Both the position numbers and the translations under genes were made by a program. A model generated the notes under the pieces. The model was given only the letters and a program-made list of their open reading frames with translations. It had not been told where the DNA came from and made no database searches. Shown piece after piece: positions 1 through 64,000 of a stretch of DNA of 64,000 bases; position 1 is the stretch's first letter; every line of letters starts with the position of its first letter. The DNA comes from Bacteroidota bacterium (GTDB lineage: Bacteria; Bacteroidota; Bacteroidia; B-17B0; Aurantibacillaceae): positions 1 through 64,000 of the forward strand of contig JACPOC010000026.1 of the NCBI GenBank assembly GCA_016185125.1, written 5' to 3'.

Positions 1-51
1 AATATCCTTAATTAAACTTTCGGCTGATTTTTTGTTTGAATTTGTTTCCAT
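1..51 (-). CDS. N-terminal start of a CDS running off the left window edge (METNSNKKSAESLIKDI...)
   Basis: ATG (complement) at 49-51 with an open frame to the window edge; too short to identify. Confidence 0.35.
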   Translation of the reverse strand, partial: METNSNKKSAESLIKDI

Positions 52-111
52 TTTCTTTCTGTTTTTACATTAGTTAAACTTAAGAAAATGTCTCTATTCT
101 TTTATCTTAAA

Positions 112-597
112 TCAGTACACTTTGGTTTGAAACGAAACACTGATTATATTATTTACATAAATTTCAGACACCCAATTGTCTGCGTAAAAATCAAGTGATA
201 GACAGTATGCGCTTGCAGTATTAATGGCTAAACCACAGGTAGTGCTTGGCAAATTAAAGGTAAGCTTATAGAATTCATCTACATTTCCAAGACAAGAATG
301 TTCTGCTTGAGAAGGTGAACAAGTATGCGGATATGTTATCCAATTAGCATTAGGGAAAGGAGAGTTAACCCAGCTTCCCGGAGATTGATTACCGCAGCTA
401 ACTGCCGGAACATAAAGACCTAAACTATTAGTTAAAGCGGCAGTCCAATGAAGATCGTTAGAACCCACCGCAATAGTGCCGGTGTTGGTGGCATTGGTAG
501 CGGTATTAAAATCCATTGGGTTTGGAAATTGTGCTTTTACCGTTAAACAGCAAAAGAATAAAACTACTTGTATATATTTTATCCCTTTTATGACCAC
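112..597 (-). CDS. Secreted protein, possibly a truncated N-terminal fragment of a larger surface protein
   Basis: 161-aa ORF with signal peptide (MVIKGIKYIQVVLFFCCLTVKAQ) and Cys-containing module ending abruptly in ...VSFQTKVY*. Confidence 0.6.
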   Translation of the reverse strand: MVIKGIKYIQVVLFFCCLTVKAQFPNPMDFNTATNATNTGTIAVGSNDLHWTAALTNSLGLYVPAVSCGNQSPGSWVNSPFPNANWITYPHTCSPSQAEHSCLGNVDEFYKLTFNLPSTTCGLAINTASAYCLSLDFYADNWVSEIYVNNIISVSFQTKVY

Positions 598-886
598 AGC
601 TTTATTTGAAACATATTGTTAAAACAAATATAATACAATCAATTTCAGAAAATGTAAGGAATTAATCTAAAACGTTTTAGAATGAGTGAAAGAGAGGCTC
701 ATTACTGCCGAAGCAATAAAAAAATCTATTCTATTTTCGCAGCAAACTTCTTCGCTTCCGGAGAAGCGGTAATATTCCCTGAGTATGTATAAGTTCCTAC
801 CTTATTGTTCGATCTGCAGCCAAGTGTTTTATATGGGTCAAAACATTTTTTTTACACACGCAAACCCAAAGCCAGTAAAACAGAGC

Positions 887-3800
887 TTAAAAAAACGCCC
901 GCACTTGGGCACCGCCTAAATGCACCGCCGGCGAGGTGGGGGTTTTTCTTCCATTATAATTAATGCTTATTTGAATGTTATTGCTCAGGTTTCTTTGGTA
1001 ACTCAATTCCCAAGTATAATTTTCCCCTTTACTTAAAGCATTAAGCATTTCATAGGCTACAGGCGTGTTAGGTTTTTCATTGTAATAAATCTGAATGAAG
1101 TCGGCTCTTCCGGTTAAACTCCCTTTTTCGGTTTGATTGAATTTTAATTCCATGGCATAAGTATGGAGCAGAGCCTTCTGAATCCCTCCTTCTATAATAT
1201 TCTGTTTTTGGGTGTATTTATAAATACCGCTTAATCGCAATGTGGTGTTGGGTTGATAGATTAAACGCTGCTCACTCTCATACGATTCTATTAAATAATT
1301 GCGTGAAGAGAAAAGCTGAGATCGGCTGCCTTTTTGTGAAATTAGATTACTGCTGTTAAAGGCCCATGATTTTAAAAAATTTAAACGCCATTTTACCTCG
1401 TGCGATAGTAACGTTTTATGTTCAATGCCATTGGTTAATAATTGCTTTGACTGGTTATTGATGTAAGTATAATCAGCTCCTAACACAGCGGAGGATTGAT
1501 TAAAGAAAACACTTTGCCTTAAATTATTATTGCTGGCTATGAGTAACGTATCATTTACACTTAACAATGGGTTAAAATTATTAATACTTTTTTTATCGGC
1601 TGTTTTATTATCAACACGTACCGCCGATTGCAATATCCACCTATTAGCAAATCTACCGACCGCATTTTTTGTACTACTTATCAAAGCACTTGGGCGGAGG
1701 TTAAATGACACACTCATTTGATTTTGTAATACCTTTATGTAATTATTAGTGGGCGTATAAATACGAATAAACCTAGCTTGATCGCTGAACTGCGCCACTT
1801 CAAATTCATTAACCTCTTTTATGGTATTTCCATTATAATCATTCCAACTGTATTGACCCTGACCCGGTGCAACTTCAAGATAATAAAACTCTTTGCGGTT
1901 CTCTAATCCGTATCCGGTTTCATAAAATATTCCCATTGTAATAAACCCTTTAAAATACCGGGGATTATATTCCAAACGGTTAAGCAAAGTGTTATCCGGT
2001 TTTAAAAAAGTGCCTACCACATTTTTTAATTCTAACTTTCGATAGGTTACCAAAAGTGTAATAGGATTGTTTTTTATAGAGTAGATCGAGGCCTGAACTC
2101 CTGTGTTTTGCGCATAAGTACTGTCTTTTATTTCTGACCCATAGGCGAGTTTATCTCTTCTTTCTTTATAAAATACTTTAATGCGGTTTTTAGAACTGTC
2201 GGCATTAGAAACGCTGGCTTCCCATTCCCAAAATTGATAAGAACGCGGCAACAAATTTTTTACAAAAGCCTGCTTAAAATAATTATTTTCAAATTCATCG
2301 CTATAAGCAATCTTAACTTTATTTATTTTTTTTGAGATAAGGGTTTTATGCCTGTAAAATTCTGTTTGCTGAATATTGGCATTATCATTGCTAATAAGGT
2401 ACGAACCGTTATATAAAGAGGAGAACTCCTTATTTTGATAAGTACCCGATGCGGTATGTTTAAGCCCCTGATAATTGTTCCCTTCACTAAATAAATTAAA
2501 CCCGTAAATGAGAGAAGATGTGGCAGATTTCAATAGGCCTATTTCTGCATTTGCAAGGTGCTGGTCATTTAATTGTACGGTTGTTAGCGGCCGATTCCAG
2601 TCGCGCTCAAACTCAATACTTCTGAAGCGCTCAATTTTTGTAAATTGTTTTTGCAGAAACTCATAATTAACGTTGTATATAAATTTTGTTTCTCTTTTCA
2701 ATGTATCTGTTCTATAAATCTTTTGATTTCTGCTAGATAATTTAAAACCACTTCCTTCGTCATTTCCTTTGTCTGAGGTACTAAACCTGTTTATATCATT
2801 TTTTGTATAAGATCCTTCTACAGAAACGGTATTATTCGCGCTAACAGAATAAGAAATTCCGGTAGTTAGCATTTGATTTTGTTTTGGAGTTACTAAAGGA
2901 ATTACAGGCTCAAAACTTCCTTGAAGGATGCCGCCAATAGGTGCGCGCCATTGATAAACACGTCCGTTGGCAGCGGTATTTATCTGTACATAATTACCTT
3001 TCCCTATTCCTACATTACTGAATTTTAAGCGGTATTTAGCGCTATCTGCATTGGTACTGTATACATACACATTCGGATATAATATTGAATTGATTAAAGT
3101 ATCTGTTTTCCGGTAAAACACATCACTATTATTAAAGGAAGCTTTTTCTACGCCGGAGAAGTAAGCCTTTTCTAAAGTATCTCCTATTCCTATTAAAATA
3201 TTTTTTTGAGGTTGACTAAGCGTTTGTTGTAAGGGTCGGTTTTTATTGTCTTGTTCACTGTAAAAATTAATAAATATTTTTGCTTTTTTTCCTGATACTT
3301 CTTCCCCGAAAAAGAAAAGCGAGCGCGCATAATTGCGTTCAGCATACTGAAACTCGGCAACAATCCGTTTGTCTTTTGTAATGAGTTGACGGGCGGTAAA
3401 CGTTAGTTCGCCACTGTTATAATCTATTATATAATCGTTTTCCTGACCACGTTGCAGCAGTTTACCATCAATATAAATTTTTTCAGTACCACTTAAAACG
3501 ATGATAAATGGTTCATTTTCCGCGCCTCGCAACCTATACGGCCCCTGATTATTTTCAACGCCAAAAAACACTTGTCTTGCAAATTTACCTCTGGAAACGG
3601 CTCCCGAAATCTGTGTTTTAAAGGTAAGCGGTTTTTTCAACGCACTATCAGTGTATAAATTTTCAAGATACGCACCTTGTGCTCGTTTATAAAAATTCAT
3701 GAAATAACTATTGGCCGGTTTAGACAATTGATAATCGCCAACTACCAGTTTGGTATTATAATTATTAAGCTGAATAAATACTTTATCAAATTCCTGTAAT

Positions 3801-4384
3801 TGCGCAGTTGTTCCATCGGCCTGAAATGGAATATTATTGTCGGTTGCAGCCAAAACCATGTCAATTTCAGGAGTTAATTTGCCGCTTACCTGTAAATTTA
3901 AATTGGAGTTAACCACCACATCCTGATTGTTTCCGAAAGTAATTCCACGACTTACATTTCCGTTTTTGGTAAGGGCGTCGTCCTGCAATAAATAATCGCG
4001 ACGAGTGGTATTGGTATAAGTTATTGTATAAGGGTTATTAGCCCTTGAAAGATCAGTATATAAAGAATTTGGGTTTTTTCGAAAAAATTTACGTTCAAAA
4101 TTAAACGGAAAACGCTTATAGGAAACTACTATACTATCGGGTTTTTTGGATGTAAAAATAAGTGAATGGAGTTTATAGTTTATAAATGGGACAGTACTTG
4201 AATCTGATACCGGAAATATTTTAAAAGCCACAGAGCCCGGTACAAGACTCATCGAATCAAGTACCAAAGTATCAGCAATTACCGTAAAAGCTTTTTTTTG
4301 AGCCGGATTAAATATTTGCGCGCTTCCTTTTAAATATATAAAAGAAATCACGATAAGTACTGTTAAACGCTTGAGAATCACCAT
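887..4384 (-). CDS. Large secreted or outer-membrane beta-rich protein of unknown function
   Basis: 1165-aa ORF, signal peptide, many alternating aromatic/polar strands, C-terminal ...GGAQVRAFF. Confidence 0.85.
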   Translation of the reverse strand: MVILKRLTVLIVISFIYLKGSAQIFNPAQKKAFTVIADTLVLDSMSLVPGSVAFKIFPVSDSSTVPFINYKLHSLIFTSKKPDSIVVSYKRFPFNFERKFFRKNPNSLYTDLSRANNPYTITYTNTTRRDYLLQDDALTKNGNVSRGITFGNNQDVVVNSNLNLQVSGKLTPEIDMVLAATDNNIPFQADGTTAQLQEFDKVFIQLNNYNTKLVVGDYQLSKPANSYFMNFYKRAQGAYLENLYTDSALKKPLTFKTQISGAVSRGKFARQVFFGVENNQGPYRLRGAENEPFIIVLSGTEKIYIDGKLLQRGQENDYIIDYNSGELTFTARQLITKDKRIVAEFQYAERNYARSLFFFGEEVSGKKAKIFINFYSEQDNKNRPLQQTLSQPQKNILIGIGDTLEKAYFSGVEKASFNNSDVFYRKTDTLINSILYPNVYVYSTNADSAKYRLKFSNVGIGKGNYVQINTAANGRVYQWRAPIGGILQGSFEPVIPLVTPKQNQMLTTGISYSVSANNTVSVEGSYTKNDINRFSTSDKGNDEGSGFKLSSRNQKIYRTDTLKRETKFIYNVNYEFLQKQFTKIERFRSIEFERDWNRPLTTVQLNDQHLANAEIGLLKSATSSLIYGFNLFSEGNNYQGLKHTASGTYQNKEFSSLYNGSYLISNDNANIQQTEFYRHKTLISKKINKVKIAYSDEFENNYFKQAFVKNLLPRSYQFWEWEASVSNADSSKNRIKVFYKERRDKLAYGSEIKDSTYAQNTGVQASIYSIKNNPITLLVTYRKLELKNVVGTFLKPDNTLLNRLEYNPRYFKGFITMGIFYETGYGLENRKEFYYLEVAPGQGQYSWNDYNGNTIKEVNEFEVAQFSDQARFIRIYTPTNNYIKVLQNQMSVSFNLRPSALISSTKNAVGRFANRWILQSAVRVDNKTADKKSINNFNPLLSVNDTLLIASNNNLRQSVFFNQSSAVLGADYTYINNQSKQLLTNGIEHKTLLSHEVKWRLNFLKSWAFNSSNLISQKGSRSQLFSSRNYLIESYESEQRLIYQPNTTLRLSGIYKYTQKQNIIEGGIQKALLHTYAMELKFNQTEKGSLTGRADFIQIYYNEKPNTPVAYEMLNALSKGENYTWELSYQRNLSNNIQISINYNGRKTPTSPAVHLGGAQVRAFF

Positions 4385-4482
4385 AAATTAACGCATTTAA
4401 AGATAAGAAATTGTGCAGGGAATTACGCAAGATGAAATGGGATTTAAGCGTTTATTTGGTAAATTGCACAAAAATATATTTT

Positions 4483-4764
4483 ATGCGAACCTTCTTGTTT
4501 ATTTCCTTCTTTATTTTTTCATTGTCTGTAATTGCACAGGATCATATTAAACTTTATACCGGGGAGATAATAAAAGGGAGGGTGACTAGGATTGAAGGGG
4601 GTCGTGTTTTTTATAAAAAAATGCATAAATTAAAAGACAAAGATATTTTTATACCCAAAAGCGATGTGATGTATATTAAATATGCCAGCGGAAAAGTGGT
4701 TTCTATGGAAGCCAAAGCAAAAAAGACTGTAAAGAAAAAAGCAGTGGTAAAGAAAAAAAAGTAA
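4483..4764 (+). CDS. Small secreted protein with Lys-rich C-terminal tail
   Basis: ORF 4411-4764; better start at ATG 4483 (MRTFLFISFFIFSLSVIAQ signal peptide); C-terminus KKTVKKKAVVKKKK. Confidence 0.7.
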   Translation: MRTFLFISFFIFSLSVIAQDHIKLYTGEIIKGRVTRIEGGRVFYKKMHKLKDKDIFIPKSDVMYIKYASGKVVSMEAKAKKTVKKKAVVKKKK

Positions 4765-4801
4765 TTGCCAAGTAGAAAAAAGTATTTATTATTTTAAAAT
4801 T

Positions 4802-6487
4802 ATGAATCAGTTAATTGAATGTGTGCCTAATTTCAGCGAGGGTGTTGACCTCAATATTATTAAGCAAATTACAAATGAGATTGAAAGTATTGAAGGTGTA
4901 AAATTATTGAATGTTGATCCTGGGAAAGCAACAAATAGAACCGTAGTAACCTTTGTTGGCACTCCGCAGGTCGTGATTGAAGCTGCCTTTCGTGGTATAA
5001 AAAAAGCCGGTGAATTAATTGATATGAGCAAACATAAAGGCGAACACCCGCGCATGGGTGCCACAGATGTTTGCCCGCTTATTCCTATTGCAGGCATTTC
5101 CATGGAAGATACTGCTAAGTACGCGCAACAACTTGCAAAACGCGTGGGCGAAGAATTAAAAATTCCTGTTTATTTATACGAAGAAGCGCAGACCGATAAA
5201 AAACGTAGTAATCTGTCGGTGATTCGTGCCGGCGAGTACGAAGGCTTTTTTAAAAAAATAAAATTAACGGAATGGAAGCCCGATTTTGGTCCACAGCAAT
5301 TTGATGAAAAGCGCGGCGCTACTGTTATTGGCGCGCGTGATTTTTTAGTGGCTTATAATGTAAACTTGAATACAACATCCACCCGCCGTGCTAACTCGGT
5401 AGCTTTTGATGTTAGAGAAGCAGGAAGAGTATTGCGTGAAGGAAATCCTGTAACCGGAAAAATTATTACTAATGCCGATGGCACTCCTAAATCAATTGCG
5501 GGAACTTTAAAATCTGTAAAAGCTATTGGTTGGTACATTGAAGAATATGGCGTTTGTCAAATCTCGATGAACCTTACCAATATAAATATTACACCTTTAC
5601 ATATTGCCTTTGATGAAGTGTGTAAAAAAGCTAATGAGCGCGGATTACGTGTAACAGGCTCAGAATTGGTGGGATTAGTACCCTTAAAATCTTTATTGGA
5701 CGCAGGAAAATATTTTCTTAAAAAACAACAACGTTCTACCGGCGTTAGTGAAAAAGAGTTGATTAAAATAGCAGTTAAATCAATGGGCTTGGATGAACTT
5801 TCACCGTTTAAAGCGGAAGAACGCGTCATAGAATATCTCTTGAAGAATACATCAGATTCAAAACTGGTTAGCATGAACCTAAGGGCTTTTGCCGATGAAA
5901 CAGCGAGTGAAAGTCCCGCACCGGGCGGAGGCTCAATAGCGGCGTATATTGGAAGCCTTGGCGTTTCTCTTGCAACCATGGTTGCTAACTTAAGTTCTCA
6001 TAAAAAAGGGTGGGATGAACGTTGGGAAGAGTTTAGTGAATGGGCCGAAAAAGGACAAAAAATAAAAGATGAATTACTTCGCTTAGTAGATGCGGATACT
6101 GCCGCGTTTAATAAAATAATGACAGCCTTAGCCTTACCAAAAGCCAATGAAGAGGAAAAGAGAATTCGCATGGATGCAATTCAAAGTGCTACAAAATTTG
6201 CAATAGAAATTCCATTTAAAGTGATGGAAAAAAGTTATGAGAGTTTGGAATTAATAAAAGCAATGGCGGAACACGGCAATCCTAACTCGGTGAGTGATGC
6301 CGGAGTTGGAGCTTTGTGTGTACGTAGTGCGGTAATGGGCGCTTTTATGAATGTGCGTATAAATGCCAACGGCTTTGAGGATAAAGTTTTTGTAAACAAC
6401 ATTATTAACAAGGGAAAAATTATTGAAGGAAAAACAATAGCCGCCGAAGCAGCGATTTTAAAAATTGTAAATGAAAAGATACAATAG
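4802..6487 (+). CDS. ftcD: Bifunctional glutamate formimidoyltransferase / formiminotetrahydrofolate cyclodeaminase
   Basis: 561 aa; N-terminal MNQLIECVPNFSEG and C-terminal cyclodeaminase motif ESPAPGGGSIAAYIGSLG. Confidence 0.95.
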   Translation: MNQLIECVPNFSEGVDLNIIKQITNEIESIEGVKLLNVDPGKATNRTVVTFVGTPQVVIEAAFRGIKKAGELIDMSKHKGEHPRMGATDVCPLIPIAGISMEDTAKYAQQLAKRVGEELKIPVYLYEEAQTDKKRSNLSVIRAGEYEGFFKKIKLTEWKPDFGPQQFDEKRGATVIGARDFLVAYNVNLNTTSTRRANSVAFDVREAGRVLREGNPVTGKIITNADGTPKSIAGTLKSVKAIGWYIEEYGVCQISMNLTNINITPLHIAFDEVCKKANERGLRVTGSELVGLVPLKSLLDAGKYFLKKQQRSTGVSEKELIKIAVKSMGLDELSPFKAEERVIEYLLKNTSDSKLVSMNLRAFADETASESPAPGGGSIAAYIGSLGVSLATMVANLSSHKKGWDERWEEFSEWAEKGQKIKDELLRLVDADTAAFNKIMTALALPKANEEEKRIRMDAIQSATKFAIEIPFKVMEKSYESLELIKAMAEHGNPNSVSDAGVGALCVRSAVMGAFMNVRINANGFEDKVFVNNIINKGKIIEGKTIAAEAAILKIVNEKIQ

Positions 6488-6604
6488 ACTTCTATACTTA
6501 TTCCTTTTGGTTAAACCTCATCTTGTTTAATTTTAGTATGAGAAGCTAAATTTAACTGTCGGAGGTTAAATGTTTAGGCATAGGCATTTGGTATAAACTA
6601 TAAT

Positions 6605-7477
6605 TTAAGCTCTATTTGCTGTATGCGTTAAATGATATTCCACCAAATCATCAATAGGTGAGTGAATTATTTTTCCGGTTCCCATATTATATGAAGCGGC
6701 CACCTGCGTTAAAATATCCCTGAAAATATATCCCACAGAGCCTACGCAATTAAAGGAATGTTTTTCGTAACCCGGGTATCTGCTTACCAAATTCTTGAAA
6801 AAATCATTAAAAGATTCTTTTACAATTTCGCGAATATATGGATGTTGGTTATGCTTATCGGCAAACATGCAAAAGCTTGCTAAAAAACGATTTGGCAAGG
6901 GCTTGTTATATAAGTTGTCAAAAATTTCAGCGTTGGTTAAATGATAGGTTTCATTAAAATTCTGACGAAGATCTGAAGGCAAATACTCACGCATAAAATC
7001 GCGAAGAATTTTTTTACCAATGTAACTTCCGCTTCCTTCATCACCCATTAAATAGCCCAAGGAATCAATGTTTTTTTCAATTTCTTTACCATCGTAAATA
7101 CAGGTGTTTGAACCCGTACCAATAATGGCGGCAAAACCTGTTTGATTACCCAATAAAGCGCGAGCCGCAGCCAGCATATCGTGCCCTACAGAAATTTCGG
7201 AATTTATAAAACAACGCGTTAAAGCGTTACTAACTATTGCCGCATTTGTATTTGTGGAACATCCTGCCCCATAAAAGAAAACCTGTTTTACAACAGCCGG
7301 TTCAAATTCAGGAATCAGTTTTTCTGATAAGGAGTGATAAATGTTTTCGGAATTAATAAAGTAGGGATTGTACCCAATGGTTTTGTAACGCGTATGATTT
7401 TTTTCATCTATTAATACCCAATCTGTCTTGGTTGAACCGCTGTCTGCTATAAGTATCATTTTATTTAAATTAACCAT
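6605..7477 (-). CDS. BadF/BadG/BcrA/BcrD-type ATPase, N-acetylglucosamine-kinase-like
   Basis: 290 aa; ILIADSGSTKTDWVLID, GAGCSTN, IIGTGSNTCIYDG, GDEGSGSYIGK motifs. Confidence 0.9.
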   Translation of the reverse strand: MVNLNKMILIADSGSTKTDWVLIDEKNHTRYKTIGYNPYFINSENIYHSLSEKLIPEFEPAVVKQVFFYGAGCSTNTNAAIVSNALTRCFINSEISVGHDMLAAARALLGNQTGFAAIIGTGSNTCIYDGKEIEKNIDSLGYLMGDEGSGSYIGKKILRDFMREYLPSDLRQNFNETYHLTNAEIFDNLYNKPLPNRFLASFCMFADKHNQHPYIREIVKESFNDFFKNLVSRYPGYEKHSFNCVGSVGYIFRDILTQVAASYNMGTGKIIHSPIDDLVEYHLTHTANRA

Positions 7478-7488
7478 TTATAATTTTT

Positions 7489-8772
7489 TTAAGAAGTAAG
7501 AGCGGGATGTTCGCCAATAGCTTTGCCATCATTAGCCTGTAAGCGAATGGTTTTTGCTTTTGCAATTTTAGGAGCTCTCACTTTTTTTAGTTTTCGTTTT
7601 ACAATGCATTCCAAATCGCTATATACATTCATATAAAACATATAAGCATCGTAAGGAGTTTCAAAGGGACTGAAATATTTATGCACGTCTCCATCGTTCC
7701 AGAATTTAGTACACATGTAATAAAAGTGATCGGAAGTTTGCAAACGTTCCCACACATTGGTTAGTTTAGGATCGTTAATTTCCTTAATATCACTTTCAAT
7801 AGCATAAATACGTTTAAACGATTCGCTTTGCATGGAGTTACTTAACCAAGCCGAAAGATCGCGCTCTGTATCCGCCCACGAACAAAATTCATGCACATCA
7901 TAAGTATCGCGTGTTGGATATGAATCAACCACTTCGGAAGGCGTTTTGAAATCAAAATCAGGGTGCTCCATAATAGCGCCCGGTAAATGATCTAAAAAAT
8001 CAAATATTCCGGTAGATTCCCACTGGTGCTCGCCAAAGGTTTCGTAATCCATAAACAAATTTATTGTTTCTCCGTTTCCGGCAACATCATAAACCCATTT
8101 TTTATATTTATCAACCGTTAGAGGAAATTCTTTCCATCCTCTATCTGAAAATCGAAAAGCAATATCATCTGAAAGACGATGATTTTTTAATAATAATTTT
8201 ATTTTTTTGCCGTTAACCGTATTATATAAATAATTGGGTGTGCGGCCATTTAATAATCTGTCGGCCCCTTCGCAAATAATGCCTTTATACCCCATTCCAT
8301 CAATGTGCGCGGCAAGCTCATTATTAAAAATAAGTTCGGTGTTGCGGAATACTTTTGGAACCTGATTAAAATATTTTTTAATCATGGCAGCATGCTTACT
8401 TACCTGACGTTCAAATTCAGGTTTTGAAAATATAAAACTCAGAGAGTGAGAATATGTTTCGGCTAAAAATTCAACACAACCTGTATTAGCCAGATCAATA
8501 AATGATTGCAAAACATCGGGTCTGTATTTTTCAAATTGTTCTATGGCTGTTCCACTGATAGAATAACTAATCCTAAAATTACCTTTATGCCGGTGAATAA
8601 GATCCAGCATTTTATTATTGGTTTTTATATAGCATTTATCTGCCACCTTATTCATGATCTGCTGATTTTTTGCCTCATCTTCATATTCATGAGAATGTCC
8701 AATATCAAAAAAAGAATAATTTTTTATTCTGAATGGCTGGTGAACCTGAAAGTAAAAGCAAATTGATGGCAT
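7489..8772 (-). CDS. Glycoside hydrolase family 57 (alpha-amylase-like)
   Basis: 427 aa; N-terminal CFYFQVHQPFRI, ETYSHSLSFIFS and MDYETFGEHQWE motifs typical of GH57. Confidence 0.92.
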   Translation of the reverse strand: MPSICFYFQVHQPFRIKNYSFFDIGHSHEYEDEAKNQQIMNKVADKCYIKTNNKMLDLIHRHKGNFRISYSISGTAIEQFEKYRPDVLQSFIDLANTGCVEFLAETYSHSLSFIFSKPEFERQVSKHAAMIKKYFNQVPKVFRNTELIFNNELAAHIDGMGYKGIICEGADRLLNGRTPNYLYNTVNGKKIKLLLKNHRLSDDIAFRFSDRGWKEFPLTVDKYKKWVYDVAGNGETINLFMDYETFGEHQWESTGIFDFLDHLPGAIMEHPDFDFKTPSEVVDSYPTRDTYDVHEFCSWADTERDLSAWLSNSMQSESFKRIYAIESDIKEINDPKLTNVWERLQTSDHFYYMCTKFWNDGDVHKYFSPFETPYDAYMFYMNVYSDLECIVKRKLKKVRAPKIAKAKTIRLQANDGKAIGEHPALTS

Positions 8773-8784
8773 GGTGTTGGGGTT

Positions 8785-10083
8785 TTATATAAATTGTTTT
8801 TCGGCGTAAGCGTTAACTATTTTTCTGGCAGAAATATCCCAGGTAATATCTTTTAAATTTTCTGAGGCATCTTCAATAACTTTATTTCTTAGTGTTTTAT
8901 CGTGTAACAAATTAAGAATATATCCGGCAGCTTTGTTGTCATCCCAAAAATCAAATTTAAGAGCGCCGTTTAAAACTTCGGACACCCCTGATTGTTTTGA
9001 AATAACACACGGCACGCCAAAATGCGCGGCTTCTACTGCCGAAAGGCCAAAAGGCTCCGAAATAGAAGGCATGCAATACACATCGCTTACCGAAAACAGA
9101 TAACGTAATTTTTCCTGATCTAAAAAACCGGTCATGTGAAAACGATTTCCAATACCCGTGTATGAACTTCTTTCTAATACTGATTTAAAATAATCGCCAA
9201 CTCCGGCCATTACAAATCTAACATCCGGATCTTTTTGCAAAACGCGTGCCGCTATCTCAAGAAATTTTTCCGGTCCTTTTTGACGGGTTAAACGGCCCAC
9301 AAATAAAACTGTTTTTTCTTTAAATCGTCTTTTACTTTTAAAGGCATTAACGGGCATGCTTCCATTGTGCACCACTTTCATTTTACCACTATCGATGCCA
9401 TAATGCTGGCTGATAATGTTTGCAGTAAACTGGCTAACCGGCAATAAAAGATCGGCAATTTCCATTCCCTTTTTTTCAAGTTGATACACCCAGCCTCTGT
9501 TGTCGGGGCCGCTGCGATCTACTTCCAAAGAATGAATGTGCATTACCAAAGGCTTACCGGTTTGTTCTTTTATTTTAATGCCCGCCAACATGGTCATCCA
9601 GTCGTGGGCATGAATTACATCAAAATCCATTTTAGAAGCAAGCGAAGCCGTGATATCGGCATACTGCATTACTTTTTGAATAACATCGCCGCCGTATAAA
9701 CTATCTATGTTAAAGGCCTGCAAGCGTTCTCTGTCGGTAGTTCCGTAAGAGGCTGTTGAACTGCCACCGCCTTCTACCGAATAACCTTCAATATTGGTGG
9801 AATAATACGGATTGATATCGGCGCGTACATTATGTATTTTATATGGCAACGAAGCGCCCTCAACCGGATGATGATCGAACGTATTTACATCAATATTATT
9901 GATTCCCACCAAGTTCATATTTTTCATTTTAAACCCGGGGCTGGTTTTTGGAACAACCATTGTAATGTCTGCAATTTCAGACATAGCACTTGAAAGGTCG
10001 TGGCAAGCTACTCCTAATCCTCCATTTATAACGGGCGGAAACTCCCACCCTAACATTAACACTTTTGGAAGACTACTTTTCAT
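8785..10083 (-). CDS. Glycosyltransferase, glycogen-synthase-like
   Basis: 432 aa; WEFPPVINGGLGVACHDLS, HAHDWMTMLAG, LFVGRLTRQKGPE, SISEPFGLSAVEAAHFGVP. Confidence 0.92.
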   Translation of the reverse strand: MKSSLPKVLMLGWEFPPVINGGLGVACHDLSSAMSEIADITMVVPKTSPGFKMKNMNLVGINNIDVNTFDHHPVEGASLPYKIHNVRADINPYYSTNIEGYSVEGGGSSTASYGTTDRERLQAFNIDSLYGGDVIQKVMQYADITASLASKMDFDVIHAHDWMTMLAGIKIKEQTGKPLVMHIHSLEVDRSGPDNRGWVYQLEKKGMEIADLLLPVSQFTANIISQHYGIDSGKMKVVHNGSMPVNAFKSKRRFKEKTVLFVGRLTRQKGPEKFLEIAARVLQKDPDVRFVMAGVGDYFKSVLERSSYTGIGNRFHMTGFLDQEKLRYLFSVSDVYCMPSISEPFGLSAVEAAHFGVPCVISKQSGVSEVLNGALKFDFWDDNKAAGYILNLLHDKTLRNKVIEDASENLKDITWDISARKIVNAYAEKQFI

Positions 10084-10363
10084 ATCAGTAACAATTTTTC
10101 CATTATTAGGGAAAGATTTATTTTAATTTAGAGTAAAACTATTATATAAATAGCCTAAAAGGGGGCATTTTTCGGTGGCTTGGGGTTTTAAATAGCCAAA
10201 ATGAGCAAATTGATAGTTTGAAAATCGAGTATTTTTCAGCTTTTAACTGTTCATAGAAAAGCCCTTAACGTTCGCAACATAATTTTTGAATTTGTTTCCG
10301 CTTTTTTTTTGGCTGATGCGATCGAAAAACCGGGTTGCAAAAATGCTGTATTTGCTTAAATTT

Positions 10364-10399
10364 AAAAAGCCTCATCCTAAAAAAAGGATGAGGCTTTTT
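10364..10399. terminator. Strong bidirectional rho-independent-type terminator
   Basis: AAAAAGCCTCATCC-TAAAAAAA-GGATGAGGCTTTTT, perfect 14-bp stem. Confidence 0.9.
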
Positions 10400-10684
10400 G
10401 TACCGTGTAATTAAATTAGTTAGACTTAATTAATAAGAAACCATAAACATTAACCAAACATATCAACCTGAAAAGACATATTATTTAAAGATTCAATTTT
10501 CGTTAAAACACTAATAAGTATCGGTGAGAAACCGGCTATTAAAAAGGCTGTTTTAACGAATTATTTAAAGGCAAAATCATCGGTGAAATAAAATCTCACC
10601 TATCGCTTAAAGCGATTAATTGTCGGTGAAATTACCAGTAAGAGAAAGAACTTTTTTTACCCTTTTTATCTTGTTTTAAAACTT

Positions 10685-10713
10685 ATAAGCCCTACCCGTT
10701 TGATAGGGCTTAT
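10685..10713. other. Perfect 10-bp stem hairpin downstream of the T9SS glycosidase gene
   Basis: ATAAGCCCTA-cccgtttga-TAGGGCTTAT; no strong U tract. Confidence 0.6.
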
Positions 10714-10741
10714 TTGCGGTTTTAGAGGCTATTTAAAGAGC

Positions 10742-12445
10742 TTATTTAAAAATAATGATTTTTGAAGATTTAGTATTATCCTTATCACCCTTTTCAGTAA
10801 CACGTACAATATAAACCGCTTCTGCTATACTGCTTCCAGATAAATCAATCTCCACTTTACGGTCAGAGAATATAGAAGTTGTATTATATACAAGACGTCC
10901 CATTAAATCAAATAACTGTACTTCAAACTTCTTTTCTTCAGGATTCTTTCTATCTAACTCAACAGTAAACTTTGAATTTGCAGGATTAGGAAACACGTTG
11001 ATAGAAAAACCTTTTAAAGTACCAACATCATTACCTTCGTTAGCATTAACACCAGTGGCCAGGCTGCTGAATTGAGTAGTAGTAGGAGCTAAGTTAGCAG
11101 TAGCATGTTGAGCTAAAGAATAATCCATCTTTTTAACTAAAGTACCTTGCGCATTAAAAGTTAACAATATTGTGGACTGAGCAGGGATAACGTCATTATA
11201 CTCTACATTAATACCCGCGTTCAGGTTAATTTTTAAAGGATTAGCACCACCTACTGTGCTTCCGTTTAATCGCACGGTATAGTTAAAGTTGTTAGTTAAT
11301 TCCTGATTCATTACCATTACTGTAATGTTAGAACCGTTGTTGCTACCAAAAGCTTTAACGTTGGTTTGGTTAGTTGTTCCGTTTACAAAAGTTCCTTTAA
11401 AGTTATCAGCAACCATTTTATAATGGTAATAAGCAGGCTTTTTGTTACCGGTAATGGCATCAATATAACCAATGTTTAATTCCTGGTTGTTACCTTCAAC
11501 AACACTCCATAAATTCATTGTACTAACACCGTTTTTCATACCTACGCTTAACATCTCGGCTATAAACTGAGCACCTATAAAACTATTAACACCTAAACCA
11601 TTTAAATCATCGGTGGTAGCGTTCTTATAGTTAATGTTACACTCGGTAACAGCAGTTTTTAAGGCTGCATTACCTGAACGTCCGTGTGCTGCGTTACATG
11701 AAGCTAAACGGGTATTTAAGGTAGCTAAGTTATCTTGTAATCCACCCGGTGAAGTTAATTTAGAGATCACCTGGGAACGTGTTTGAGTACCGTCAAATGG
11801 GTAACTGTGAAAAGAAATGATATCCACATAATAACGTCCGTTAGCATCCTTACCTGTAATATCATCCGGACCATTTGGCGTAGTTAAACCATTAATAATA
11901 CCTGTGTTATACCATGCAGTTTCAGGGCCTATAATGATAATATTCGGGTCAACATTTTTCATGGCAGATGCAAAGGGCTTAATATAAGATGCAACCTGAT
12001 TAGCGGTAGTATAAGCGTACTCTAAATCCGGCTCATTACCAATAATCCAATATTTTACATTACGTGCTTTTGTAACGTTGATATAATTAACCACTTCCGC
12101 GGCTTGTGCTGCAGTATATTTCCATTTGTTAAAAGATACCTGGATAATAGGCTCCATACCTTTTGCACGCACAGAGTCAATCATTTTAATGTATTGAAAA
12201 TTGGTTGGACGATCTCTATCGGACTGAATTCCACCAAAACGGATAATGGAAGTTTTACTTTCCTTTATATTACTCCAGTTTTTGTGTAATTTACCATATA
12301 ATACAGTTGTACCAATGGTATCGGGCATCCAGGCATTTTGACCAAAGAAATTTGCAGGGATGGGTTGCGCTTTTAAAGTACCGGTGGCAAAAAACCAACT
12401 GATTATTAAAAGTAACGCGTGCGAAATATTTTTTAAGTTCTTCAT
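10742..12445 (-). CDS. T9SS-exported glycoside hydrolase (GH39/44/79-like TIM barrel with GNEPD motif)
   Basis: 567 aa; signal peptide, YWIIGNEPDLEYA catalytic-type motif, C-terminal sorting domain INVFPNPANSKFTVEL...KIIIFK. Confidence 0.85.
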   Translation of the reverse strand: MKNLKNISHALLLIISWFFATGTLKAQPIPANFFGQNAWMPDTIGTTVLYGKLHKNWSNIKESKTSIIRFGGIQSDRDRPTNFQYIKMIDSVRAKGMEPIIQVSFNKWKYTAAQAAEVVNYINVTKARNVKYWIIGNEPDLEYAYTTANQVASYIKPFASAMKNVDPNIIIIGPETAWYNTGIINGLTTPNGPDDITGKDANGRYYVDIISFHSYPFDGTQTRSQVISKLTSPGGLQDNLATLNTRLASCNAAHGRSGNAALKTAVTECNINYKNATTDDLNGLGVNSFIGAQFIAEMLSVGMKNGVSTMNLWSVVEGNNQELNIGYIDAITGNKKPAYYHYKMVADNFKGTFVNGTTNQTNVKAFGSNNGSNITVMVMNQELTNNFNYTVRLNGSTVGGANPLKINLNAGINVEYNDVIPAQSTILLTFNAQGTLVKKMDYSLAQHATANLAPTTTQFSSLATGVNANEGNDVGTLKGFSINVFPNPANSKFTVELDRKNPEEKKFEVQLFDLMGRLVYNTTSIFSDRKVEIDLSGSSIAEAVYIVRVTEKGDKDNTKSSKIIIFK

Positions 12446-13043
12446 AATTGTATTTTTTAGTTAATGTCTATCGGGGCTTTTTATCTCTCTACCCAGCCCC
12501 GTTTTATCTCTTATGCTTTGTCTAACTATTAGTTTAACGAAACTCACCAACTAAAGGTTGTATTTTAACCATAGTTTAACTGATTTTGGCTATATTTTTG
12601 AGCCATTTATCGTCATATTTTTCAGTCGTACCAAGGCTTGCAAGCTATATGTGAATAAAGGCCAAAATAGATGAGTATGTTTGAAACCTTGCAATTTTTA
12701 GGGGCAGGAAAAACTTATTGGAGCATAAATTTTTTTATAATTTAAAGTAAAAATTGATGTGCAAATTATTTCCGCCTTAATACACACATAAATATAGTAG
12801 GAAATATAAACAAGAACTAAATATCATCACCAACATCATTATAACTTATTGATTTTTAAAAGAATGAATATAAAAAATTGATTTAAATTTAAATTAGAAA
12901 GGCTGCCTATAATCATTTGGCACAAAGTTTTAAGTGCTTGGCTATATAAAAGGGTAACTCACCGAATATCGATTTTAGGGGCAGCGATGGATGAATACTT
13001 TTGTAAACATAACAATACGGCAATGTTACTAAAGGTTTAAATT

Positions 13044-13484
13044 ATGAAAAAGCAAAAGTTAAATACAGCTCCGGCTCTGCAAACCTCCTCACCGGAGGCT
13101 TCTAAAAATAGTGAACGTTATTCGGATAGCGATTTGATGGAATTCAAGGAAATTATTAGGTTTAAATTACAGGAAGCCAAATTTAATTTTGACTTGCTTA
13201 AAGAAACTTTATCGGGGATAAACGATCATGGCACGGATGATACTTCCCCAACTTTTAAATTATTGGAAGATGCCTCAGAAATTACTTCAAAGGAAGAAAC
13301 TGCACTTCACGCCATAAGGTTGCAGAAATTTATGGAACAACTTCAAAACGCTTTAATCCGTATTGAAAACAAAACTTACGGCGTTTGCAGTATATCGGGT
13401 AAATTAATCCCCAAAGAAAGATTAAAAAGCGTGCCCCATACTACCAAAAGTGTAGATGCGAAAATAAATATTCCCATTAACTAA
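13044..13484 (+). CDS. TraR/DksA-like regulator
   Basis: 146 aa; IENKTYGVCSISGKLIPKERLKSVPHTT. Confidence 0.85.
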   Translation: MKKQKLNTAPALQTSSPEASKNSERYSDSDLMEFKEIIRFKLQEAKFNFDLLKETLSGINDHGTDDTSPTFKLLEDASEITSKEETALHAIRLQKFMEQLQNALIRIENKTYGVCSISGKLIPKERLKSVPHTTKSVDAKINIPIN

Positions 13485-13533
13485 AAAAATAAAGCAAAAC
13501 TCAACAAAAATTAATAATTCTTAAACAAAAATT

Positions 13534-13950
13534 ATGTCAGCGATAAATACAATCTTAAAATCAGTTTTAATAACTGTTTTCATTTTCAACATCACCTCCT
13601 GTAAAAAACCTGCCGGCCCCGGAGGAAAAGCCACGGTAAAAGGCAAAGTGTATGCGTATGATTTTGATAATACGCAACAGTACCTTATATCAAAAGGTTA
13701 TGCGCCGGGCGAAACCGTAAACATTTGCTACGGAAATAGTACCGCAATAGGCAACGATTTAAAAACCTCCTACGACGGTTCTTTTCAATTTCTGTATCTT
13801 ACAAAAGGCCGTTACAAAGTTTTTGTAAATTCGCTCGATACCAGCAAGAAAATTAAAGGAAACGCTACCCGGATTCCTGTAATAAAAGAATTTGAAATAA
13901 CCGGAGCTACACAAACAATTGATCTGGAAGATATAATTATTAATAAATAA
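13534..13950 (+). CDS. Lipoprotein with carboxypeptidase-regulatory-like beta sandwich
   Basis: 138 aa; lipobox ...NITSC; ATVKGKVYAYDFD... fold pattern. Confidence 0.65.
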   Translation: MSAINTILKSVLITVFIFNITSCKKPAGPGGKATVKGKVYAYDFDNTQQYLISKGYAPGETVNICYGNSTAIGNDLKTSYDGSFQFLYLTKGRYKVFVNSLDTSKKIKGNATRIPVIKEFEITGATQTIDLEDIIINK

Positions 13951-13954
13951 TGTT

Positions 13955-14434
13955 ATGAATAAACTCCTTTACATTTTAGTGATTTATCTAACATTCACGG
14001 GCGTTTCAGTTGCTCAAAGCAAAAAAGACGTTAAAAAAAACAACATCAAATCTACTATTATTGTTGATCTTGAAAATGGTAAAACTTTAAATAACAAAAA
14101 AACAATTTATGATAAAAGTGGCGAACCCATTGAAGAAACAGATTATGATAAAGACGGTTCGTTAAAAACAACACGTAAATTTAAATACAATAAATCTAAC
14201 GATGTTGTAGAGGAAGAGGAGTATGATGCAAAAAAAAACACCACAGAAAAACGGCTTTACAGATATAATGCTTTAGGCGAAAAAACAGAAGAACAGGTTT
14301 TAGATGCCGGTGGTAAAAAATTAAAAACGCACTATTATGTATATGATCAAAAAGGTTTAAAAATGGAGAGAAAAACAATTGATGCTTCCGGAAAAACAAC
14401 AAGCATCAGAAAGTACACTTATGAATTTAAATAA
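13955..14434 (+). CDS. Secreted repeat protein (YD/RHS-like or MORN-like short repeats)
   Basis: 159 aa; signal peptide; repeated YDKDGSLKTTRKFKYN / YDAKKNTTEKRLYRYN pattern. Confidence 0.7.
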   Translation: MNKLLYILVIYLTFTGVSVAQSKKDVKKNNIKSTIIVDLENGKTLNNKKTIYDKSGEPIEETDYDKDGSLKTTRKFKYNKSNDVVEEEEYDAKKNTTEKRLYRYNALGEKTEEQVLDAGGKKLKTHYYVYDQKGLKMERKTIDASGKTTSIRKYTYEFK

Positions 14435-15185
14435 ATTGGGATCTCCAACAGAAATATTAAAAGAATTTTTACCCATCACTTTAAAAGAGATGGATAGCGT
14501 AAAATTAATGAACCGAACTGATACAAAATTTATTTTTACTATCAATCAGTTTGAAACTATCATGAATGAAGTAAAAGATAGCTATCGCATTCTTGAAATT
14601 GAAGGGAAAAGATTATGTCGCTATGAAACACTTTATTACGACACTTCAACCTTTGATCTTTACAATGAACATCACTCCGGTAAATTAAATCGCTACAAGA
14701 TCAGGCATCGCACTTATGTAGATTCCAATACCGGTTTTTTAGAAGTTAAATTTAAGAACAATAAAGGCCGAACCATTAAAACGCGCATTGCTCAGCACGA
14801 TGTTCCGTTGGCTTGGGAAGGCGACAGCGAAATTTTTCTCAATAAAACCCTGCCCTTTAAGCCTCAAATTTTAGAACCTGTTTTGTGGATAAATTATAAT
14901 CGCTACACATTTGTAAATAAAAATGGAGCCGAACGTTTAACTATTGATCTTAACTTGGAATTTGTTAAAGATTCTCACACACAAAAACTCGATAGATTAG
15001 TAATTGCAGAAGTAAAACAGGAAAAAAGAAAGCATTCTGTTTTTATGACCGCCATGAAAAAGTATCATATACGCGAAGGCTCTATAAGTAAATATTGCAT
15101 GGGCGTGGCTCTAACATGTACAGGAATAAAAAGAAATAATTTTAAAAGTAAATTAAACACCATAAAACAAAAAAATATATGCTAA
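14421..15185 (+). CDS. VTC-domain (polyphosphate-polymerase-like) protein
   Basis: ORF 14379-15185; likely start ATG 14421, overlapping the previous stop; KLMNRTDTKFIF, YYDTSTFDLYNEHHSGKLNRYKIRHRTY, FLEVKFKNNKGRTIKTR. Confidence 0.87.
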   Translation: MNLNKLGSPTEILKEFLPITLKEMDSVKLMNRTDTKFIFTINQFETIMNEVKDSYRILEIEGKRLCRYETLYYDTSTFDLYNEHHSGKLNRYKIRHRTYVDSNTGFLEVKFKNNKGRTIKTRIAQHDVPLAWEGDSEIFLNKTLPFKPQILEPVLWINYNRYTFVNKNGAERLTIDLNLEFVKDSHTQKLDRLVIAEVKQEKRKHSVFMTAMKKYHIREGSISKYCMGVALTCTGIKRNNFKSKLNTIKQKNIC

Positions 15186-15826
15186 CAGTATTACAAGTTA
15201 TGAATGATGCCTTGGTTGCACCCCAAGGAATTGACGCAATGGTAAAAATGTCTACTAAAATGGGCATTCGTTTATTGATAGATATTGCTACCGTATTTAT
15301 ATTGGTAAGATTAATTTATTACCCGTTATACAAACAACGTGAATTCTTTTTCATGTTTGTGATCTTTAACATCATTATTTTCTTCATCTCCTTTCTTTTA
15401 AATAAAGTAGATCTTTCCATGGGCGCGGCTTTTGGTTTGTTCGCGGTATTTAGCATGCTCCGTTACCGAACAGAAAGTATATCCATTAAAGATATGACTT
15501 ATTTATTTTTATGTATTGCCATTGGTTTGGTTACCGCCGTAACAAAAATCAAAGACACTTCAGACATGCATGAATTTATGTTTATTGCCGGATTAAACGC
15601 GGCTATTCTTTTAATTACTTATCTGCTGGAAAGCAAAAATATTATTAAAAAGGAATCCAATAAACTTATCATTTACGAAAACATTGAGCTTATTCAATCG
15701 CACCGTCGTGAAGAACTGATGGCCGATATCCGTACCCGCACCGGCTTAAATACACACCGCATTTCCATTCAGCGCATTAACTTTTTAAAAGACTCGGCAC
15801 TGATTAAAATATATTATTACGAATAG
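15179..15826 (+). CDS. DUF4956-family membrane protein
   Basis: 215 aa; multiple TM helices, FGLFAVFSMLRYRTESISIKDMTYLF, overlaps VTC gene end. Confidence 0.87.
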   Translation: MLTVLQVMNDALVAPQGIDAMVKMSTKMGIRLLIDIATVFILVRLIYYPLYKQREFFFMFVIFNIIIFFISFLLNKVDLSMGAAFGLFAVFSMLRYRTESISIKDMTYLFLCIAIGLVTAVTKIKDTSDMHEFMFIAGLNAAILLITYLLESKNIIKKESNKLIIYENIELIQSHRREELMADIRTRTGLNTHRISIQRINFLKDSALIKIYYYE

Positions 15827-15862
15827 TTTTAAATAAAAAAGATCTGTAAAAATTTAAAAAAT

Positions 15863-16570
15863 ATGAAGCAACTCCTCTGCCTTATTTTCTTTTCAATTTC
15901 TGTTTCTGCCCTCCAGGCGCAGGAATACGATAATGATGCCAACCTTTGGGGCCATCTGAATTTAGAAAAGAAAATTAATAAAAAATTTAGCGTTCTTCTT
16001 CGCCTAAAAAGCAGATTTGATAATAACATTTCGCGCTATGAATTGGGTTACGGAAGATTATCGGTAACCTATAGCCCCTTTAAAGATTTTAAAATTTTAG
16101 CAGGTTATGATTATGGATTTAAAATAAGAAACGCCGGATATTACGGCAATCGCCAAACTTATATAATAGCGGCCATGTTCAAAAAAGATTTTCGCAGATT
16201 TCGATTTTCTTACCGGAACCGGTTACAAGTGAGGTTAAACAACCTGAATATAGATGATGATGGATACCTGCCTTACATTATTGATCGTAACAAGTTTACC
16301 ATAAGATACGAAGCAACAAAACGCCTTGATTTTTATTTAGCGGAAGAGTTGTACATTCCTGTTATGAGCCCATCCGTTAAGGGCATTACACGAACCAGGT
16401 CTTTTGCAGGCTTAATTATTAAAACCACAAAAAACCAAAGTATCGAACTCTACTTTGCCTTACAAGCGCAGATGCAAGAAAATAATTGGTATAAACAACA
16501 CCGGAGATACTCTAATAAAGCTCTTCACCGCGATTATATTTATGGCATAGGATACAACATTGAATTTTAA
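15863..16570 (+). CDS. DUF2490-like outer-membrane beta-barrel protein
   Basis: 235 aa; signal peptide, DNDANLWGHLNLEKKINKKFSVLLRLKSRF..., strand-rich. Confidence 0.8.
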   Translation: MKQLLCLIFFSISVSALQAQEYDNDANLWGHLNLEKKINKKFSVLLRLKSRFDNNISRYELGYGRLSVTYSPFKDFKILAGYDYGFKIRNAGYYGNRQTYIIAAMFKKDFRRFRFSYRNRLQVRLNNLNIDDDGYLPYIIDRNKFTIRYEATKRLDFYLAEELYIPVMSPSVKGITRTRSFAGLIIKTTKNQSIELYFALQAQMQENNWYKQHRRYSNKALHRDYIYGIGYNIEF

Positions 16571-16580
16571 ATTATTAATC

Positions 16581-16940
16581 ATGAAACAGCTTAATATTCA
16601 CACACAGCCCGCCAAAATATTACTGTTGTATTTCATTTTATTATTTACAGGTATAAACTTGCGTGCCCAAGCTTATAAAGTTATTCCCCCTAATATAAAG
16701 ATCATCAACGATTCCATTGATTCAAAGGTTAAAATTGATTTTAAAACAGATTGGGAAATAGACAACGTTCTAGTATTTATTACAGACCCAAAAGGAAATA
16801 CAGTTTTTTTAGAAAATAAGTACCGCTTCACCGGAAAATATACTAAAAATGTAGATCTGACCCCAGCCGGAAAAGGCGATTTTTTACTAACTATTATTTG
16901 CGATGATGAAGAGGTAAAAAGGAAATTAATAATAAGATAA
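16581..16940 (+). CDS. Small secreted beta-sandwich protein
   Basis: ORF 16560-16940; likely start ATG 16581; signal peptide then 90-aa domain ending KRKLIIR. Confidence 0.65.
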   Translation: MKQLNIHTQPAKILLLYFILLFTGINLRAQAYKVIPPNIKIINDSIDSKVKIDFKTDWEIDNVLVFITDPKGNTVFLENKYRFTGKYTKNVDLTPAGKGDFLLTIICDDEEVKRKLIIR

Positions 16941-16951
16941 AATTTAATCTC

Positions 16952-18898
16952 ATGCGCAAAACATCTTATCTCTGCACCCGTTTTATTTGCGTACTTATTT
17001 TCTGTACTTTTTCTTTCATGCTGCAATCGCAGATGCTCAAATCGGTGGTTTATGATTTCGACGGATTTGACGTGGGGCAAACCAATTTACCGGAAGGTGA
17101 TTATAAATATGGCGACCTTAGTTATCAGGTTTCGGCAAACCCCGGAACCGTTAGTGATATGCTTGGCGACCGTGTGCTTAAATTAAATCTTGACTGGAAT
17201 GCGGGTTACGGCGCTTTTGGCAGAGGAATTTCAAGATATATCGAATTTAATACCAATCAAGATATATTTAATTTTTTCATCTATAATCCGGCATCCAATA
17301 ATCAAAACGCGGTAATTGAAGTTAAAATTGCCGATGACGATGATGCTAGTAACGCTTATGAAAACGCCAATGATGATGTTTGGAAGAAAAATGTAATTGT
17401 TCCCGGAGGCGCGGGCTGGCAATTAATCTCAATTCCTTTAAAAGATTTTACGGATGCTAATACCGGGGGCAACGGGATTTTTGACATGGCTTTCACGCAA
17501 AATAAAGGCATGATTTTATTAGTTGAGTTTAGATTTACCAAGCCCGCTCCTACTTCGCCATCCGCCGTTTTTTATATAGATATGATAAATTTCAGCGACG
17601 GTATTTTACCACGCGGTTCCACTGAATTTGACTTACCATATAAAAGTCCTTCCGACCAATGTTTACTCGGCGCTTTTGAAGTAGAGGCGCCCGGGCAGTA
17701 CCAGTTAATTCCTCAGCATTTTGAAGCCCTTTTTTCAATGCCTATGAAAAAATTAAAATATACCAACTGTTTTCTTCAATGGGCCAATAACGGCAATACA
17801 ACGCCGCATGCAATGCCCGGCCCGGGTTTGCAAACTTTAATAAATAATGGCTACACGCCCATTCTTACCTGGGAACCTTTGTTTGAAGGCTTCGCTCATT
17901 TAGATCCGGTTCAACCCAAACTTCAAAATATTATTAATGGAGATTACGATTCCTATATTGATAATTTTGCGGATAACATAAAATTATTATCCGACACCAT
18001 CATCATTCGTTTTATGCATGAGTTTGATGGCGATTGGTATCCTTGGTGCGTTTCACAAAATGGCGGCGACCCAAATAAATACATCACCGCCTTTCGAACA
18101 GTTGTGGATAGATTCCGATCCAAAGGCGCTACAAAAATAAAATGGATGTGGTGTCCAAATTCTGATTATGCGCCCTATGAATCGTACAATTGGTTTGTAT
18201 CGGCCTATCCCGGCGATACCTATGTAGATTTAGTGGCTACCGATGTTTACAACAATCACTACCCCTCAAGCTTGCCGTGGTGGAGATCTTTCAGATGGCA
18301 AACTGCTGAGAGTTATTATTATTTAAATAAATACTTCCCCGGCAAACCAATGTTTATTGCGGAGTTAGGCTGCCGCGAAAGAGCAATTACCGAAGATCCA
18401 TCTTCTGAAACCAAAGCTGCCTGGTTCGCGCGCATGGATAAAGAATTACAATCCAATTTTAGAAAAGTAAGAGGCTTGGTGTTTTTTAATGCGGTTGCCA
18501 GTCAAAATTGGTTTATAAACACTTCTTCTTCTTCACTCGCCTCTATTAAAAATAATATCTGGACGGATAACTATTATTTTCTCACGCAAAGCACAACCGC
18601 CATTGAGGAAAACGAATATGGCGGCGGATTATACGTATATCCAAATCCTAATACAGGAATTGTAACCCTCAGCTATAATTCATCAAAGCCCAAAGAATCG
18701 TTTTCTATTGTTATTTATAATGCCACCGGAAAAAGTGTTTATTCAGAAATATTAAATAAGCCGGCAGATTCTTTTACCCGGCATGTAGATGTAAGTGTTC
18801 TTCCAAAAGGAATTTATCTGGTAGAAATGGAAGCGACTGACTCAAAAAATTCAGGTAAGTCAAAAATAAAAGAAGTAAGGAAGCTGATCTTACAGTAA
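16952..18898 (+). CDS. T9SS-exported GH26-like glycosidase with N-terminal carbohydrate-binding-like domain
   Basis: 648 aa; RFMHEFDGDWYPWC and FIAELGCRER motifs, C-terminal VYPNPNTGIVTLSYNSS...KLILQ. Confidence 0.87.
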   Translation: MRKTSYLCTRFICVLIFCTFSFMLQSQMLKSVVYDFDGFDVGQTNLPEGDYKYGDLSYQVSANPGTVSDMLGDRVLKLNLDWNAGYGAFGRGISRYIEFNTNQDIFNFFIYNPASNNQNAVIEVKIADDDDASNAYENANDDVWKKNVIVPGGAGWQLISIPLKDFTDANTGGNGIFDMAFTQNKGMILLVEFRFTKPAPTSPSAVFYIDMINFSDGILPRGSTEFDLPYKSPSDQCLLGAFEVEAPGQYQLIPQHFEALFSMPMKKLKYTNCFLQWANNGNTTPHAMPGPGLQTLINNGYTPILTWEPLFEGFAHLDPVQPKLQNIINGDYDSYIDNFADNIKLLSDTIIIRFMHEFDGDWYPWCVSQNGGDPNKYITAFRTVVDRFRSKGATKIKWMWCPNSDYAPYESYNWFVSAYPGDTYVDLVATDVYNNHYPSSLPWWRSFRWQTAESYYYLNKYFPGKPMFIAELGCRERAITEDPSSETKAAWFARMDKELQSNFRKVRGLVFFNAVASQNWFINTSSSSLASIKNNIWTDNYYFLTQSTTAIEENEYGGGLYVYPNPNTGIVTLSYNSSKPKESFSIVIYNATGKSVYSEILNKPADSFTRHVDVSVLPKGIYLVEMEATDSKNSGKSKIKEVRKLILQ

Positions 18899-18958
18899 GA
18901 AAGCTATTTATTTTTTGACAATTCATTATTTTGCGATTATAACCTTTACATAAAATTC

Positions 18959-19843
18959 ATGAACAATATACCTCCTTCAAAACCGAAATATGGCCATCTA
19001 TTAGGCGAGGAGCAAACTTTACGACTACTAAAATTATTCTCCGAAATTGAATCAGGCAAATACGAAAAAGCAGAAGTTACTATTTTTCATTTGAAAGGTT
19101 TTAAACATCCTATACATCTCAGAAGTATTCGTGCAGACATGCAATCCTTTGTAAATACTTTTATTGATCCTTATTTAGAAAAAAAACCATATTTACGCGA
19201 CGCTAAATTTGTTATTGACGCGGGCGCGAACATTGGCTTTACGGCGGTTTTATTTGCTAACTGGTGGCCTGATTGTAAAATTATAAGTATTGAACCGGAT
19301 AAAGAAAATTACGAACTAACTCTTATCAATACCAAATCTTATAAAAACATAACCGTATTACACGGCGGTTTATGGAACAAAGAAATTCCTTTAAAAATTG
19401 AAGCGGGACAGGAAGATGGTTTCGTGGTTAAAGAAGTGGTTTCAAACGATCAATCAAAAATACCATCAGAAAACCTGACACAAGGAATATCCATTGATCA
19501 ATTAATTAAAACATATCAGATACCGCAAATTGATTTTTTAAAAATGAATATTGAAGGCAGCGAGAAAGAGATCTTCAGTGAAAATTATGAGAAATGGCTG
19601 CCCATTACAAAAAGCATGCTCATTGAATTGCACCACGGAAAAAACGCCGGCTGCTCAAAAGCAGTTTTTACAACCATTAATAAATACGATTTTGCAGTCG
19701 CTGAAACTGCCACTTACGGAATCCTCTTTGCAAAAGAATCCACTTACCGGGCATGGTACGCCAAATGGTATAAGCAAGAAATTTATGAACCCAATATTAA
19801 TAAGCAAAGGTTTCCGCAATTTTATCTCGACCAAGTGCCCTAA
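18959..19843 (+). CDS. FkbM-family methyltransferase
   Basis: 294 aa; VIDAGANIGFTAVLFANWWP, IISIEPDKENYEL, IDFLKMNIEGSEKEIF. Confidence 0.9.
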   Translation: MNNIPPSKPKYGHLLGEEQTLRLLKLFSEIESGKYEKAEVTIFHLKGFKHPIHLRSIRADMQSFVNTFIDPYLEKKPYLRDAKFVIDAGANIGFTAVLFANWWPDCKIISIEPDKENYELTLINTKSYKNITVLHGGLWNKEIPLKIEAGQEDGFVVKEVVSNDQSKIPSENLTQGISIDQLIKTYQIPQIDFLKMNIEGSEKEIFSENYEKWLPITKSMLIELHHGKNAGCSKAVFTTINKYDFAVAETATYGILFAKESTYRAWYAKWYKQEIYEPNINKQRFPQFYLDQVP

Positions 19844-19902
19844 TTATTAATTCTATCTTAAAAAAGATGGCTTGTTGCTGAAATGTTAAGAAAACAATAA
19901 TC

Positions 19903-20148
19903 TACCATTCCCCAAGCCCGGAATGTTAAAATTTAAAAGAACCTACCATTCCCCAAGCCCGGAATGTTAAAATCTAAAAGAATGCACCATTCCCCAGTTC
20001 CGGAACGATAAAATCTAAAAGAACCTACCATTCGCCAGAACCGGAATGATAAAATCTAAAAGGATCTACCATTCGCCAGTTCCGGAATGTTAAAATCTAA
20101 AAGAATGTATCATTCCCCAGAACCGGAATGATAGGAAAGGCAATAATC
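19903..20148. repeat. Tandem array of six 41-bp units, each carrying a CATTCC...GGAATG inverted repeat
   Basis: Units start at 19903, 19944, 19985, 20026, 20067, 20108; e.g. CTACCATTCCCCAAGCCCGGAATGTTAAAATTTAAAAGAAC; last unit diverges at its 3' end. Confidence 0.95.
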
Positions 20149-20249
20149 CGGCATTTTTCTTCTCCCGAATGTTAAGGCCTGTTAGTTTCGCTTACTGTAT
20201 ATGAGCCTTGTAAATATTATTTTAAATTTTTAACATATTTTTAAATTTA

Positions 20250-20280
20250 TTTGCTTGTATATATAAATATGGTATATTTG
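20250..20280 (+). promoter_or_regulatory. Bacteroidetes-type promoter for the subtilase
   Basis: TTTG at 20250-20253, 19-bp spacer, TATATTTG (TAnnTTTG) at 20273-20280, 18 bp upstream of ATG 20299. Confidence 0.65.
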
Positions 20281-20298
20281 TTATATAAAACATTACAC

Positions 20299-23200
20299 AT
20301 GAAAAACACCTTCACCCCCCCCCCGCAAGGTAAAACAAGCCTTAAACGGCTTTAAATGCTTAATAGCCATGCTTTTTGCATTTGTTTCACTAACCGCTCA
20401 AACAAACGATTATTATTGGTATAAAGGCCAAAAAATCCAGTTAGAAATAAATTATAATTATTTATTCGTTGCATCAAAATCTAATATTAATTACAATACT
20501 GTATTTAATAAATTCAATCACCAAGTTGAAAGTGAGAAAGAAGGGGTGACTAATTCTGCGAATGAAAGTGAACCTAAATATTGGAAACTCTTAAAAATTA
20601 AAAACACGCAACTCAACAAACTTCAAAATGCATCATTAGTTGCAGAACTGAAAAAAGAAAACATTGATTATATTGGCCCTGTAGTAGGTAATCAATACCC
20701 AAGAGGTTTAACTAATTATTTTTACGTAAAACTAAAGCAAATAAGTGATACGGCCTTATTGAATCAAAAAGCCAAACAGACTCACTGCCAAGTAATCCGA
20801 CAAGTTAGATATATGCCTGAATGGTATATGTTAACATGCAACAAAAACTCGAACGGAAATACCCTTGAATTATCGAACTACTTTGCCGAAACAACTCTTT
20901 TTGAAGCTACAGACCCCGGCTTTATGTTTAATTTTACAAAGAGTTGTGTTACAGACCCATTATTTCCCCAGCAATGGGGGATGCAGAATTCCACAAATCC
21001 TAACATAGATATTAATGCCTGTGATGCCTGGACTCATACCCAAGGAAGTGATAATATAATTGTAGCAGTATTTGATACGGGTATGGAATTAACCCACACA
21101 GAATATTCTAAAAGTCTTTTGCCTCTATCTTACGATACTCAAACGCATACTTCACCCGCAATTGTGTATGGTGCCCATGGTACGCAAGTTGGGGGCATTA
21201 TTGGAGCTAATCACAATGGTAATCAATTAGCAGGGGTTGCTCCTAATTCAAAGTTAATGTCGGTAAGCCACTCATTCAATAATACTGCAAATATAATTAC
21301 AGAATTTGCGGAGGGCATTTCATGGGCCTGGCAAAATGGCGCAAGCATCATTAATAATTCATGGGGAGATCAGGCTGGCGCGGCAAATTTTCTACATAGT
21401 TTTTTGTTGGAAAGCGCAATCTATAATGCAATGAATCTTGGTAGAAATGGACTTGGAACTGTAATGGTTTTTGCGGCAGGTAACTGGGAAGTTGTAGATT
21501 ATCCTGCAAATGTAAACAGTTTATCGGATATATTAGCTGTTGGAGGGATTAACTCGTCTGGTATACGATCAATTTATTCCCAGCCCGGTGCAGCGGTTAT
21601 TTCAGCCTCTGCCTTTGAACCTGCCTTAGATGTGGTTGCCCCCGGTACAGGTGTGCTTACAACAGATCTAAATAATTCAACAGTTTTTACTGGTGGGACA
21701 TCTTTTGCAGCGCCGCATGTGGCGGGTTTGGCGGCCTTAATATTATCAGTTAACCATAACCTTACCCAAAAACAGGTGGTAACTATTATTGAAACCACCT
21801 GTCAAAAACTCAGTTCATACCTTTATTTACCTAATACGGCCCGCCCTAATGGCACATGGAACATTGAAACGGGCTATGGTTTAATTGATGCTATTGCTGC
21901 TGTATTAATGGCTGAGTCTTTGTGTACTTCTAACCAGCTAGACTTATTTTCAAAAGATGGCTATACGGATTTTGGTATCACTCCCAATCCTGCAAATGCC
22001 TTTCAGTTCAATGCTGAAAACCCCCACATGTGGAAAAGCAAGGATATTTGGGTAAGAAATCAGCCTGACGGAAATATCAATGAAACACACCAAAACCCTA
22101 CACATAGCCAAACAAACTATGTATACGTTAAAGTGAGAAACATAGGTTGCGTTTCTTCCTTCGGAACTGAGCAGCTTGATTTACGCTGGGCAAAAGCGGC
22201 TACTTCTTTGGCCTGGCCTGCTTACTGGGATGGAAGCACCTTAATAAATACCGCATTAGCGGGCGATATAGTTGGCGTGCAAACCATTCCGGTTATTCCT
22301 CCGGGAGGTTCTGCCATAGTTGAAATACAGTGGATACCTCCTAACCCTAATCTTTACACCGGTATTAATACAGAACCTTGGCATTTTTGTCTGCTTTCAC
22401 AAATAATAAGTCCTGACGACCCTATACCCTTTGTAACGTCTAATATTCATAACTATGTAAAAATAAATAATAATATAGCCTGGAAAAATTTAACGGTGGT
22501 TGATAATATTCCGAAAGGTGGAAATGTATGTATAACAGATCTGATGGAGCGCCTGGGTGTTGCCGTGGGCGTGGTAGGCGGAACCGCAACCACAGCTTAT
22601 GATATCAGCTTCTCAGTGCCACGCGAAGAACGGGCCAAACCGATAACAAACGAGGGCAAAGTAATGATTGCGCTTGACAACCAACTTTATCAAAAATGGG
22701 TGCAAGGCGGTAAAAAAGGAACAGGTTTTAAAGAAGTTTTATCTCCACCCATGTCTTCACAGGGGATGTCAAATAACAACATTAATTCAAACTCTCCCGT
22801 TGTAATTTCCAGCCGAAAAATGTTTGTAATAACCAATCCTTCCGCTAGTTTTAATAACATTACCCTTGAAGCAAATGAATACAGAACCACTTCTATGATG
22901 GTGGTTTACCCCACGGGTTCTGTTTCCACTAAAACAAATTTTTTTTACGAGATAATACAAAAAGAAAGTTTAACCCAAACCATTATTGGCGGGGTAGAAT
23001 ATGAAGTTAGAAAGCCGGATTGCAGTGATAGATTAAATAGTGCAGGCAGCGATTTAACTATTGCAAAGGGTTGCTCCGCTTTCTTGAACGCTTCGCCGGT
23101 TAGGCCTTGCGCCACTTATGTATGGCTTAATGCCAACGGCAGCGTTATAGCCACAACGCCCAATTTTAGCGTTAAACCTAACCAGAGTACGGAATATACA

Positions 23201-23530
23201 CTTAAAAGTATTTCAGCAGAAGGCTGTATAAGTGAAGATAAGGTAATGGTAAACGTGTTGAACCAACCTTGCCTTAAAGATCGGGAAATTGTTATTATAA
23301 GCCCCAACCCTGCATATGGTTCGGCCAAAGTAGAATACAAAACAAATAATGCGGGTAACGCTTATCTTCGCCTGATTAAAACGGATAACGCGGTTAATAA
23401 GAACTACCCGTTAAATACTCAGCTTAACGAAATAATTTTAAACATCTCAGATTGCAGTCCGGGCATTTATATCCTTTCATTAATATGCGATGGGCTGAAT
23501 GCGGATAATAAAATGCTGATTGTTCAATAA
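20299..23530 (+). CDS. T9SS-exported subtilisin-like (S8) serine protease; native start at 20299 is out of frame because of a C10 tract at 20315-20324
   Basis: ORF 20369-23530: D (AVFDTGME), H (YGAHGTQVGGIIGA), S (GGTSFAAPHVAGLAAL) motifs; C-terminal ISPNPAYGSAKVEY...MLIVQ. With C9, frame continues from ATG 20299: MKNTFTPPPRKVKQALNGFKCLIAMLFAFVSLTAQ. Confidence 0.85.
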
Positions 23531-23547
23531 TTTAAAAATAATTAACT

Positions 23548-24213
23548 ATGAAAATATTATTTAAATACGTTCTCACTTTTCTCTGTATAATAGCAATGAC
23601 TAATAATATAATAGCGCAATTTGTAAACCAGACTTTAACATTCCTGCCATCAAACCCAACTACTACAGATAACATTAAAGTTGTAAGCGAGAATCAGTTT
23701 GGAAATACATCCTGTAATATGACTTCCTCAACCATCACCTCAACTAATTATAAAATAGACGTAACTGCATACCATAATATTGGGTTGAATAATGCAATTT
23801 GCTATACAAAAGACACTATTACTATAGGCAGCTTTGCTCCAGGTGCTTATAAGCTGGTATATACCATCCGCCATACTTCTACAAACAACCAATATGGCAA
23901 AGACTCCCTTAATTTTACCATCACTGGGCCTAACGGTGTAAAAGAAACGGAAGCCTTGCAGCATCTAAAACTTTACCCAAACCCGGTAAAAGATGTTTTA
24001 ATAATAGAATCTGCGCAGCCTAGCTTAACGGAAGACCTCGATTATACTCTTGTAACTATTTTAGGTCAGGAGCTTGCCGATAAAAAAAGTAAAGCCTCTA
24101 TTTTAAAGGATAATACCTTGGCGATAAATATAAAAGACCTGCCCGCGGGTATTTATTTTATCCGCTTTAATTACAAGGGGCAATTCCTCACCAAAAAAAT
24201 TATTAAGGAGTAA
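23548..24213 (+). CDS. Small T9SS type-A sorting-domain protein
   Basis: 221 aa; signal peptide, LYPNPVKDVLIIESAQPS...TKKIIKE. Confidence 0.85.
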   Translation: MKILFKYVLTFLCIIAMTNNIIAQFVNQTLTFLPSNPTTTDNIKVVSENQFGNTSCNMTSSTITSTNYKIDVTAYHNIGLNNAICYTKDTITIGSFAPGAYKLVYTIRHTSTNNQYGKDSLNFTITGPNGVKETEALQHLKLYPNPVKDVLIIESAQPSLTEDLDYTLVTILGQELADKKSKASILKDNTLAINIKDLPAGIYFIRFNYKGQFLTKKIIKE

Positions 24214-24271
24214 ACAATAAACCCCCACCCCCAACCGTTATATCAAATATAAACCCATAAAACCCATAGCC

Positions 24272-24985
24272 ATGCAAAAACCCTGGATATACACCAACAA
24301 CACTTTTGAGGTAAACACACAGGGCAGCCATAAAAAAATGCTTGCCCTAAGTGCCGATACCGAGGCCAAATTAAAAGCCGGGCCAAACGACCCTGCCATT
24401 AACGCGCTGTATCAGGCTTACTTTCCTGTGTATGATACTTACCGCCAAATTTATATTAATTACGATGTAGCCGCCGGTAATTACGAGGGCCAAACCCTTA
24501 ATGTGGAAAGCATTTTAAAAGAAAATATGCCCAAAGAAATAAGAAAATGGGAAGGCTATGTACGCAACATTTATCCTGAAGATAGCCCCGAGGAGCATTC
24601 TATTTTTCCTAATAAACGCAGTCCTTTTTTACACAGTACTTACGAAGACCGCATAAGCGCAGTAGCCTCGCTTGCCAAGCGCCTTTCTTTAGATAACAAT
24701 CCGGCCATTCAGGCTTACGCGGCCTCCGTACAAAGTTTTTATAACCTTTTAATAAGCGCCCGCGAAATTCAGCAAAATAACGAGGGTTTATTGGGCCATC
24801 TATCTGATATCCGGGAGCAGCAGCGTGTTTTATTGGCCGATGAACTTTACGGCGTTTTAGGAGGATTGATGCAAAAATTTAAAGCCGAACCCGATCAAAT
24901 TACCCGCTTTTTTGATCTTTCGCTGATACGTGAAACAGGCGGCACTAACGAAACTTTACCCAGCAACGCGCCGCCGGAAGCATGA
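24272..24985 (+). CDS. Conserved-looking helical protein of unknown function, no signal peptide
   Basis: 237-aa ORF, coding-like composition, same strand as the protease. Confidence 0.7.
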   Translation: MQKPWIYTNNTFEVNTQGSHKKMLALSADTEAKLKAGPNDPAINALYQAYFPVYDTYRQIYINYDVAAGNYEGQTLNVESILKENMPKEIRKWEGYVRNIYPEDSPEEHSIFPNKRSPFLHSTYEDRISAVASLAKRLSLDNNPAIQAYAASVQSFYNLLISAREIQQNNEGLLGHLSDIREQQRVLLADELYGVLGGLMQKFKAEPDQITRFFDLSLIRETGGTNETLPSNAPPEA

Positions 24986-25129
24986 TTTGCTAAAAGGGAT
25001 TGTTTAAATTATTGAGTAAATTTTAAGGCCGCATTGAATAACCCGGAAGCAAACCCGATAGGTATTGGTCCGAGGAATTCTTTTATTAAAATAAAGGAAT
25101 GATTTGCCTGTCTGTTTAAAAAGCAAAGT

Positions 25130-26767
25130 TTATTTATAGATCAGCGGAAAAACATTCGCGGTTCCTTGCTTAAAAAAAGCGTCTTTTAAAACACAATTTT
25201 GATAAGCATTTTTAGATTCGAGTGAAGAATTTACCTTAAAGGTCTGCTTTTCATCAAACCAGGTCAAAAGCCGGATCTTAGACATATCCGTTTTAATTGC
25301 GTCTGTCATTTCTTTTATCCACTCTGCTTTGGTTTGGCCTGCTTCGCCGGGCTTCCGTTCGCGCGAGGCCGTTTCGCAAATAATTAAAGGCTTAGTAGGA
25401 AGCTGCTGTGTTAATATAAAATAATTTTCTATGCCCTCTTTCCTGAAAGATCTCCATAAAGTAGCTCCTTTCGAATCTCCCGCCCCATTGTAAATATCCA
25501 AGGCCACAAAATCAACGTAATCATTTCCGGGATAAGCGTCCATTATGTAATTCCAGCTTTCCTGAGGAACCGACATTGAATTCGGGCACCAAACAAATTT
25601 TACATTTGTAACTTTATTTTCTCTGAAGATATTGATGATATACCTAAATGCTTTAGCAACAAGCGCCGGGTCTTTATCATTTTTTACCGTGCACCAGGGA
25701 TACCAATCTCCATTAAATTCATGAAGAATGCGCACCAACACGGTTCCTTTTACTTCTTTTATTTGATGAGCCCAATAACCAAAAAACGAATCAAAATGGC
25801 CATCAACAATGCTGTACAAATTTGGCTGCTTGGCGCCGGGCTTTGCATTTACAAAGTGATCTTCAAGAGTGATCATGGGTACATAGCCATCCTTGATTAC
25901 TTTATTAATTCGCTCAATAGAAGGATAATGATTTTGCTGATTCCCGCCATCTACCGCAAATGATTGAAAGAAATGAACCACGCCCAATTTAGCGCCCTGA
26001 GGTTTAAAATGACTTTCAAAAGCTGTTGCTATATCCGAAAAATTAGCCGTGTTGCCTTCTATTGACCAGGCACCAATGGTGCAAAAATCATCTGCGGCTG
26101 CAGGCGGTGCGTCAAAAATAGTTTGCCCTGTAGGAAGTTTACCTTTTGAAAAAGAAATAAAGTCGAAATATAAAGTGTGTTTATCTGCTAAAAAATCTTT
26201 CTCAGTAAAAGTAATTATAAAGGTAAAGAGTTTGCCTTTTTTGTAACCTACATTAAATATTCCATCACCGGCCTGATTAGCATCTTTAAATTTGCTTAAA
26301 GGAATGGAGATGAGTTCCCATCCTTTTTTTGATTCAAGTGGAAGGGTATATGCCCAAGTGTCATCCATTTCCTTTGTGTACACCTGATCATTATTGTCAT
26401 CTTCCTGTAATTCTATTTTAATTTTTGAGTTTAGCCCATCCTGATAATTAATATAAAAATTAATATGATCCTGGTTTTGATCCAGTTCAAGATTAAGGCT
26501 AACACCTTTGCCCCAGCCTCCAAATTCACCTTTATAAGTTTCAATTTTAATGGCTTTGGTTCCGGCATAAGATTGTTTAACCGCGCCGGCATTAAATATT
26601 TTAGAATCAACTTCGGCTTTTACACTGCCAAAAGTAAAAATTCCGTTGCCTTTTATTTCTGAACTTCCATCGGAAAATCCTTCAAAGTCTTCCAGCAAAA
26701 ATTTTAATTGCGCTTTAACCGGATTAAAATTTGCCGACAATAAAAAAATATAAAATAATAACTTCAT
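25130..26767 (-). CDS. GH26-like glycosidase with N-terminal carbohydrate-binding-like domain
   Basis: 545 aa; RILHEFNGDWYPWC, LIICETASRER; paralog of the 16952-18898 protein without the sorting domain. Confidence 0.87.
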   Translation of the reverse strand: MKLLFYIFLLSANFNPVKAQLKFLLEDFEGFSDGSSEIKGNGIFTFGSVKAEVDSKIFNAGAVKQSYAGTKAIKIETYKGEFGGWGKGVSLNLELDQNQDHINFYINYQDGLNSKIKIELQEDDNNDQVYTKEMDDTWAYTLPLESKKGWELISIPLSKFKDANQAGDGIFNVGYKKGKLFTFIITFTEKDFLADKHTLYFDFISFSKGKLPTGQTIFDAPPAAADDFCTIGAWSIEGNTANFSDIATAFESHFKPQGAKLGVVHFFQSFAVDGGNQQNHYPSIERINKVIKDGYVPMITLEDHFVNAKPGAKQPNLYSIVDGHFDSFFGYWAHQIKEVKGTVLVRILHEFNGDWYPWCTVKNDKDPALVAKAFRYIINIFRENKVTNVKFVWCPNSMSVPQESWNYIMDAYPGNDYVDFVALDIYNGAGDSKGATLWRSFRKEGIENYFILTQQLPTKPLIICETASRERKPGEAGQTKAEWIKEMTDAIKTDMSKIRLLTWFDEKQTFKVNSSLESKNAYQNCVLKDAFFKQGTANVFPLIYK

Positions 26768-26812
26768 AAGTAAATAAAATAGTGCTTAAAAACGCAAAAA
26801 AAAAGTAATGCC

Positions 26813-27754
26813 TTACCAAATGTAGTTAAACACAAACTTAAAGTTTCCATCCAGGAATCCGTACTCAGGATATGCTGTTTTTTTACCCGGAAAACGGTTG
26901 ATGGCCCAATTGCCATAAGTAAGAGAAAACCGAAAAGATCGCCAGTCAAAATATCCAAATCCGTAAGAAAAATCCGGATCCCAGGGTAATTGCCTGTAAA
27001 CAGGATCGAAATAATAATATACGGCGCCTTCTATATAAATATTCCAAAATAAAGTAAAACGTCCGCTTATTCCGGCAGTGGGTTTTCCCTCATAATGCAC
27101 AACTTCATTTTCATCACGGTATCTGAACGCGTACCTGAAAAAGGGCACAAACTTTATGCTGGTTGTACTGTCTAATTTAATTTTTTTAGTTATACCGTCA
27201 GGAACATTGGCGTTAAAGGAAATAAAATAATAACCTTCGGTAAATTTTTGAGAAAATTGATTAATATTATCTGTGTATTTATTATTGATATAATTTTCGT
27301 AACCATAGTTAAAGCGGTAAGGCCTCCAATTATATCTTCCAATGGAATAAGCGTAATCTGCCACCCATCTGGCCGCGGCTTTTTTATTAAAATCAATATA
27401 AAAAGTTGTATTAAAGCTAAACTCTTCAAAAAAGCGGATGCGTGTAAAAATTCCCATTGCGCTGCGGTATTCGGCGCGGTTTTTAAATCCATCATTAATT
27501 AAAACTCTCTGAAAGTTATAGGAAAGGTTTCCGCTTATTCTATTTCTGCCTAATAAATATTTATCGTAATGAAATACATCACGAAAATCTTTCATGTCCT
27601 TAAATTTTTTAATGCGCTGCGTGCGCATGTAATATAAACCTCTTGGTGCCTCATCCACTATTATCTGACTGTAGGCGGTATTACTTATTATTACTAAACA
27701 TAAAAACCATAATTTATTTTTTAAAGAAAATTTACCCATAATGCTTGCCTTCAT
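26813..27754 (-). CDS. Outer-membrane beta-barrel-like protein
   Basis: 313 aa; signal peptide, aromatic-rich amphipathic strands. Confidence 0.7.
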   Translation of the reverse strand: MKASIMGKFSLKNKLWFLCLVIISNTAYSQIIVDEAPRGLYYMRTQRIKKFKDMKDFRDVFHYDKYLLGRNRISGNLSYNFQRVLINDGFKNRAEYRSAMGIFTRIRFFEEFSFNTTFYIDFNKKAAARWVADYAYSIGRYNWRPYRFNYGYENYINNKYTDNINQFSQKFTEGYYFISFNANVPDGITKKIKLDSTTSIKFVPFFRYAFRYRDENEVVHYEGKPTAGISGRFTLFWNIYIEGAVYYYFDPVYRQLPWDPDFSYGFGYFDWRSFRFSLTYGNWAINRFPGKKTAYPEYGFLDGNFKFVFNYIW

Positions 27755-27771
27755 AAATGTATTTAAATTGT

Positions 27772-29007
27772 TTATTTATTTTGTGCTTTTGAACCGCAAT
27801 GCTCTATCATATAATAATAAGCTTCGTCCGAACCAAATTTTACCGCTTGATTTAAATCTTCGCAACCGCCAGATTTATCACCCGTTTCATATTTTGCTAT
27901 GCCTCTTTTAAAATACGCCAATTCATAATCCGGCTTATATTCAATGGCCATGGAGTAATCGTCTATTTCACCTTTACGATCTTCCAGTTTATTTTTTATC
28001 TGCGCTCTTTCCACATAAGCTTGCGGCGAATCGCCTTTAAGCTCAATGCATTTGGAAAGATCTTCAAGGGCCGATTCATAATCTTTAAGATCATATTTTA
28101 ATTTACCGCGATTTAAATATGCAACGTAATTGGCAGGTTGCAAATTAATAGCCTGCGTGTAATCATCAAAAGCACCCTTCATATCATTTAACCGGACTTT
28201 GGAGTTTCCTCTGCGTAAAAAAATCTCACCGTCGGGTTTTATCTGACTGGCTTTACTAAAATCGTTCAGTGAATTGCGATAATCTTTAATATCGTAATAC
28301 AGCATACCTCTGTTAAAATAAGCATCGCCATAATCTTTATCTAAAGCTATTGCTTGATTATAATCTGTAATGGCTTGGGTAGTTTTACCCATGATAGAAT
28401 TTACAATTCCCCTGCTGTTATAAGCTTTTGGGTCGTCGGGTTTTAGGGCAATCACGCGGTCAATATCTTCAAGTTCGCCAATGTAATCGCCATTCATTCC
28501 TTTAAGAATACTTCTGTTAAAGTATGCATCTGCGTAACGCGGATTAAGCCTGATAGCCACATTAAAATTAGCCAAAGCGGCCTGTAGGTTTTGGAGCGAA
28601 GCCAAGGTAATTCCGCGGTTGTAATAAGCTTCATAAGACTCTTCCCAAGAAAGCTTTTTTAATTTAAGGGCATAATCATAATCTCTTAAAGCACTTTTAT
28701 AATCCAGCAATTTATTTTTAGCGAAGGCCCGATTTAAGTAGGCAAGCGCAAAGTTTGAATCCAACTTTAATGCTTTATTGAACCAACCGATGGCTTCTAC
28801 GTAATCTCCTGAATTATTTTTAGCTAATCCGTTAGCATAATAATTTAATACCAGTGAATCAGGAGGCTTTACCGGCGTTGTGTTTGTAACAACCGATTGG
28901 TAAGCGTTTACAGATATAACGGTTTCCGTATGAGTATTAGTATATCCATGGCTGAAATTTATATTAGCCAACAGTGATAATACAATTAATATGAACGTTT
29001 TTTTCAT
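27772..29007 (-). CDS. Secreted TPR-repeat protein
   Basis: 411 aa; about 10 tandem TPRs (AYLNRAFAKNKLLDYKSALRDYDYAL...). Confidence 0.92.
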   Translation of the reverse strand: MKKTFILIVLSLLANINFSHGYTNTHTETVISVNAYQSVVTNTTPVKPPDSLVLNYYANGLAKNNSGDYVEAIGWFNKALKLDSNFALAYLNRAFAKNKLLDYKSALRDYDYALKLKKLSWEESYEAYYNRGITLASLQNLQAALANFNVAIRLNPRYADAYFNRSILKGMNGDYIGELEDIDRVIALKPDDPKAYNSRGIVNSIMGKTTQAITDYNQAIALDKDYGDAYFNRGMLYYDIKDYRNSLNDFSKASQIKPDGEIFLRRGNSKVRLNDMKGAFDDYTQAINLQPANYVAYLNRGKLKYDLKDYESALEDLSKCIELKGDSPQAYVERAQIKNKLEDRKGEIDDYSMAIEYKPDYELAYFKRGIAKYETGDKSGGCEDLNQAVKFGSDEAYYYMIEHCGSKAQNK

Positions 29008-29010
29008 TTA

Positions 29011-29505
29011 TTATTTATAATAATACACGCCCAGGGATAATATAAAAAGGATAAGAAAAAAATAGCCAAGCATTTTAAGAGAGGGTTTAACATTTTTAAT
29101 AAAAAAAGGCCGTTTAACGTTTTTGGCTCTAAGATGTGATTCCAATTTTTCAATTAAAGCCTCTGCCAAATTAGGTTCTTTAAAAAGATAATCGTTTGCC
29201 CCGGCATTCAAAAGTTTCGACGCCAAGTTCTCATTGCCCCTATCAAGTAAAATTATTATGTGTGTTTGTGGGTGCTCCTTTTTAATAGCCCGAATAGTGT
29301 CTGAACCGTTCATGATACCCGAAAGCGCATGATCAAGAATAATTACAGAAGGATCAATATCTAAATTTTTCAGGCATTCTTCTTCAGACTTAAAGACATG
29401 GAATTTGAAAACTATATCTGACGAAAAAATATAATCGAGCATTTTGACAAATAAATTATCATTTTCTACTACGAAAATGGACACCGGTTGTTGTATTGTA
29501 TTCAT
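29011..29505 (-). CDS. Receiver-domain protein with C-terminal transmembrane anchor
   Basis: 164 aa; REC fold (VVENDN, VIILDHALSG, AGANDYLFK) then PSLKMLGYFFLILFILSLGVYYYK. Confidence 0.88.
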   Translation of the reverse strand: MNTIQQPVSIFVVENDNLFVKMLDYIFSSDIVFKFHVFKSEEECLKNLDIDPSVIILDHALSGIMNGSDTIRAIKKEHPQTHIIILLDRGNENLASKLLNAGANDYLFKEPNLAEALIEKLESHLRAKNVKRPFFIKNVKPSLKMLGYFFLILFILSLGVYYYK

Positions 29506-29613
29506 GCTGTTTTAACAAATCAAAATTAACAACCTTAAGGGGCAATTGCTTTTTTATTCGGTTAGTAAGGCTTTTAAATCGCTTAAACCTTATAATTAAT
29601 GCTTAGAAATAAA

Positions 29614-29646
29614 ATCTCCCGATAAAAAGTATATTTACCGGGAGAT
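29614..29646. terminator. Hairpin downstream of the GH15 gene
   Basis: ATCTCCCG-17nt-CGGGAGAT. Confidence 0.65.
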
Positions 29647-29667
29647 CTATCAATTTATAATCTTTTT

Positions 29668-32157
29668 TTAGGAAGGAAAAAACACTTTTATTTTATCGCG
29701 CTCAGGCTCTTCGCCCTCATGAGCCGCTTCTACTTTTTGGTTAGGATTTTTTTCTACGGTAAGCGAAAAGTTTTTATTTTCCCATGCTTGTGCATCATGC
29801 CAGTAAAATGTAAAACTTACTTCCTCATCATGATCCAACTTAGTGGTTTTCAAATCGGCATAATGAATCCCTAAGCCCGTATCAAGCGTTAATACTTCGG
29901 TGCTGGTAACCCAATTGTCTGAAGACCATTTAACTGTGGCGTGTGCCATGGTTTGAATTCGAAGAGTTTTGTTTTTAGGTACATGCTTGTATCTGCTGTT
30001 AAAATTCCAGATAAATACATTGGAGGTATTTTTTTCAACCAAATAACGTTGCTTTACTTGTTGAGGCATATCAAATACGTTTTTTCCTTTAATAGAACGA
30101 TATAATTTAATATACTCCGAGTGCGCCCAAGCAAGTGGCATTGCGCCTCCGGAAGGTTTACCAAAATATAATCCAAGTTCAGGAATATCATCCTGATCCC
30201 AAACTTGCTCAGGGAACATACCTGCTTCACCTGCGTAATTTTCTAAAGTTTTAAGAAGTTCTTCGGCATACTCAAAATTACCGGCTGCAACTTCGTAATG
30301 TCCGCGCTCGCCTGTTAATAATGGCCAAGGACGCCCAATACCCGTTCCGTTGTACGGTTGTCCGTCTGCTTTCTCTCCATAACCATCTCTGTTATAACGA
30401 TACCAAACAGGACCGAAAGTTGGATGATCCATTTTTAAAGTAGCATCAATAACTTTTATGGTATTTAATATTTTTGGATCATCAGCAGATCTTAAACCAA
30501 AACGTACAAGGGCTAAAGCATCAGGACTCACCATTTCGCTGGCAGGACAAATATTTTCTCCTTTAGGTCTATTTTGAATTGTAAGTAATCCGTTTCCGTT
30601 TTCTATATCAAAAGTTTCCTGTGCGTTAATCCTTACATAATAACCTTCTACACCAACAAACTTTGCAAGGTCAGAGCCTACCACGTAAGTCCAACGTTCG
30701 ATATTGGCATTCCATGAATCAGCGGTTTCGCGCAGAAATTCGGCTACTTGCGTTTCGTTATGCATTTCGGCATGATCGGCTGCAACAAGAAGTGCGGCAA
30801 TTTCAACGGCAAGTGTAAATGTTGAATAACCGGCATTTTCTTCCCAACGATCTTGATTGGTTATAGGACCATGAATAACAAGATAACTTGCCGCTTTACG
30901 CATCATTGGCCAAAAACGATTGAGGTCTTCGCGTGATAATTCAGTTTCGCGGTTTACCAAATCTACCAACATAATAGGCAAAGCTGTTTGATCCATTTGA
31001 ATACCGCTCCAGTAAGGCTCACCATCCAGCCACATATTTTGTGTCCAATGCCCGTCGCCTTCCTGTGTAACCATAAGGAAATTTAAAACACGACGTGCAT
31101 CATCAAAAGCACGAGCGGCTAATAAACCACCGGCTGTTTGCACCATATCGCGGGGCCACACCAAGTGATAACCTCCTAAATCATCATCGCCTTTATTAAA
31201 GCCCCAAGGGATTGAAAGACTGGCAATAATTCCGCCCGGATGCCGTTTTGATTCGTGTACGCGCAGCATGGTGGCGCTTACTTTAAATAGATTAAAGGGC
31301 GTGTTTTTTTTAGTAGTATCAATGGCATATAATTTTTTCTGCCATTTTTGCCACTCCATAATAAATTGCGTTTTAGCACTTTCAAAATTTTCGAAAATAC
31401 TGGCGCGCGCGCGTTGGCCGGCTTCTTCAGGGTTTCTTCCAAAACCTAAGGCCACCACAAAACTATTACCACTTATTTCTTCAAGATCAACTTCGGCAAT
31501 CAGGGCTACGTTACCATTTTCGGCACGTTTAAATTCCCACATCATATCTTTGTGTTGATGAAGATCTTGCCATCCATCGGAAGAGCCTACAAAACCAGCA
31601 GAACTTTTTTTCCATGGAATAGAACAAGCCAGTGCCAGGGATAAATGTCCGCGCTTTGCAAATAACATAGGCACTCCTTTGTAATCGCCTACCCAGGCTG
31701 TATTTCCTGCGCCCGAATTACCGAGATGCGGGGCAAGCAACATAAATAATTTAAAATCTTTACGCTTTTTATTGGTGGGAATAAATTGCACGCGTTGCAA
31801 TAAGGTATCGCGATATGGATCGGAAATTACTTCTTTTTCAATTCGGTAATAATGGTTATTACAGGAGTTGGTAATGTGGTATCCGGGAACATCTTTAGCA
31901 ATATGCTTAATGTTATGAGAGGTGTGTGTTTTTTCTTCGGAGAAAAAATCTTTACCGTTGGTTACTATAAAACTTAAATCGCGGGTACATGCCTGATCTA
32001 CCTGCGGGTAATAAATTTCATTTAAAATTCCTTGGCTAATGGAGTACCAAACTTTACTTTTTGCATTATATGAAGTTCCTACTCCACTTTTAGCGCTGGA
32101 GGTCCATCTGGCTTCAATTCCAGGCCAACCGAACGCAAACTCTTCTTTTCTGTACAT
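29668..32157 (-). CDS. GH15 glucoamylase-like glycosidase
   Basis: 829 aa; HLVWPRDMVQTAGGLLAA, GDGHWTQNMWLDGEPYWSGIQMDQTALPIML, PEQVWD, PLAWAHSEYIKL. Confidence 0.93.
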   Translation of the reverse strand: MYRKEEFAFGWPGIEARWTSSAKSGVGTSYNAKSKVWYSISQGILNEIYYPQVDQACTRDLSFIVTNGKDFFSEEKTHTSHNIKHIAKDVPGYHITNSCNNHYYRIEKEVISDPYRDTLLQRVQFIPTNKKRKDFKLFMLLAPHLGNSGAGNTAWVGDYKGVPMLFAKRGHLSLALACSIPWKKSSAGFVGSSDGWQDLHQHKDMMWEFKRAENGNVALIAEVDLEEISGNSFVVALGFGRNPEEAGQRARASIFENFESAKTQFIMEWQKWQKKLYAIDTTKKNTPFNLFKVSATMLRVHESKRHPGGIIASLSIPWGFNKGDDDLGGYHLVWPRDMVQTAGGLLAARAFDDARRVLNFLMVTQEGDGHWTQNMWLDGEPYWSGIQMDQTALPIMLVDLVNRETELSREDLNRFWPMMRKAASYLVIHGPITNQDRWEENAGYSTFTLAVEIAALLVAADHAEMHNETQVAEFLRETADSWNANIERWTYVVGSDLAKFVGVEGYYVRINAQETFDIENGNGLLTIQNRPKGENICPASEMVSPDALALVRFGLRSADDPKILNTIKVIDATLKMDHPTFGPVWYRYNRDGYGEKADGQPYNGTGIGRPWPLLTGERGHYEVAAGNFEYAEELLKTLENYAGEAGMFPEQVWDQDDIPELGLYFGKPSGGAMPLAWAHSEYIKLYRSIKGKNVFDMPQQVKQRYLVEKNTSNVFIWNFNSRYKHVPKNKTLRIQTMAHATVKWSSDNWVTSTEVLTLDTGLGIHYADLKTTKLDHDEEVSFTFYWHDAQAWENKNFSLTVEKNPNQKVEAAHEGEEPERDKIKVFFPS

Positions 32158-32184
32158 ATAGAATTGTGTAAATTTTTAATTTTA

Positions 32185-32892
32185 TTATTTCTTTTTAGCT
32201 CCCTTTTTTGTTCCTTTATTATGTTTGTCAGTAGGCTTTTTAGGATCCATTTCTTTTTTATCTTGAGGGTTTTCAGAGGCCAGAATGGGAGGGCCGCTAA
32301 GATCATCAAAGTAATAAGTATCTGAATTTGATGAGTTAGGATTAAATAATAAAACAAGTTGATCTATTTGAATAGCTGAAGTTTCACTTCCCTGAGGTAT
32401 TTGCGAAAATTTAAATTCAAGCTCTTCCCATTCGTTTGTTTTTGTGGTATAGGCTTGATATTGGCTATGTGTTCCGGCGGGATAATCGTTATTACCACGT
32501 TTGCTTCCTAATAAAATTTCTACCAAAGTTCCGGCAGGAGCCGCAGTATAAATCTTCATTTTTAATTTAGGTGGAATTCCCAGATAAGTAGCGTAAGCAT
32601 CTACACCGGTTAGTTTTTGAGGAATATTCATTTTAATATTCGCGAATTTTTTTGCTCCGTTGCGTACATATAAACCACATTTAGCAGAGGTGTTACCCGG
32701 GCCTACAGCAGGATTTTTGGCCATAGAATCAAGAACTCCCGTTCTTTCGCCGTAATTTAAAAAACGGTTTCCTTCAAAATCGTCATAAACTTGGTTAGGG
32801 GATTGGCTGTGTAAGGCAAAGCCTGAGAGAATAAAGGTGATGATAATTAAAGCGTATTTACTCATAACTAAACTGTTATTGGTAGCTTTCAT
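32185..32892 (-). CDS. Secreted carbohydrate-binding-like protein (paralog of 36641-37264)
   Basis: 235 aa; VYDDFEGNRFLNYGERTGVLDSMAKNP...FSQIPQGS...LLFNPN...YYFDDLSGP. Confidence 0.75.
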   Translation of the reverse strand: MKATNNSLVMSKYALIIITFILSGFALHSQSPNQVYDDFEGNRFLNYGERTGVLDSMAKNPAVGPGNTSAKCGLYVRNGAKKFANIKMNIPQKLTGVDAYATYLGIPPKLKMKIYTAAPAGTLVEILLGSKRGNNDYPAGTHSQYQAYTTKTNEWEELEFKFSQIPQGSETSAIQIDQLVLLFNPNSSNSDTYYFDDLSGPPILASENPQDKKEMDPKKPTDKHNKGTKKGAKKK

Positions 32893-33039
32893 AATTTTTT
32901 AATAATTTATTTTTATATTAAAGTACATTGCAAAACTAAAGAAGAAAGCTTAAAAACACCTAAGTATTCGGTAATGTGGGTAATTAAATAGCCCAAATAC
33001 ATAAAAAATGGTTTGTGAAAGGTGTTTTACGTCGCAAAA

Positions 33040-35775
33040 TTACAGTTTTTCAAGGGTGGCAATTTCCTGTTGCAACTCCTTAAAAGCCTGTTCACAAATA
33101 ATATCAATGCTTTCCACTAAAGGTTCTATTTTTTCAAAGCTTTCTTTATTAACCGCATAATCCTGAATGGTTTTGGTAATCTCGGTATATTCATCCTCAA
33201 TTCCTATAGTTGTAAAAGAGGGCAGCATGGAGTGGGCGGCGGCTTTTAATTTATTATAATCCTTTTCTTTTACACTTTCTTTCATGGTTTGCAAAAGTTG
33301 CGGTGTTTCTTCCAGATACACTTTGATCATTTCGGCGATCATATCGGGATTATTTTTTGTAAGCTGTTTTAAAAATTCAAGGTTAGTACATTTTCCTTCC
33401 TCATTCATCTTATTTGAACCTTTATCAGATTTAGAAAATTTTAAATGATTTATCTTTCTGACATATTTATTAAGTTTTGCAAATAAGATCCTATCGTCAA
33501 TTGGTTTAGAAATATAATCGTTCATTCCCACGGCTTTACATTTGGCAACATCGGCGGTAGTTACATCGGCGGTTAAGGCAATAATGGGCAAATCTAATTT
33601 TAAAACATTTCTTATATGTTCGGTTGCTTCATAGCCGTTTTTAACGGGCATCTGCAGATCCATAAAAACAATATCGTATTCTTTTTCCTGTAATTTTTCT
33701 ATTGCAATTTGTCCGTTACCGGCAATGTCTAACTGAAAACCAAATTCTTCCAATAAGGTTTTCATTAACAACTGATTTAAAACCACATCTTCGGCCACTA
33801 AAATTCTAATATCTTCAGCGCCCATATCCATCATCACATCGTTTTCTTTTTCACTTTCAACTTTTTCGGTAGTTTTCTTAAAAGATAATGTGAAACTGAA
33901 TGTGGAGCCCTTGCCTACTTTACTTTCTACCTTTAATGTTCCGTTTTGTGAAACCACCAACTGCTTTACAATGGCCAAACCTAAACCGGTGCCGCCGTAT
34001 AAACGTGCTGTTCCGCTGGTTGCTTGCTGAAAATTATCAAAAATACTATCAATTTTACTTTCAGGAATTCCAATGCCTGTGTCAGTAACCGAAAACTGAA
34101 TAGTGGCGGTTTGTTCGTCTTCGCTTACCAATTTAACGCTCACGGTAATTTTTCCGTTGGTGGTAAATTTAACCGCGTTGCTTACCAAATTTAAAATAAC
34201 CTGATGCAAGCGAACCGGATCGCCCACTAAAACTTCGGGAATATTATGATCGTATTCTTTAACTAACTCAATATTTTTTTCGTGAATTTTTGTTTCGAAC
34301 AAATGAACCATGGCATACAACGAAGCAGATAGCTTAAACGGAATTTGTTCAAAGGTCATTTTTCCGGCATCTACTTTTGCAAGATCAAGAATATCGTTAA
34401 TCAAAACAATTAAAGCATCGCCCGATATTTTAATAGCGCTTACATATTCTTTTTGTTTATCGGTAAGAGGGGTTTTTAAAACAACTTTGGTAAACCCAAT
34501 AATGGCATTTAAAGGCGTTCTTATTTCATGGCTCATATTAGACAAAAACTGCTGCTTGGCTTTAACTGCTTCTTCGGCAATTTGCCTGGCATCTTCGGCG
34601 TTGCGTTTAGCTTCAATGAGTTCATTCTCAAATTTCTTTCTGGCGGTAATATCGCGCGCTACAATTACTACGCCTAAAACATTTCCGCGTTCATCTTTAT
34701 AAACCGAACCATTAAATAACACATCGGTTAATTTACCATCAATGTGTCGAATGGTTAATGGAAAATCGACCACAAAAGATTTTTCAAAAACCTCCTGATA
34801 AACATCACGCGCTTTTTCGCGATCGGTAAAATAGTCAAAGAAATCGGTACCTGTAATTTCTTCGCGCGTTATACCGGTTATGTTGGCCAAAGCCTCGTTC
34901 ATATCTGTAATTTTACCTTCGGAGTTAATGGTAATTAAAGGATCGAGGCTGGCTTCAATTAAACTGCGTGAATATTTTGATATTAATTTTTCGCGGGCCA
35001 CTACCACTACACCCAGCACATTTCCGTTTTCATCTTTGTAAACAGATCCGTTAAAAAGTACATCGGTTAATTTTCCGTTCTTGTGGCGAATGGTTAACAG
35101 ATAATCTACAATAGAGCCTTTTTCAAAAACCTCTTCATAAACTTCTTTAGCAATATCGGGCTTGGTAAAATAATTAAAGAAATATGTACCGGTGATTTTA
35201 TCGCGTGGGATACCGGTAATTTTTGTGAGAGCTTCATTCATATCCGTAATCTTACCTTCGGAGTTGATGGTGATCAAGGGATCGAGTGTGGCATCAATTA
35301 AGCCTCTAACGTATTGTGTTTGTTGTTCTAACTTTTCGTTAAGGGTTTTCATAAATTCACCCTGAACTATTAATTCATGATTCTTTTTATGAAGTTCTAC
35401 AAATACCGAAATTTTTGCTTTTAAGATTTGTTGCGAAACAGGCTTAAGCATGTAATCAACGGCTCCGGTTTTATATCCTTTAAATACATCTTCCTGATTG
35501 CTGGTATCGGCTGTAAGAAATATGATGGGAACATGTTTTAAGGTATCGCGCTGACGGATGAGAGCCGCGGTTTCAAAGCCATCCATAATGGGCATTTGAA
35601 CATCCATTAAAATAATGGCAAAATCATGGCCGTGCATTAAAACTTTTAATGCTTCCTTGCCGGAATTAGCTTTGATGAAGGTGTAATTTTCATCAGCAAG
35701 CATGGCTTCCAAAGCGATCAGGTTTTCTTCCCGATCATCGACCAATAAGATCTCGACGCGGTGCCCGGAGTTCAT
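33040..35775 (-). CDS. Hybrid sensor histidine kinase: REC-PAS-PAS-HisKA-HATPase-REC-HPt
   Basis: 911 aa; ILLVDDREENLIALE, two near-identical PAS domains, FLSNMSHEIRTPLNAI, GTGLGLAIVKQL, DIVFMDLQMPVKNG, C-terminal HPt AAAHSMLPSF. Confidence 0.95.
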   Translation of the reverse strand: MNSGHRVEILLVDDREENLIALEAMLADENYTFIKANSGKEALKVLMHGHDFAIILMDVQMPIMDGFETAALIRQRDTLKHVPIIFLTADTSNQEDVFKGYKTGAVDYMLKPVSQQILKAKISVFVELHKKNHELIVQGEFMKTLNEKLEQQTQYVRGLIDATLDPLITINSEGKITDMNEALTKITGIPRDKITGTYFFNYFTKPDIAKEVYEEVFEKGSIVDYLLTIRHKNGKLTDVLFNGSVYKDENGNVLGVVVVAREKLISKYSRSLIEASLDPLITINSEGKITDMNEALANITGITREEITGTDFFDYFTDREKARDVYQEVFEKSFVVDFPLTIRHIDGKLTDVLFNGSVYKDERGNVLGVVIVARDITARKKFENELIEAKRNAEDARQIAEEAVKAKQQFLSNMSHEIRTPLNAIIGFTKVVLKTPLTDKQKEYVSAIKISGDALIVLINDILDLAKVDAGKMTFEQIPFKLSASLYAMVHLFETKIHEKNIELVKEYDHNIPEVLVGDPVRLHQVILNLVSNAVKFTTNGKITVSVKLVSEDEQTATIQFSVTDTGIGIPESKIDSIFDNFQQATSGTARLYGGTGLGLAIVKQLVVSQNGTLKVESKVGKGSTFSFTLSFKKTTEKVESEKENDVMMDMGAEDIRILVAEDVVLNQLLMKTLLEEFGFQLDIAGNGQIAIEKLQEKEYDIVFMDLQMPVKNGYEATEHIRNVLKLDLPIIALTADVTTADVAKCKAVGMNDYISKPIDDRILFAKLNKYVRKINHLKFSKSDKGSNKMNEEGKCTNLEFLKQLTKNNPDMIAEMIKVYLEETPQLLQTMKESVKEKDYNKLKAAAHSMLPSFTTIGIEDEYTEITKTIQDYAVNKESFEKIEPLVESIDIICEQAFKELQQEIATLEKL

Positions 35776-35779
35776 GCTG

Positions 35780-36481
35780 CTAAATCAGATTGAGCTTTTT
35801 TAGCAATTCTTTTTTAAATTGTTCGCCTATAGGTAAAGGATGTTTTCCAATATAGGCGGTGCTTTCTTCAATATTATCAATATGATTTAACGATGTAATA
35901 TAAGAACGGTGCAATCTGTAAAATTTATCTGCGGGTAATTTTTCTTCAATTCCTTTTAAAGTAATATGTACAGTATATCTTTTTTCATCGGTAAAAATAT
36001 TTACATAATCGCCTAAAGCTTGTATGTATTTTATTTCGTCAATTTTTATTTTAGCGAGAATGTTGTTTGATCTTGCAAAAATATATTCTTTATCTTTTTT
36101 AACAGAGTCGTTATTTTTTTTGTTGTTGTTATCGTATAATTCTTTTGCGCGCGATACGGCCATTGTAAACCTTGATAAGCTTACCGGTTTAATAATGTAA
36201 TCGGCTACGTTTAATTCAAATGCTTCAATAGCATAATCTTTTTTAGCGGTAATAAGAATAATAATGGGGCGCTTTTCAAGATTTTTCACCAGTTCTACAC
36301 CCGTCATTCCCGGCATTTCCACGTCGAGAAATAAGAGATCAATTTCTTCTGTTTTTAGAAGGTTGAAAGCCTCGATGGGATTGGAGCACTCGTGCTTCAG
36401 TTTTAAAAAATCAACCTGTTCTATCATCATGCGGATAGCGGTTCTTGCCATTTTATTATCGTCAACTATAATGCAATTCAT
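35780..36481 (-). CDS. LytTR-family response regulator
   Basis: 233 aa; REC plus LytTR DNA-binding domain (YIQALGDYVNIFTDEKRYTVHITLKGIEEKLP...RLHRSYITSLNHID). Confidence 0.95.
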   Translation of the reverse strand: MNCIIVDDNKMARTAIRMMIEQVDFLKLKHECSNPIEAFNLLKTEEIDLLFLDVEMPGMTGVELVKNLEKRPIIILITAKKDYAIEAFELNVADYIIKPVSLSRFTMAVSRAKELYDNNNKKNNDSVKKDKEYIFARSNNILAKIKIDEIKYIQALGDYVNIFTDEKRYTVHITLKGIEEKLPADKFYRLHRSYITSLNHIDNIEESTAYIGKHPLPIGEQFKKELLKKLNLI

Positions 36482-36525
36482 TTAATTAGTTTTACGTTGT
36501 TTAATTGTTGAATTACTTTAGTACT

Positions 36526-36542
36526 TTAAAAGTTTGTGCCAG
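36526..36542 (-). promoter_or_regulatory. TGGCA-type motif upstream of the LytTR regulator
   Basis: CTGGCACAAACTTTTAA on - strand, 45 bp upstream of ATG; 15/17 identical to the motif at 12917-12933. Confidence 0.5.
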
Positions 36543-36640
36543 GTATCGGTAAAAACCCCTTTTTAATAGCCAAACCTTTAAAATAAGTGTGTCAGCCAAG
36601 GTTTTAGAATTAAAAAGTGGGGAATTTAACATTTCTTAAT

Positions 36641-37264
36641 TTACTTCTTTTCCGGTTTAACAGGGGTGGCCACCGTGGCAGTTTCTATGGATGGCCCTGT
36701 AATATCATCAAAATAATAAAGTTCGGTACCGTTGGTATTTGGGTTAAATAACAAAATAGCCTGATCAATTTCTGAAGCAGTAGTTTGACTTCCGGGAGGA
36801 ATTTGTGAAAATTTAAATTCGAGCTCTTCCCACTTTCCTGTAACCGTAGTTAAGGCCTGATACTGGCTGTGCGTGCCTTCGGGGTAAGACATGCCGCTTT
36901 TTTTACCTAATTGAATTTCAACCATAGTTCCCACAGGCGCAGTGGTAAAAATTTTCATTTTAATTTTTGGAGGAATTCCCTCATAAGTAGCGTATTGAGC
37001 CACACCGGTAAGCTTTCCTTTTAATTCCATTTTTATATTATCAAAACGCTGCTTACTACGCGTGTACATGGCGCATTTTGGCGAAGGATTAACTTTATCC
37101 TTTAACGGATTTGCGGCCATGGAATCGAGCTTTCCGGCCTTTTTTAAATTATAGGTAATAAAATATTTTCCTTCAAAATTATCATAAACCTGCTGGCTAA
37201 ACCCTGCGCAGGTTACAAACAAAAGGCTTATTAACGCTAAACGATTTTTAATGGTGGTTTTCAT
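36641..37264 (-). CDS. Secreted carbohydrate-binding-like protein (paralog of 32185-32892)
   Basis: 207 aa; VYDNFEGKYFITYNLKKAGKLDSMAANP...FSQIPPGS...LLFNPN...YYFDDITGP. Confidence 0.75.
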   Translation of the reverse strand: MKTTIKNRLALISLLFVTCAGFSQQVYDNFEGKYFITYNLKKAGKLDSMAANPLKDKVNPSPKCAMYTRSKQRFDNIKMELKGKLTGVAQYATYEGIPPKIKMKIFTTAPVGTMVEIQLGKKSGMSYPEGTHSQYQALTTVTGKWEELEFKFSQIPPGSQTTASEIDQAILLFNPNTNGTELYYFDDITGPSIETATVATPVKPEKK

Positions 37265-37433
37265 GTTATTAATGTATTATACTATTGTATATACAAATTT
37301 GATGCTACAAAAAATTGGGATATTATCCCACAAAAATACAAGTCTACCGACACCAATTAACCTCTTACCGAAATAAAGCGGTAAATGAACCTTTGAGGGC
37401 TTAATTTAGCAGCCAATTAAATTATAAATTTTT

Positions 37434-38441
37434 ATGAAAATAATAGTACCAATGGCCGGAATGGGAAAACGCATGCGGCCTCATACTTTAACAACTCCAA
37501 AACCATTAATTCCAATTGCCGGGAAGGCCATTGTGCAGCGACTGGTGGAGGATATTGCAGGAGCTTGTCCGGAAAAAGTGGATGAAATTGCTTTTATTAT
37601 AGGGCGTTTTGGCAAAGAAACAGAAGATAATTTAAAGAAAATTGCCGCCGATTTGGGCGCAAAAGGATCTATTTATTATCAGGATGAAGCCTTGGGAACC
37701 GCACATGCCATACTCTGCGCCAAGGAAGCCTTAACGGGTAAAGTAGTGGTTGCTTTTGCCGATACCCTTTTTAAAGCCGATTTTAAAATGGATGATTCGT
37801 TGGATGGCATTATTTGGGTTCAAAAAGTGGAAGATCCGAAGCCATTTGGGGTGGTAAAAGTAAACGAAAAGAACGTTATTACAGATTTTGTGGAAAAACC
37901 TACCCAATTTGTGTCTGATTTAGCTATAATTGGGATTTACTATTTTAAAGATGGGGAAAATTTAAGAAAAGAGCTACAATATTTGATTGATAACAATATA
38001 AAGGATAAAGGCGAATTTCAACTTACCAGCGCGCTTGAAAATATGAAAAATAAAGGCGTGAACCTTTCGCCGGGTAAAGTAATTGAATGGTTAGATTGCG
38101 GAAATAAAGATTCAACCGTTTACACCAATCAACGCATCTTAGAATTTAACAAAGAAAAAAGTATGCTTTCAAAAAGTCACAAATCTCATAATTCAGTAAT
38201 TATTCAGCCGTGTTATATTGGCGAAAATGTTCAGCTGATTAATTCGGTTGTTGGCCCGCATGTATCTATTGGTAATAATTCAATTATAGAAGATTCTGTT
38301 GTAAAAAACAGCATCATTCAAACGCATTCTAAAATAACGGCTTCCAATATTAATAATTCGATGTTTGGAAATTATGTTGAATTTAAAAGCAGTAATTCTG
38401 AATTAAGCATTGGCGATTACAGCACTCACGGAAGTAAATAA
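37434..38441 (+). CDS. Sugar-phosphate nucleotidyltransferase (RmlA/GlmU-like N-terminal domain plus left-handed helix)
   Basis: 335 aa; IIVPMAGMGKRMRPHTLTTPKPLIPIAGK, hexapeptide-like C-terminus. Confidence 0.92.
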   Translation: MKIIVPMAGMGKRMRPHTLTTPKPLIPIAGKAIVQRLVEDIAGACPEKVDEIAFIIGRFGKETEDNLKKIAADLGAKGSIYYQDEALGTAHAILCAKEALTGKVVVAFADTLFKADFKMDDSLDGIIWVQKVEDPKPFGVVKVNEKNVITDFVEKPTQFVSDLAIIGIYYFKDGENLRKELQYLIDNNIKDKGEFQLTSALENMKNKGVNLSPGKVIEWLDCGNKDSTVYTNQRILEFNKEKSMLSKSHKSHNSVIIQPCYIGENVQLINSVVGPHVSIGNNSIIEDSVVKNSIIQTHSKITASNINNSMFGNYVEFKSSNSELSIGDYSTHGSK

Positions 38442-38464
38442 TTTTTTAAAAAACTATTCATAAA

Positions 38465-38495
38465 AAAAAGGAGATCTTAATCGGATCTCCTTTTT
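38465..38495. terminator. Bidirectional terminator between convergent genes
   Basis: AAAAAGGAGATC-ttaatcg-GATCTCCTTTTT. Confidence 0.9.
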
Positions 38496-38507
38496 AATTT
38501 ATCAATT

Positions 38508-39380
38508 TTATTTATTCTGATAATCGGCATCGCAATGTTTAGAGAGATGTTGTGTTTTGCACACATTATCAATAAACTTTTTTAAATGCTCATTAAATTC
38601 GTGCGTGTTTTCAAGATTAGCTAAATGGGCGGCATAAGGCAGAATTTCCAACTGCGAACCTTTGATATTGTAATGAAGGAATTCCGCGTTTTCTTTGGGT
38701 GTAATTTTATCTTCCTTTCCCACCATAATTAAAACCGGCATATTAATTTTAGATAAAGAGCTGCAGGTTTCTTTTCTTTGGGCCAAAGCGGTAAGTCCGT
38801 TACAAATAAATTCCGGTGTATTATCCACAATCATTTGCCGGATAGCTCTTACTTCATCTTTTCTTGCGGTAAAAGAAGTAGGCGCAAATAAATTTTTAAT
38901 GCTTTGATCTGCAAAAAATTCCATTCCTTTTGCTTTAACTAAGTCAGCTTTTTCGGCACGCGATTTTTTTATTTCAGGAGTATCCGCGGTGCATTGAGTG
39001 CCGCAAAGTATAAGCGCGTTAAACCGTTCAGGATATTTTTCAGTGGCATGAAGCGCAATATAACCACCCAAAGATAATCCGCAAAGCATCACTTTTTCAA
39101 GTTGTAAAGCATCCATAAATTGAATAAGATCTTCGGTAAAAAGATCTAAAGAAAGCGGCTGAGAAGATGTTGAACCGCCATGACCTCTGACATCGTAAGC
39201 GATAACTCTGTAATTAGACTTGAGTAATTCTAACTGATGATCCCACATATTTTTATTGAATGGAAAACCATGTATAAAAATAATAGCGGGCGCGTACACG
39301 GGACCAAAATCGTCGTAATTTACCGTATAATCGGAGTTTGCCATTTTAATGTCTTCGCCGGATATTCTCATCACTTCCAT
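38508..39380 (-). CDS. Alpha/beta hydrolase
   Basis: 290 aa; IFIHGFPFNKNMWDHQ, LCGLSLGGYIALH nucleophile elbow. Confidence 0.92.
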   Translation of the reverse strand: MEVMRISGEDIKMANSDYTVNYDDFGPVYAPAIIFIHGFPFNKNMWDHQLELLKSNYRVIAYDVRGHGGSTSSQPLSLDLFTEDLIQFMDALQLEKVMLCGLSLGGYIALHATEKYPERFNALILCGTQCTADTPEIKKSRAEKADLVKAKGMEFFADQSIKNLFAPTSFTARKDEVRAIRQMIVDNTPEFICNGLTALAQRKETCSSLSKINMPVLIMVGKEDKITPKENAEFLHYNIKGSQLEILPYAAHLANLENTHEFNEHLKKFIDNVCKTQHLSKHCDADYQNK

Positions 39381-39400
39381 AATAATATTTTTAATTTAGT

Positions 39401-40306
39401 TTACATTTTATTTTTTACCGGAGATCCTACAATTACCAGAAATTTGGATACACTCCAAAATTTTTCAGGATTTGTAATAATCAGATTTGTTACCACATCT
39501 TTATCTTTTGCATCTTTTTCTAATGTATAGGAATCTGTAGGGTGCGTTGAAACCATTTTTACATTATCGCTGTTAACAGCTATGGTTGTAGTTTTGGTAT
39601 AGTCAATTTTGGTAAATTTATTCTTATCAAAATTTTCATTCAGCTTTGAAGTTTTTCCAATGCCTAACAAGCCGCCTTTTTTATCTATTATTTTTGCTTC
39701 AGCCAGGTCTTTTGATTTTCCAATTACATAATACGCGGTGTGCAAAGCGGCAGTATTTTCGGCAATAGTTTTTGAATTTGAATCATTGATAGAATTTAAG
39801 GTATCTATTGATGATTGCAATTGAGTAACCTGAACATTTAAGGCGATGAGCTTATCGTTAAGAGTGGCAAGTTCTATATCTTTTTGAACTAAGCGATCGG
39901 TTAATGTTTTTATTGCCTCTTCTAATTTAGCGTTTTTGTTAGATGATTTTTTAAGCTTACGTCTTAATTCAGTTATCGTATTTTTATTTGCATCCATTAA
40001 TTCGTTAATGGCTTTAATGTGCGCATTAATTCTGTCTTTTTGACTTCCCTTAATATCTCCTTTATTTTGATTGGCGCTTAAATAAACAATTTGTTGTTTT
40101 ACGGCAACACTATCCAAATTTCTTTCAACTTCATTAAAAGAAGTTACAAAATCATTAAGCGTTACTTCACTTTTATTAATGTCGGTTTGGTTCGCACGAA
40201 TAACGGACATGAGCGAATCTTTTTGCTGGTTAGATCTTTCAAGTTCTTCCTGGTTACAGGATAGCATTATCAATGAAGCCGAAGCAATAAGAATTAATTT
40301 TTTCAT
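39401..40306 (-). CDS. Coiled-coil lipoprotein
   Basis: 301 aa; lipobox LIMLSC; heptad-rich central region. Confidence 0.75.
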   Translation of the reverse strand: MKKLILIASASLIMLSCNQEELERSNQQKDSLMSVIRANQTDINKSEVTLNDFVTSFNEVERNLDSVAVKQQIVYLSANQNKGDIKGSQKDRINAHIKAINELMDANKNTITELRRKLKKSSNKNAKLEEAIKTLTDRLVQKDIELATLNDKLIALNVQVTQLQSSIDTLNSINDSNSKTIAENTAALHTAYYVIGKSKDLAEAKIIDKKGGLLGIGKTSKLNENFDKNKFTKIDYTKTTTIAVNSDNVKMVSTHPTDSYTLEKDAKDKDVVTNLIITNPEKFWSVSKFLVIVGSPVKNKM

Positions 40307-40353
40307 AAATTTTTGTTTGTCTTCAATTTTGTGTTTAGTTTATATTAGTTCAA

Positions 40354-42333
40354 TTATTTTATTCCTGTAATTTTTAATTCCACTCTCCTGTCGGAAGAAC
40401 TTACCCCCTGGCCTGCAAGTTCCTGCCTCTGCTTGTCATCCGTGGCCGTTGCCATATCTTTTCCGTAAGCCTTTGCCAATATCCGAGATTTATCAATTCC
40501 TTTCAAAGCAAGGTAATTAACCACTGATTGTGCTCTTTCAAAAGATAATTTTTTATTGTATTCATCCGTTCCTTTAGAATCGGCATACCCTCTTACTTCT
40601 ACAGATAATTTAGGATTACTCATTAATACATCATACAGTTTATCTAATTCCACTTTGGAGGAAGGCCTTAATTTAGTTTCATCAAAATCAAAGAAGATGT
40701 TATTTAAATCAAGTTTAGAACCGACGGCAATTTGTTTTAATTTTACGTCCTGCCTTTTTTCGTTATAACCTTTTTCAGGAGCAACGTATTGATTAACGGA
40801 ATAAAAAAGCAACCCTTCCGATTCATAAGAAATATTATAATTGCCGGGAGTTAAAACCAATAAATATTCTCCGGTTTGGGAGTTTGAACGGTATTCACCT
40901 GTTTGATTGGTTTCATTATTGGTAACTGTAATTTTTACATTTTTCGCAGCTTCCTCGTTCGCATCAAACACTACGCCTTTTATAAGTGCTAATTGTGTTT
41001 CGGCAACTTCAGGATAAACAATCATGTAATTATCTTTTTCACCCAATCCTTCTTCGCGAAAGGAGGAATAATAACCTCTTTTTTTATCGGGCGATACCAT
41101 AAAAAATGCGTCATCACCGGTTGAATTTATAGGGTAACCAACATTGGCAGGTTCTAACCAGGCTTTTTCATCATTTAATAAAGTACGACTGAAGAATACA
41201 TCAAAGCCGCCCATTGTTTTATGTCCTTTTGAACTGTAAAATAATGTAACACCATCGGGATGAATAAACGGCGCGTATTCATCGTATGCTGAATTAACAG
41301 TAGGACCCAAATTTACAGCTCGTCCCCAATCGCCCAACTTTGTTTTTTTGCTTTTATAAATATCAGTTCCGCCATATCCTCCCGGTCTATCGCTTACAAA
41401 ATACAAAGTGCTGCCATCAGCTGATAAAAAAGCGCAGGGTTCCCACCATTGGCTATTAATGTTTGCGTTTAATTTTACAGGGACTGACCATTTGTTTCCC
41501 TCGAGAGTACTTGAATAAATATTTCCATTTCCAAAATCATCTTTATATAAAAGTATTTCCTGTCCATCGGCAGAAATACCAATAGCGGCTTCATTGCCCA
41601 CTGTGTTAATCGGCGAGCCAATATTTTCGGCTTTGGTCCATGTGGCACCGCTTCTTTTTGAAATATAAATATCTTCAAAATATTGTCCGCCATCGTACGT
41701 TTTTCCTCCGGTGTTTTCAGGGCGACGGGAAGTGAAGATCATGGTAGATTGATCGGCCGATAAGCGTGGAGAATAATCGGCATACGTTGTATTGATTGAA
41801 GGGCCCATGTTTACAATTTTTACATCAACCGGTGCCGTTACAAGTTCTTTGGCATATCCGCAGATTTCAATTTTGCGTGTAACCTCTTTAATAACATCAT
41901 TTTCTATGGGTCGGCTTTTTTGCAAAGCCACTTTGTATTTGCTGTAACTGGCAATGGCCAGATCAAAATCATAATTTAAATGGTAGGCATCTGCAAGAAA
42001 TTTATGCGCCTTTTGCGGAGCCCGGGTTTCTGTTTTATCATTTTCTTTATAATCATTCCCTGCAATTTTGGTAACTTTTTGCAGGTAATAAATTGCCTTT
42101 TTATTTTGTTTACCGGTTTTAACATAACAGGCACCAATCTTAAAACATATATTTGAATTAAGGGAATCTGATTTATACAATTCGAGATAAATATTTAATG
42201 CTTCGGCGTAATTACCACCCTGGTAGAGGGTTTCTGCGCGTTCAAATTTTCTACCAAAGTCTTTTCTATTTAATGAAAAAACAGAAGTAATAAATAAGGA
42301 TAGAAAAATGAGAAGTTTAAATTTTGTTTTCAA
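40354..42333 (-). CDS. PorE-like OmpA-family protein (TPR, PD40 propeller, CarboxypepD_reg, OmpA C-terminal)
   Basis: 659 aa; TPRs, YSPRLSADQSTMIFTSRRP propeller repeats, FDFDETKLRPSSKVELDKL...VEVRGYADSKGTDEYNKKLSFERAQSV. Confidence 0.88.
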   Translation of the reverse strand: MKTKFKLLIFLSLFITSVFSLNRKDFGRKFERAETLYQGGNYAEALNIYLELYKSDSLNSNICFKIGACYVKTGKQNKKAIYYLQKVTKIAGNDYKENDKTETRAPQKAHKFLADAYHLNYDFDLAIASYSKYKVALQKSRPIENDVIKEVTRKIEICGYAKELVTAPVDVKIVNMGPSINTTYADYSPRLSADQSTMIFTSRRPENTGGKTYDGGQYFEDIYISKRSGATWTKAENIGSPINTVGNEAAIGISADGQEILLYKDDFGNGNIYSSTLEGNKWSVPVKLNANINSQWWEPCAFLSADGSTLYFVSDRPGGYGGTDIYKSKKTKLGDWGRAVNLGPTVNSAYDEYAPFIHPDGVTLFYSSKGHKTMGGFDVFFSRTLLNDEKAWLEPANVGYPINSTGDDAFFMVSPDKKRGYYSSFREEGLGEKDNYMIVYPEVAETQLALIKGVVFDANEEAAKNVKITVTNNETNQTGEYRSNSQTGEYLLVLTPGNYNISYESEGLLFYSVNQYVAPEKGYNEKRQDVKLKQIAVGSKLDLNNIFFDFDETKLRPSSKVELDKLYDVLMSNPKLSVEVRGYADSKGTDEYNKKLSFERAQSVVNYLALKGIDKSRILAKAYGKDMATATDDKQRQELAGQGVSSSDRRVELKITGIK

Positions 42334-42568
42334 AGTATTATTTTTAGGTACGGGGCCATTAATTTATACTAAATTAGTAATATTAGGGCGTTGTCATTTT
42401 CTATTTCGGTAGCAGGGCAATATATATCGTTAAAAAGGATATAAAATCGCTGAGATAAAAATCTAATAAGATAATAATTTTTTCAAAAAACCCTTTCTTC
42501 AACTTATAACAACCAAAATTCTATCGAGTGGTTTCTCAAATTTAAAATTTCGTGCTATTAAAATAAAT

Positions 42569-42585
42569 TTGGCACAGTTTTTTAT
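42569..42585 (+). promoter_or_regulatory. TGGCA-type motif upstream of REC-TM protein
   Basis: TTGGCACAGTTTTTTAT, 30 bp upstream of ATG 42616. Confidence 0.5.
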
Positions 42586-42615
42586 GTTTTATTAATAACC
42601 TTAAAAACAGAAAAA

Positions 42616-43107
42616 ATGACCCCGAATGTAATAAATTTATTTGTTGTTGATGACGACGAATCTTTACTGACACTTGTTAAAACCCACATGAGCAGAAAAT
42701 TCGGAACTGATATAAACATTACTACTTTTAGTTCCGGTGAATCTTGCCTTGAACACATAAATTACGAAACGCATATTGTAATACTTGATTACGATTTAAA
42801 AGGTGAGAACGGACTTGATATTTTAAAACTCATTAAAACCATTAATCCGCATACCGAAGTGATAATGCTTTCTAATAATGAAGATATGACGGCAGCTATT
42901 GAAGCATTTAAAAGAGGAGCCAAAGATTACATGATCAAGGATACCGGTTCGTTAAAAAAAATAACTGAACAAATTAATAAAAAGGCAGATAAATTTAAAA
43001 AGGCAGTTAATGAACCCAATATGCAGAAAATAGCGGCGTTGTTTTTTTTAAGTTTTGCTACTTTGGCAATTGTTATAACCGTGTATTTAAAGTATTACAG
43101 AAACTGA
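42616..43107 (+). CDS. Receiver-domain protein with C-terminal transmembrane anchor
   Basis: 163 aa; VVDDDESLL, IVILDYDLKGENG, K in DYMIKD; C-terminal IAALFFLSFATLAIVITVYLKYYRN. Confidence 0.9.
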   Translation: MTPNVINLFVVDDDESLLTLVKTHMSRKFGTDINITTFSSGESCLEHINYETHIVILDYDLKGENGLDILKLIKTINPHTEVIMLSNNEDMTAAIEAFKRGAKDYMIKDTGSLKKITEQINKKADKFKKAVNEPNMQKIAALFFLSFATLAIVITVYLKYYRN

Positions 43108-43211
43108 TTTTTTTTAATTAAAATGCACTATCAGAATAATATATTTTTCTACCCCTTTAACTAAGTGATAGGCTAAAAACACTTCACGCTACATTGAAAA
43201 CATTTTCTGTA

Positions 43212-44666
43212 TTACATCGAGCTCCTTTGTTGTTTTTTACGCATCTCACTGTTAGGAATACCAGAAAGTTCGCGGTATTTAACTACTGTTCGTCTGGCAA
43301 TATTAATTTCTTTTTCCTTTAACAACATCATTATATCAGAATCTGATAGTGGCTTCTGTTTATCTTCCTCTCTTACAATTTGCTGTATTAATTCCTGCAC
43401 TTGTAAAGAAGTGGAAGAATTAGCATAAGTTGTATCGTTTTTTTCAGAAGATATGGCGCGCATAAATAAATTCTTTAAACTGAAAATTCCAAAAGGAGTT
43501 TGAACATGTTTATTACTGGTAATCCTGGAAACAGTACTCAGGTCGTACCCTGTTTTAGTAGCAATGTCCTGTAAAATCATTGGGCGTAATTCTCTTGGAT
43601 CTCCGCTTTTAAAAAAATCGGGCTGCATTTGCGCAATGGCGGTCATCACTTTCATCATTGTAGTTTCGCGTTCCTTTAAAGCGTTAATTAAAGAATTTGC
43701 ATCGTTTACTAAATTTTGAAAATAACTTTCGGCTTGTTTTTTTTCTGAAGTATTTGAAATATTTAAATTACCGGTTGAAGTGTAATCAGGATTAACTCTT
43801 AGCTTAATAAATTCCGAAGAAGTAAGTGATACAAAGTAATCGTTATCTTCAACCGAAACCTCAAAATCAGGAATGATCTGTTCCTTTAATAATTCATAAC
43901 GGTTGGTTTCTGTAACCGGTTTAGGATTTAATTTACTAATGTAAATAATACATTTTTCAAGTTCCTCCCCGCTCATTTGCAGCTCAGATTTTATTTTAGG
44001 AAATTGCCGTTGAACAAATTCGTTATAAAAATCTCTTATAATTTGCAGCGCAAGAAAATGCGTTCTGCACTCTTTGTTACCTCGTCTTTTAAGCTGTAAA
44101 AAAAGGCATTCGTGTAAACTACGCGCGCCTACTCCGGCAGGCTCGCAATTTTGAATAATCGTTAAAGCGCTTGCCACCTTTTCCTCATCCATCATTTTTC
44201 CTTCACGGAAACTGTAATCATCTGCAACTTCAGTTACAGGCCTTCTTAAATATCCGTCGTCATCCAGTTCATCCACCAGATAACAGGCAATCTCAGTAAT
44301 ATCTTCTTCCAGGTTCATCATGTGTACCTGATCTTTTAAATTTTCCTGCAAAGAATTATATTGAATTACCGGTGCCTCGTAATGATTTTCGTTTGTTTGC
44401 TTTTGTGTTTTTTCGTAAGGCTCTTCATCCTGATCCCACAATAATTCATTATCAAATTCGTCTTCTTTTCCACTATCCTCTTCAGCGTTTACATCCGGCT
44501 CTACTTCCGATTCAAGTACAGGGTTAAGTTCAATTTCATTAGCAATATATTCTTGCAATGCATAGCCCGACAAATGCATAATGTGCATCAGCTTTAAATG
44601 CTGTTGCGACATGTAATATCCCTGCTTTTGCTGCTGATTCTGTTTTTGACTTTGAAAATGGTTCAT
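43212..44666 (-). CDS. rpoN: RNA polymerase sigma-54 factor
   Basis: 484 aa; N-terminal Q-rich region I, CEPAGVGARSLHECL, C-terminal RpoN box ARRTVVKYRE. Confidence 0.97.
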   Translation of the reverse strand: MNHFQSQKQNQQQKQGYYMSQQHLKLMHIMHLSGYALQEYIANEIELNPVLESEVEPDVNAEEDSGKEDEFDNELLWDQDEEPYEKTQKQTNENHYEAPVIQYNSLQENLKDQVHMMNLEEDITEIACYLVDELDDDGYLRRPVTEVADDYSFREGKMMDEEKVASALTIIQNCEPAGVGARSLHECLFLQLKRRGNKECRTHFLALQIIRDFYNEFVQRQFPKIKSELQMSGEELEKCIIYISKLNPKPVTETNRYELLKEQIIPDFEVSVEDNDYFVSLTSSEFIKLRVNPDYTSTGNLNISNTSEKKQAESYFQNLVNDANSLINALKERETTMMKVMTAIAQMQPDFFKSGDPRELRPMILQDIATKTGYDLSTVSRITSNKHVQTPFGIFSLKNLFMRAISSEKNDTTYANSSTSLQVQELIQQIVREEDKQKPLSDSDIMMLLKEKEINIARRTVVKYRELSGIPNSEMRKKQQRSSM

Positions 44667-44731
44667 GAGGGAAATTTTAAATTAAATATACACTATTTTA
44701 TGAATTAGTGACCAACTATTTTTTTTAATTA

Positions 44732-45109
44732 TTATTCTGCAACTTTTTTACCTGTTATTTTTGAAGCAATGTCGCCAAGCCAGTTAACAATAGAAACTTT
44801 ATTTTTTTCAATAAGATTAGAAGTTACATTTTTTATTAAAAACGGAACTATGATCCGTGGTAATAACCCTGAATTTTTTAAAGCTGTTTTAGCAATAAAA
44901 TTGGTTACCTGTCCAACAGAATTACTAAGCATATCGTTATTATCACTCACCAAAGCCTTTTTTGCACCGGAAGTTAATAGCTGTAAAGGCCCCAGCATTT
45001 GCTTAATTTCCTGAAAATCATTTTTAATTTCCCGTTCAAGATTCATTCTGCGGTACAGTAACCGTTTCCGTTCAGCTTTCAGGTCTTCCAGTGTATCAAT
45101 CCTCTTCAT
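44732..45109 (-). CDS. Hypothetical protein, third gene of the YtxH/holin-like cluster
   Basis: 125 aa; overlaps upstream gene end by 14 bp. Confidence 0.75.
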   Translation of the reverse strand: MKRIDTLEDLKAERKRLLYRRMNLEREIKNDFQEIKQMLGPLQLLTSGAKKALVSDNNDMLSNSVGQVTNFIAKTALKNSGLLPRIIVPFLIKNVTSNLIEKNKVSIVNWLGDIASKITGKKVAE

Positions 45110-45461
45110 GAAAATTAATTTTTTTAAGCAGGGCGTTAATAATGGGCAACTTAATAAGAGATTTTCGTGTAATAATTACAAGAATAGCGATTACAAAATA
45201 AAACCCGGCAACATATAAAAAACCTATGAAAGAACTTTGAAAATAATCAGATAAATACAAAGCAGCACCGATGCTTAACAGCAATAGCACAAATGACATC
45301 AACAAGCCAACCACGGCCACAGAGTCAATGGAAGCTAATATTTCAGACATTTTATCCTGAATGTTAATTGCGGCAAGATCTATTCTAGTTTCGGCACATT
45401 CAATAACATGCCCAAACAAGCGATCCAGCTTACTTTCATCTGCTTTATTTTCTTCTTCCAT
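45096..45461 (-). CDS. Phage-holin-like / YqjE-type two-TM protein
   Basis: 121 aa; SVAVVGLLMSFVLLLLSIGAALYLSDYFQSSFIGFLYVAGFYFVIAILVII. Confidence 0.8.
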   Translation of the reverse strand: MEEENKADESKLDRLFGHVIECAETRIDLAAINIQDKMSEILASIDSVAVVGLLMSFVLLLLSIGAALYLSDYFQSSFIGFLYVAGFYFVIAILVIITRKSLIKLPIINALLKKINFHEED

Positions 45462-45493
45462 AGGTTTTTAATCTAATCACTTTATCAAGCAGA

Positions 45494-45805
45494 TTAGTTA
45501 TTTAAATTTGACCCATTGGTGTGAGCATTCGCTACATTTTTTGCCTTACCCTTGTAGTTTTCAACTTCGTCTTGAACCATTGATTTTAATCCGTCAGCTT
45601 TTTCCATTGCCTTGTCTTTTAAGTTGCTGAGTGTTTCTTTTCCTTCGTTGATCTTTTCTGCCAACTCATCAATAATGTCTTCAGCATTATCTTTAATTTG
45701 TTGCCTGAGTTCACTTCCTTTGCTTGGAGCAAATAATAAACCTAATACTGCGCCCGCTGCAGCACCTAGTACCAGAGCGCTTAAAATTTTGGTGTTGTCT
45801 TTCAT
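45494..45805 (-). CDS. YtxH-family protein
   Basis: 103 aa; ALVLGAAAGAVLGLLFAPSKGSELRQQI. Confidence 0.9.
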   Translation of the reverse strand: MKDNTKILSALVLGAAAGAVLGLLFAPSKGSELRQQIKDNAEDIIDELAEKINEGKETLSNLKDKAMEKADGLKSMVQDEVENYKGKAKNVANAHTNGSNLNN

Positions 45806-46050
45806 AATAATGATGTTTATGGTTAATATTCTTATATACTATATGGAATAATCGTGCCGAAAATAAAAAACCCCGCATTTACCGCTAATTAGGCAAATGA
45901 GATAAATTTAAAAATAAAAACGGGTAATGCAATCGCCATACTGTGGAATATATTGCCAGGCAAATTCCCTTTCCTACCTTATATAGCCTTCCATTCATAG
46001 GCATTGCTTTTGAAATAGAAGAGTATCCGCCAGAAACGGAAAATATAGTT

Positions 46051-46869
46051 ATGCTTACAAAACAAGAAAACGCTGAAAAGGAATCTGAACTTGAAGAAAA
46101 GGTTGCGGATACTCCAGGTGCCACCCGCATTTTCTTTAGTGAAGCCGGTGCTATTGCAATTTTTACCGGACAAACGGTTAGAAGTATATTTTCATTTCCA
46201 TTTGAGTTCCGTGAATTTATAAAACAATGTTACATGATTGGCAATCGCTCCTTTGGCCTGGTAGGAGTTACCGGTGCAATAATGGGCATTGTGCTTACCA
46301 TTCAATCACGGCCGGTGTTAGCCGATTTTGGAGCCGAAGCCATGCTTCCTCAAATGGTTGCAGTTTCATTGGTTCGCGAAATTGGCCCCGTTATTACTGC
46401 GCTAATATGTGCAGGTAAAGTTGGTTCAGGAATGGGGGCCGAATTGGGTTCTATGAAAGTTACCGAACAAATTGAAGCCATGGAAGTTTCGGCAACCATG
46501 CCCATGAAATATTTAGTGGCCACACGGGTACTCGCTGCAACCTTTATGATTCCTTTGTTGGTTATTTTTGCCGATACACTTGGTTTATTAGGAAGCTGGC
46601 TTGGCGTAAATATTAAAGGGGATGTAAATATTGTATTATTTTTTTCTCACGCATTTGCATCTGTTGATTTTATGGATTTAATTCCTTCACTTGTAAAATC
46701 ATTTTTATTTGGCGCGGTAATTGGCATCATTGGTTGTTATAAAGGTTATACTGCCGGAAAAGGAACGGAAAGCGTAGGCATAGCCGCTAACTCTGCCGTG
46801 GTGCTTTCTTCACTATTAATAATTATTACAGATCTTATTGCTGTGCAGGTAACAGATATTTTATTATGA
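46051..46869 (+). CDS. mlaE: MlaE-family ABC transporter permease
   Basis: ORF 45943-46869; likely start ATG 46051; GVTGAIMGIVLTIQSR, REIGPVITALICAGKVGSGMGAELGSMKVTEQIEAMEV. Confidence 0.93.
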   Translation: MLTKQENAEKESELEEKVADTPGATRIFFSEAGAIAIFTGQTVRSIFSFPFEFREFIKQCYMIGNRSFGLVGVTGAIMGIVLTIQSRPVLADFGAEAMLPQMVAVSLVREIGPVITALICAGKVGSGMGAELGSMKVTEQIEAMEVSATMPMKYLVATRVLAATFMIPLLVIFADTLGLLGSWLGVNIKGDVNIVLFFSHAFASVDFMDLIPSLVKSFLFGAVIGIIGCYKGYTAGKGTESVGIAANSAVVLSSLLIIITDLIAVQVTDILL

Positions 46870-47654
46870 GTGAAACTGAATTGCATACCCAACAAAGTTC
46901 TACCCAGGCATTAACAGAACCGGAAAAAATTATTGAGGTAAAAAACCTTAGCATTTCATTTGGTGCGCAACACGTACTCAAAAACTTAAACTTTCATCTG
47001 AATAAGGGCGAAAATCTTGTCATTCTCGGCAAATCCGGATCAGGCAAATCTGTTACCATTAAATGCATTACCGATCTGCTAACACCCGATAGTGGCACGA
47101 TTGAAGTATTGGGAGAAAAAATTGAAGATTTGGAAAGAGAAGAACTTTCTGAATTACGAAAAAAAATCGGGTTTCTTTTCCAAAGCGGCGCACTCTATGA
47201 TTCGATGACCGTTAAGGACAATCTGGAGTTTCCGCTTCTTCGAATGAATAAAAAATTAAAGCGCGATGAAATTAACGAAAAAGTAAAAAAAGTTTTAGAC
47301 AGTGTGGGGCTGGCGCACGCCTTAAATAAAATGCCTGCCGAACTATCAGGGGGAATGAGAAAAAGAATCGCATTAGCAAGAACAATAATCGTTGATCCGG
47401 TAATTATGTTGTACGATGAACCGACAACCGGGTTAGACCCCGTAACCTCACGTGAAATAAGCGTATTGATAAATGAAGTGCAAAAAAACTATGAAACCTC
47501 TTCCATTATTATTACGCACGATATGGATTGCGCCCGCGAAATTGCAGACCGTGTTTTAATGCTGAAAGATGGTGAAGTATTAGCGGAAGGCACTTTGGAA
47601 GAGCTGGAAAAAAATGAAGACCAATGGATAAAATCTTTCTTTGGAAAAAATTAA
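46866..47654 (+). CDS. mlaF: MlaF-family ABC transporter ATPase
   Basis: 262 aa; GKSGSGKS, LSGGMRKRIALAR, MLYDEPTTGLDP. Confidence 0.95.
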   Translation: MSETELHTQQSSTQALTEPEKIIEVKNLSISFGAQHVLKNLNFHLNKGENLVILGKSGSGKSVTIKCITDLLTPDSGTIEVLGEKIEDLEREELSELRKKIGFLFQSGALYDSMTVKDNLEFPLLRMNKKLKRDEINEKVKKVLDSVGLAHALNKMPAELSGGMRKRIALARTIIVDPVIMLYDEPTTGLDPVTSREISVLINEVQKNYETSSIIITHDMDCAREIADRVLMLKDGEVLAEGTLEELEKNEDQWIKSFFGKN

Positions 47655-47661
47655 ATAAAAA

Positions 47662-48477
47662 ATGGGAAATTCAAAAAAATTAGCAGGACGTTTAGGAATA
47701 TTTGTAGTAGCAGGCTTAGCCTTGCTGGTAGCAGGGATATTTTATATAGGCCGTCAAAAACATTTATTTAACCCGGTGGTTAATTTAAATACCACTTTTA
47801 AAAACATCAGCGGCTTAGAAGTAGGAAACAATGTAAGGTTTTCAGGGATAAATGTTGGAACCGTGCAACAAATAAGAATAATAAATGATACCACTGTTAA
47901 AGTTTACATTATTGTAGATAAAGAAGTTCAAAAATTTATAAAAACAGATAGTCGCATCAAGATTAGCTCCGATGGCTTAATTGGAGATAAAACCATAAAT
48001 ATTACACAAGGAACTTCATTGGGAAGAAGTGTTAAAGAGGGTCAGTATTTAATTTCGGTAGAACCGCTTGAAACCGACGCCATTATGGCTAATTTGAGCA
48101 AAACCGGCGAAAACGCAACTATTATTTCCGGAGAACTTGCTGAAATAATTCATAAAGTTAATACAGGTAATGGAACTATTGGCCGTTTATTACGCGACAG
48201 TACTATTGCGGAAAATATTGGACAAACTATTAGAAACCTGAAGCGAAGTTCAAAGGGTTTGGATGAAAATATGGAAGCTGCAAAACATAATATTTTACTC
48301 AGAGGTTTTTTTAAGAAAAAGAAAAAAGACGAAGAGCATTTAAAAGAAGGAAAGAATAAAAATAAAGAAACAGCCAATGAACACGAAACCAAAGAGAAAA
48401 AAGAAACTTGGAAAGAAAGGCGCGAGCGCAAAAAACTAGAAAGAAAATTAAAACAAGAAGCCGAAGAAAAAAAATAA
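47662..48477 (+). CDS. mlaD: MlaD/MCE-domain protein with charged C-terminal tail
   Basis: 271 aa; TM then TTFKNISGLEVGNNVRFSGINVGTV; Lys/Glu-rich C-terminus. Confidence 0.92.
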   Translation: MGNSKKLAGRLGIFVVAGLALLVAGIFYIGRQKHLFNPVVNLNTTFKNISGLEVGNNVRFSGINVGTVQQIRIINDTTVKVYIIVDKEVQKFIKTDSRIKISSDGLIGDKTINITQGTSLGRSVKEGQYLISVEPLETDAIMANLSKTGENATIISGELAEIIHKVNTGNGTIGRLLRDSTIAENIGQTIRNLKRSSKGLDENMEAAKHNILLRGFFKKKKKDEEHLKEGKNKNKETANEHETKEKKETWKERRERKKLERKLKQEAEEKK

Positions 48478-48480
48478 ATT

Positions 48481-48714
48481 ATGGAACAAAATAAAAAAAA
48501 CATTAATAATAAAATTATTATCTCTGGGCCCGGGCCTGAGAAAAATGATCCAACTAAAAAGGATGATGATAATGATGCTACAGAACCAAAACCAGGCGTA
48601 ACAGATCCGGGGAAAACGGATCCAACCAGAAAAGATGACCCAAAGAAAAATGACCCTACCCGCATTGACCCGAATACCAATCCTATAAAAATAGATCCCA
48701 CCCGAAATAAATAA
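48481..48714 (+). CDS. Low-complexity Asp/Pro/Thr/Lys repeat protein
   Basis: 77 aa; NDPTKKDD...KTDPTRKDDPKKNDPTRIDPNTNPIKIDPTRNK, 3 bp after mlaD stop. Confidence 0.65.
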   Translation: MEQNKKNINNKIIISGPGPEKNDPTKKDDDNDATEPKPGVTDPGKTDPTRKDDPKKNDPTRIDPNTNPIKIDPTRNK

Positions 48715-48761
48715 TTTTGTTTTTTCGTAACTTCTGCACTTATTCCTATTATATTTAAACA

Positions 48762-49112
48762 ATGAACAAACACAGCATATTAATTGTAGACGATGAACCC
48801 GAAGTATGTGTTCTTTTAAAAAGTTACCTTATCAGAAAAAATCAGGACGTTTGTTATTCCACTTCCTTAACCGAAGGCTTGCTGAAATTTGAATCCTTAA
48901 AACCTAATGTGTTGATACTTGATCATAATATGCCCGATGGTTTAGGAATTGAGCATATAGCTAAATTCAAAAGTTTAAACAAAAGCCTTTGCATTGTTAT
49001 TATTAGCGCCATGTCTAATCTTAAAGAACACGCCCTTACCAACGGAGCTGATTATTTTCTTGAAAAACCCATTAGCTTACAAACATTAAATAGCATCATC
49101 GCTGCTAATTAA
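48762..49112 (+). CDS. Single-domain response regulator
   Basis: 116 aa; ILIVDDEPEVC, VLILDHNMPDGLG, FLEKPIS. Confidence 0.92.
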   Translation: MNKHSILIVDDEPEVCVLLKSYLIRKNQDVCYSTSLTEGLLKFESLKPNVLILDHNMPDGLGIEHIAKFKSLNKSLCIVIISAMSNLKEHALTNGADYFLEKPISLQTLNSIIAAN

Positions 49113-49431
49113 TATTTCTCATTCTGCAGCAACAGCACCAAGTTTGTTTTTATAACAACCATCCGTTAAATTAACTAATGCCTTTCATAAATCTTTGAGG
49201 CTTGAATTGGGACAATTCATGCCCACCGTGCATTATTATCCCCTATTACTTACCACAATTAAAATTTATAATTTTCTAATTAAAAATAATTTACATATTA
49301 TTTAAAAGATATTTTTTTCTACAGAATAAAAGGCAATTAAAGTTTACAAAATGAAAGAAAATATATATGGATTATATTCCACTCAATGCGGAAGATATAC
49401 CACAAATTTCGTCACATTTTAATAATTTTGG

Positions 49432-49448
49432 CTGGCATAATGTTTAAA
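49432..49448 (+). promoter_or_regulatory. TGGCA-type motif upstream of candidate small RNA
   Basis: CTGGCATAATGTTTAAA. Confidence 0.45.
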
Positions 49449-49457
49449 TCATACTAA

Positions 49458-49556
49458 TTATCTCACTCATCATTTTATAAAGGGGAGATGGATTGTATAA
49501 GAGGGTTTGCGTTAGGGGGATGCAACACTTCAAATATAACTCCATCTCCCCTTTTG
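49458..49556 (+). ncRNA. Candidate small structured RNA
   Basis: Perfect 14-bp stem AAAGGGGAGATGGA (479-492) / TCCATCTCCCCTTT (541-554), 48-nt G-rich loop, ends in TTTT; no good ORF. Confidence 0.4.
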
Positions 49557-49574
49557 CCTTTCGCACCATTCCTA

Positions 49575-49591
49575 TTGGCATAAATATTTGA
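49575..49591 (+). promoter_or_regulatory. TGGCA-type motif upstream of lipoprotein 49654
   Basis: TTGGCATAAATATTTGA. Confidence 0.45.
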
Positions 49592-49653
49592 AATCAAAAA
49601 CAAAAGCCACATGGCTCAAATTTAAATCAACTATTAATTAAAAAAAAACCATT

Positions 49654-50217
49654 ATGAAAAATCTACTTAAAATTACATTACTGTTTTTAGCGGCAAGCAT
49701 TATGTTTGTTTCCTGTAAAACAATGTCGGTTACAAAACGCCATTATAACAAAGGTTATTATGTAAGCCACTCCGCCAAGAAAAACAAGCTTGAGAGCAAC
49801 AACCCTGCCAAAGAGGCGGTGGTTAAAACCGTTGAGCAATTAGCCCCTAAAGCCATAGATGGGATAAAAGATCAGCCTTCCAATCCTGAATTACTGGCAA
49901 GCAACGTAACTAATAAAAAAGAAAGCACCACAGAAGCGCAAACCCGTAAAACAATTGAAAATAAAATTAAATACGCAGGCAAGAGCGATATTAAATTTAA
50001 GGATGTTTATAAAAATCCTTTCAAAATAACTAAAATGGTTGCAGCAAAAGACAGTAATAAGGATGGGTTAAGTCTTATTTGGATTTTAATAGTTGTGATT
50101 TTAATCATTTACCTTTTGGGCTTTTTATTCGACGGATTTGGGTTAGGAAATTTAATACACATATTGGCTATTATTGCTTTAGTACTTTTAATTTTGTGGT
50201 TGTTAAAAGTAATTTAA
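49654..50217 (+). CDS. Lipoprotein with C-terminal lmo0937-like double hydrophobic segment
   Basis: 187 aa; lipobox IMFVSC; TKRHYNKGYYVS; C-terminus LIWILIVVILIIYLLGFLFDGFGLGNLIHILAIIALVLLILWLLKVI. Confidence 0.8.
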   Translation: MKNLLKITLLFLAASIMFVSCKTMSVTKRHYNKGYYVSHSAKKNKLESNNPAKEAVVKTVEQLAPKAIDGIKDQPSNPELLASNVTNKKESTTEAQTRKTIENKIKYAGKSDIKFKDVYKNPFKITKMVAAKDSNKDGLSLIWILIVVILIIYLLGFLFDGFGLGNLIHILAIIALVLLILWLLKVI

Positions 50218-50238
50218 CTAAATAGAATTTCATTAATG

Positions 50239-50268
50239 AAGGCAGATCTAATACGTCTGCCTTTTTTT
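50239..50268 (+). terminator. Rho-independent terminator
   Basis: AAGGCAGA-tctaatacg-TCTGCCTTTTTTT. Confidence 0.85.
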
Positions 50269-50324
50269 GTGGATGTTAGTCCTCAAACAACAATCAAAAT
50301 TTATTTTTAATGCTAATAAATAAC

Positions 50325-50341
50325 ATGGCATAAAATTTAAA
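50325..50341 (+). promoter_or_regulatory. TGGCA-type motif upstream of OmpA lipoprotein
   Basis: ATGGCATAAAATTTAAA, ends 23 bp before ATG 50365. Confidence 0.5.
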
Positions 50342-50364
50342 CATTACTAATAAAACCATAGCTA

Positions 50365-51198
50365 ATGAATACAGGAAATCACAGTTTCGACCAGCAAAAA
50401 AACAAAACATTAAGCACTATTGTTAATTTGTTTTACCTTCTGTTTACCCTTGCCATCCTATTTTTTGCCAACAGCTGTGTATCCAAAAAAAAATACAAAC
50501 AGCTTAACGAGCATTACACCAACCTTAATGCTACTAATGATAAATTGGTAGAGCAATATAATCTTCTGGCCAAAAACAAAGATGAATTGGAACAAAGCAA
50601 TAAAAGCGAACTTCAAAAGTTAAATACAGAGTTACAAGCTAAATTAAACGCTTTAGAATCCAGCAATAAAATGGTTTCTGAGCTTCAAGCTGCCATGCAA
50701 AAACAAAAACAAGCGCAAAAAGAACTATTAAATAAAATAACAAATGCCTTGGCCGGATTTAACTCTAATGAACTAACTGCTGAATTACGAAAAGATGGGA
50801 AGGTTTATGTTTCGCTTTCAGAGAAATTATTATTTAAATCGGGCAAGTACGACATTGATCCTAAGGGAAAAGAAGCCTTAGGAAAGTTGGCCGGTGTTTT
50901 AGTTCAGCAACCGGATATTGACATTATTGTAGAGGGTCACACGGATACAATTCCATTAAAAAAAGGTGGGGAACTAAAGGATAATATAGATTTAAGCGTT
51001 TTAAGAGCTACTTCCATTGTGCGCATTCTTTCTGTGGATTATAGCGTAAATCCTAAACAACTATACGCTTCGGGCCGTGGCGAAAGCTTTCCTCTTGCCA
51101 CAAATTCAACACCCGAAGGCCGTCAATCCAACAGAAGAACAGAAATTATTCTTTCGCCACGCATTCAGGAGCTTCGTAAATTGCTGGAAGAAAATTAA
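50365..51198 (+). CDS. OmpA-family coiled-coil lipoprotein
   Basis: 277 aa; lipobox FANSC, C-terminal DIIVEGHTDTIPL...GRGESFPLATNSTPEGRQSNRRTEI. Confidence 0.92.
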   Translation: MNTGNHSFDQQKNKTLSTIVNLFYLLFTLAILFFANSCVSKKKYKQLNEHYTNLNATNDKLVEQYNLLAKNKDELEQSNKSELQKLNTELQAKLNALESSNKMVSELQAAMQKQKQAQKELLNKITNALAGFNSNELTAELRKDGKVYVSLSEKLLFKSGKYDIDPKGKEALGKLAGVLVQQPDIDIIVEGHTDTIPLKKGGELKDNIDLSVLRATSIVRILSVDYSVNPKQLYASGRGESFPLATNSTPEGRQSNRRTEIILSPRIQELRKLLEEN

Positions 51199-51223
51199 TC
51201 GAGAAATTTAAAACAAAGAATTT

Positions 51224-51544
51224 ATGAAAAGATTAATTGTATGCGCCTCGTGCCTTATTGTGAGTATTCAGTTGAGTGCGCAAACTATTACCCCTACAGC
51301 CACTATAATTCCGGGAGGCGGAAAAGGCGCATCTATTTCCACTAATAAAAAAAAGAAAACAGCAATACCGGAAACCATTATAAATAAATTTAACGAAGAT
51401 TTTCCGGGCAACAGTAATATAAACTGGAAAGCAGAAGACAATAACTATGTTGTTACCTATACTGATTCTAAAACAAACATGGATAACATTATTGTTTATG
51501 ATAAAGAAGGCAAGGTTATCCGAAAAGAAAATGAGGTAAAATAA
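51224..51544 (+). CDS. Small secreted PepSY-like protein
   Basis: 106 aa; signal peptide; FNEDFPGNSNINWKAEDNNYVVTYTD. Confidence 0.7.
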   Translation: MKRLIVCASCLIVSIQLSAQTITPTATIIPGGGKGASISTNKKKKTAIPETIINKFNEDFPGNSNINWKAEDNNYVVTYTDSKTNMDNIIVYDKEGKVIRKENEVK

Positions 51545-51759
51545 AAAATAATATTTTAGCAATTCCTGCCGCACAACGTAACATATTATTTAGTTTTTAT
51601 GATTAATATACTTTTAATCATTTAAATATTATGCCAAGTAAATTAATACCAAAATGTAGCAAATATTCCCACCCGGCCTAAAATGAATAAAGAATAATTT
51701 CAAAAAAAAGCGTGAATGATAAAATTGATTTCGTGTGTTCTCTAAATCAAAAATAAAAA

Positions 51760-51786
51760 AAAGCCGTCCTTCTAATGGACAGCTTT
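51760..51786. terminator. Terminator-like hairpin
   Basis: AAAGCCGTCC-ttctaat-GGACAGCTTT, one mismatch. Confidence 0.7.
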
Positions 51787-51821
51787 AATTATACCCATCA
51801 TGGGTAGCTTTTTACACATAT

Positions 51822-52313
51822 CTATTTAATGCTTTTAGTAGACTTTTCTCCTTCTTCGTACCTTCTAAAGTATTGCATATTAATAAATGCAATTATTATA
51901 CTTGCCGCAGATCCCTCAAAGAAAATTATAATGGAGGGAACATTGTTAAACAAGGTCATAGATTGCTGCCTGAATAATTCATTCAATTGCATATCAAATT
52001 TGGAGTATATAAATAAAAACACGCTAAAAAGAAAAAACGAAATTAGTCCCGTAAAAAAGGCAGTGGCAAAAACCTGCAAAAAAGGCACGTAAGTTTCGCG
52101 ACGTTTTACCCATTTTCTAATTTCATACATACATACCAAACACAAAATCACATAGTTAACCATGCGCAGCTCGGTAAGTTGTAAAAACCCCAACAACTTC
52201 ATAATTAACATAAAACCGATATAAAAAGTGCAGCTGATGGCACCATATACTAATACTGTTTTGCTTATTTTCGCAATGGGTAACTCATGCGATCTGATTT
52301 TTACTGATTCCAT
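51822..52313 (-). CDS. DUF4199-like four-TM membrane protein
   Basis: ORF 51822-52370; likely start at ATG (complement) 52313 (MESVKIRSHELPIAK) because a promoter-like motif lies inside the longer N-terminus. Confidence 0.75.
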   Translation of the reverse strand: MESVKIRSHELPIAKISKTVLVYGAISCTFYIGFMLIMKLLGFLQLTELRMVNYVILCLVCMYEIRKWVKRRETYVPFLQVFATAFFTGLISFFLFSVFLFIYSKFDMQLNELFRQQSMTLFNNVPSIIIFFEGSAASIIIAFINMQYFRRYEEGEKSTKSIK

Positions 52314-52336
52314 AATAAAAGTTTTAGTAAAACTCT

Positions 52337-52353
52337 TAAAAAACTTATGCCAT
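52337..52353 (-). promoter_or_regulatory. TGGCA-type motif, leftward
   Basis: ATGGCATAAGTTTTTTA on - strand, 23 bp from ATG 52313. Confidence 0.5.
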
Positions 52354-52379
52354 TCCCCAATTTGTCCCATATTTTACAT

Positions 52380-52396
52380 TTGGCATAATATTATAT
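52380..52396 (+). promoter_or_regulatory. TGGCA-type motif, rightward
   Basis: TTGGCATAATATTATAT, 23 bp from ATG 52420. Confidence 0.5.
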
Positions 52397-52419
52397 AATA
52401 ACCAAATACACACACCTTT

Positions 52420-53715
52420 ATGAATTCTGAAAAAATAAAAAAACACCCCGGTTCCTCAAAAAAGAAAAGTTTACGCATTGGATTGGTAATTATAATTTTT
52501 TTAATAATTGCACGCTTAATATTACCTTATATCATCCTTCATTACGCCAACAAAAGCTTAAGTAACATGAATGGCTATTATGGTAAAATTAAGGATATTG
52601 ACCTGGCACTTTACCGTGGAGCTTATAAAATTAAGGACCTTTACCTGCACAAAAAAGATTCGGTTACCAATTTTGAAACTGAATTTTTTGATTCGCAGGA
52701 AATAGATTTGGCAATAGATTGGGCGGCCTTATTTGATGGGAAAATTGTGGGCGAAATTACCGTAGAAGAACCAATTCTTCGATTTATTAAAGATAAAACC
52801 GAGCCAAAACAAATTCAAAAAGACTCTAGTGATTTTAAAAAGGTACTTGATGATTTTATGCCCCTACAAATAAACCGTTTTGAAATTAATTACGGCATAA
52901 TAAAATATGTGGATAAAAATTCCACCCCTAAAGTAGATATTGAAATGAATAACACCCATGTTACAGCTGAAAATTTAACCAATGCAAAAAGCCTTACTTC
53001 TTTGCCGTCAACTGTTACAGCCTCTGCGGATATTTATGAAGGCACACTTACTTTGGATATGAAGCTGGATCCGCTTGCACAAAATCCCACTTTTGATTTG
53101 AATTCAGAACTTAAAAACACCAATCTTGTTAAGCTTAATGAATTTTTTAAAGCCTATGGTAAAATTGATGTGAGCCGAGGTTCGTTCGGGCTTTACACCG
53201 AAGTGGCCGGCAAGGAAGGTAAATTTGTGGGCTATGTTAAACCTATTATTAAAGATTTAAAAGTTTTGGGTCCCGAAGATAAAAACGATGGTTTGCTTCG
53301 TAAGTTTTGGGAAGGTATTGTAGGAGGTGTGGGCGTTTTATTCCGAAATCAAAAAGAAGATCAGATAGCAACCAAAATACCTATTGAGGGATCGTTTGGA
53401 AAAACAAAAGTGTATACCTGGCGTGCCATTATGGAAATTTTAAGAAATGCTTTTATTGAAGCCCTCACGCCGTCTTTAGATAATGAAATTAACTTATCCT
53501 CGGTAGGTAACACTACTGAAAAAGGAATTTTTAAAGGAAATAAAAATAATAGAAAAGAGAAAAGTAAAGAAGAAAAAACAGTAACTAAGGAAGATAAAAA
53601 AGAAGAAAATCCTAAAGAAGAGAAAAAAGAAAAGAAAGGTTTATTTAAGAAATTATTTAATAAGAAAAATAAAGATAAAAAGGCTAAAGAAGCCCCGGCG
53701 GAAGAACCTAAATAA
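52420..53715 (+). CDS. DUF748-like (AsmA/TamB-related) envelope protein
   Basis: 431 aa; N-terminal TM, DIDLALYRGAYKIKDLYLHKKD, EITVEEPILRFI; Lys/Glu-rich C-terminal tail. Confidence 0.85.
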   Translation: MNSEKIKKHPGSSKKKSLRIGLVIIIFLIIARLILPYIILHYANKSLSNMNGYYGKIKDIDLALYRGAYKIKDLYLHKKDSVTNFETEFFDSQEIDLAIDWAALFDGKIVGEITVEEPILRFIKDKTEPKQIQKDSSDFKKVLDDFMPLQINRFEINYGIIKYVDKNSTPKVDIEMNNTHVTAENLTNAKSLTSLPSTVTASADIYEGTLTLDMKLDPLAQNPTFDLNSELKNTNLVKLNEFFKAYGKIDVSRGSFGLYTEVAGKEGKFVGYVKPIIKDLKVLGPEDKNDGLLRKFWEGIVGGVGVLFRNQKEDQIATKIPIEGSFGKTKVYTWRAIMEILRNAFIEALTPSLDNEINLSSVGNTTEKGIFKGNKNNRKEKSKEEKTVTKEDKKEENPKEEKKEKKGLFKKLFNKKNKDKKAKEAPAEEPK

Positions 53716-53745
53716 TTTATGAAAGACCTTAATTTTAATAATACA

Positions 53746-53776
53746 AAAAAAGCAGCTCTAAAAGAACTGCTTTTTT
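53746..53776. terminator. Bidirectional terminator between convergent genes
   Basis: AAAAAAGCAG-ctctaaaagaa-CTGCTTTTTT. Confidence 0.9.
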
Positions 53777-53792
53777 ATTTTTGTAATTTTTT

Positions 53793-54143
53793 TTAATGCG
53801 CCTTCTTTGCGCAATCTTCAACCTCTTTTATAAACGCCGATACATTTGCATCGTTGTAAATCCCATAAGCATCACTTAAGGTACCTTTTTCCCCACTTGC
53901 TGTTTCAATGGCATATAATATTGAATTGTCTGCAGGATCGGAGTCTCCTTCAAAACGATAAAAACTTACTATCTTAACTTCATCGGGACGATATATTTTA
54001 TCGGTAGCTAAGGATTTTAATCCGTCTTTTGTTACCTTAAATTGGGCTTCATAACCTTGTCTGGTTAAATGATTCACGCATGAACTAAGGGTTTTCATGT
54101 CTACTTTTTGAGATAAGTCATTGTTTTCTGTTTTATTTTCCAT
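53793..54143 (-). CDS. Hypothetical cytosolic protein
   Basis: 116 aa, coding-like, no recognised motif. Confidence 0.7.
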   Translation of the reverse strand: MENKTENNDLSQKVDMKTLSSCVNHLTRQGYEAQFKVTKDGLKSLATDKIYRPDEVKIVSFYRFEGDSDPADNSILYAIETASGEKGTLSDAYGIYNDANVSAFIKEVEDCAKKAH

Positions 54144-54215
54144 AGGGTGTTGTATTTTGTTTCTATTTCTTTTATATCAATTTGCTTGCCACTATAATGA
54201 GTATTTAATTACCCA

Positions 54216-55880
54216 CTATTTATCGTCAGATTTATTAATAAATTTTTCTGAATGTTTAACGCCTAATGCCGGAAGTATTCCTGTTTGCAACGATTTCCAA
54301 GTGTAATAGAATAAGAATTTATAAGGATAACGCTCGTAAGCAATATCCGTTATTAAAGGTGCTTTACCTTTTTGCGGGTTCGAATCGTTAATGATAAATT
54401 TATCTGCAAGAAAACTAAGAATCTTTTTTTTCAGAGTTTGTTTTTTATCATCACGGTTAATTAACTGCACTTTTAAATCGTGATACAAAAACTTCATCCA
54501 GCCTTTTGATCGTTGATCATTGGCATTAAAGGAAAATGCCATCGTATCGAGCCGGCCACTTTCTATAGAAGCAAACACGGTGTTTTCAAGCATCATGTTA
54601 AGTTCTTTCATATCCATATTAACTAATTTTCCGGAACAATGAAAAACTTCTTTTACCGTATTAAGAGGAAACTCATACAGTACCGTTAATTTACCTTTAT
54701 TCATAAATTTGGCTCTTGCTCTCAGCTTTAATTTGGCTTTGTTATCTGTATAAGAATTCGAGTCGTTTCGTAATCCGGTAATGGTACCGTTTAAATTATT
54801 AAAATATATTTTGCCCGCTTGCTTAGTGCCTTTTGCTAAGTGTTCATAAATAATATCGGCATTATTAACCTTAACAGTATCAATAATAATTAAAAAGGGA
54901 ATTTTACGGATAACTTCCTGAACCGAAATACTTTTTACAGGTTTAAAATCCGGATTTTTATCTCTGTAAACATTTAAGTTCAGGGCATTGATGTCTAATT
55001 TTTTTGCCAGAAACCAGTTATGCTCCAAAAAAAGCTGAACATTCATTTTACTAAATACAACACCGGCCGAGTTTAATTTAACCCTGCTCACCTGCTTTCC
55101 GGCAACATCGCTAAATTTATCTTTATTAAAATTAGGCACCAGCTCAAGCGAATCAACACTCACCAACGAATCGGCATAAGAAGCGGTAAGATTTTTTCCT
55201 TTAATAGTGTACAATTTATCAGGAAGCACGTATGAAAATGTTTTCATATTAAAATTGAATTTATCGGCAACAAACAAGCGTTCAAGACTATCAATACGGC
55301 TGTTCACTAAAAACTTACTGATATAAATATCATTTTCATCCGAAAATAAAACCTCTGTTGAATCGTTTTTAAAAAGCTTCAATTTGGTATTGCTTATCCT
55401 AATATTTTCTATAGCTAATTCATTTACTTTTTTTGAAATGATTTTATATAAAGAAAGCCTAACGTTAGAGGTATCGGTTTTTACGGGCCGTGTTTTAGAT
55501 TGATAAATATTAATTGCAATATCGGTAAAAGATAAGGAGGTGGCGGAAATGGATTTACGCTTAATAAAATTCATAAGGCCTATTCCATCTAAAGAAATAT
55601 TTTTGGCAATAATTTTATAGCGAGCCACTTTGCAACCATTGCAGGGTTTTGGAACAAATTCAATATCGTCAAAATCAATCGACCTGTTAAAAATACTTAC
55701 ATTAGTAGCGCCTATCTTAAGATTATATTGATGCTTAGTAGCAATATCAACCTGCTCTTGAAGATGCCCTGCCAACTTATTTTTAAGATAATAATTGATA
55801 TATAATTGAGCCGAAAATAATATGACAAACAGCACCACGAACAAAATAATAAGAATCCGGGCAATTTTTTTTAATACCAT
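54216..55880 (-). CDS. AsmA-like / DUF748-like envelope protein
   Basis: ORF 54216-56042; likely start at 55880 (MVLKKIARILIILFVVLFVILFSAQLYINYYLKNKL) since the N-terminal extension overlaps the divergent BrkB-like ORF. Confidence 0.8.
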   Translation of the reverse strand: MVLKKIARILIILFVVLFVILFSAQLYINYYLKNKLAGHLQEQVDIATKHQYNLKIGATNVSIFNRSIDFDDIEFVPKPCNGCKVARYKIIAKNISLDGIGLMNFIKRKSISATSLSFTDIAINIYQSKTRPVKTDTSNVRLSLYKIISKKVNELAIENIRISNTKLKLFKNDSTEVLFSDENDIYISKFLVNSRIDSLERLFVADKFNFNMKTFSYVLPDKLYTIKGKNLTASYADSLVSVDSLELVPNFNKDKFSDVAGKQVSRVKLNSAGVVFSKMNVQLFLEHNWFLAKKLDINALNLNVYRDKNPDFKPVKSISVQEVIRKIPFLIIIDTVKVNNADIIYEHLAKGTKQAGKIYFNNLNGTITGLRNDSNSYTDNKAKLKLRARAKFMNKGKLTVLYEFPLNTVKEVFHCSGKLVNMDMKELNMMLENTVFASIESGRLDTMAFSFNANDQRSKGWMKFLYHDLKVQLINRDDKKQTLKKKILSFLADKFIINDSNPQKGKAPLITDIAYERYPYKFLFYYTWKSLQTGILPALGVKHSEKFINKSDDK

Positions 55881-55901
55881 AAATTGAATATAGTTAAAAT
55901 T

Positions 55902-56255
55902 ATGCCAGAACCCACCCAACAAAAACTTAAACAATTTTTCAAAAAAATATGGCATCTTTTCCGCGATACAATTGTGGGCTCCGCGGTAACGGCGGTGCTG
56001 TTTATGCTTGGCAAATTCGCTATAGGATATTATCTTTCGCACTCCCGCTTGGCTACTACTTATGGCGCAGCAGGCTCCATTATTTTAATTTTAGTATGGG
56101 TATATTATTCAGCTATTATCTTATATTTTGGTGCTGAATTTACCAAAGTGTACATTAAAACGCATAAGCGCAAAATTATCCCTAATCATTATGCAGTATT
56201 AATTGATAAGCATGTGGTGGAAATAGAACCTAAAGTGGTAACTTTCCAGGATTAG
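55902..56255 (+). CDS. Orphan C-terminal segment of a YihY/BrkB-family membrane protein
   Basis: ORF 55884-56255; FRDTIVGSAVTAVLFMLGKFAIGYYLSHSRLATTYGAAGSIILILVWVYYSAIILYFGAEFTKVY matches the BrkB C-terminal helices; N-terminal two thirds absent. Confidence 0.75.
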   Translation: MPEPTQQKLKQFFKKIWHLFRDTIVGSAVTAVLFMLGKFAIGYYLSHSRLATTYGAAGSIILILVWVYYSAIILYFGAEFTKVYIKTHKRKIIPNHYAVLIDKHVVEIEPKVVTFQD

Positions 56256-56374
56256 GGAAAAAGATTCCTCATATTGAAAAACATAGAGTTTCACATTTAT
56301 TAATATAAAGTTTGCTACTCTAACATAAAGGGGAAATATAACCCCGAAATTTATTAATTTGTTAAAATTTTAAT

Positions 56375-56391
56375 GTGGCAGGATAATTTAA
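56375..56391 (+). promoter_or_regulatory. TGGCA-type motif upstream of lmo0937-type gene
   Basis: GTGGCAGGATAATTTAA, 28 bp before ATG 56420. Confidence 0.45.
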
Positions 56392-56419
56392 GTGGATAAA
56401 GTAACTAAAAAAACAATTT

Positions 56420-56572
56420 ATGGGAAATATACTGTATGTTATTGCTGTTATCCTTGTAATAGGATGGCTTGTTGGATACTTAGGCTTTCATGCCGGTGGA
56501 TTGATCCACATTTTATTAGTAATTGCGGTTATCGCTGTCATCCTTCGCCTAATAAGAGGAGACAGGGTTTAA
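56420..56572 (+). CDS. lmo0937-family small membrane protein (50 aa), not in the supplied ORF track
   Basis: MGNILYVIAVILVIGWLVGYLGFHAGGLIHILLVIAVIAVILRLIRGDRV*. Confidence 0.88.
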   Translation: MGNILYVIAVILVIGWLVGYLGFHAGGLIHILLVIAVIAVILRLIRGDRV

Positions 56573-56594
56573 TAATGCTCAAATACAAAAGTTT

Positions 56595-56623
56595 AAATGC
56601 CTTGAAATTAATTCAAGGCATTT
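56595..56623. terminator. Perfect 12-bp hairpin immediately upstream of tamB
   Basis: AAATGCCTTGAA-attaa-TTCAAGGCATTT. Confidence 0.75.
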
Positions 56624-56636
56624 GCTGTTTAAAAAA

Positions 56637-59600
56637 ATGAAATATAACTTAAGCACATTTTTTAAACGACTCATAAAAATTTTCATGTGGATAGTGGCCT
56701 GTGTGATACTGCTGCTAGCTACTCTTGTTCTTCTTATCCGTATTCCGGCTGTACAAAATACACTTGTGCAAAAAGTTACCGCTTATTTAACTGAAAGAAC
56801 CAAAGCGGAAATAGCTATTAAAAAAATACTAATTTCTTTTCCCAATTCAGTTTCCATAGAAGGTCTTTTAGTAAAAGACCTTAACCGCGATACACTGTTA
56901 AGTGCCGGAAATATTCAGGTAGGCATAGATATGTTTCAACTTATTCATAAAAAAATTCTTATTAATAAAGTGCTTCTATCTGATATAACGGCAACTATTT
57001 CGCGAACAGAAAATGATAGCCTTTACAATTTTAATTTTTTAATTGAAGCGTTTGCCGCATCACCTAAAAATACCACTCCAAAAGATTCCACTAAACAACA
57101 AATTAATTTAGATGTTAATAAAATTGAACTAAATAATATCCACTTTATTTTTAACGATAGGTATGCGGGAATTTATACCTCCAATTCTTTTAAACGCCTA
57201 AATCTTTCAATGAAGGAAATTAACCTGAACACACTGAATTTTAAAGCGGATGAATTAGAGCTATCCGGCCTTAACTCGAAAGTTATAATTAATAAAAAAA
57301 TCAGCTCCTCGCCCTCAAAAGGTGAAAAAAATCGTCAACCCATCTTCTCGGCCAATTCAGTTAAAATAACCAATAGCATTTTTAGTTTTTCAGATTATAT
57401 TATAAAGCAATCTGTAACAACAGTAATTAATAATCTGCAAGTAAAAGCCTCCGAAATTGATTTAAATACCAAAAAAATAAATTCTCAGGGGGTTTCCATT
57501 GCACAAAGCAGTGTTAGAGTAAACATGACGCAAATTGCAAAAGATAATTCTCCGGGCATCCTCGATAAAACCGCCAAAGTATCAGATTTAGGATGGATAA
57601 TTAAATCGAAAGAAATTCAATTAGATAATATTGATTTTGGGTATAACATAACCAATGTTCCTGCAAAAGAAACTGGCTTTGATGCAAAGCATATCAATTA
57701 CCAAAAAGTATCTCTAAACGCTTATGATTTAGGGTACTCAAATGAAAAAATATATGCAACGGTAAATAGTTTTTCTGCTTTAGATCCGCATAGTTTTCAG
57801 ATTAAGGAGTTTACTACAAAATTTACTATGACCAAAACTTTTATAGAAGCTCAACATCTTAAAGTAAAAACCGGCTATTCATCCATTGATGCAGACGCTA
57901 AAATTTCATTCACTTCGTTAGAGACCATTGCCGACTCAATAAAAAACCTGATCGTTCATACTCACATTAAAAAATCAAAAATTTATCCTTTCGAGATCTT
58001 GTATTTTGCTCCGCAATTAGTAAACACTCCTACTTTTAAAAACAATTTTCCAATCAGTTTATCAGCGCAAATTAATGGTCCGTTATCAAATGTAAGCGTA
58101 CGGAATTTAAAGCTCACAACAGCCGCATCTACCGCTCTTGAATCTGATTTTAAAATTGCAGGATTACCAAATATTAATAAATCGTATTTTAATATTCTTC
58201 ATCTCAAATTAAAATCAACCAAGGCTGACATAATTAAATTAGCCGGAAGAAATACAATTCCAAAAAGCATTAGTCTTCCTGAAGAATTAAGCTTAAAAGG
58301 AAAATTTAGCGGTTATTTAAAAGATTTTACCACACAGATTAATATAAACAGTTCTTTTGGCAATGCCGAAGTAAATGGTAGCCTTGATAAAAAAGAAAAT
58401 TTTAAAGCATCCGTTAGTTCACATCATTTTAATTTAAACAGCCTCCTGAATAACAAAATGTTTGGGCCTGTAACACTTCATGCCAAAATTGAAGGAAGTG
58501 GTTTGGATACACAAAGCATTAAAGCGCAAGTTATTGCCGACATAGAGCAGGTTTATTTAAACAAATACAATTATAAAAATCTTAAATTAAATGGCAGCTA
58601 TGCTAAAAAATCAGTAGACGCTAAAATTTCTCTTAACGATTCAAATGCTGTATTTGATCTTGCCGCTTTTGTAAACTTAAATTCGGGGCAGGAGGAATAT
58701 AATGTGAATCTGGATCTTAAAGGTGCCGATCTTAAAAAATTAAACCTCATGGAACAGGATATTAAACTTTCCTGTAATGTAAAAACCACAATTAAAGGAA
58801 AAAACATGAATACCGTAAACGGAAATGCGGGTATTACAAACATTATCATAGCAAGCAAAGGAAAAAAATATTTTCTTGATTCATTGGTATTTGCATCCAT
58901 TAACCAAAGTGGTAACAGCGAAATGAAATTAAGCAGTTCCATTATAGGATTCTCCTACAAAGGCACTTTTGCACCAACAGATTTGGTAAAGGAATTAAAA
59001 CATAATATACACAGCTATTTTGCTATTGATAACGACATTCAAAAAACACACAATTTTAAAAGTGCGCAGCAATTTAGTTTTACGGTACAAATAAATAATC
59101 ATCCCATTTTATCAGAGGTATTTTTACCTGAACTTAAAGAATTTGAGCCGGGTGAAATTAACGGCAGCTACAATAGCGATAAAAATCAAATGAATCTTAA
59201 CTTTTATATGAATAAATTGGTGTATGGCACAACAGAGATCAATGCTCTCGTCTTTGAAGCCTCATCAGATGAAAAAAAACTGAACTATAAACTAATTACT
59301 AAAAAAATAGCGACATCAAAAATAAAATTCGATAACTTATTACTGGAGGGAAGATTTGAAGATCAGCATGCTTACGCTAATATTTCTTCCACCGAAGAAA
59401 ATGGAAATAAAAAACTTGTTATAAATTCAGAAACAGTACGCGACGGCCAAAATTATAAACTCAGCATTCTGCCAAATGAATTCTATTTGATGAATGAAAA
59501 ATGGGAAGTCAGTCAAGATAACTTTATTTCCTTTGGAAAAAGTGGACTCTTAATAAATAACATATCCCTTACCAAAACCTCAGAAGAAGTAAAAATAAAC

Positions 59601-61628
59601 ACCCCTGATAAAACCTATGGCGGAGAAATAGAGGCAACTATTAAAAACTTTAAACTTGACGACATTTCGCGCATTATTGAAAAAGACACCGGTATTGTAA
59701 AAGGCACATTAAACGGAAACATTACCCTTAAGCCAATCAATAATTCCTATGGCTTTAACACCGACTTAATCGTTAATGATTTAAGTGTACATGAAATTCC
59801 TATCGGCACTTTAGTTTTAAAGGCCAACAACATTACGGCCAATAAAATTGCGGTTGATATGAAGTTAAACGGAGCCGGAAACAACGTATCTGTCAGCGGA
59901 TATTATATTCCCAACGAAAAAAATCCCACTCTTGAAATGAAACTAAATCTAGAGCCCTTAACCGCACAATCTCTGGAAGCCCTGTCGTTTGGACAGATCA
60001 GAGAAAGTTCCGGAAATATCTCAGGTAAATTTGATATTAAAGGCAATCCCGCGGTGCCGGAAATTACAGGCACGCTGCAGTTTGAAGAGGTTACACTCAC
60101 GCCTGCTTATTTAAACTCCAAACTTTATCTTAAATCAGAAAAAATTAAACTAGATCCTTCGGGATTGTATTTCAACTCCTTTACTTTATTGGATAAAAAC
60201 AATAATTCAGCGGTGGTTAACGGTAACCTCCAAATGAAGAAATATAGCGATTTTAAATTCGACTTAACAGTAAATACTTCCAATTTCCTTTTGTTAAATA
60301 CTTCAGTGAAGGATAACCAACAATTTTATGGGCGCATGATTGTAGATAGTAAAATTCGAATCAAAGGAAGTCCGCAATCCCCTGTAATAACTTCAGCTCT
60401 CAAATTAAAAAACGGATCACATTTTACATTTGCGGTTACCGAAAAAAAACTTACAACAGATAAAGGAAATAATGTGGTACTTTTTGTAGATTCATTAAAA
60501 TTTAATCCCATTCTCACAAGAAACGAAAAGAAAGAAAAAAACAAAAGTACTTTGCGTGATTTTGATATTTCGTCCACAATTGAAATTGATAAAAAAGCAA
60601 CCATACGTTTAATGCTTGATCCGGATTCAAATGATTCCTTAGTGGTAAGGGGAGAAGCGGCTTTGAGCTTCGGCCTTGATCCAAGTGGTAAAACAAGCTT
60701 AACAGGTGTTTACAATATAACAGAGGGAAGTTACGGAGTATCGCTTGAAAATATAATCAAGAAAAAATTCATCATTCAACCGGGCAGCACCATTGTTTGG
60801 AACGGAGATCCGCTCGACGCGCTAATTAATATAAACGCGGTATATAAAATTCGTACTTCGCCTATTGATTTGGTAGCGGGGCAGGTACTTGGATCCGAGC
60901 TTGCAAGTTATCGGCAACGTTATCCATTTGATGTGTTGCTTAAATTACGCGGTGCCATTCTAACGCCACTTATTAGTTTTGAAATACAATTACAGGCAGG
61001 GGAAAAAGGTGCGGCCGGCGGATCTATTAATGCAAAACTTGAACAATTAAATGATAATCCATCCGCGCTTAATAAGCAGGTATTTGCCTTGCTGGTCTTA
61101 AATCGCTTTATCCAAGAAAATCCTCTACAAACAGAAACCAATGCCACCGCAAATACCGCACGAACAACCGTTGGAAAATTTCTATCTTCGCAACTTAACC
61201 TATTAAGCTCAAAAGTGGCACCGGGAGTAGATATTAATTTTAACATTCAGTCATATGATGATTATTCATCTGGTAAAGCCCAAGGAAGAACACAAGTTGG
61301 CATGGGATTAAGCAAGCAGTTATTTAATGAAAGAATAAATGTACAGGTGGGAGGTTCGGTAGACGTGGAGGGTGAAAAAGCAAAGAAAAATTCCGCATCA
61401 GATATAACCGGTGATGTGATTGTAGAATATAAAATTACACCCGACGGCCGTTATAGGTTAAAAGGCTTCAGAAACAATCAGTACCAAGGCGCATTGGAAG
61501 GCCAAATTATACAAACAGGAGCCGGCGTTTTGTACGTACGTGACTTTAATGAATGGATTCAATTATTTACAAAAGAAAAAAAAGATTCTCTTTCAGATAA
61601 ATATAAGAATGCGCTGGATTTTAAATAA
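56637..61628 (+). CDS. tamB: TamB-family translocation/assembly module protein
   Basis: ORF 56622-61628; ATG 56637; N-terminal TM, very long beta-rich protein, C-terminal DUF490-like (QPGSTIVWNGDPLDALININAVYKIRTSP...VLLKLRGAILTPLISFEIQL). Confidence 0.93.
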   Translation: MKYNLSTFFKRLIKIFMWIVACVILLLATLVLLIRIPAVQNTLVQKVTAYLTERTKAEIAIKKILISFPNSVSIEGLLVKDLNRDTLLSAGNIQVGIDMFQLIHKKILINKVLLSDITATISRTENDSLYNFNFLIEAFAASPKNTTPKDSTKQQINLDVNKIELNNIHFIFNDRYAGIYTSNSFKRLNLSMKEINLNTLNFKADELELSGLNSKVIINKKISSSPSKGEKNRQPIFSANSVKITNSIFSFSDYIIKQSVTTVINNLQVKASEIDLNTKKINSQGVSIAQSSVRVNMTQIAKDNSPGILDKTAKVSDLGWIIKSKEIQLDNIDFGYNITNVPAKETGFDAKHINYQKVSLNAYDLGYSNEKIYATVNSFSALDPHSFQIKEFTTKFTMTKTFIEAQHLKVKTGYSSIDADAKISFTSLETIADSIKNLIVHTHIKKSKIYPFEILYFAPQLVNTPTFKNNFPISLSAQINGPLSNVSVRNLKLTTAASTALESDFKIAGLPNINKSYFNILHLKLKSTKADIIKLAGRNTIPKSISLPEELSLKGKFSGYLKDFTTQININSSFGNAEVNGSLDKKENFKASVSSHHFNLNSLLNNKMFGPVTLHAKIEGSGLDTQSIKAQVIADIEQVYLNKYNYKNLKLNGSYAKKSVDAKISLNDSNAVFDLAAFVNLNSGQEEYNVNLDLKGADLKKLNLMEQDIKLSCNVKTTIKGKNMNTVNGNAGITNIIIASKGKKYFLDSLVFASINQSGNSEMKLSSSIIGFSYKGTFAPTDLVKELKHNIHSYFAIDNDIQKTHNFKSAQQFSFTVQINNHPILSEVFLPELKEFEPGEINGSYNSDKNQMNLNFYMNKLVYGTTEINALVFEASSDEKKLNYKLITKKIATSKIKFDNLLLEGRFEDQHAYANISSTEENGNKKLVINSETVRDGQNYKLSILPNEFYLMNEKWEVSQDNFISFGKSGLLINNISLTKTSEEVKINTPDKTYGGEIEATIKNFKLDDISRIIEKDTGIVKGTLNGNITLKPINNSYGFNTDLIVNDLSVHEIPIGTLVLKANNITANKIAVDMKLNGAGNNVSVSGYYIPNEKNPTLEMKLNLEPLTAQSLEALSFGQIRESSGNISGKFDIKGNPAVPEITGTLQFEEVTLTPAYLNSKLYLKSEKIKLDPSGLYFNSFTLLDKNNNSAVVNGNLQMKKYSDFKFDLTVNTSNFLLLNTSVKDNQQFYGRMIVDSKIRIKGSPQSPVITSALKLKNGSHFTFAVTEKKLTTDKGNNVVLFVDSLKFNPILTRNEKKEKNKSTLRDFDISSTIEIDKKATIRLMLDPDSNDSLVVRGEAALSFGLDPSGKTSLTGVYNITEGSYGVSLENIIKKKFIIQPGSTIVWNGDPLDALININAVYKIRTSPIDLVAGQVLGSELASYRQRYPFDVLLKLRGAILTPLISFEIQLQAGEKGAAGGSINAKLEQLNDNPSALNKQVFALLVLNRFIQENPLQTETNATANTARTTVGKFLSSQLNLLSSKVAPGVDINFNIQSYDDYSSGKAQGRTQVGMGLSKQLFNERINVQVGGSVDVEGEKAKKNSASDITGDVIVEYKITPDGRYRLKGFRNNQYQGALEGQIIQTGAGVLYVRDFNEWIQLFTKEKKDSLSDKYKNALDFK

Positions 61629-63912
61629 CTATTTATTTTTAACCTTCATTGTTTTGGCCGGATGCACGGGCTTAAAGCGGCTGCCTCCTAATGAAAAACT
61701 ATACACCGGGGTTAAAATTCAACTTGTTTATTCAGGTAAAATAAAAAATAAAAAAGAAATCACTTCTAAAATAAAAAGTGCCATCCGTCCGGAAACCAAT
61801 CAAAGTTTTTTAGGAATGCGGCCAAAGTTATGGCTGTACCAAACAGCAGGTGAACCAAAAAAAGATAAAGGTTTACGAAAAAAATTAAGAGAACAAGGAG
61901 AACCACCTGTTTTAAAAAGTTCAGTTAAACCCGCGCAAACCGCTAAATACATCGACGCCAAACTATTTAATTCAGGAATATTTAATGCTACAACAGAATA
62001 TAAAATTATAGAATATAAACGCACGGTTAAAATTAAGTATATAAGTCGCATTCATATTCCGTATAAAATAAAAAGCGTTACTACGGATATTAGCCAACCT
62101 GCCATAGACTCACTGATAAAAGCCGCCTCTAAAAAAACGCTTTTAATACCCGGTAATAATTATGATCTTGATGTGCTTAAACAGGAAAGAGAGCGGCTGG
62201 ACGCCACATTAAAAGACAACGGATTCTACTACTTTAATCCTGATTATTTTCTTTTTAAGGCCGACACTCAAACAGTTAACAAATTGGTAAGTTTTACACT
62301 TACCCTTAAAGAAGAAATACCACAAAAAGCATTGGAGATTTATAAAATTGGAAAAGTTTTTATTAATCCCGATTATTCCTTACAACACAACCTCCACAGC
62401 GATAGTTTAAACTCTAAGCCACTATTGGTAGACAGTGTTATTTTTACAAGTGATCAAACTCATATAAAACCTTGGGCAATATTGCAAAACGTTAGTTTAC
62501 GCCCACACAACCAATATTCAAGAAAAAAGCATAACAGCACGTTAAATCGTTTAATGACCATGGGTACTTACAAATTTGTAAGAATAAAATTTACTGATGA
62601 TGATACTGTAAAAACTAAAACACTTAATATGCGTTTGTTTTTAACGCCAATGCAAAAACGCACTTTGAGAAATGAAATTAACATGGTTTCAAAATCAAAT
62701 GACTTTTTAGGACCCCAGTTGAATATAAATTATCAAAATCGTAACACCTTTCAGGGAGCTGAACTTTTAAATGTAAATGTGGGGGGATCTTTTGAAACTC
62801 AGGTAAGCGGCAAGTATAAAAATTTATATTCCTATAGTTTAAACTCAAAAGTGGAACTTATTTTTCCCAGATATATTGTTCCCTTTAAACTGATTAACCC
62901 TAATAATTTTTTTGTACCTAAAACAAAATTCTCAGTAGGATATAATTACCTCAAACGCATCGCTTACTTCGATCTTCGCTCCTTTCAATTCACCTATGGT
63001 TTTAAATGGAAAGAATCTACTTGTAAAGAACATGAATTAAATCCCGTAAGTGTCAATATAATAACCGTAGTAAATAAAACTCCCGAATTTAACAGCTTGC
63101 TCGAATCCAATCCTTTTATAAAAAAAAGTTACAACGAGCAATTTATTGCAGGCCTTCAATATTCTTTTTTATATAACGAACAATTACTTTCCGGTAAAAA
63201 AAACCAATTGTACTTCAATCTAAATACCGAAACATCGGGCAACCTAATTTCATTGGTGAACCAACTATCCGGGCGCCCACCCAATGAAGCAAATCCTTTA
63301 AGAATTGCAAATATGGTTTATTCACAATTTGGAAAAATAAGTGCAGACCTTAGGAACTATTTGAATTTTAAACATAGTAAAATAGTTACCCGATTATTTG
63401 GTGGGGTGGGAAAAGCCTATGGCAATTCTTCCACATTGCCCTACATAAAACAATTTTTTAGCGGGGGCGCTAATAGCATAAGGGCATTTCCAATTAATTC
63501 GCTTGGCCCCGGAACTTATTCATCAGAACCCCAAAGCGCCACATTATTTCTGCAACAAGGCGGTGATATTAAATTGGAAGGAAATTTTGAATACCGTTTT
63601 GATATTTTCAAATCTTTAAAGGGTGCCTTGTTTACCGATGCGGGAAATATTTGGCTGTTTAAATCAAATCCGGCGGTGATGAGCGCGCCATTTGCCCTTA
63701 ATGAATTTTACAATGAAATTGCTGTAGGCGCAGGTTTTGGGTTACGTTTAGACGTTACTTTTTTTGTATTGCGATTTGATTTGGCCACACCGCTACGCAA
63801 ACCTTCATTACCCAAAGGTCAGCGATGGTTAATCGAACGTCCCGCACCCGCCGATCCTTCATGGAGAAGCGATAATCTTATCCTGAATATAGCCATCGGA
63901 TACCCCTTTTAA
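61609..63912 (+). CDS. tamL: TamL-like lipidated BamA/TamA (Omp85) family protein
   Basis: ORF 61540-63912; likely start ATG 61609 (MRWILNNYLFLTFIVLAGC lipobox); C-terminal GGANSIRAFPINSLGPG, barrel. Confidence 0.9.
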   Translation: MRWILNNYLFLTFIVLAGCTGLKRLPPNEKLYTGVKIQLVYSGKIKNKKEITSKIKSAIRPETNQSFLGMRPKLWLYQTAGEPKKDKGLRKKLREQGEPPVLKSSVKPAQTAKYIDAKLFNSGIFNATTEYKIIEYKRTVKIKYISRIHIPYKIKSVTTDISQPAIDSLIKAASKKTLLIPGNNYDLDVLKQERERLDATLKDNGFYYFNPDYFLFKADTQTVNKLVSFTLTLKEEIPQKALEIYKIGKVFINPDYSLQHNLHSDSLNSKPLLVDSVIFTSDQTHIKPWAILQNVSLRPHNQYSRKKHNSTLNRLMTMGTYKFVRIKFTDDDTVKTKTLNMRLFLTPMQKRTLRNEINMVSKSNDFLGPQLNINYQNRNTFQGAELLNVNVGGSFETQVSGKYKNLYSYSLNSKVELIFPRYIVPFKLINPNNFFVPKTKFSVGYNYLKRIAYFDLRSFQFTYGFKWKESTCKEHELNPVSVNIITVVNKTPEFNSLLESNPFIKKSYNEQFIAGLQYSFLYNEQLLSGKKNQLYFNLNTETSGNLISLVNQLSGRPPNEANPLRIANMVYSQFGKISADLRNYLNFKHSKIVTRLFGGVGKAYGNSSTLPYIKQFFSGGANSIRAFPINSLGPGTYSSEPQSATLFLQQGGDIKLEGNFEYRFDIFKSLKGALFTDAGNIWLFKSNPAVMSAPFALNEFYNEIAVGAGFGLRLDVTFFVLRFDLATPLRKPSLPKGQRWLIERPAPADPSWRSDNLILNIAIGYPF

Positions 63913-63916
63913 TGAC

Positions 63917-63933
63917 TTGGCATAATTTTTTTC
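63917..63933 (+). promoter_or_regulatory. TGGCA-type motif upstream of the last partial CDS
   Basis: TTGGCATAATTTTTTTC, 35 bp before ATG 63969. Confidence 0.4.
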
Positions 63934-63968
63934 TATTACTGTTAATTAACAATCTTAAAAAACTGTTT

Positions 63969-64000
63969 ATGAAAAATAGAACAAAATCATACCCCATTGC
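63969..64000 (+). CDS. Start of a CDS running off the right window edge (MKNRTKSYPI...)
   Basis: ATG at 63969, open to edge. Confidence 0.4.
   Translation, partial: MKNRTKSYPI

What the first reader, a model, noticed from the sequence alone, without database searches (positions are those of the whole stretch)
42569..63933. Recurrent TGGCA(Y)-N7-TTTA-like motif in intergenic DNA: possible sigma-54-type envelope regulon with a divergent -12 element
Hand alignment finds TTGGCACAAAGTTTTAA (12917), CTGGCACAAACTTTTAA (36542, -), TTGGCACAGTTTTTTAT (42569), CTGGCATAATGTTTAAA (49432), TTGGCATAAATATTTGA (49575), ATGGCATAAAATTTAAA (50325), TTGGCATAATATTTAAA (51637, -), ATGGCATAAGTTTTTTA (52353, -), TTGGCATAATATTATAT (52380), CTGGCATAATTTTAACT (55908, -), GTGGCAGGATAATTTAA (56375), TTGGCATAATTTTTTTC (63917). 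Weaker: GTGGCAAGCAAATTGAT (54192, -), TCGGCACGATTATTCCA (45860, -). Most lie 12-62 bp before a start codon on the right strand; three end exactly 23 bp before ATG. The TGGCAC/T block matches the sigma-54 -24 element; the -12 GC is mostly replaced by T/A. rpoN lies in the same cluster, and downstream genes are envelope/stress types (REC-TM, OmpA, YtxH, lmo0937, AsmA-like).
Basis: partly seen in the sequence, partly recalled or inferred. Interest (0 to 1): 0.68.

Follow-up and report, generated by a model that had tools for sequence, protein, structure and literature searches.

The report
Second sigma-54 with its own promoters
In a group of uncultured Bacteroidota, the repeated DNA motif is very probably a class of gene switches read by a second, diverged copy of the sigma-54 factor encoded in the same cluster together with a dedicated activator, so a stress and envelope gene set appears to have its own private version of a classic bacterial control system.

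Summary
The motif is real. All 14 strings are at the stated coordinates, and a weight matrix from the 12 main sites finds 26 of 128 upstream regions in related contigs (8 antisense; 1.0 on average for shuffled matrices). It has the sigma-54 layout: TGGCA at -24, TT at fixed spacing, and no second conserved block. The usual GC at -13/-12 is replaced by TA/AA.

The rpoN in the window is a second sigma-54 gene (RpoN2); the ordinary RpoN1 is on another contig, 36% identical. RpoN2 keeps the -24-reading RpoN box but differs in the -12-reading helix-turn-helix and region I. Across 65 genomes, RpoN2 co-occurs with one activator (REC-AAA+-Fis): 15/16 RpoN2+ and 3/49 RpoN2- genomes, same contig in nine. 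Orthologous DUF2383 genes carry the motif in 11/15 RpoN2+ genomes and 0/8 others. A second RpoN2 lineage (B) has mostly TC/TA there. RpoN2's own operon has the most conserved site.

Best reading: RpoN2 plus its activator drives a stress/envelope regulon from promoters with an altered -12 element. This is comparative inference; nothing was tested experimentally. Novelty: a new variant of a known kind.

The parts
43212..44666 (-). rpoN2 (484 aa): second sigma-54; activator-interacting, core-binding and DNA-binding domains all present
   Evidence: Pfam PF00309, PF04963, PF04552; second of two PF04552 genes in the genome; 36% identical to RpoN1
44732..45109 (-). small protein in the putative ytxH-holin-like-rpoN2 operon
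   Evidence: ORF, no Pfam match
45096..45461 (-). holin-X-like membrane protein in the same putative operon
   Evidence: PF07332
45494..45805 (-). ytxH-like stress protein, first gene of the putative rpoN2 operon
   Evidence: PF12732
45844..45860 (-). Promoter of the putative rpoN2 operon, TCGGCACGATTATTCCA; conserved in other genomes and in front of the distant-type rpoN2
   Evidence: only genome-wide match to GGCAYNATTATTYC in this genome
42616..43107 (+). receiver-domain protein divergent from rpoN2; motif in front of its orthologues in the relatives' loci
   Evidence: PF00072
42569..42585 (+). RpoN2-type promoter TTGGCACAGTTTTTTAT
12917..12933 (+). RpoN2-type promoter TTGGCACAAAGTTTTAA, 110 nt before a gene with a DksA/TraR-type zinc finger
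36526..36542 (-). RpoN2-type promoter before a REC-LytTR regulator (35780-36481); conserved in G010 and G020
49432..49448 (+). motif match CTGGCATAATGTTTAAA, no ORF start within 200 nt
49575..49591 (+). RpoN2-type promoter before lipoprotein-like 49654-50217; conserved in G020 and G026
50325..50341 (+). RpoN2-type promoter before OmpA-family gene 50365-51198
51621..51637 (-). RpoN2-type promoter before a short lmo0937-like ORF
   Evidence: gene identity from reading the sequence
52337..52353 (-). RpoN2-type promoter ATGGCATAAGTTTTTTA, 23 nt before ATG; motif also before the G020 orthologue
52380..52396 (+). motif match TTGGCATAATATTATAT, 23 nt before ATG of DUF748 gene 52420-53715
55892..55908 (-). 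RpoN2-type promoter before the large ORF 54216-56042, if translation starts at the internal ATG
56375..56391 (+). weaker RpoN2-type match GTGGCAGGATAATTTAA before a short lmo0937-like ORF and the TamB/Omp85 genes
54176..54192 (-). weak match GTGGCAAGCAAATTGAT before 53793-54143
   Evidence: the G020 orthologue has TGGCAGAATTATTGAA
63917..63933 (+). motif match TTGGCATAATTTTTTTC before a lipoprotein gene running beyond the window

Best explanation
The motif is the promoter class of a second sigma-54 factor, RpoN2, encoded in the same cluster. RpoN2 keeps the RpoN box that reads TGGCA at -24. Its helix-turn-helix and region I, which meet the -12 region, have changed, and its promoters have TA/AA (window-type lineage A) or mostly TC/TA (lineage B) in place of GC at -13/-12. 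RNA polymerase with RpoN2 waits as a closed complex until a dedicated activator (a REC-AAA+-Fis response regulator at C18:82104-83555, beyond the window) is switched on by two-component signalling and opens the promoters. The output is a set of stress, storage and envelope genes. RpoN2's own operon carries a deeply conserved promoter of related form, which suggests feedback. Shown by computation: two RpoNs, the motif and its position, the -12 difference between lineages, co-occurrence and linkage of RpoN2 with the activator, and absence of the motif from one orthologous gene family where RpoN2 is absent. Inferred: that RpoN2 rather than RpoN1 reads these sites, that this activator drives them, and the stress signal.
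For: Two PF04552 genes in the genome; 36% identity. RpoN box kept in all; HTH and region I lineage-specific. Held-out PWM test. -13/-12 in TGGCA...TT upstream sites: lineage A TA 22, AA 5, GC 1 of 45; lineage B TC 20, TA 12, GC 9 of 51; elsewhere in G000 TA 2, GC 2 of 13; TA/AA share A vs B, Fisher p=0.0008, without correction for relatedness. Activator orthologue (>=52% identity over the full length; G014 only a fragment) in 15/16 RpoN2+ vs 3/49 RpoN2- genomes, p=6e-11; on the same contig as rpoN2 in 9 genomes, 2-44 kb apart. Activator has GSFTGA. DUF2383 orthologues: motif in 11/15 RpoN2+ vs 0/8 RpoN2-. cphA2 promoter at nearly the same distance with TTTTC in B and TTTTAA in A. No other conserved block downstream. 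rpoN2 promoter element conserved upstream of rpoN2 in 12 genomes.
Against: No transcript start or mutant data. RpoN2+ genomes are related, so the Fisher values overstate independence. Three genomes have the activator but no RpoN2 found (G019, G037, G039), and G001 has RpoN2 without it. G031, with no RpoN2, has a similar site before cphA2. Raw genome-wide pattern counts do not separate RpoN2+ from RpoN2- genomes. Lineage B still has some GC sites, so RpoN1 might serve some promoters. No regulon-wide activator binding site was found.
Confidence: 0.77

Rival explanations
1. The sites are ordinary sigma-54 promoters read by RpoN1, which in this AT-rich lineage tolerates TA/TC at -12; RpoN2 is redundant or does something else.
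For: RpoN1 is always present; the -24 box is the same; lineage B neighbourhoods retain some GC sites; G031 has a site at cphA2 without RpoN2.
Against: Orthologous DUF2383 genes in RpoN2- genomes lack the motif (0/8); sites cluster around rpoN2 and are weak elsewhere in the genome; the -12 letters follow the RpoN2 lineage; G000 has separate canonical TTGC promoters, one next to another activator gene.
Confidence: 0.13
2. The motif is the site of a different factor (an ECF or sigma-A-type promoter, or an operator) that only resembles -24/-12.
For: The conserved ATTATT spacer in the rpoN2-operon site is unusual for sigma-54.
Against: TGGCA to TT spacing of sigma-54 type, strand bias, typical distance of 38-63 nt from TGGCA to starts, no further conserved -10/-7 block, not a palindrome, linkage to rpoN2 and a sigma-54 activator.
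Confidence: 0.07
3. The alignment is a chance product of AT-rich intergenic DNA.
For: The loose pattern is not enriched over the whole window.
Against: Held-out PWM test, antisense control and conservation at orthologous genes.
Confidence: 0.02

Closest known systems
Canonical sigma-54 (RpoN) -24/-12 promoters with AAA+ enhancer-binding proteins
   Same: TGGCA at -24, TT and the same spacing, RpoN with all three domains, REC-AAA+-Fis activator with a GAFTGA-type loop.
   Different: GC at -13/-12 is replaced by TA/AA or TC; the inferred reader is a second paralogue with altered HTH and region I.
Rhodobacter sphaeroides RpoN1/RpoN2 and Bradyrhizobium japonicum paired sigma-54 factors
   Same: Paralogous sigma-54 factors with promoter sets that differ near -12 (PMC3162934 cites differences at -11 and at -12); in R. 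sphaeroides RpoN2 serves a distinct function (PMC12316311).
   Different: Those are Proteobacteria with flagellar or nitrogen-fixation regulons; here Bacteroidota, a stress/envelope gene set, and loss of the -13 G.
Flavobacterium psychrophilum sigma-54 regulon (PMC9723704)
   Same: Bacteroidota; sigma-54 regulon includes protein quality control and envelope stress functions.
   Different: A single sigma-54 with typical -24/-12 elements.

Membership tests
Sigma-54 (RpoN) factor: is RpoN2 a member | AID, core-binding and DNA-binding domains | tested here: met
   Pfam PF00309, PF04963, PF04552 over cut-off
Sigma-54 (RpoN) factor: is RpoN2 a member | RpoN box reading -24 | tested here: met
   ARRTVVKYRE in the window; ARRT[VI]xKYRE in all compared sequences
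Sigma-54 (RpoN) factor: is RpoN2 a member | Activator-dependent transcription | not testable with these tools
   Needs in vitro transcription
Canonical sigma-54 promoter | TGGC(A) at -24 | tested here: met
   (the rpoN2 operon has CGGCA)
Canonical sigma-54 promoter | GC at -13/-12 | tested here: not met
   TA/AA in 27 of 45, GC in 1 of 45 lineage A sites
Canonical sigma-54 promoter | Fixed -24 to -12 spacing | tested here: met
   45 of 62 upstream sense TGGCA have TT at the exact spacing, although chance gives many in AT-rich DNA (16 of 25 antisense); column-shuffled PWM control
Canonical sigma-54 promoter | Transcription start about 12 nt downstream of -12 | tested here: inconclusive
   Weakly conserved A at about the expected start, but 5' leaders here are A-rich
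Sigma-54 activator (C18:82104) | AAA+ Sigma54_activat domain with GAFTGA-type loop | tested here: met
   PF00158 E=2.6e-65; GSFTGA
Sigma-54 activator (C18:82104) | Enhancer sites upstream of the promoters | tested here: inconclusive
   Only a cphA2-specific conserved element in lineage B

The most novel reading that the evidence does not exclude
RpoN2 with its dedicated activator acts as a general stress sigma system in these Bacteroidota, running in parallel with RpoN1 and insulated from it by a changed -12 letter code. Lineages A and B would be two versions of the same system whose promoter letters and reader helix have co-evolved (TA/AA vs TC/TA).
Probability: 0.45. Interest if true: 0.76.

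Novelty: new variant of a known kind. Interest (0 to 1): 0.64.

Why it matters
Sigma-54 promoters are treated as nearly invariant at GG (-24) and GC (-12), and standard matrices built on that are used to predict them. Here is a natural paralogue whose promoters drop the -13 G, in two protein lineages with different letters, with orthologous genes in relatives lacking the paralogue as controls. That makes -12 recognition by sigma-54 testable by residue and base swaps. It also offers a candidate global stress regulator for a phylum for which my literature search found little on stress-specific sigma factors, and it shows why standard sigma-54 searches would miss such regulons.

Tried and rejected
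Whole-window loose pattern: not enriched. Genome-wide pattern counts as a marker of RpoN2 status: did not separate genomes, too unspecific. Enhancer search upstream of sites: k-mers such as ATTCTAC and GGGGAA looked enriched in lineage B, but the clear conserved element is confined to orthologous cphA2 promoters (GGGGAANNAATTCYAC about 87 nt upstream of -24); no regulon-wide site. A TTCTACA-N-TGTAGAA palindrome before lineage A cphA2 is not shared with other sites. A+B RpoN2 as one clade: neither shown nor rejected (AU p=0.175). A -35/-10 type reading was rejected for lack of a second conserved block. The class-wide search found the close type in another family (f20/g29) as well, but those loci were too short to test promoters; MAG loci were used instead.

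Full report
Observation. All 14 listed strings are in the window at the stated places. A loose pattern over the whole window is not enriched (48 vs 44.7 expected), because most of the window is coding. Restricting to 150-bp sense upstream regions changes this. In relatives carrying the close type of RpoN2 it finds 26 of 128 upstream regions, against 8 on the antisense strand and a mean of 1.0 (max 6) for column-shuffled matrices. In the next 40 kb of the window's own contig it finds 7 of 30 (0.3 expected), in neighbourhoods of the distant type of RpoN2 46 of 237 (11 antisense, 2.7 expected), but in 15 stretches from other contigs of the same genome only 10 of 215 (7 antisense, 2.2 expected). 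The motif is therefore real and concentrated around rpoN2. Looking only at TGGCA, without assuming the rest, relatives' rpoN2 neighbourhoods have 83 sense vs 27 antisense sites, and the downstream consensus emerges on its own.

What rpoN is. The genome (3.34 Mb, 59 contigs) has two sigma-54 genes. RpoN1 is at C11:119983-121464; RpoN2 is at window 43212-44666. They share 36% identity. RpoN2 has all three sigma-54 domains. In the alignment of 41 sequences the RpoN box that binds -24 is kept in all. The HTH differs by group: RpoN1 mostly SRVANSKYVQTPYGTF, lineage A SRITSNKHVQTPFGIF, lineage B mostly SRIVISKYIQT(S/T)YGTL. Region I differs as well. In the published holoenzyme structures the RpoN domain contacts -24, while HTH and region I meet the -12 region (PMC5505868). 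So the protein part that changed is the one that faces the DNA part that changed. In lineage A relatives of another family the histidine is not strict (L254 has Y).

Two lineages of RpoN2. Of 65 genomes of the order, 16 have a second RpoN. Lineage A (G000, G010, G020, G026, G001) and lineage B (G003, G004, G008, G009, G011, G012, G014, G029, G036, G056) were classified by sequence; G050 has a second RpoN whose sequence I did not classify. No genome was seen with both. Each lineage is a well-supported group; whether they form one clade is open (AU p=0.175). Lineage A also occurs in another family of the class (67-71% identity) and in MAGs labelled only Bacteroidetes, Bacteroidota or Bacteroidia.

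The promoter letters follow the lineage. In upstream sense TGGCA sites with TT at the sigma-54 spacing, -13/-12 is TA 22, AA 5, GC 1 of 45 around lineage A; TC 20, TA 12, GC 9 of 51 around lineage B; and TA 2, GC 2 of 13 elsewhere in the window's genome. With a stricter site rule the share of TA/AA differs between A and B (Fisher p=0.0008), with the caveat that some MAGs are close relatives; family weighting keeps the trend. The cphA2 (cyanophycin-synthetase-like) promoter shows it at one orthologous gene: TGGCAY...TTTTC about 42-46 nt before ATG in six lineage B genomes, TGGTAY...TTTTAA or TTTTTAA at 39-40 nt in four lineage A genomes, nothing in RpoN2- G054 and G057, but a similar site in RpoN2- G031, and none in G050 and G056.

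Dependence on RpoN2. DUF2383 genes occur in 15 of 16 RpoN2+ and 8 of 49 RpoN2- genomes. The best copy carries the motif upstream in 11 of 15 RpoN2+ genomes and in 0 of 8 RpoN2- genomes, by one relaxed rule applied to both (p=0.0013). The genome also has ordinary TTGC sites: TGGCAYNNNNNTTGCW has 10 matches vs 0 for the reversed control, about half of them intergenic before genes, including one 50 nt before a receiver gene that adjoins another activator (C11) and one before the giant gene at C18:73042. Two promoter classes therefore coexist.

The activator. The genome has four strong PF00158 activators. The one at C18:82104-83555 is REC-AAA+-Fis with a GSFTGA loop. Its orthologue (at least 52% identity over the full length) is in 14 of 16 RpoN2+ genomes, and as a fragment in G014, making 15; it is in 3 of 49 RpoN2- genomes (G019, G037, G039) and absent from G001 (p=6e-11). 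In nine genomes (G000, G003, G004, G011, G012, G020, G036, G050, G056) it lies on the same contig as rpoN2, from about 2 kb (G050, G056) to about 44 kb away. In MAG L148, a lineage A carrier at 67% RpoN2 identity, it is 7 kb from rpoN2. This is the strongest evidence for a dedicated RpoN2-activator pair.

rpoN2's own promoter. Its core GGCAYGATTATTC is conserved across lineage A, and GGCAYNATTATTTC precedes lineage B rpoN2 directly. The pattern GGCAYNATTATTYC occurs just once in the window's whole genome, at that place, and upstream of rpoN2 in 12 of the 16 RpoN2+ genomes (in G010 the contig ends too close to test). The base before GGCA is usually C, and the spacer ATTATT is conserved, which is unusual for sigma-54. 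Feedback control is the simplest reading; an extra regulator at this site is possible.

Gene content. Downstream of sites in the window: REC-LytTR regulator, REC protein, OmpA, DUF748, a gene with a DksA/TraR-type zinc finger, YtxH and small membrane proteins. Elsewhere in the genome or in relatives: DUF2383, a stress-type SDR, OmpA-TPR lipoprotein, outer-membrane beta-barrel, Dps/ferritin, cyanophycin synthetase, iron permease-like, NUDIX. The label stress/envelope is an inference from families.

Limits. No expression data exist here; the RpoN2+ genomes are related; a regulon-wide enhancer was not found; gene starts come from a simple ORF caller. Precedent for paralogous sigma-54 factors with slightly different promoters exists in Proteobacteria (PMC3162934, PMC12316311), and a single-copy sigma-54 regulon including envelope stress functions is known in Flavobacterium (PMC9723704). 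The paper searches turned up no RpoN2 system of this kind in Bacteroidota, within an open-access library only.

Noticed in passing
C18:72899-72914 (L036): A canonical sigma-54 promoter (TGGCATACCTTTTGCA) lies before the giant 2287-aa ORF that precedes the RpoN2 activator gene, so RpoN1 may feed into the RpoN2 branch.
   Followed up: partly
L031:9089-10240: The activator at C17 has GSFTSA instead of GSFTGA and may not work with sigma-54.
   Followed up: no
L107, L109, L112, L115, upstream of cphA2: Conserved element GGGGAANNAATTCYAC about 87 nt upstream of the -24 element in lineage B genomes; a related palindrome TTCTACA-N-TGTAGAA in lineage A. Candidate enhancer for one gene only.
   Followed up: partly
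L238, L239 (G050, G056): In another genus with a second RpoN the DUF2383 sites read TGGTAC...TTGAA, i.e. GA at -13/-12, perhaps a further letter variant.
   Followed up: no
window 49432-49448: A good motif match over 200 nt from the next ORF start and 143 nt before another site; could drive a small RNA or a short ORF.
   Followed up: no
positions +27/+28 from TGGCA in lineage A and +27 in lineage B site alignments: A weakly conserved A sits about where a sigma-54 transcript would start, but leaders here are A-rich.
   Followed up: partly
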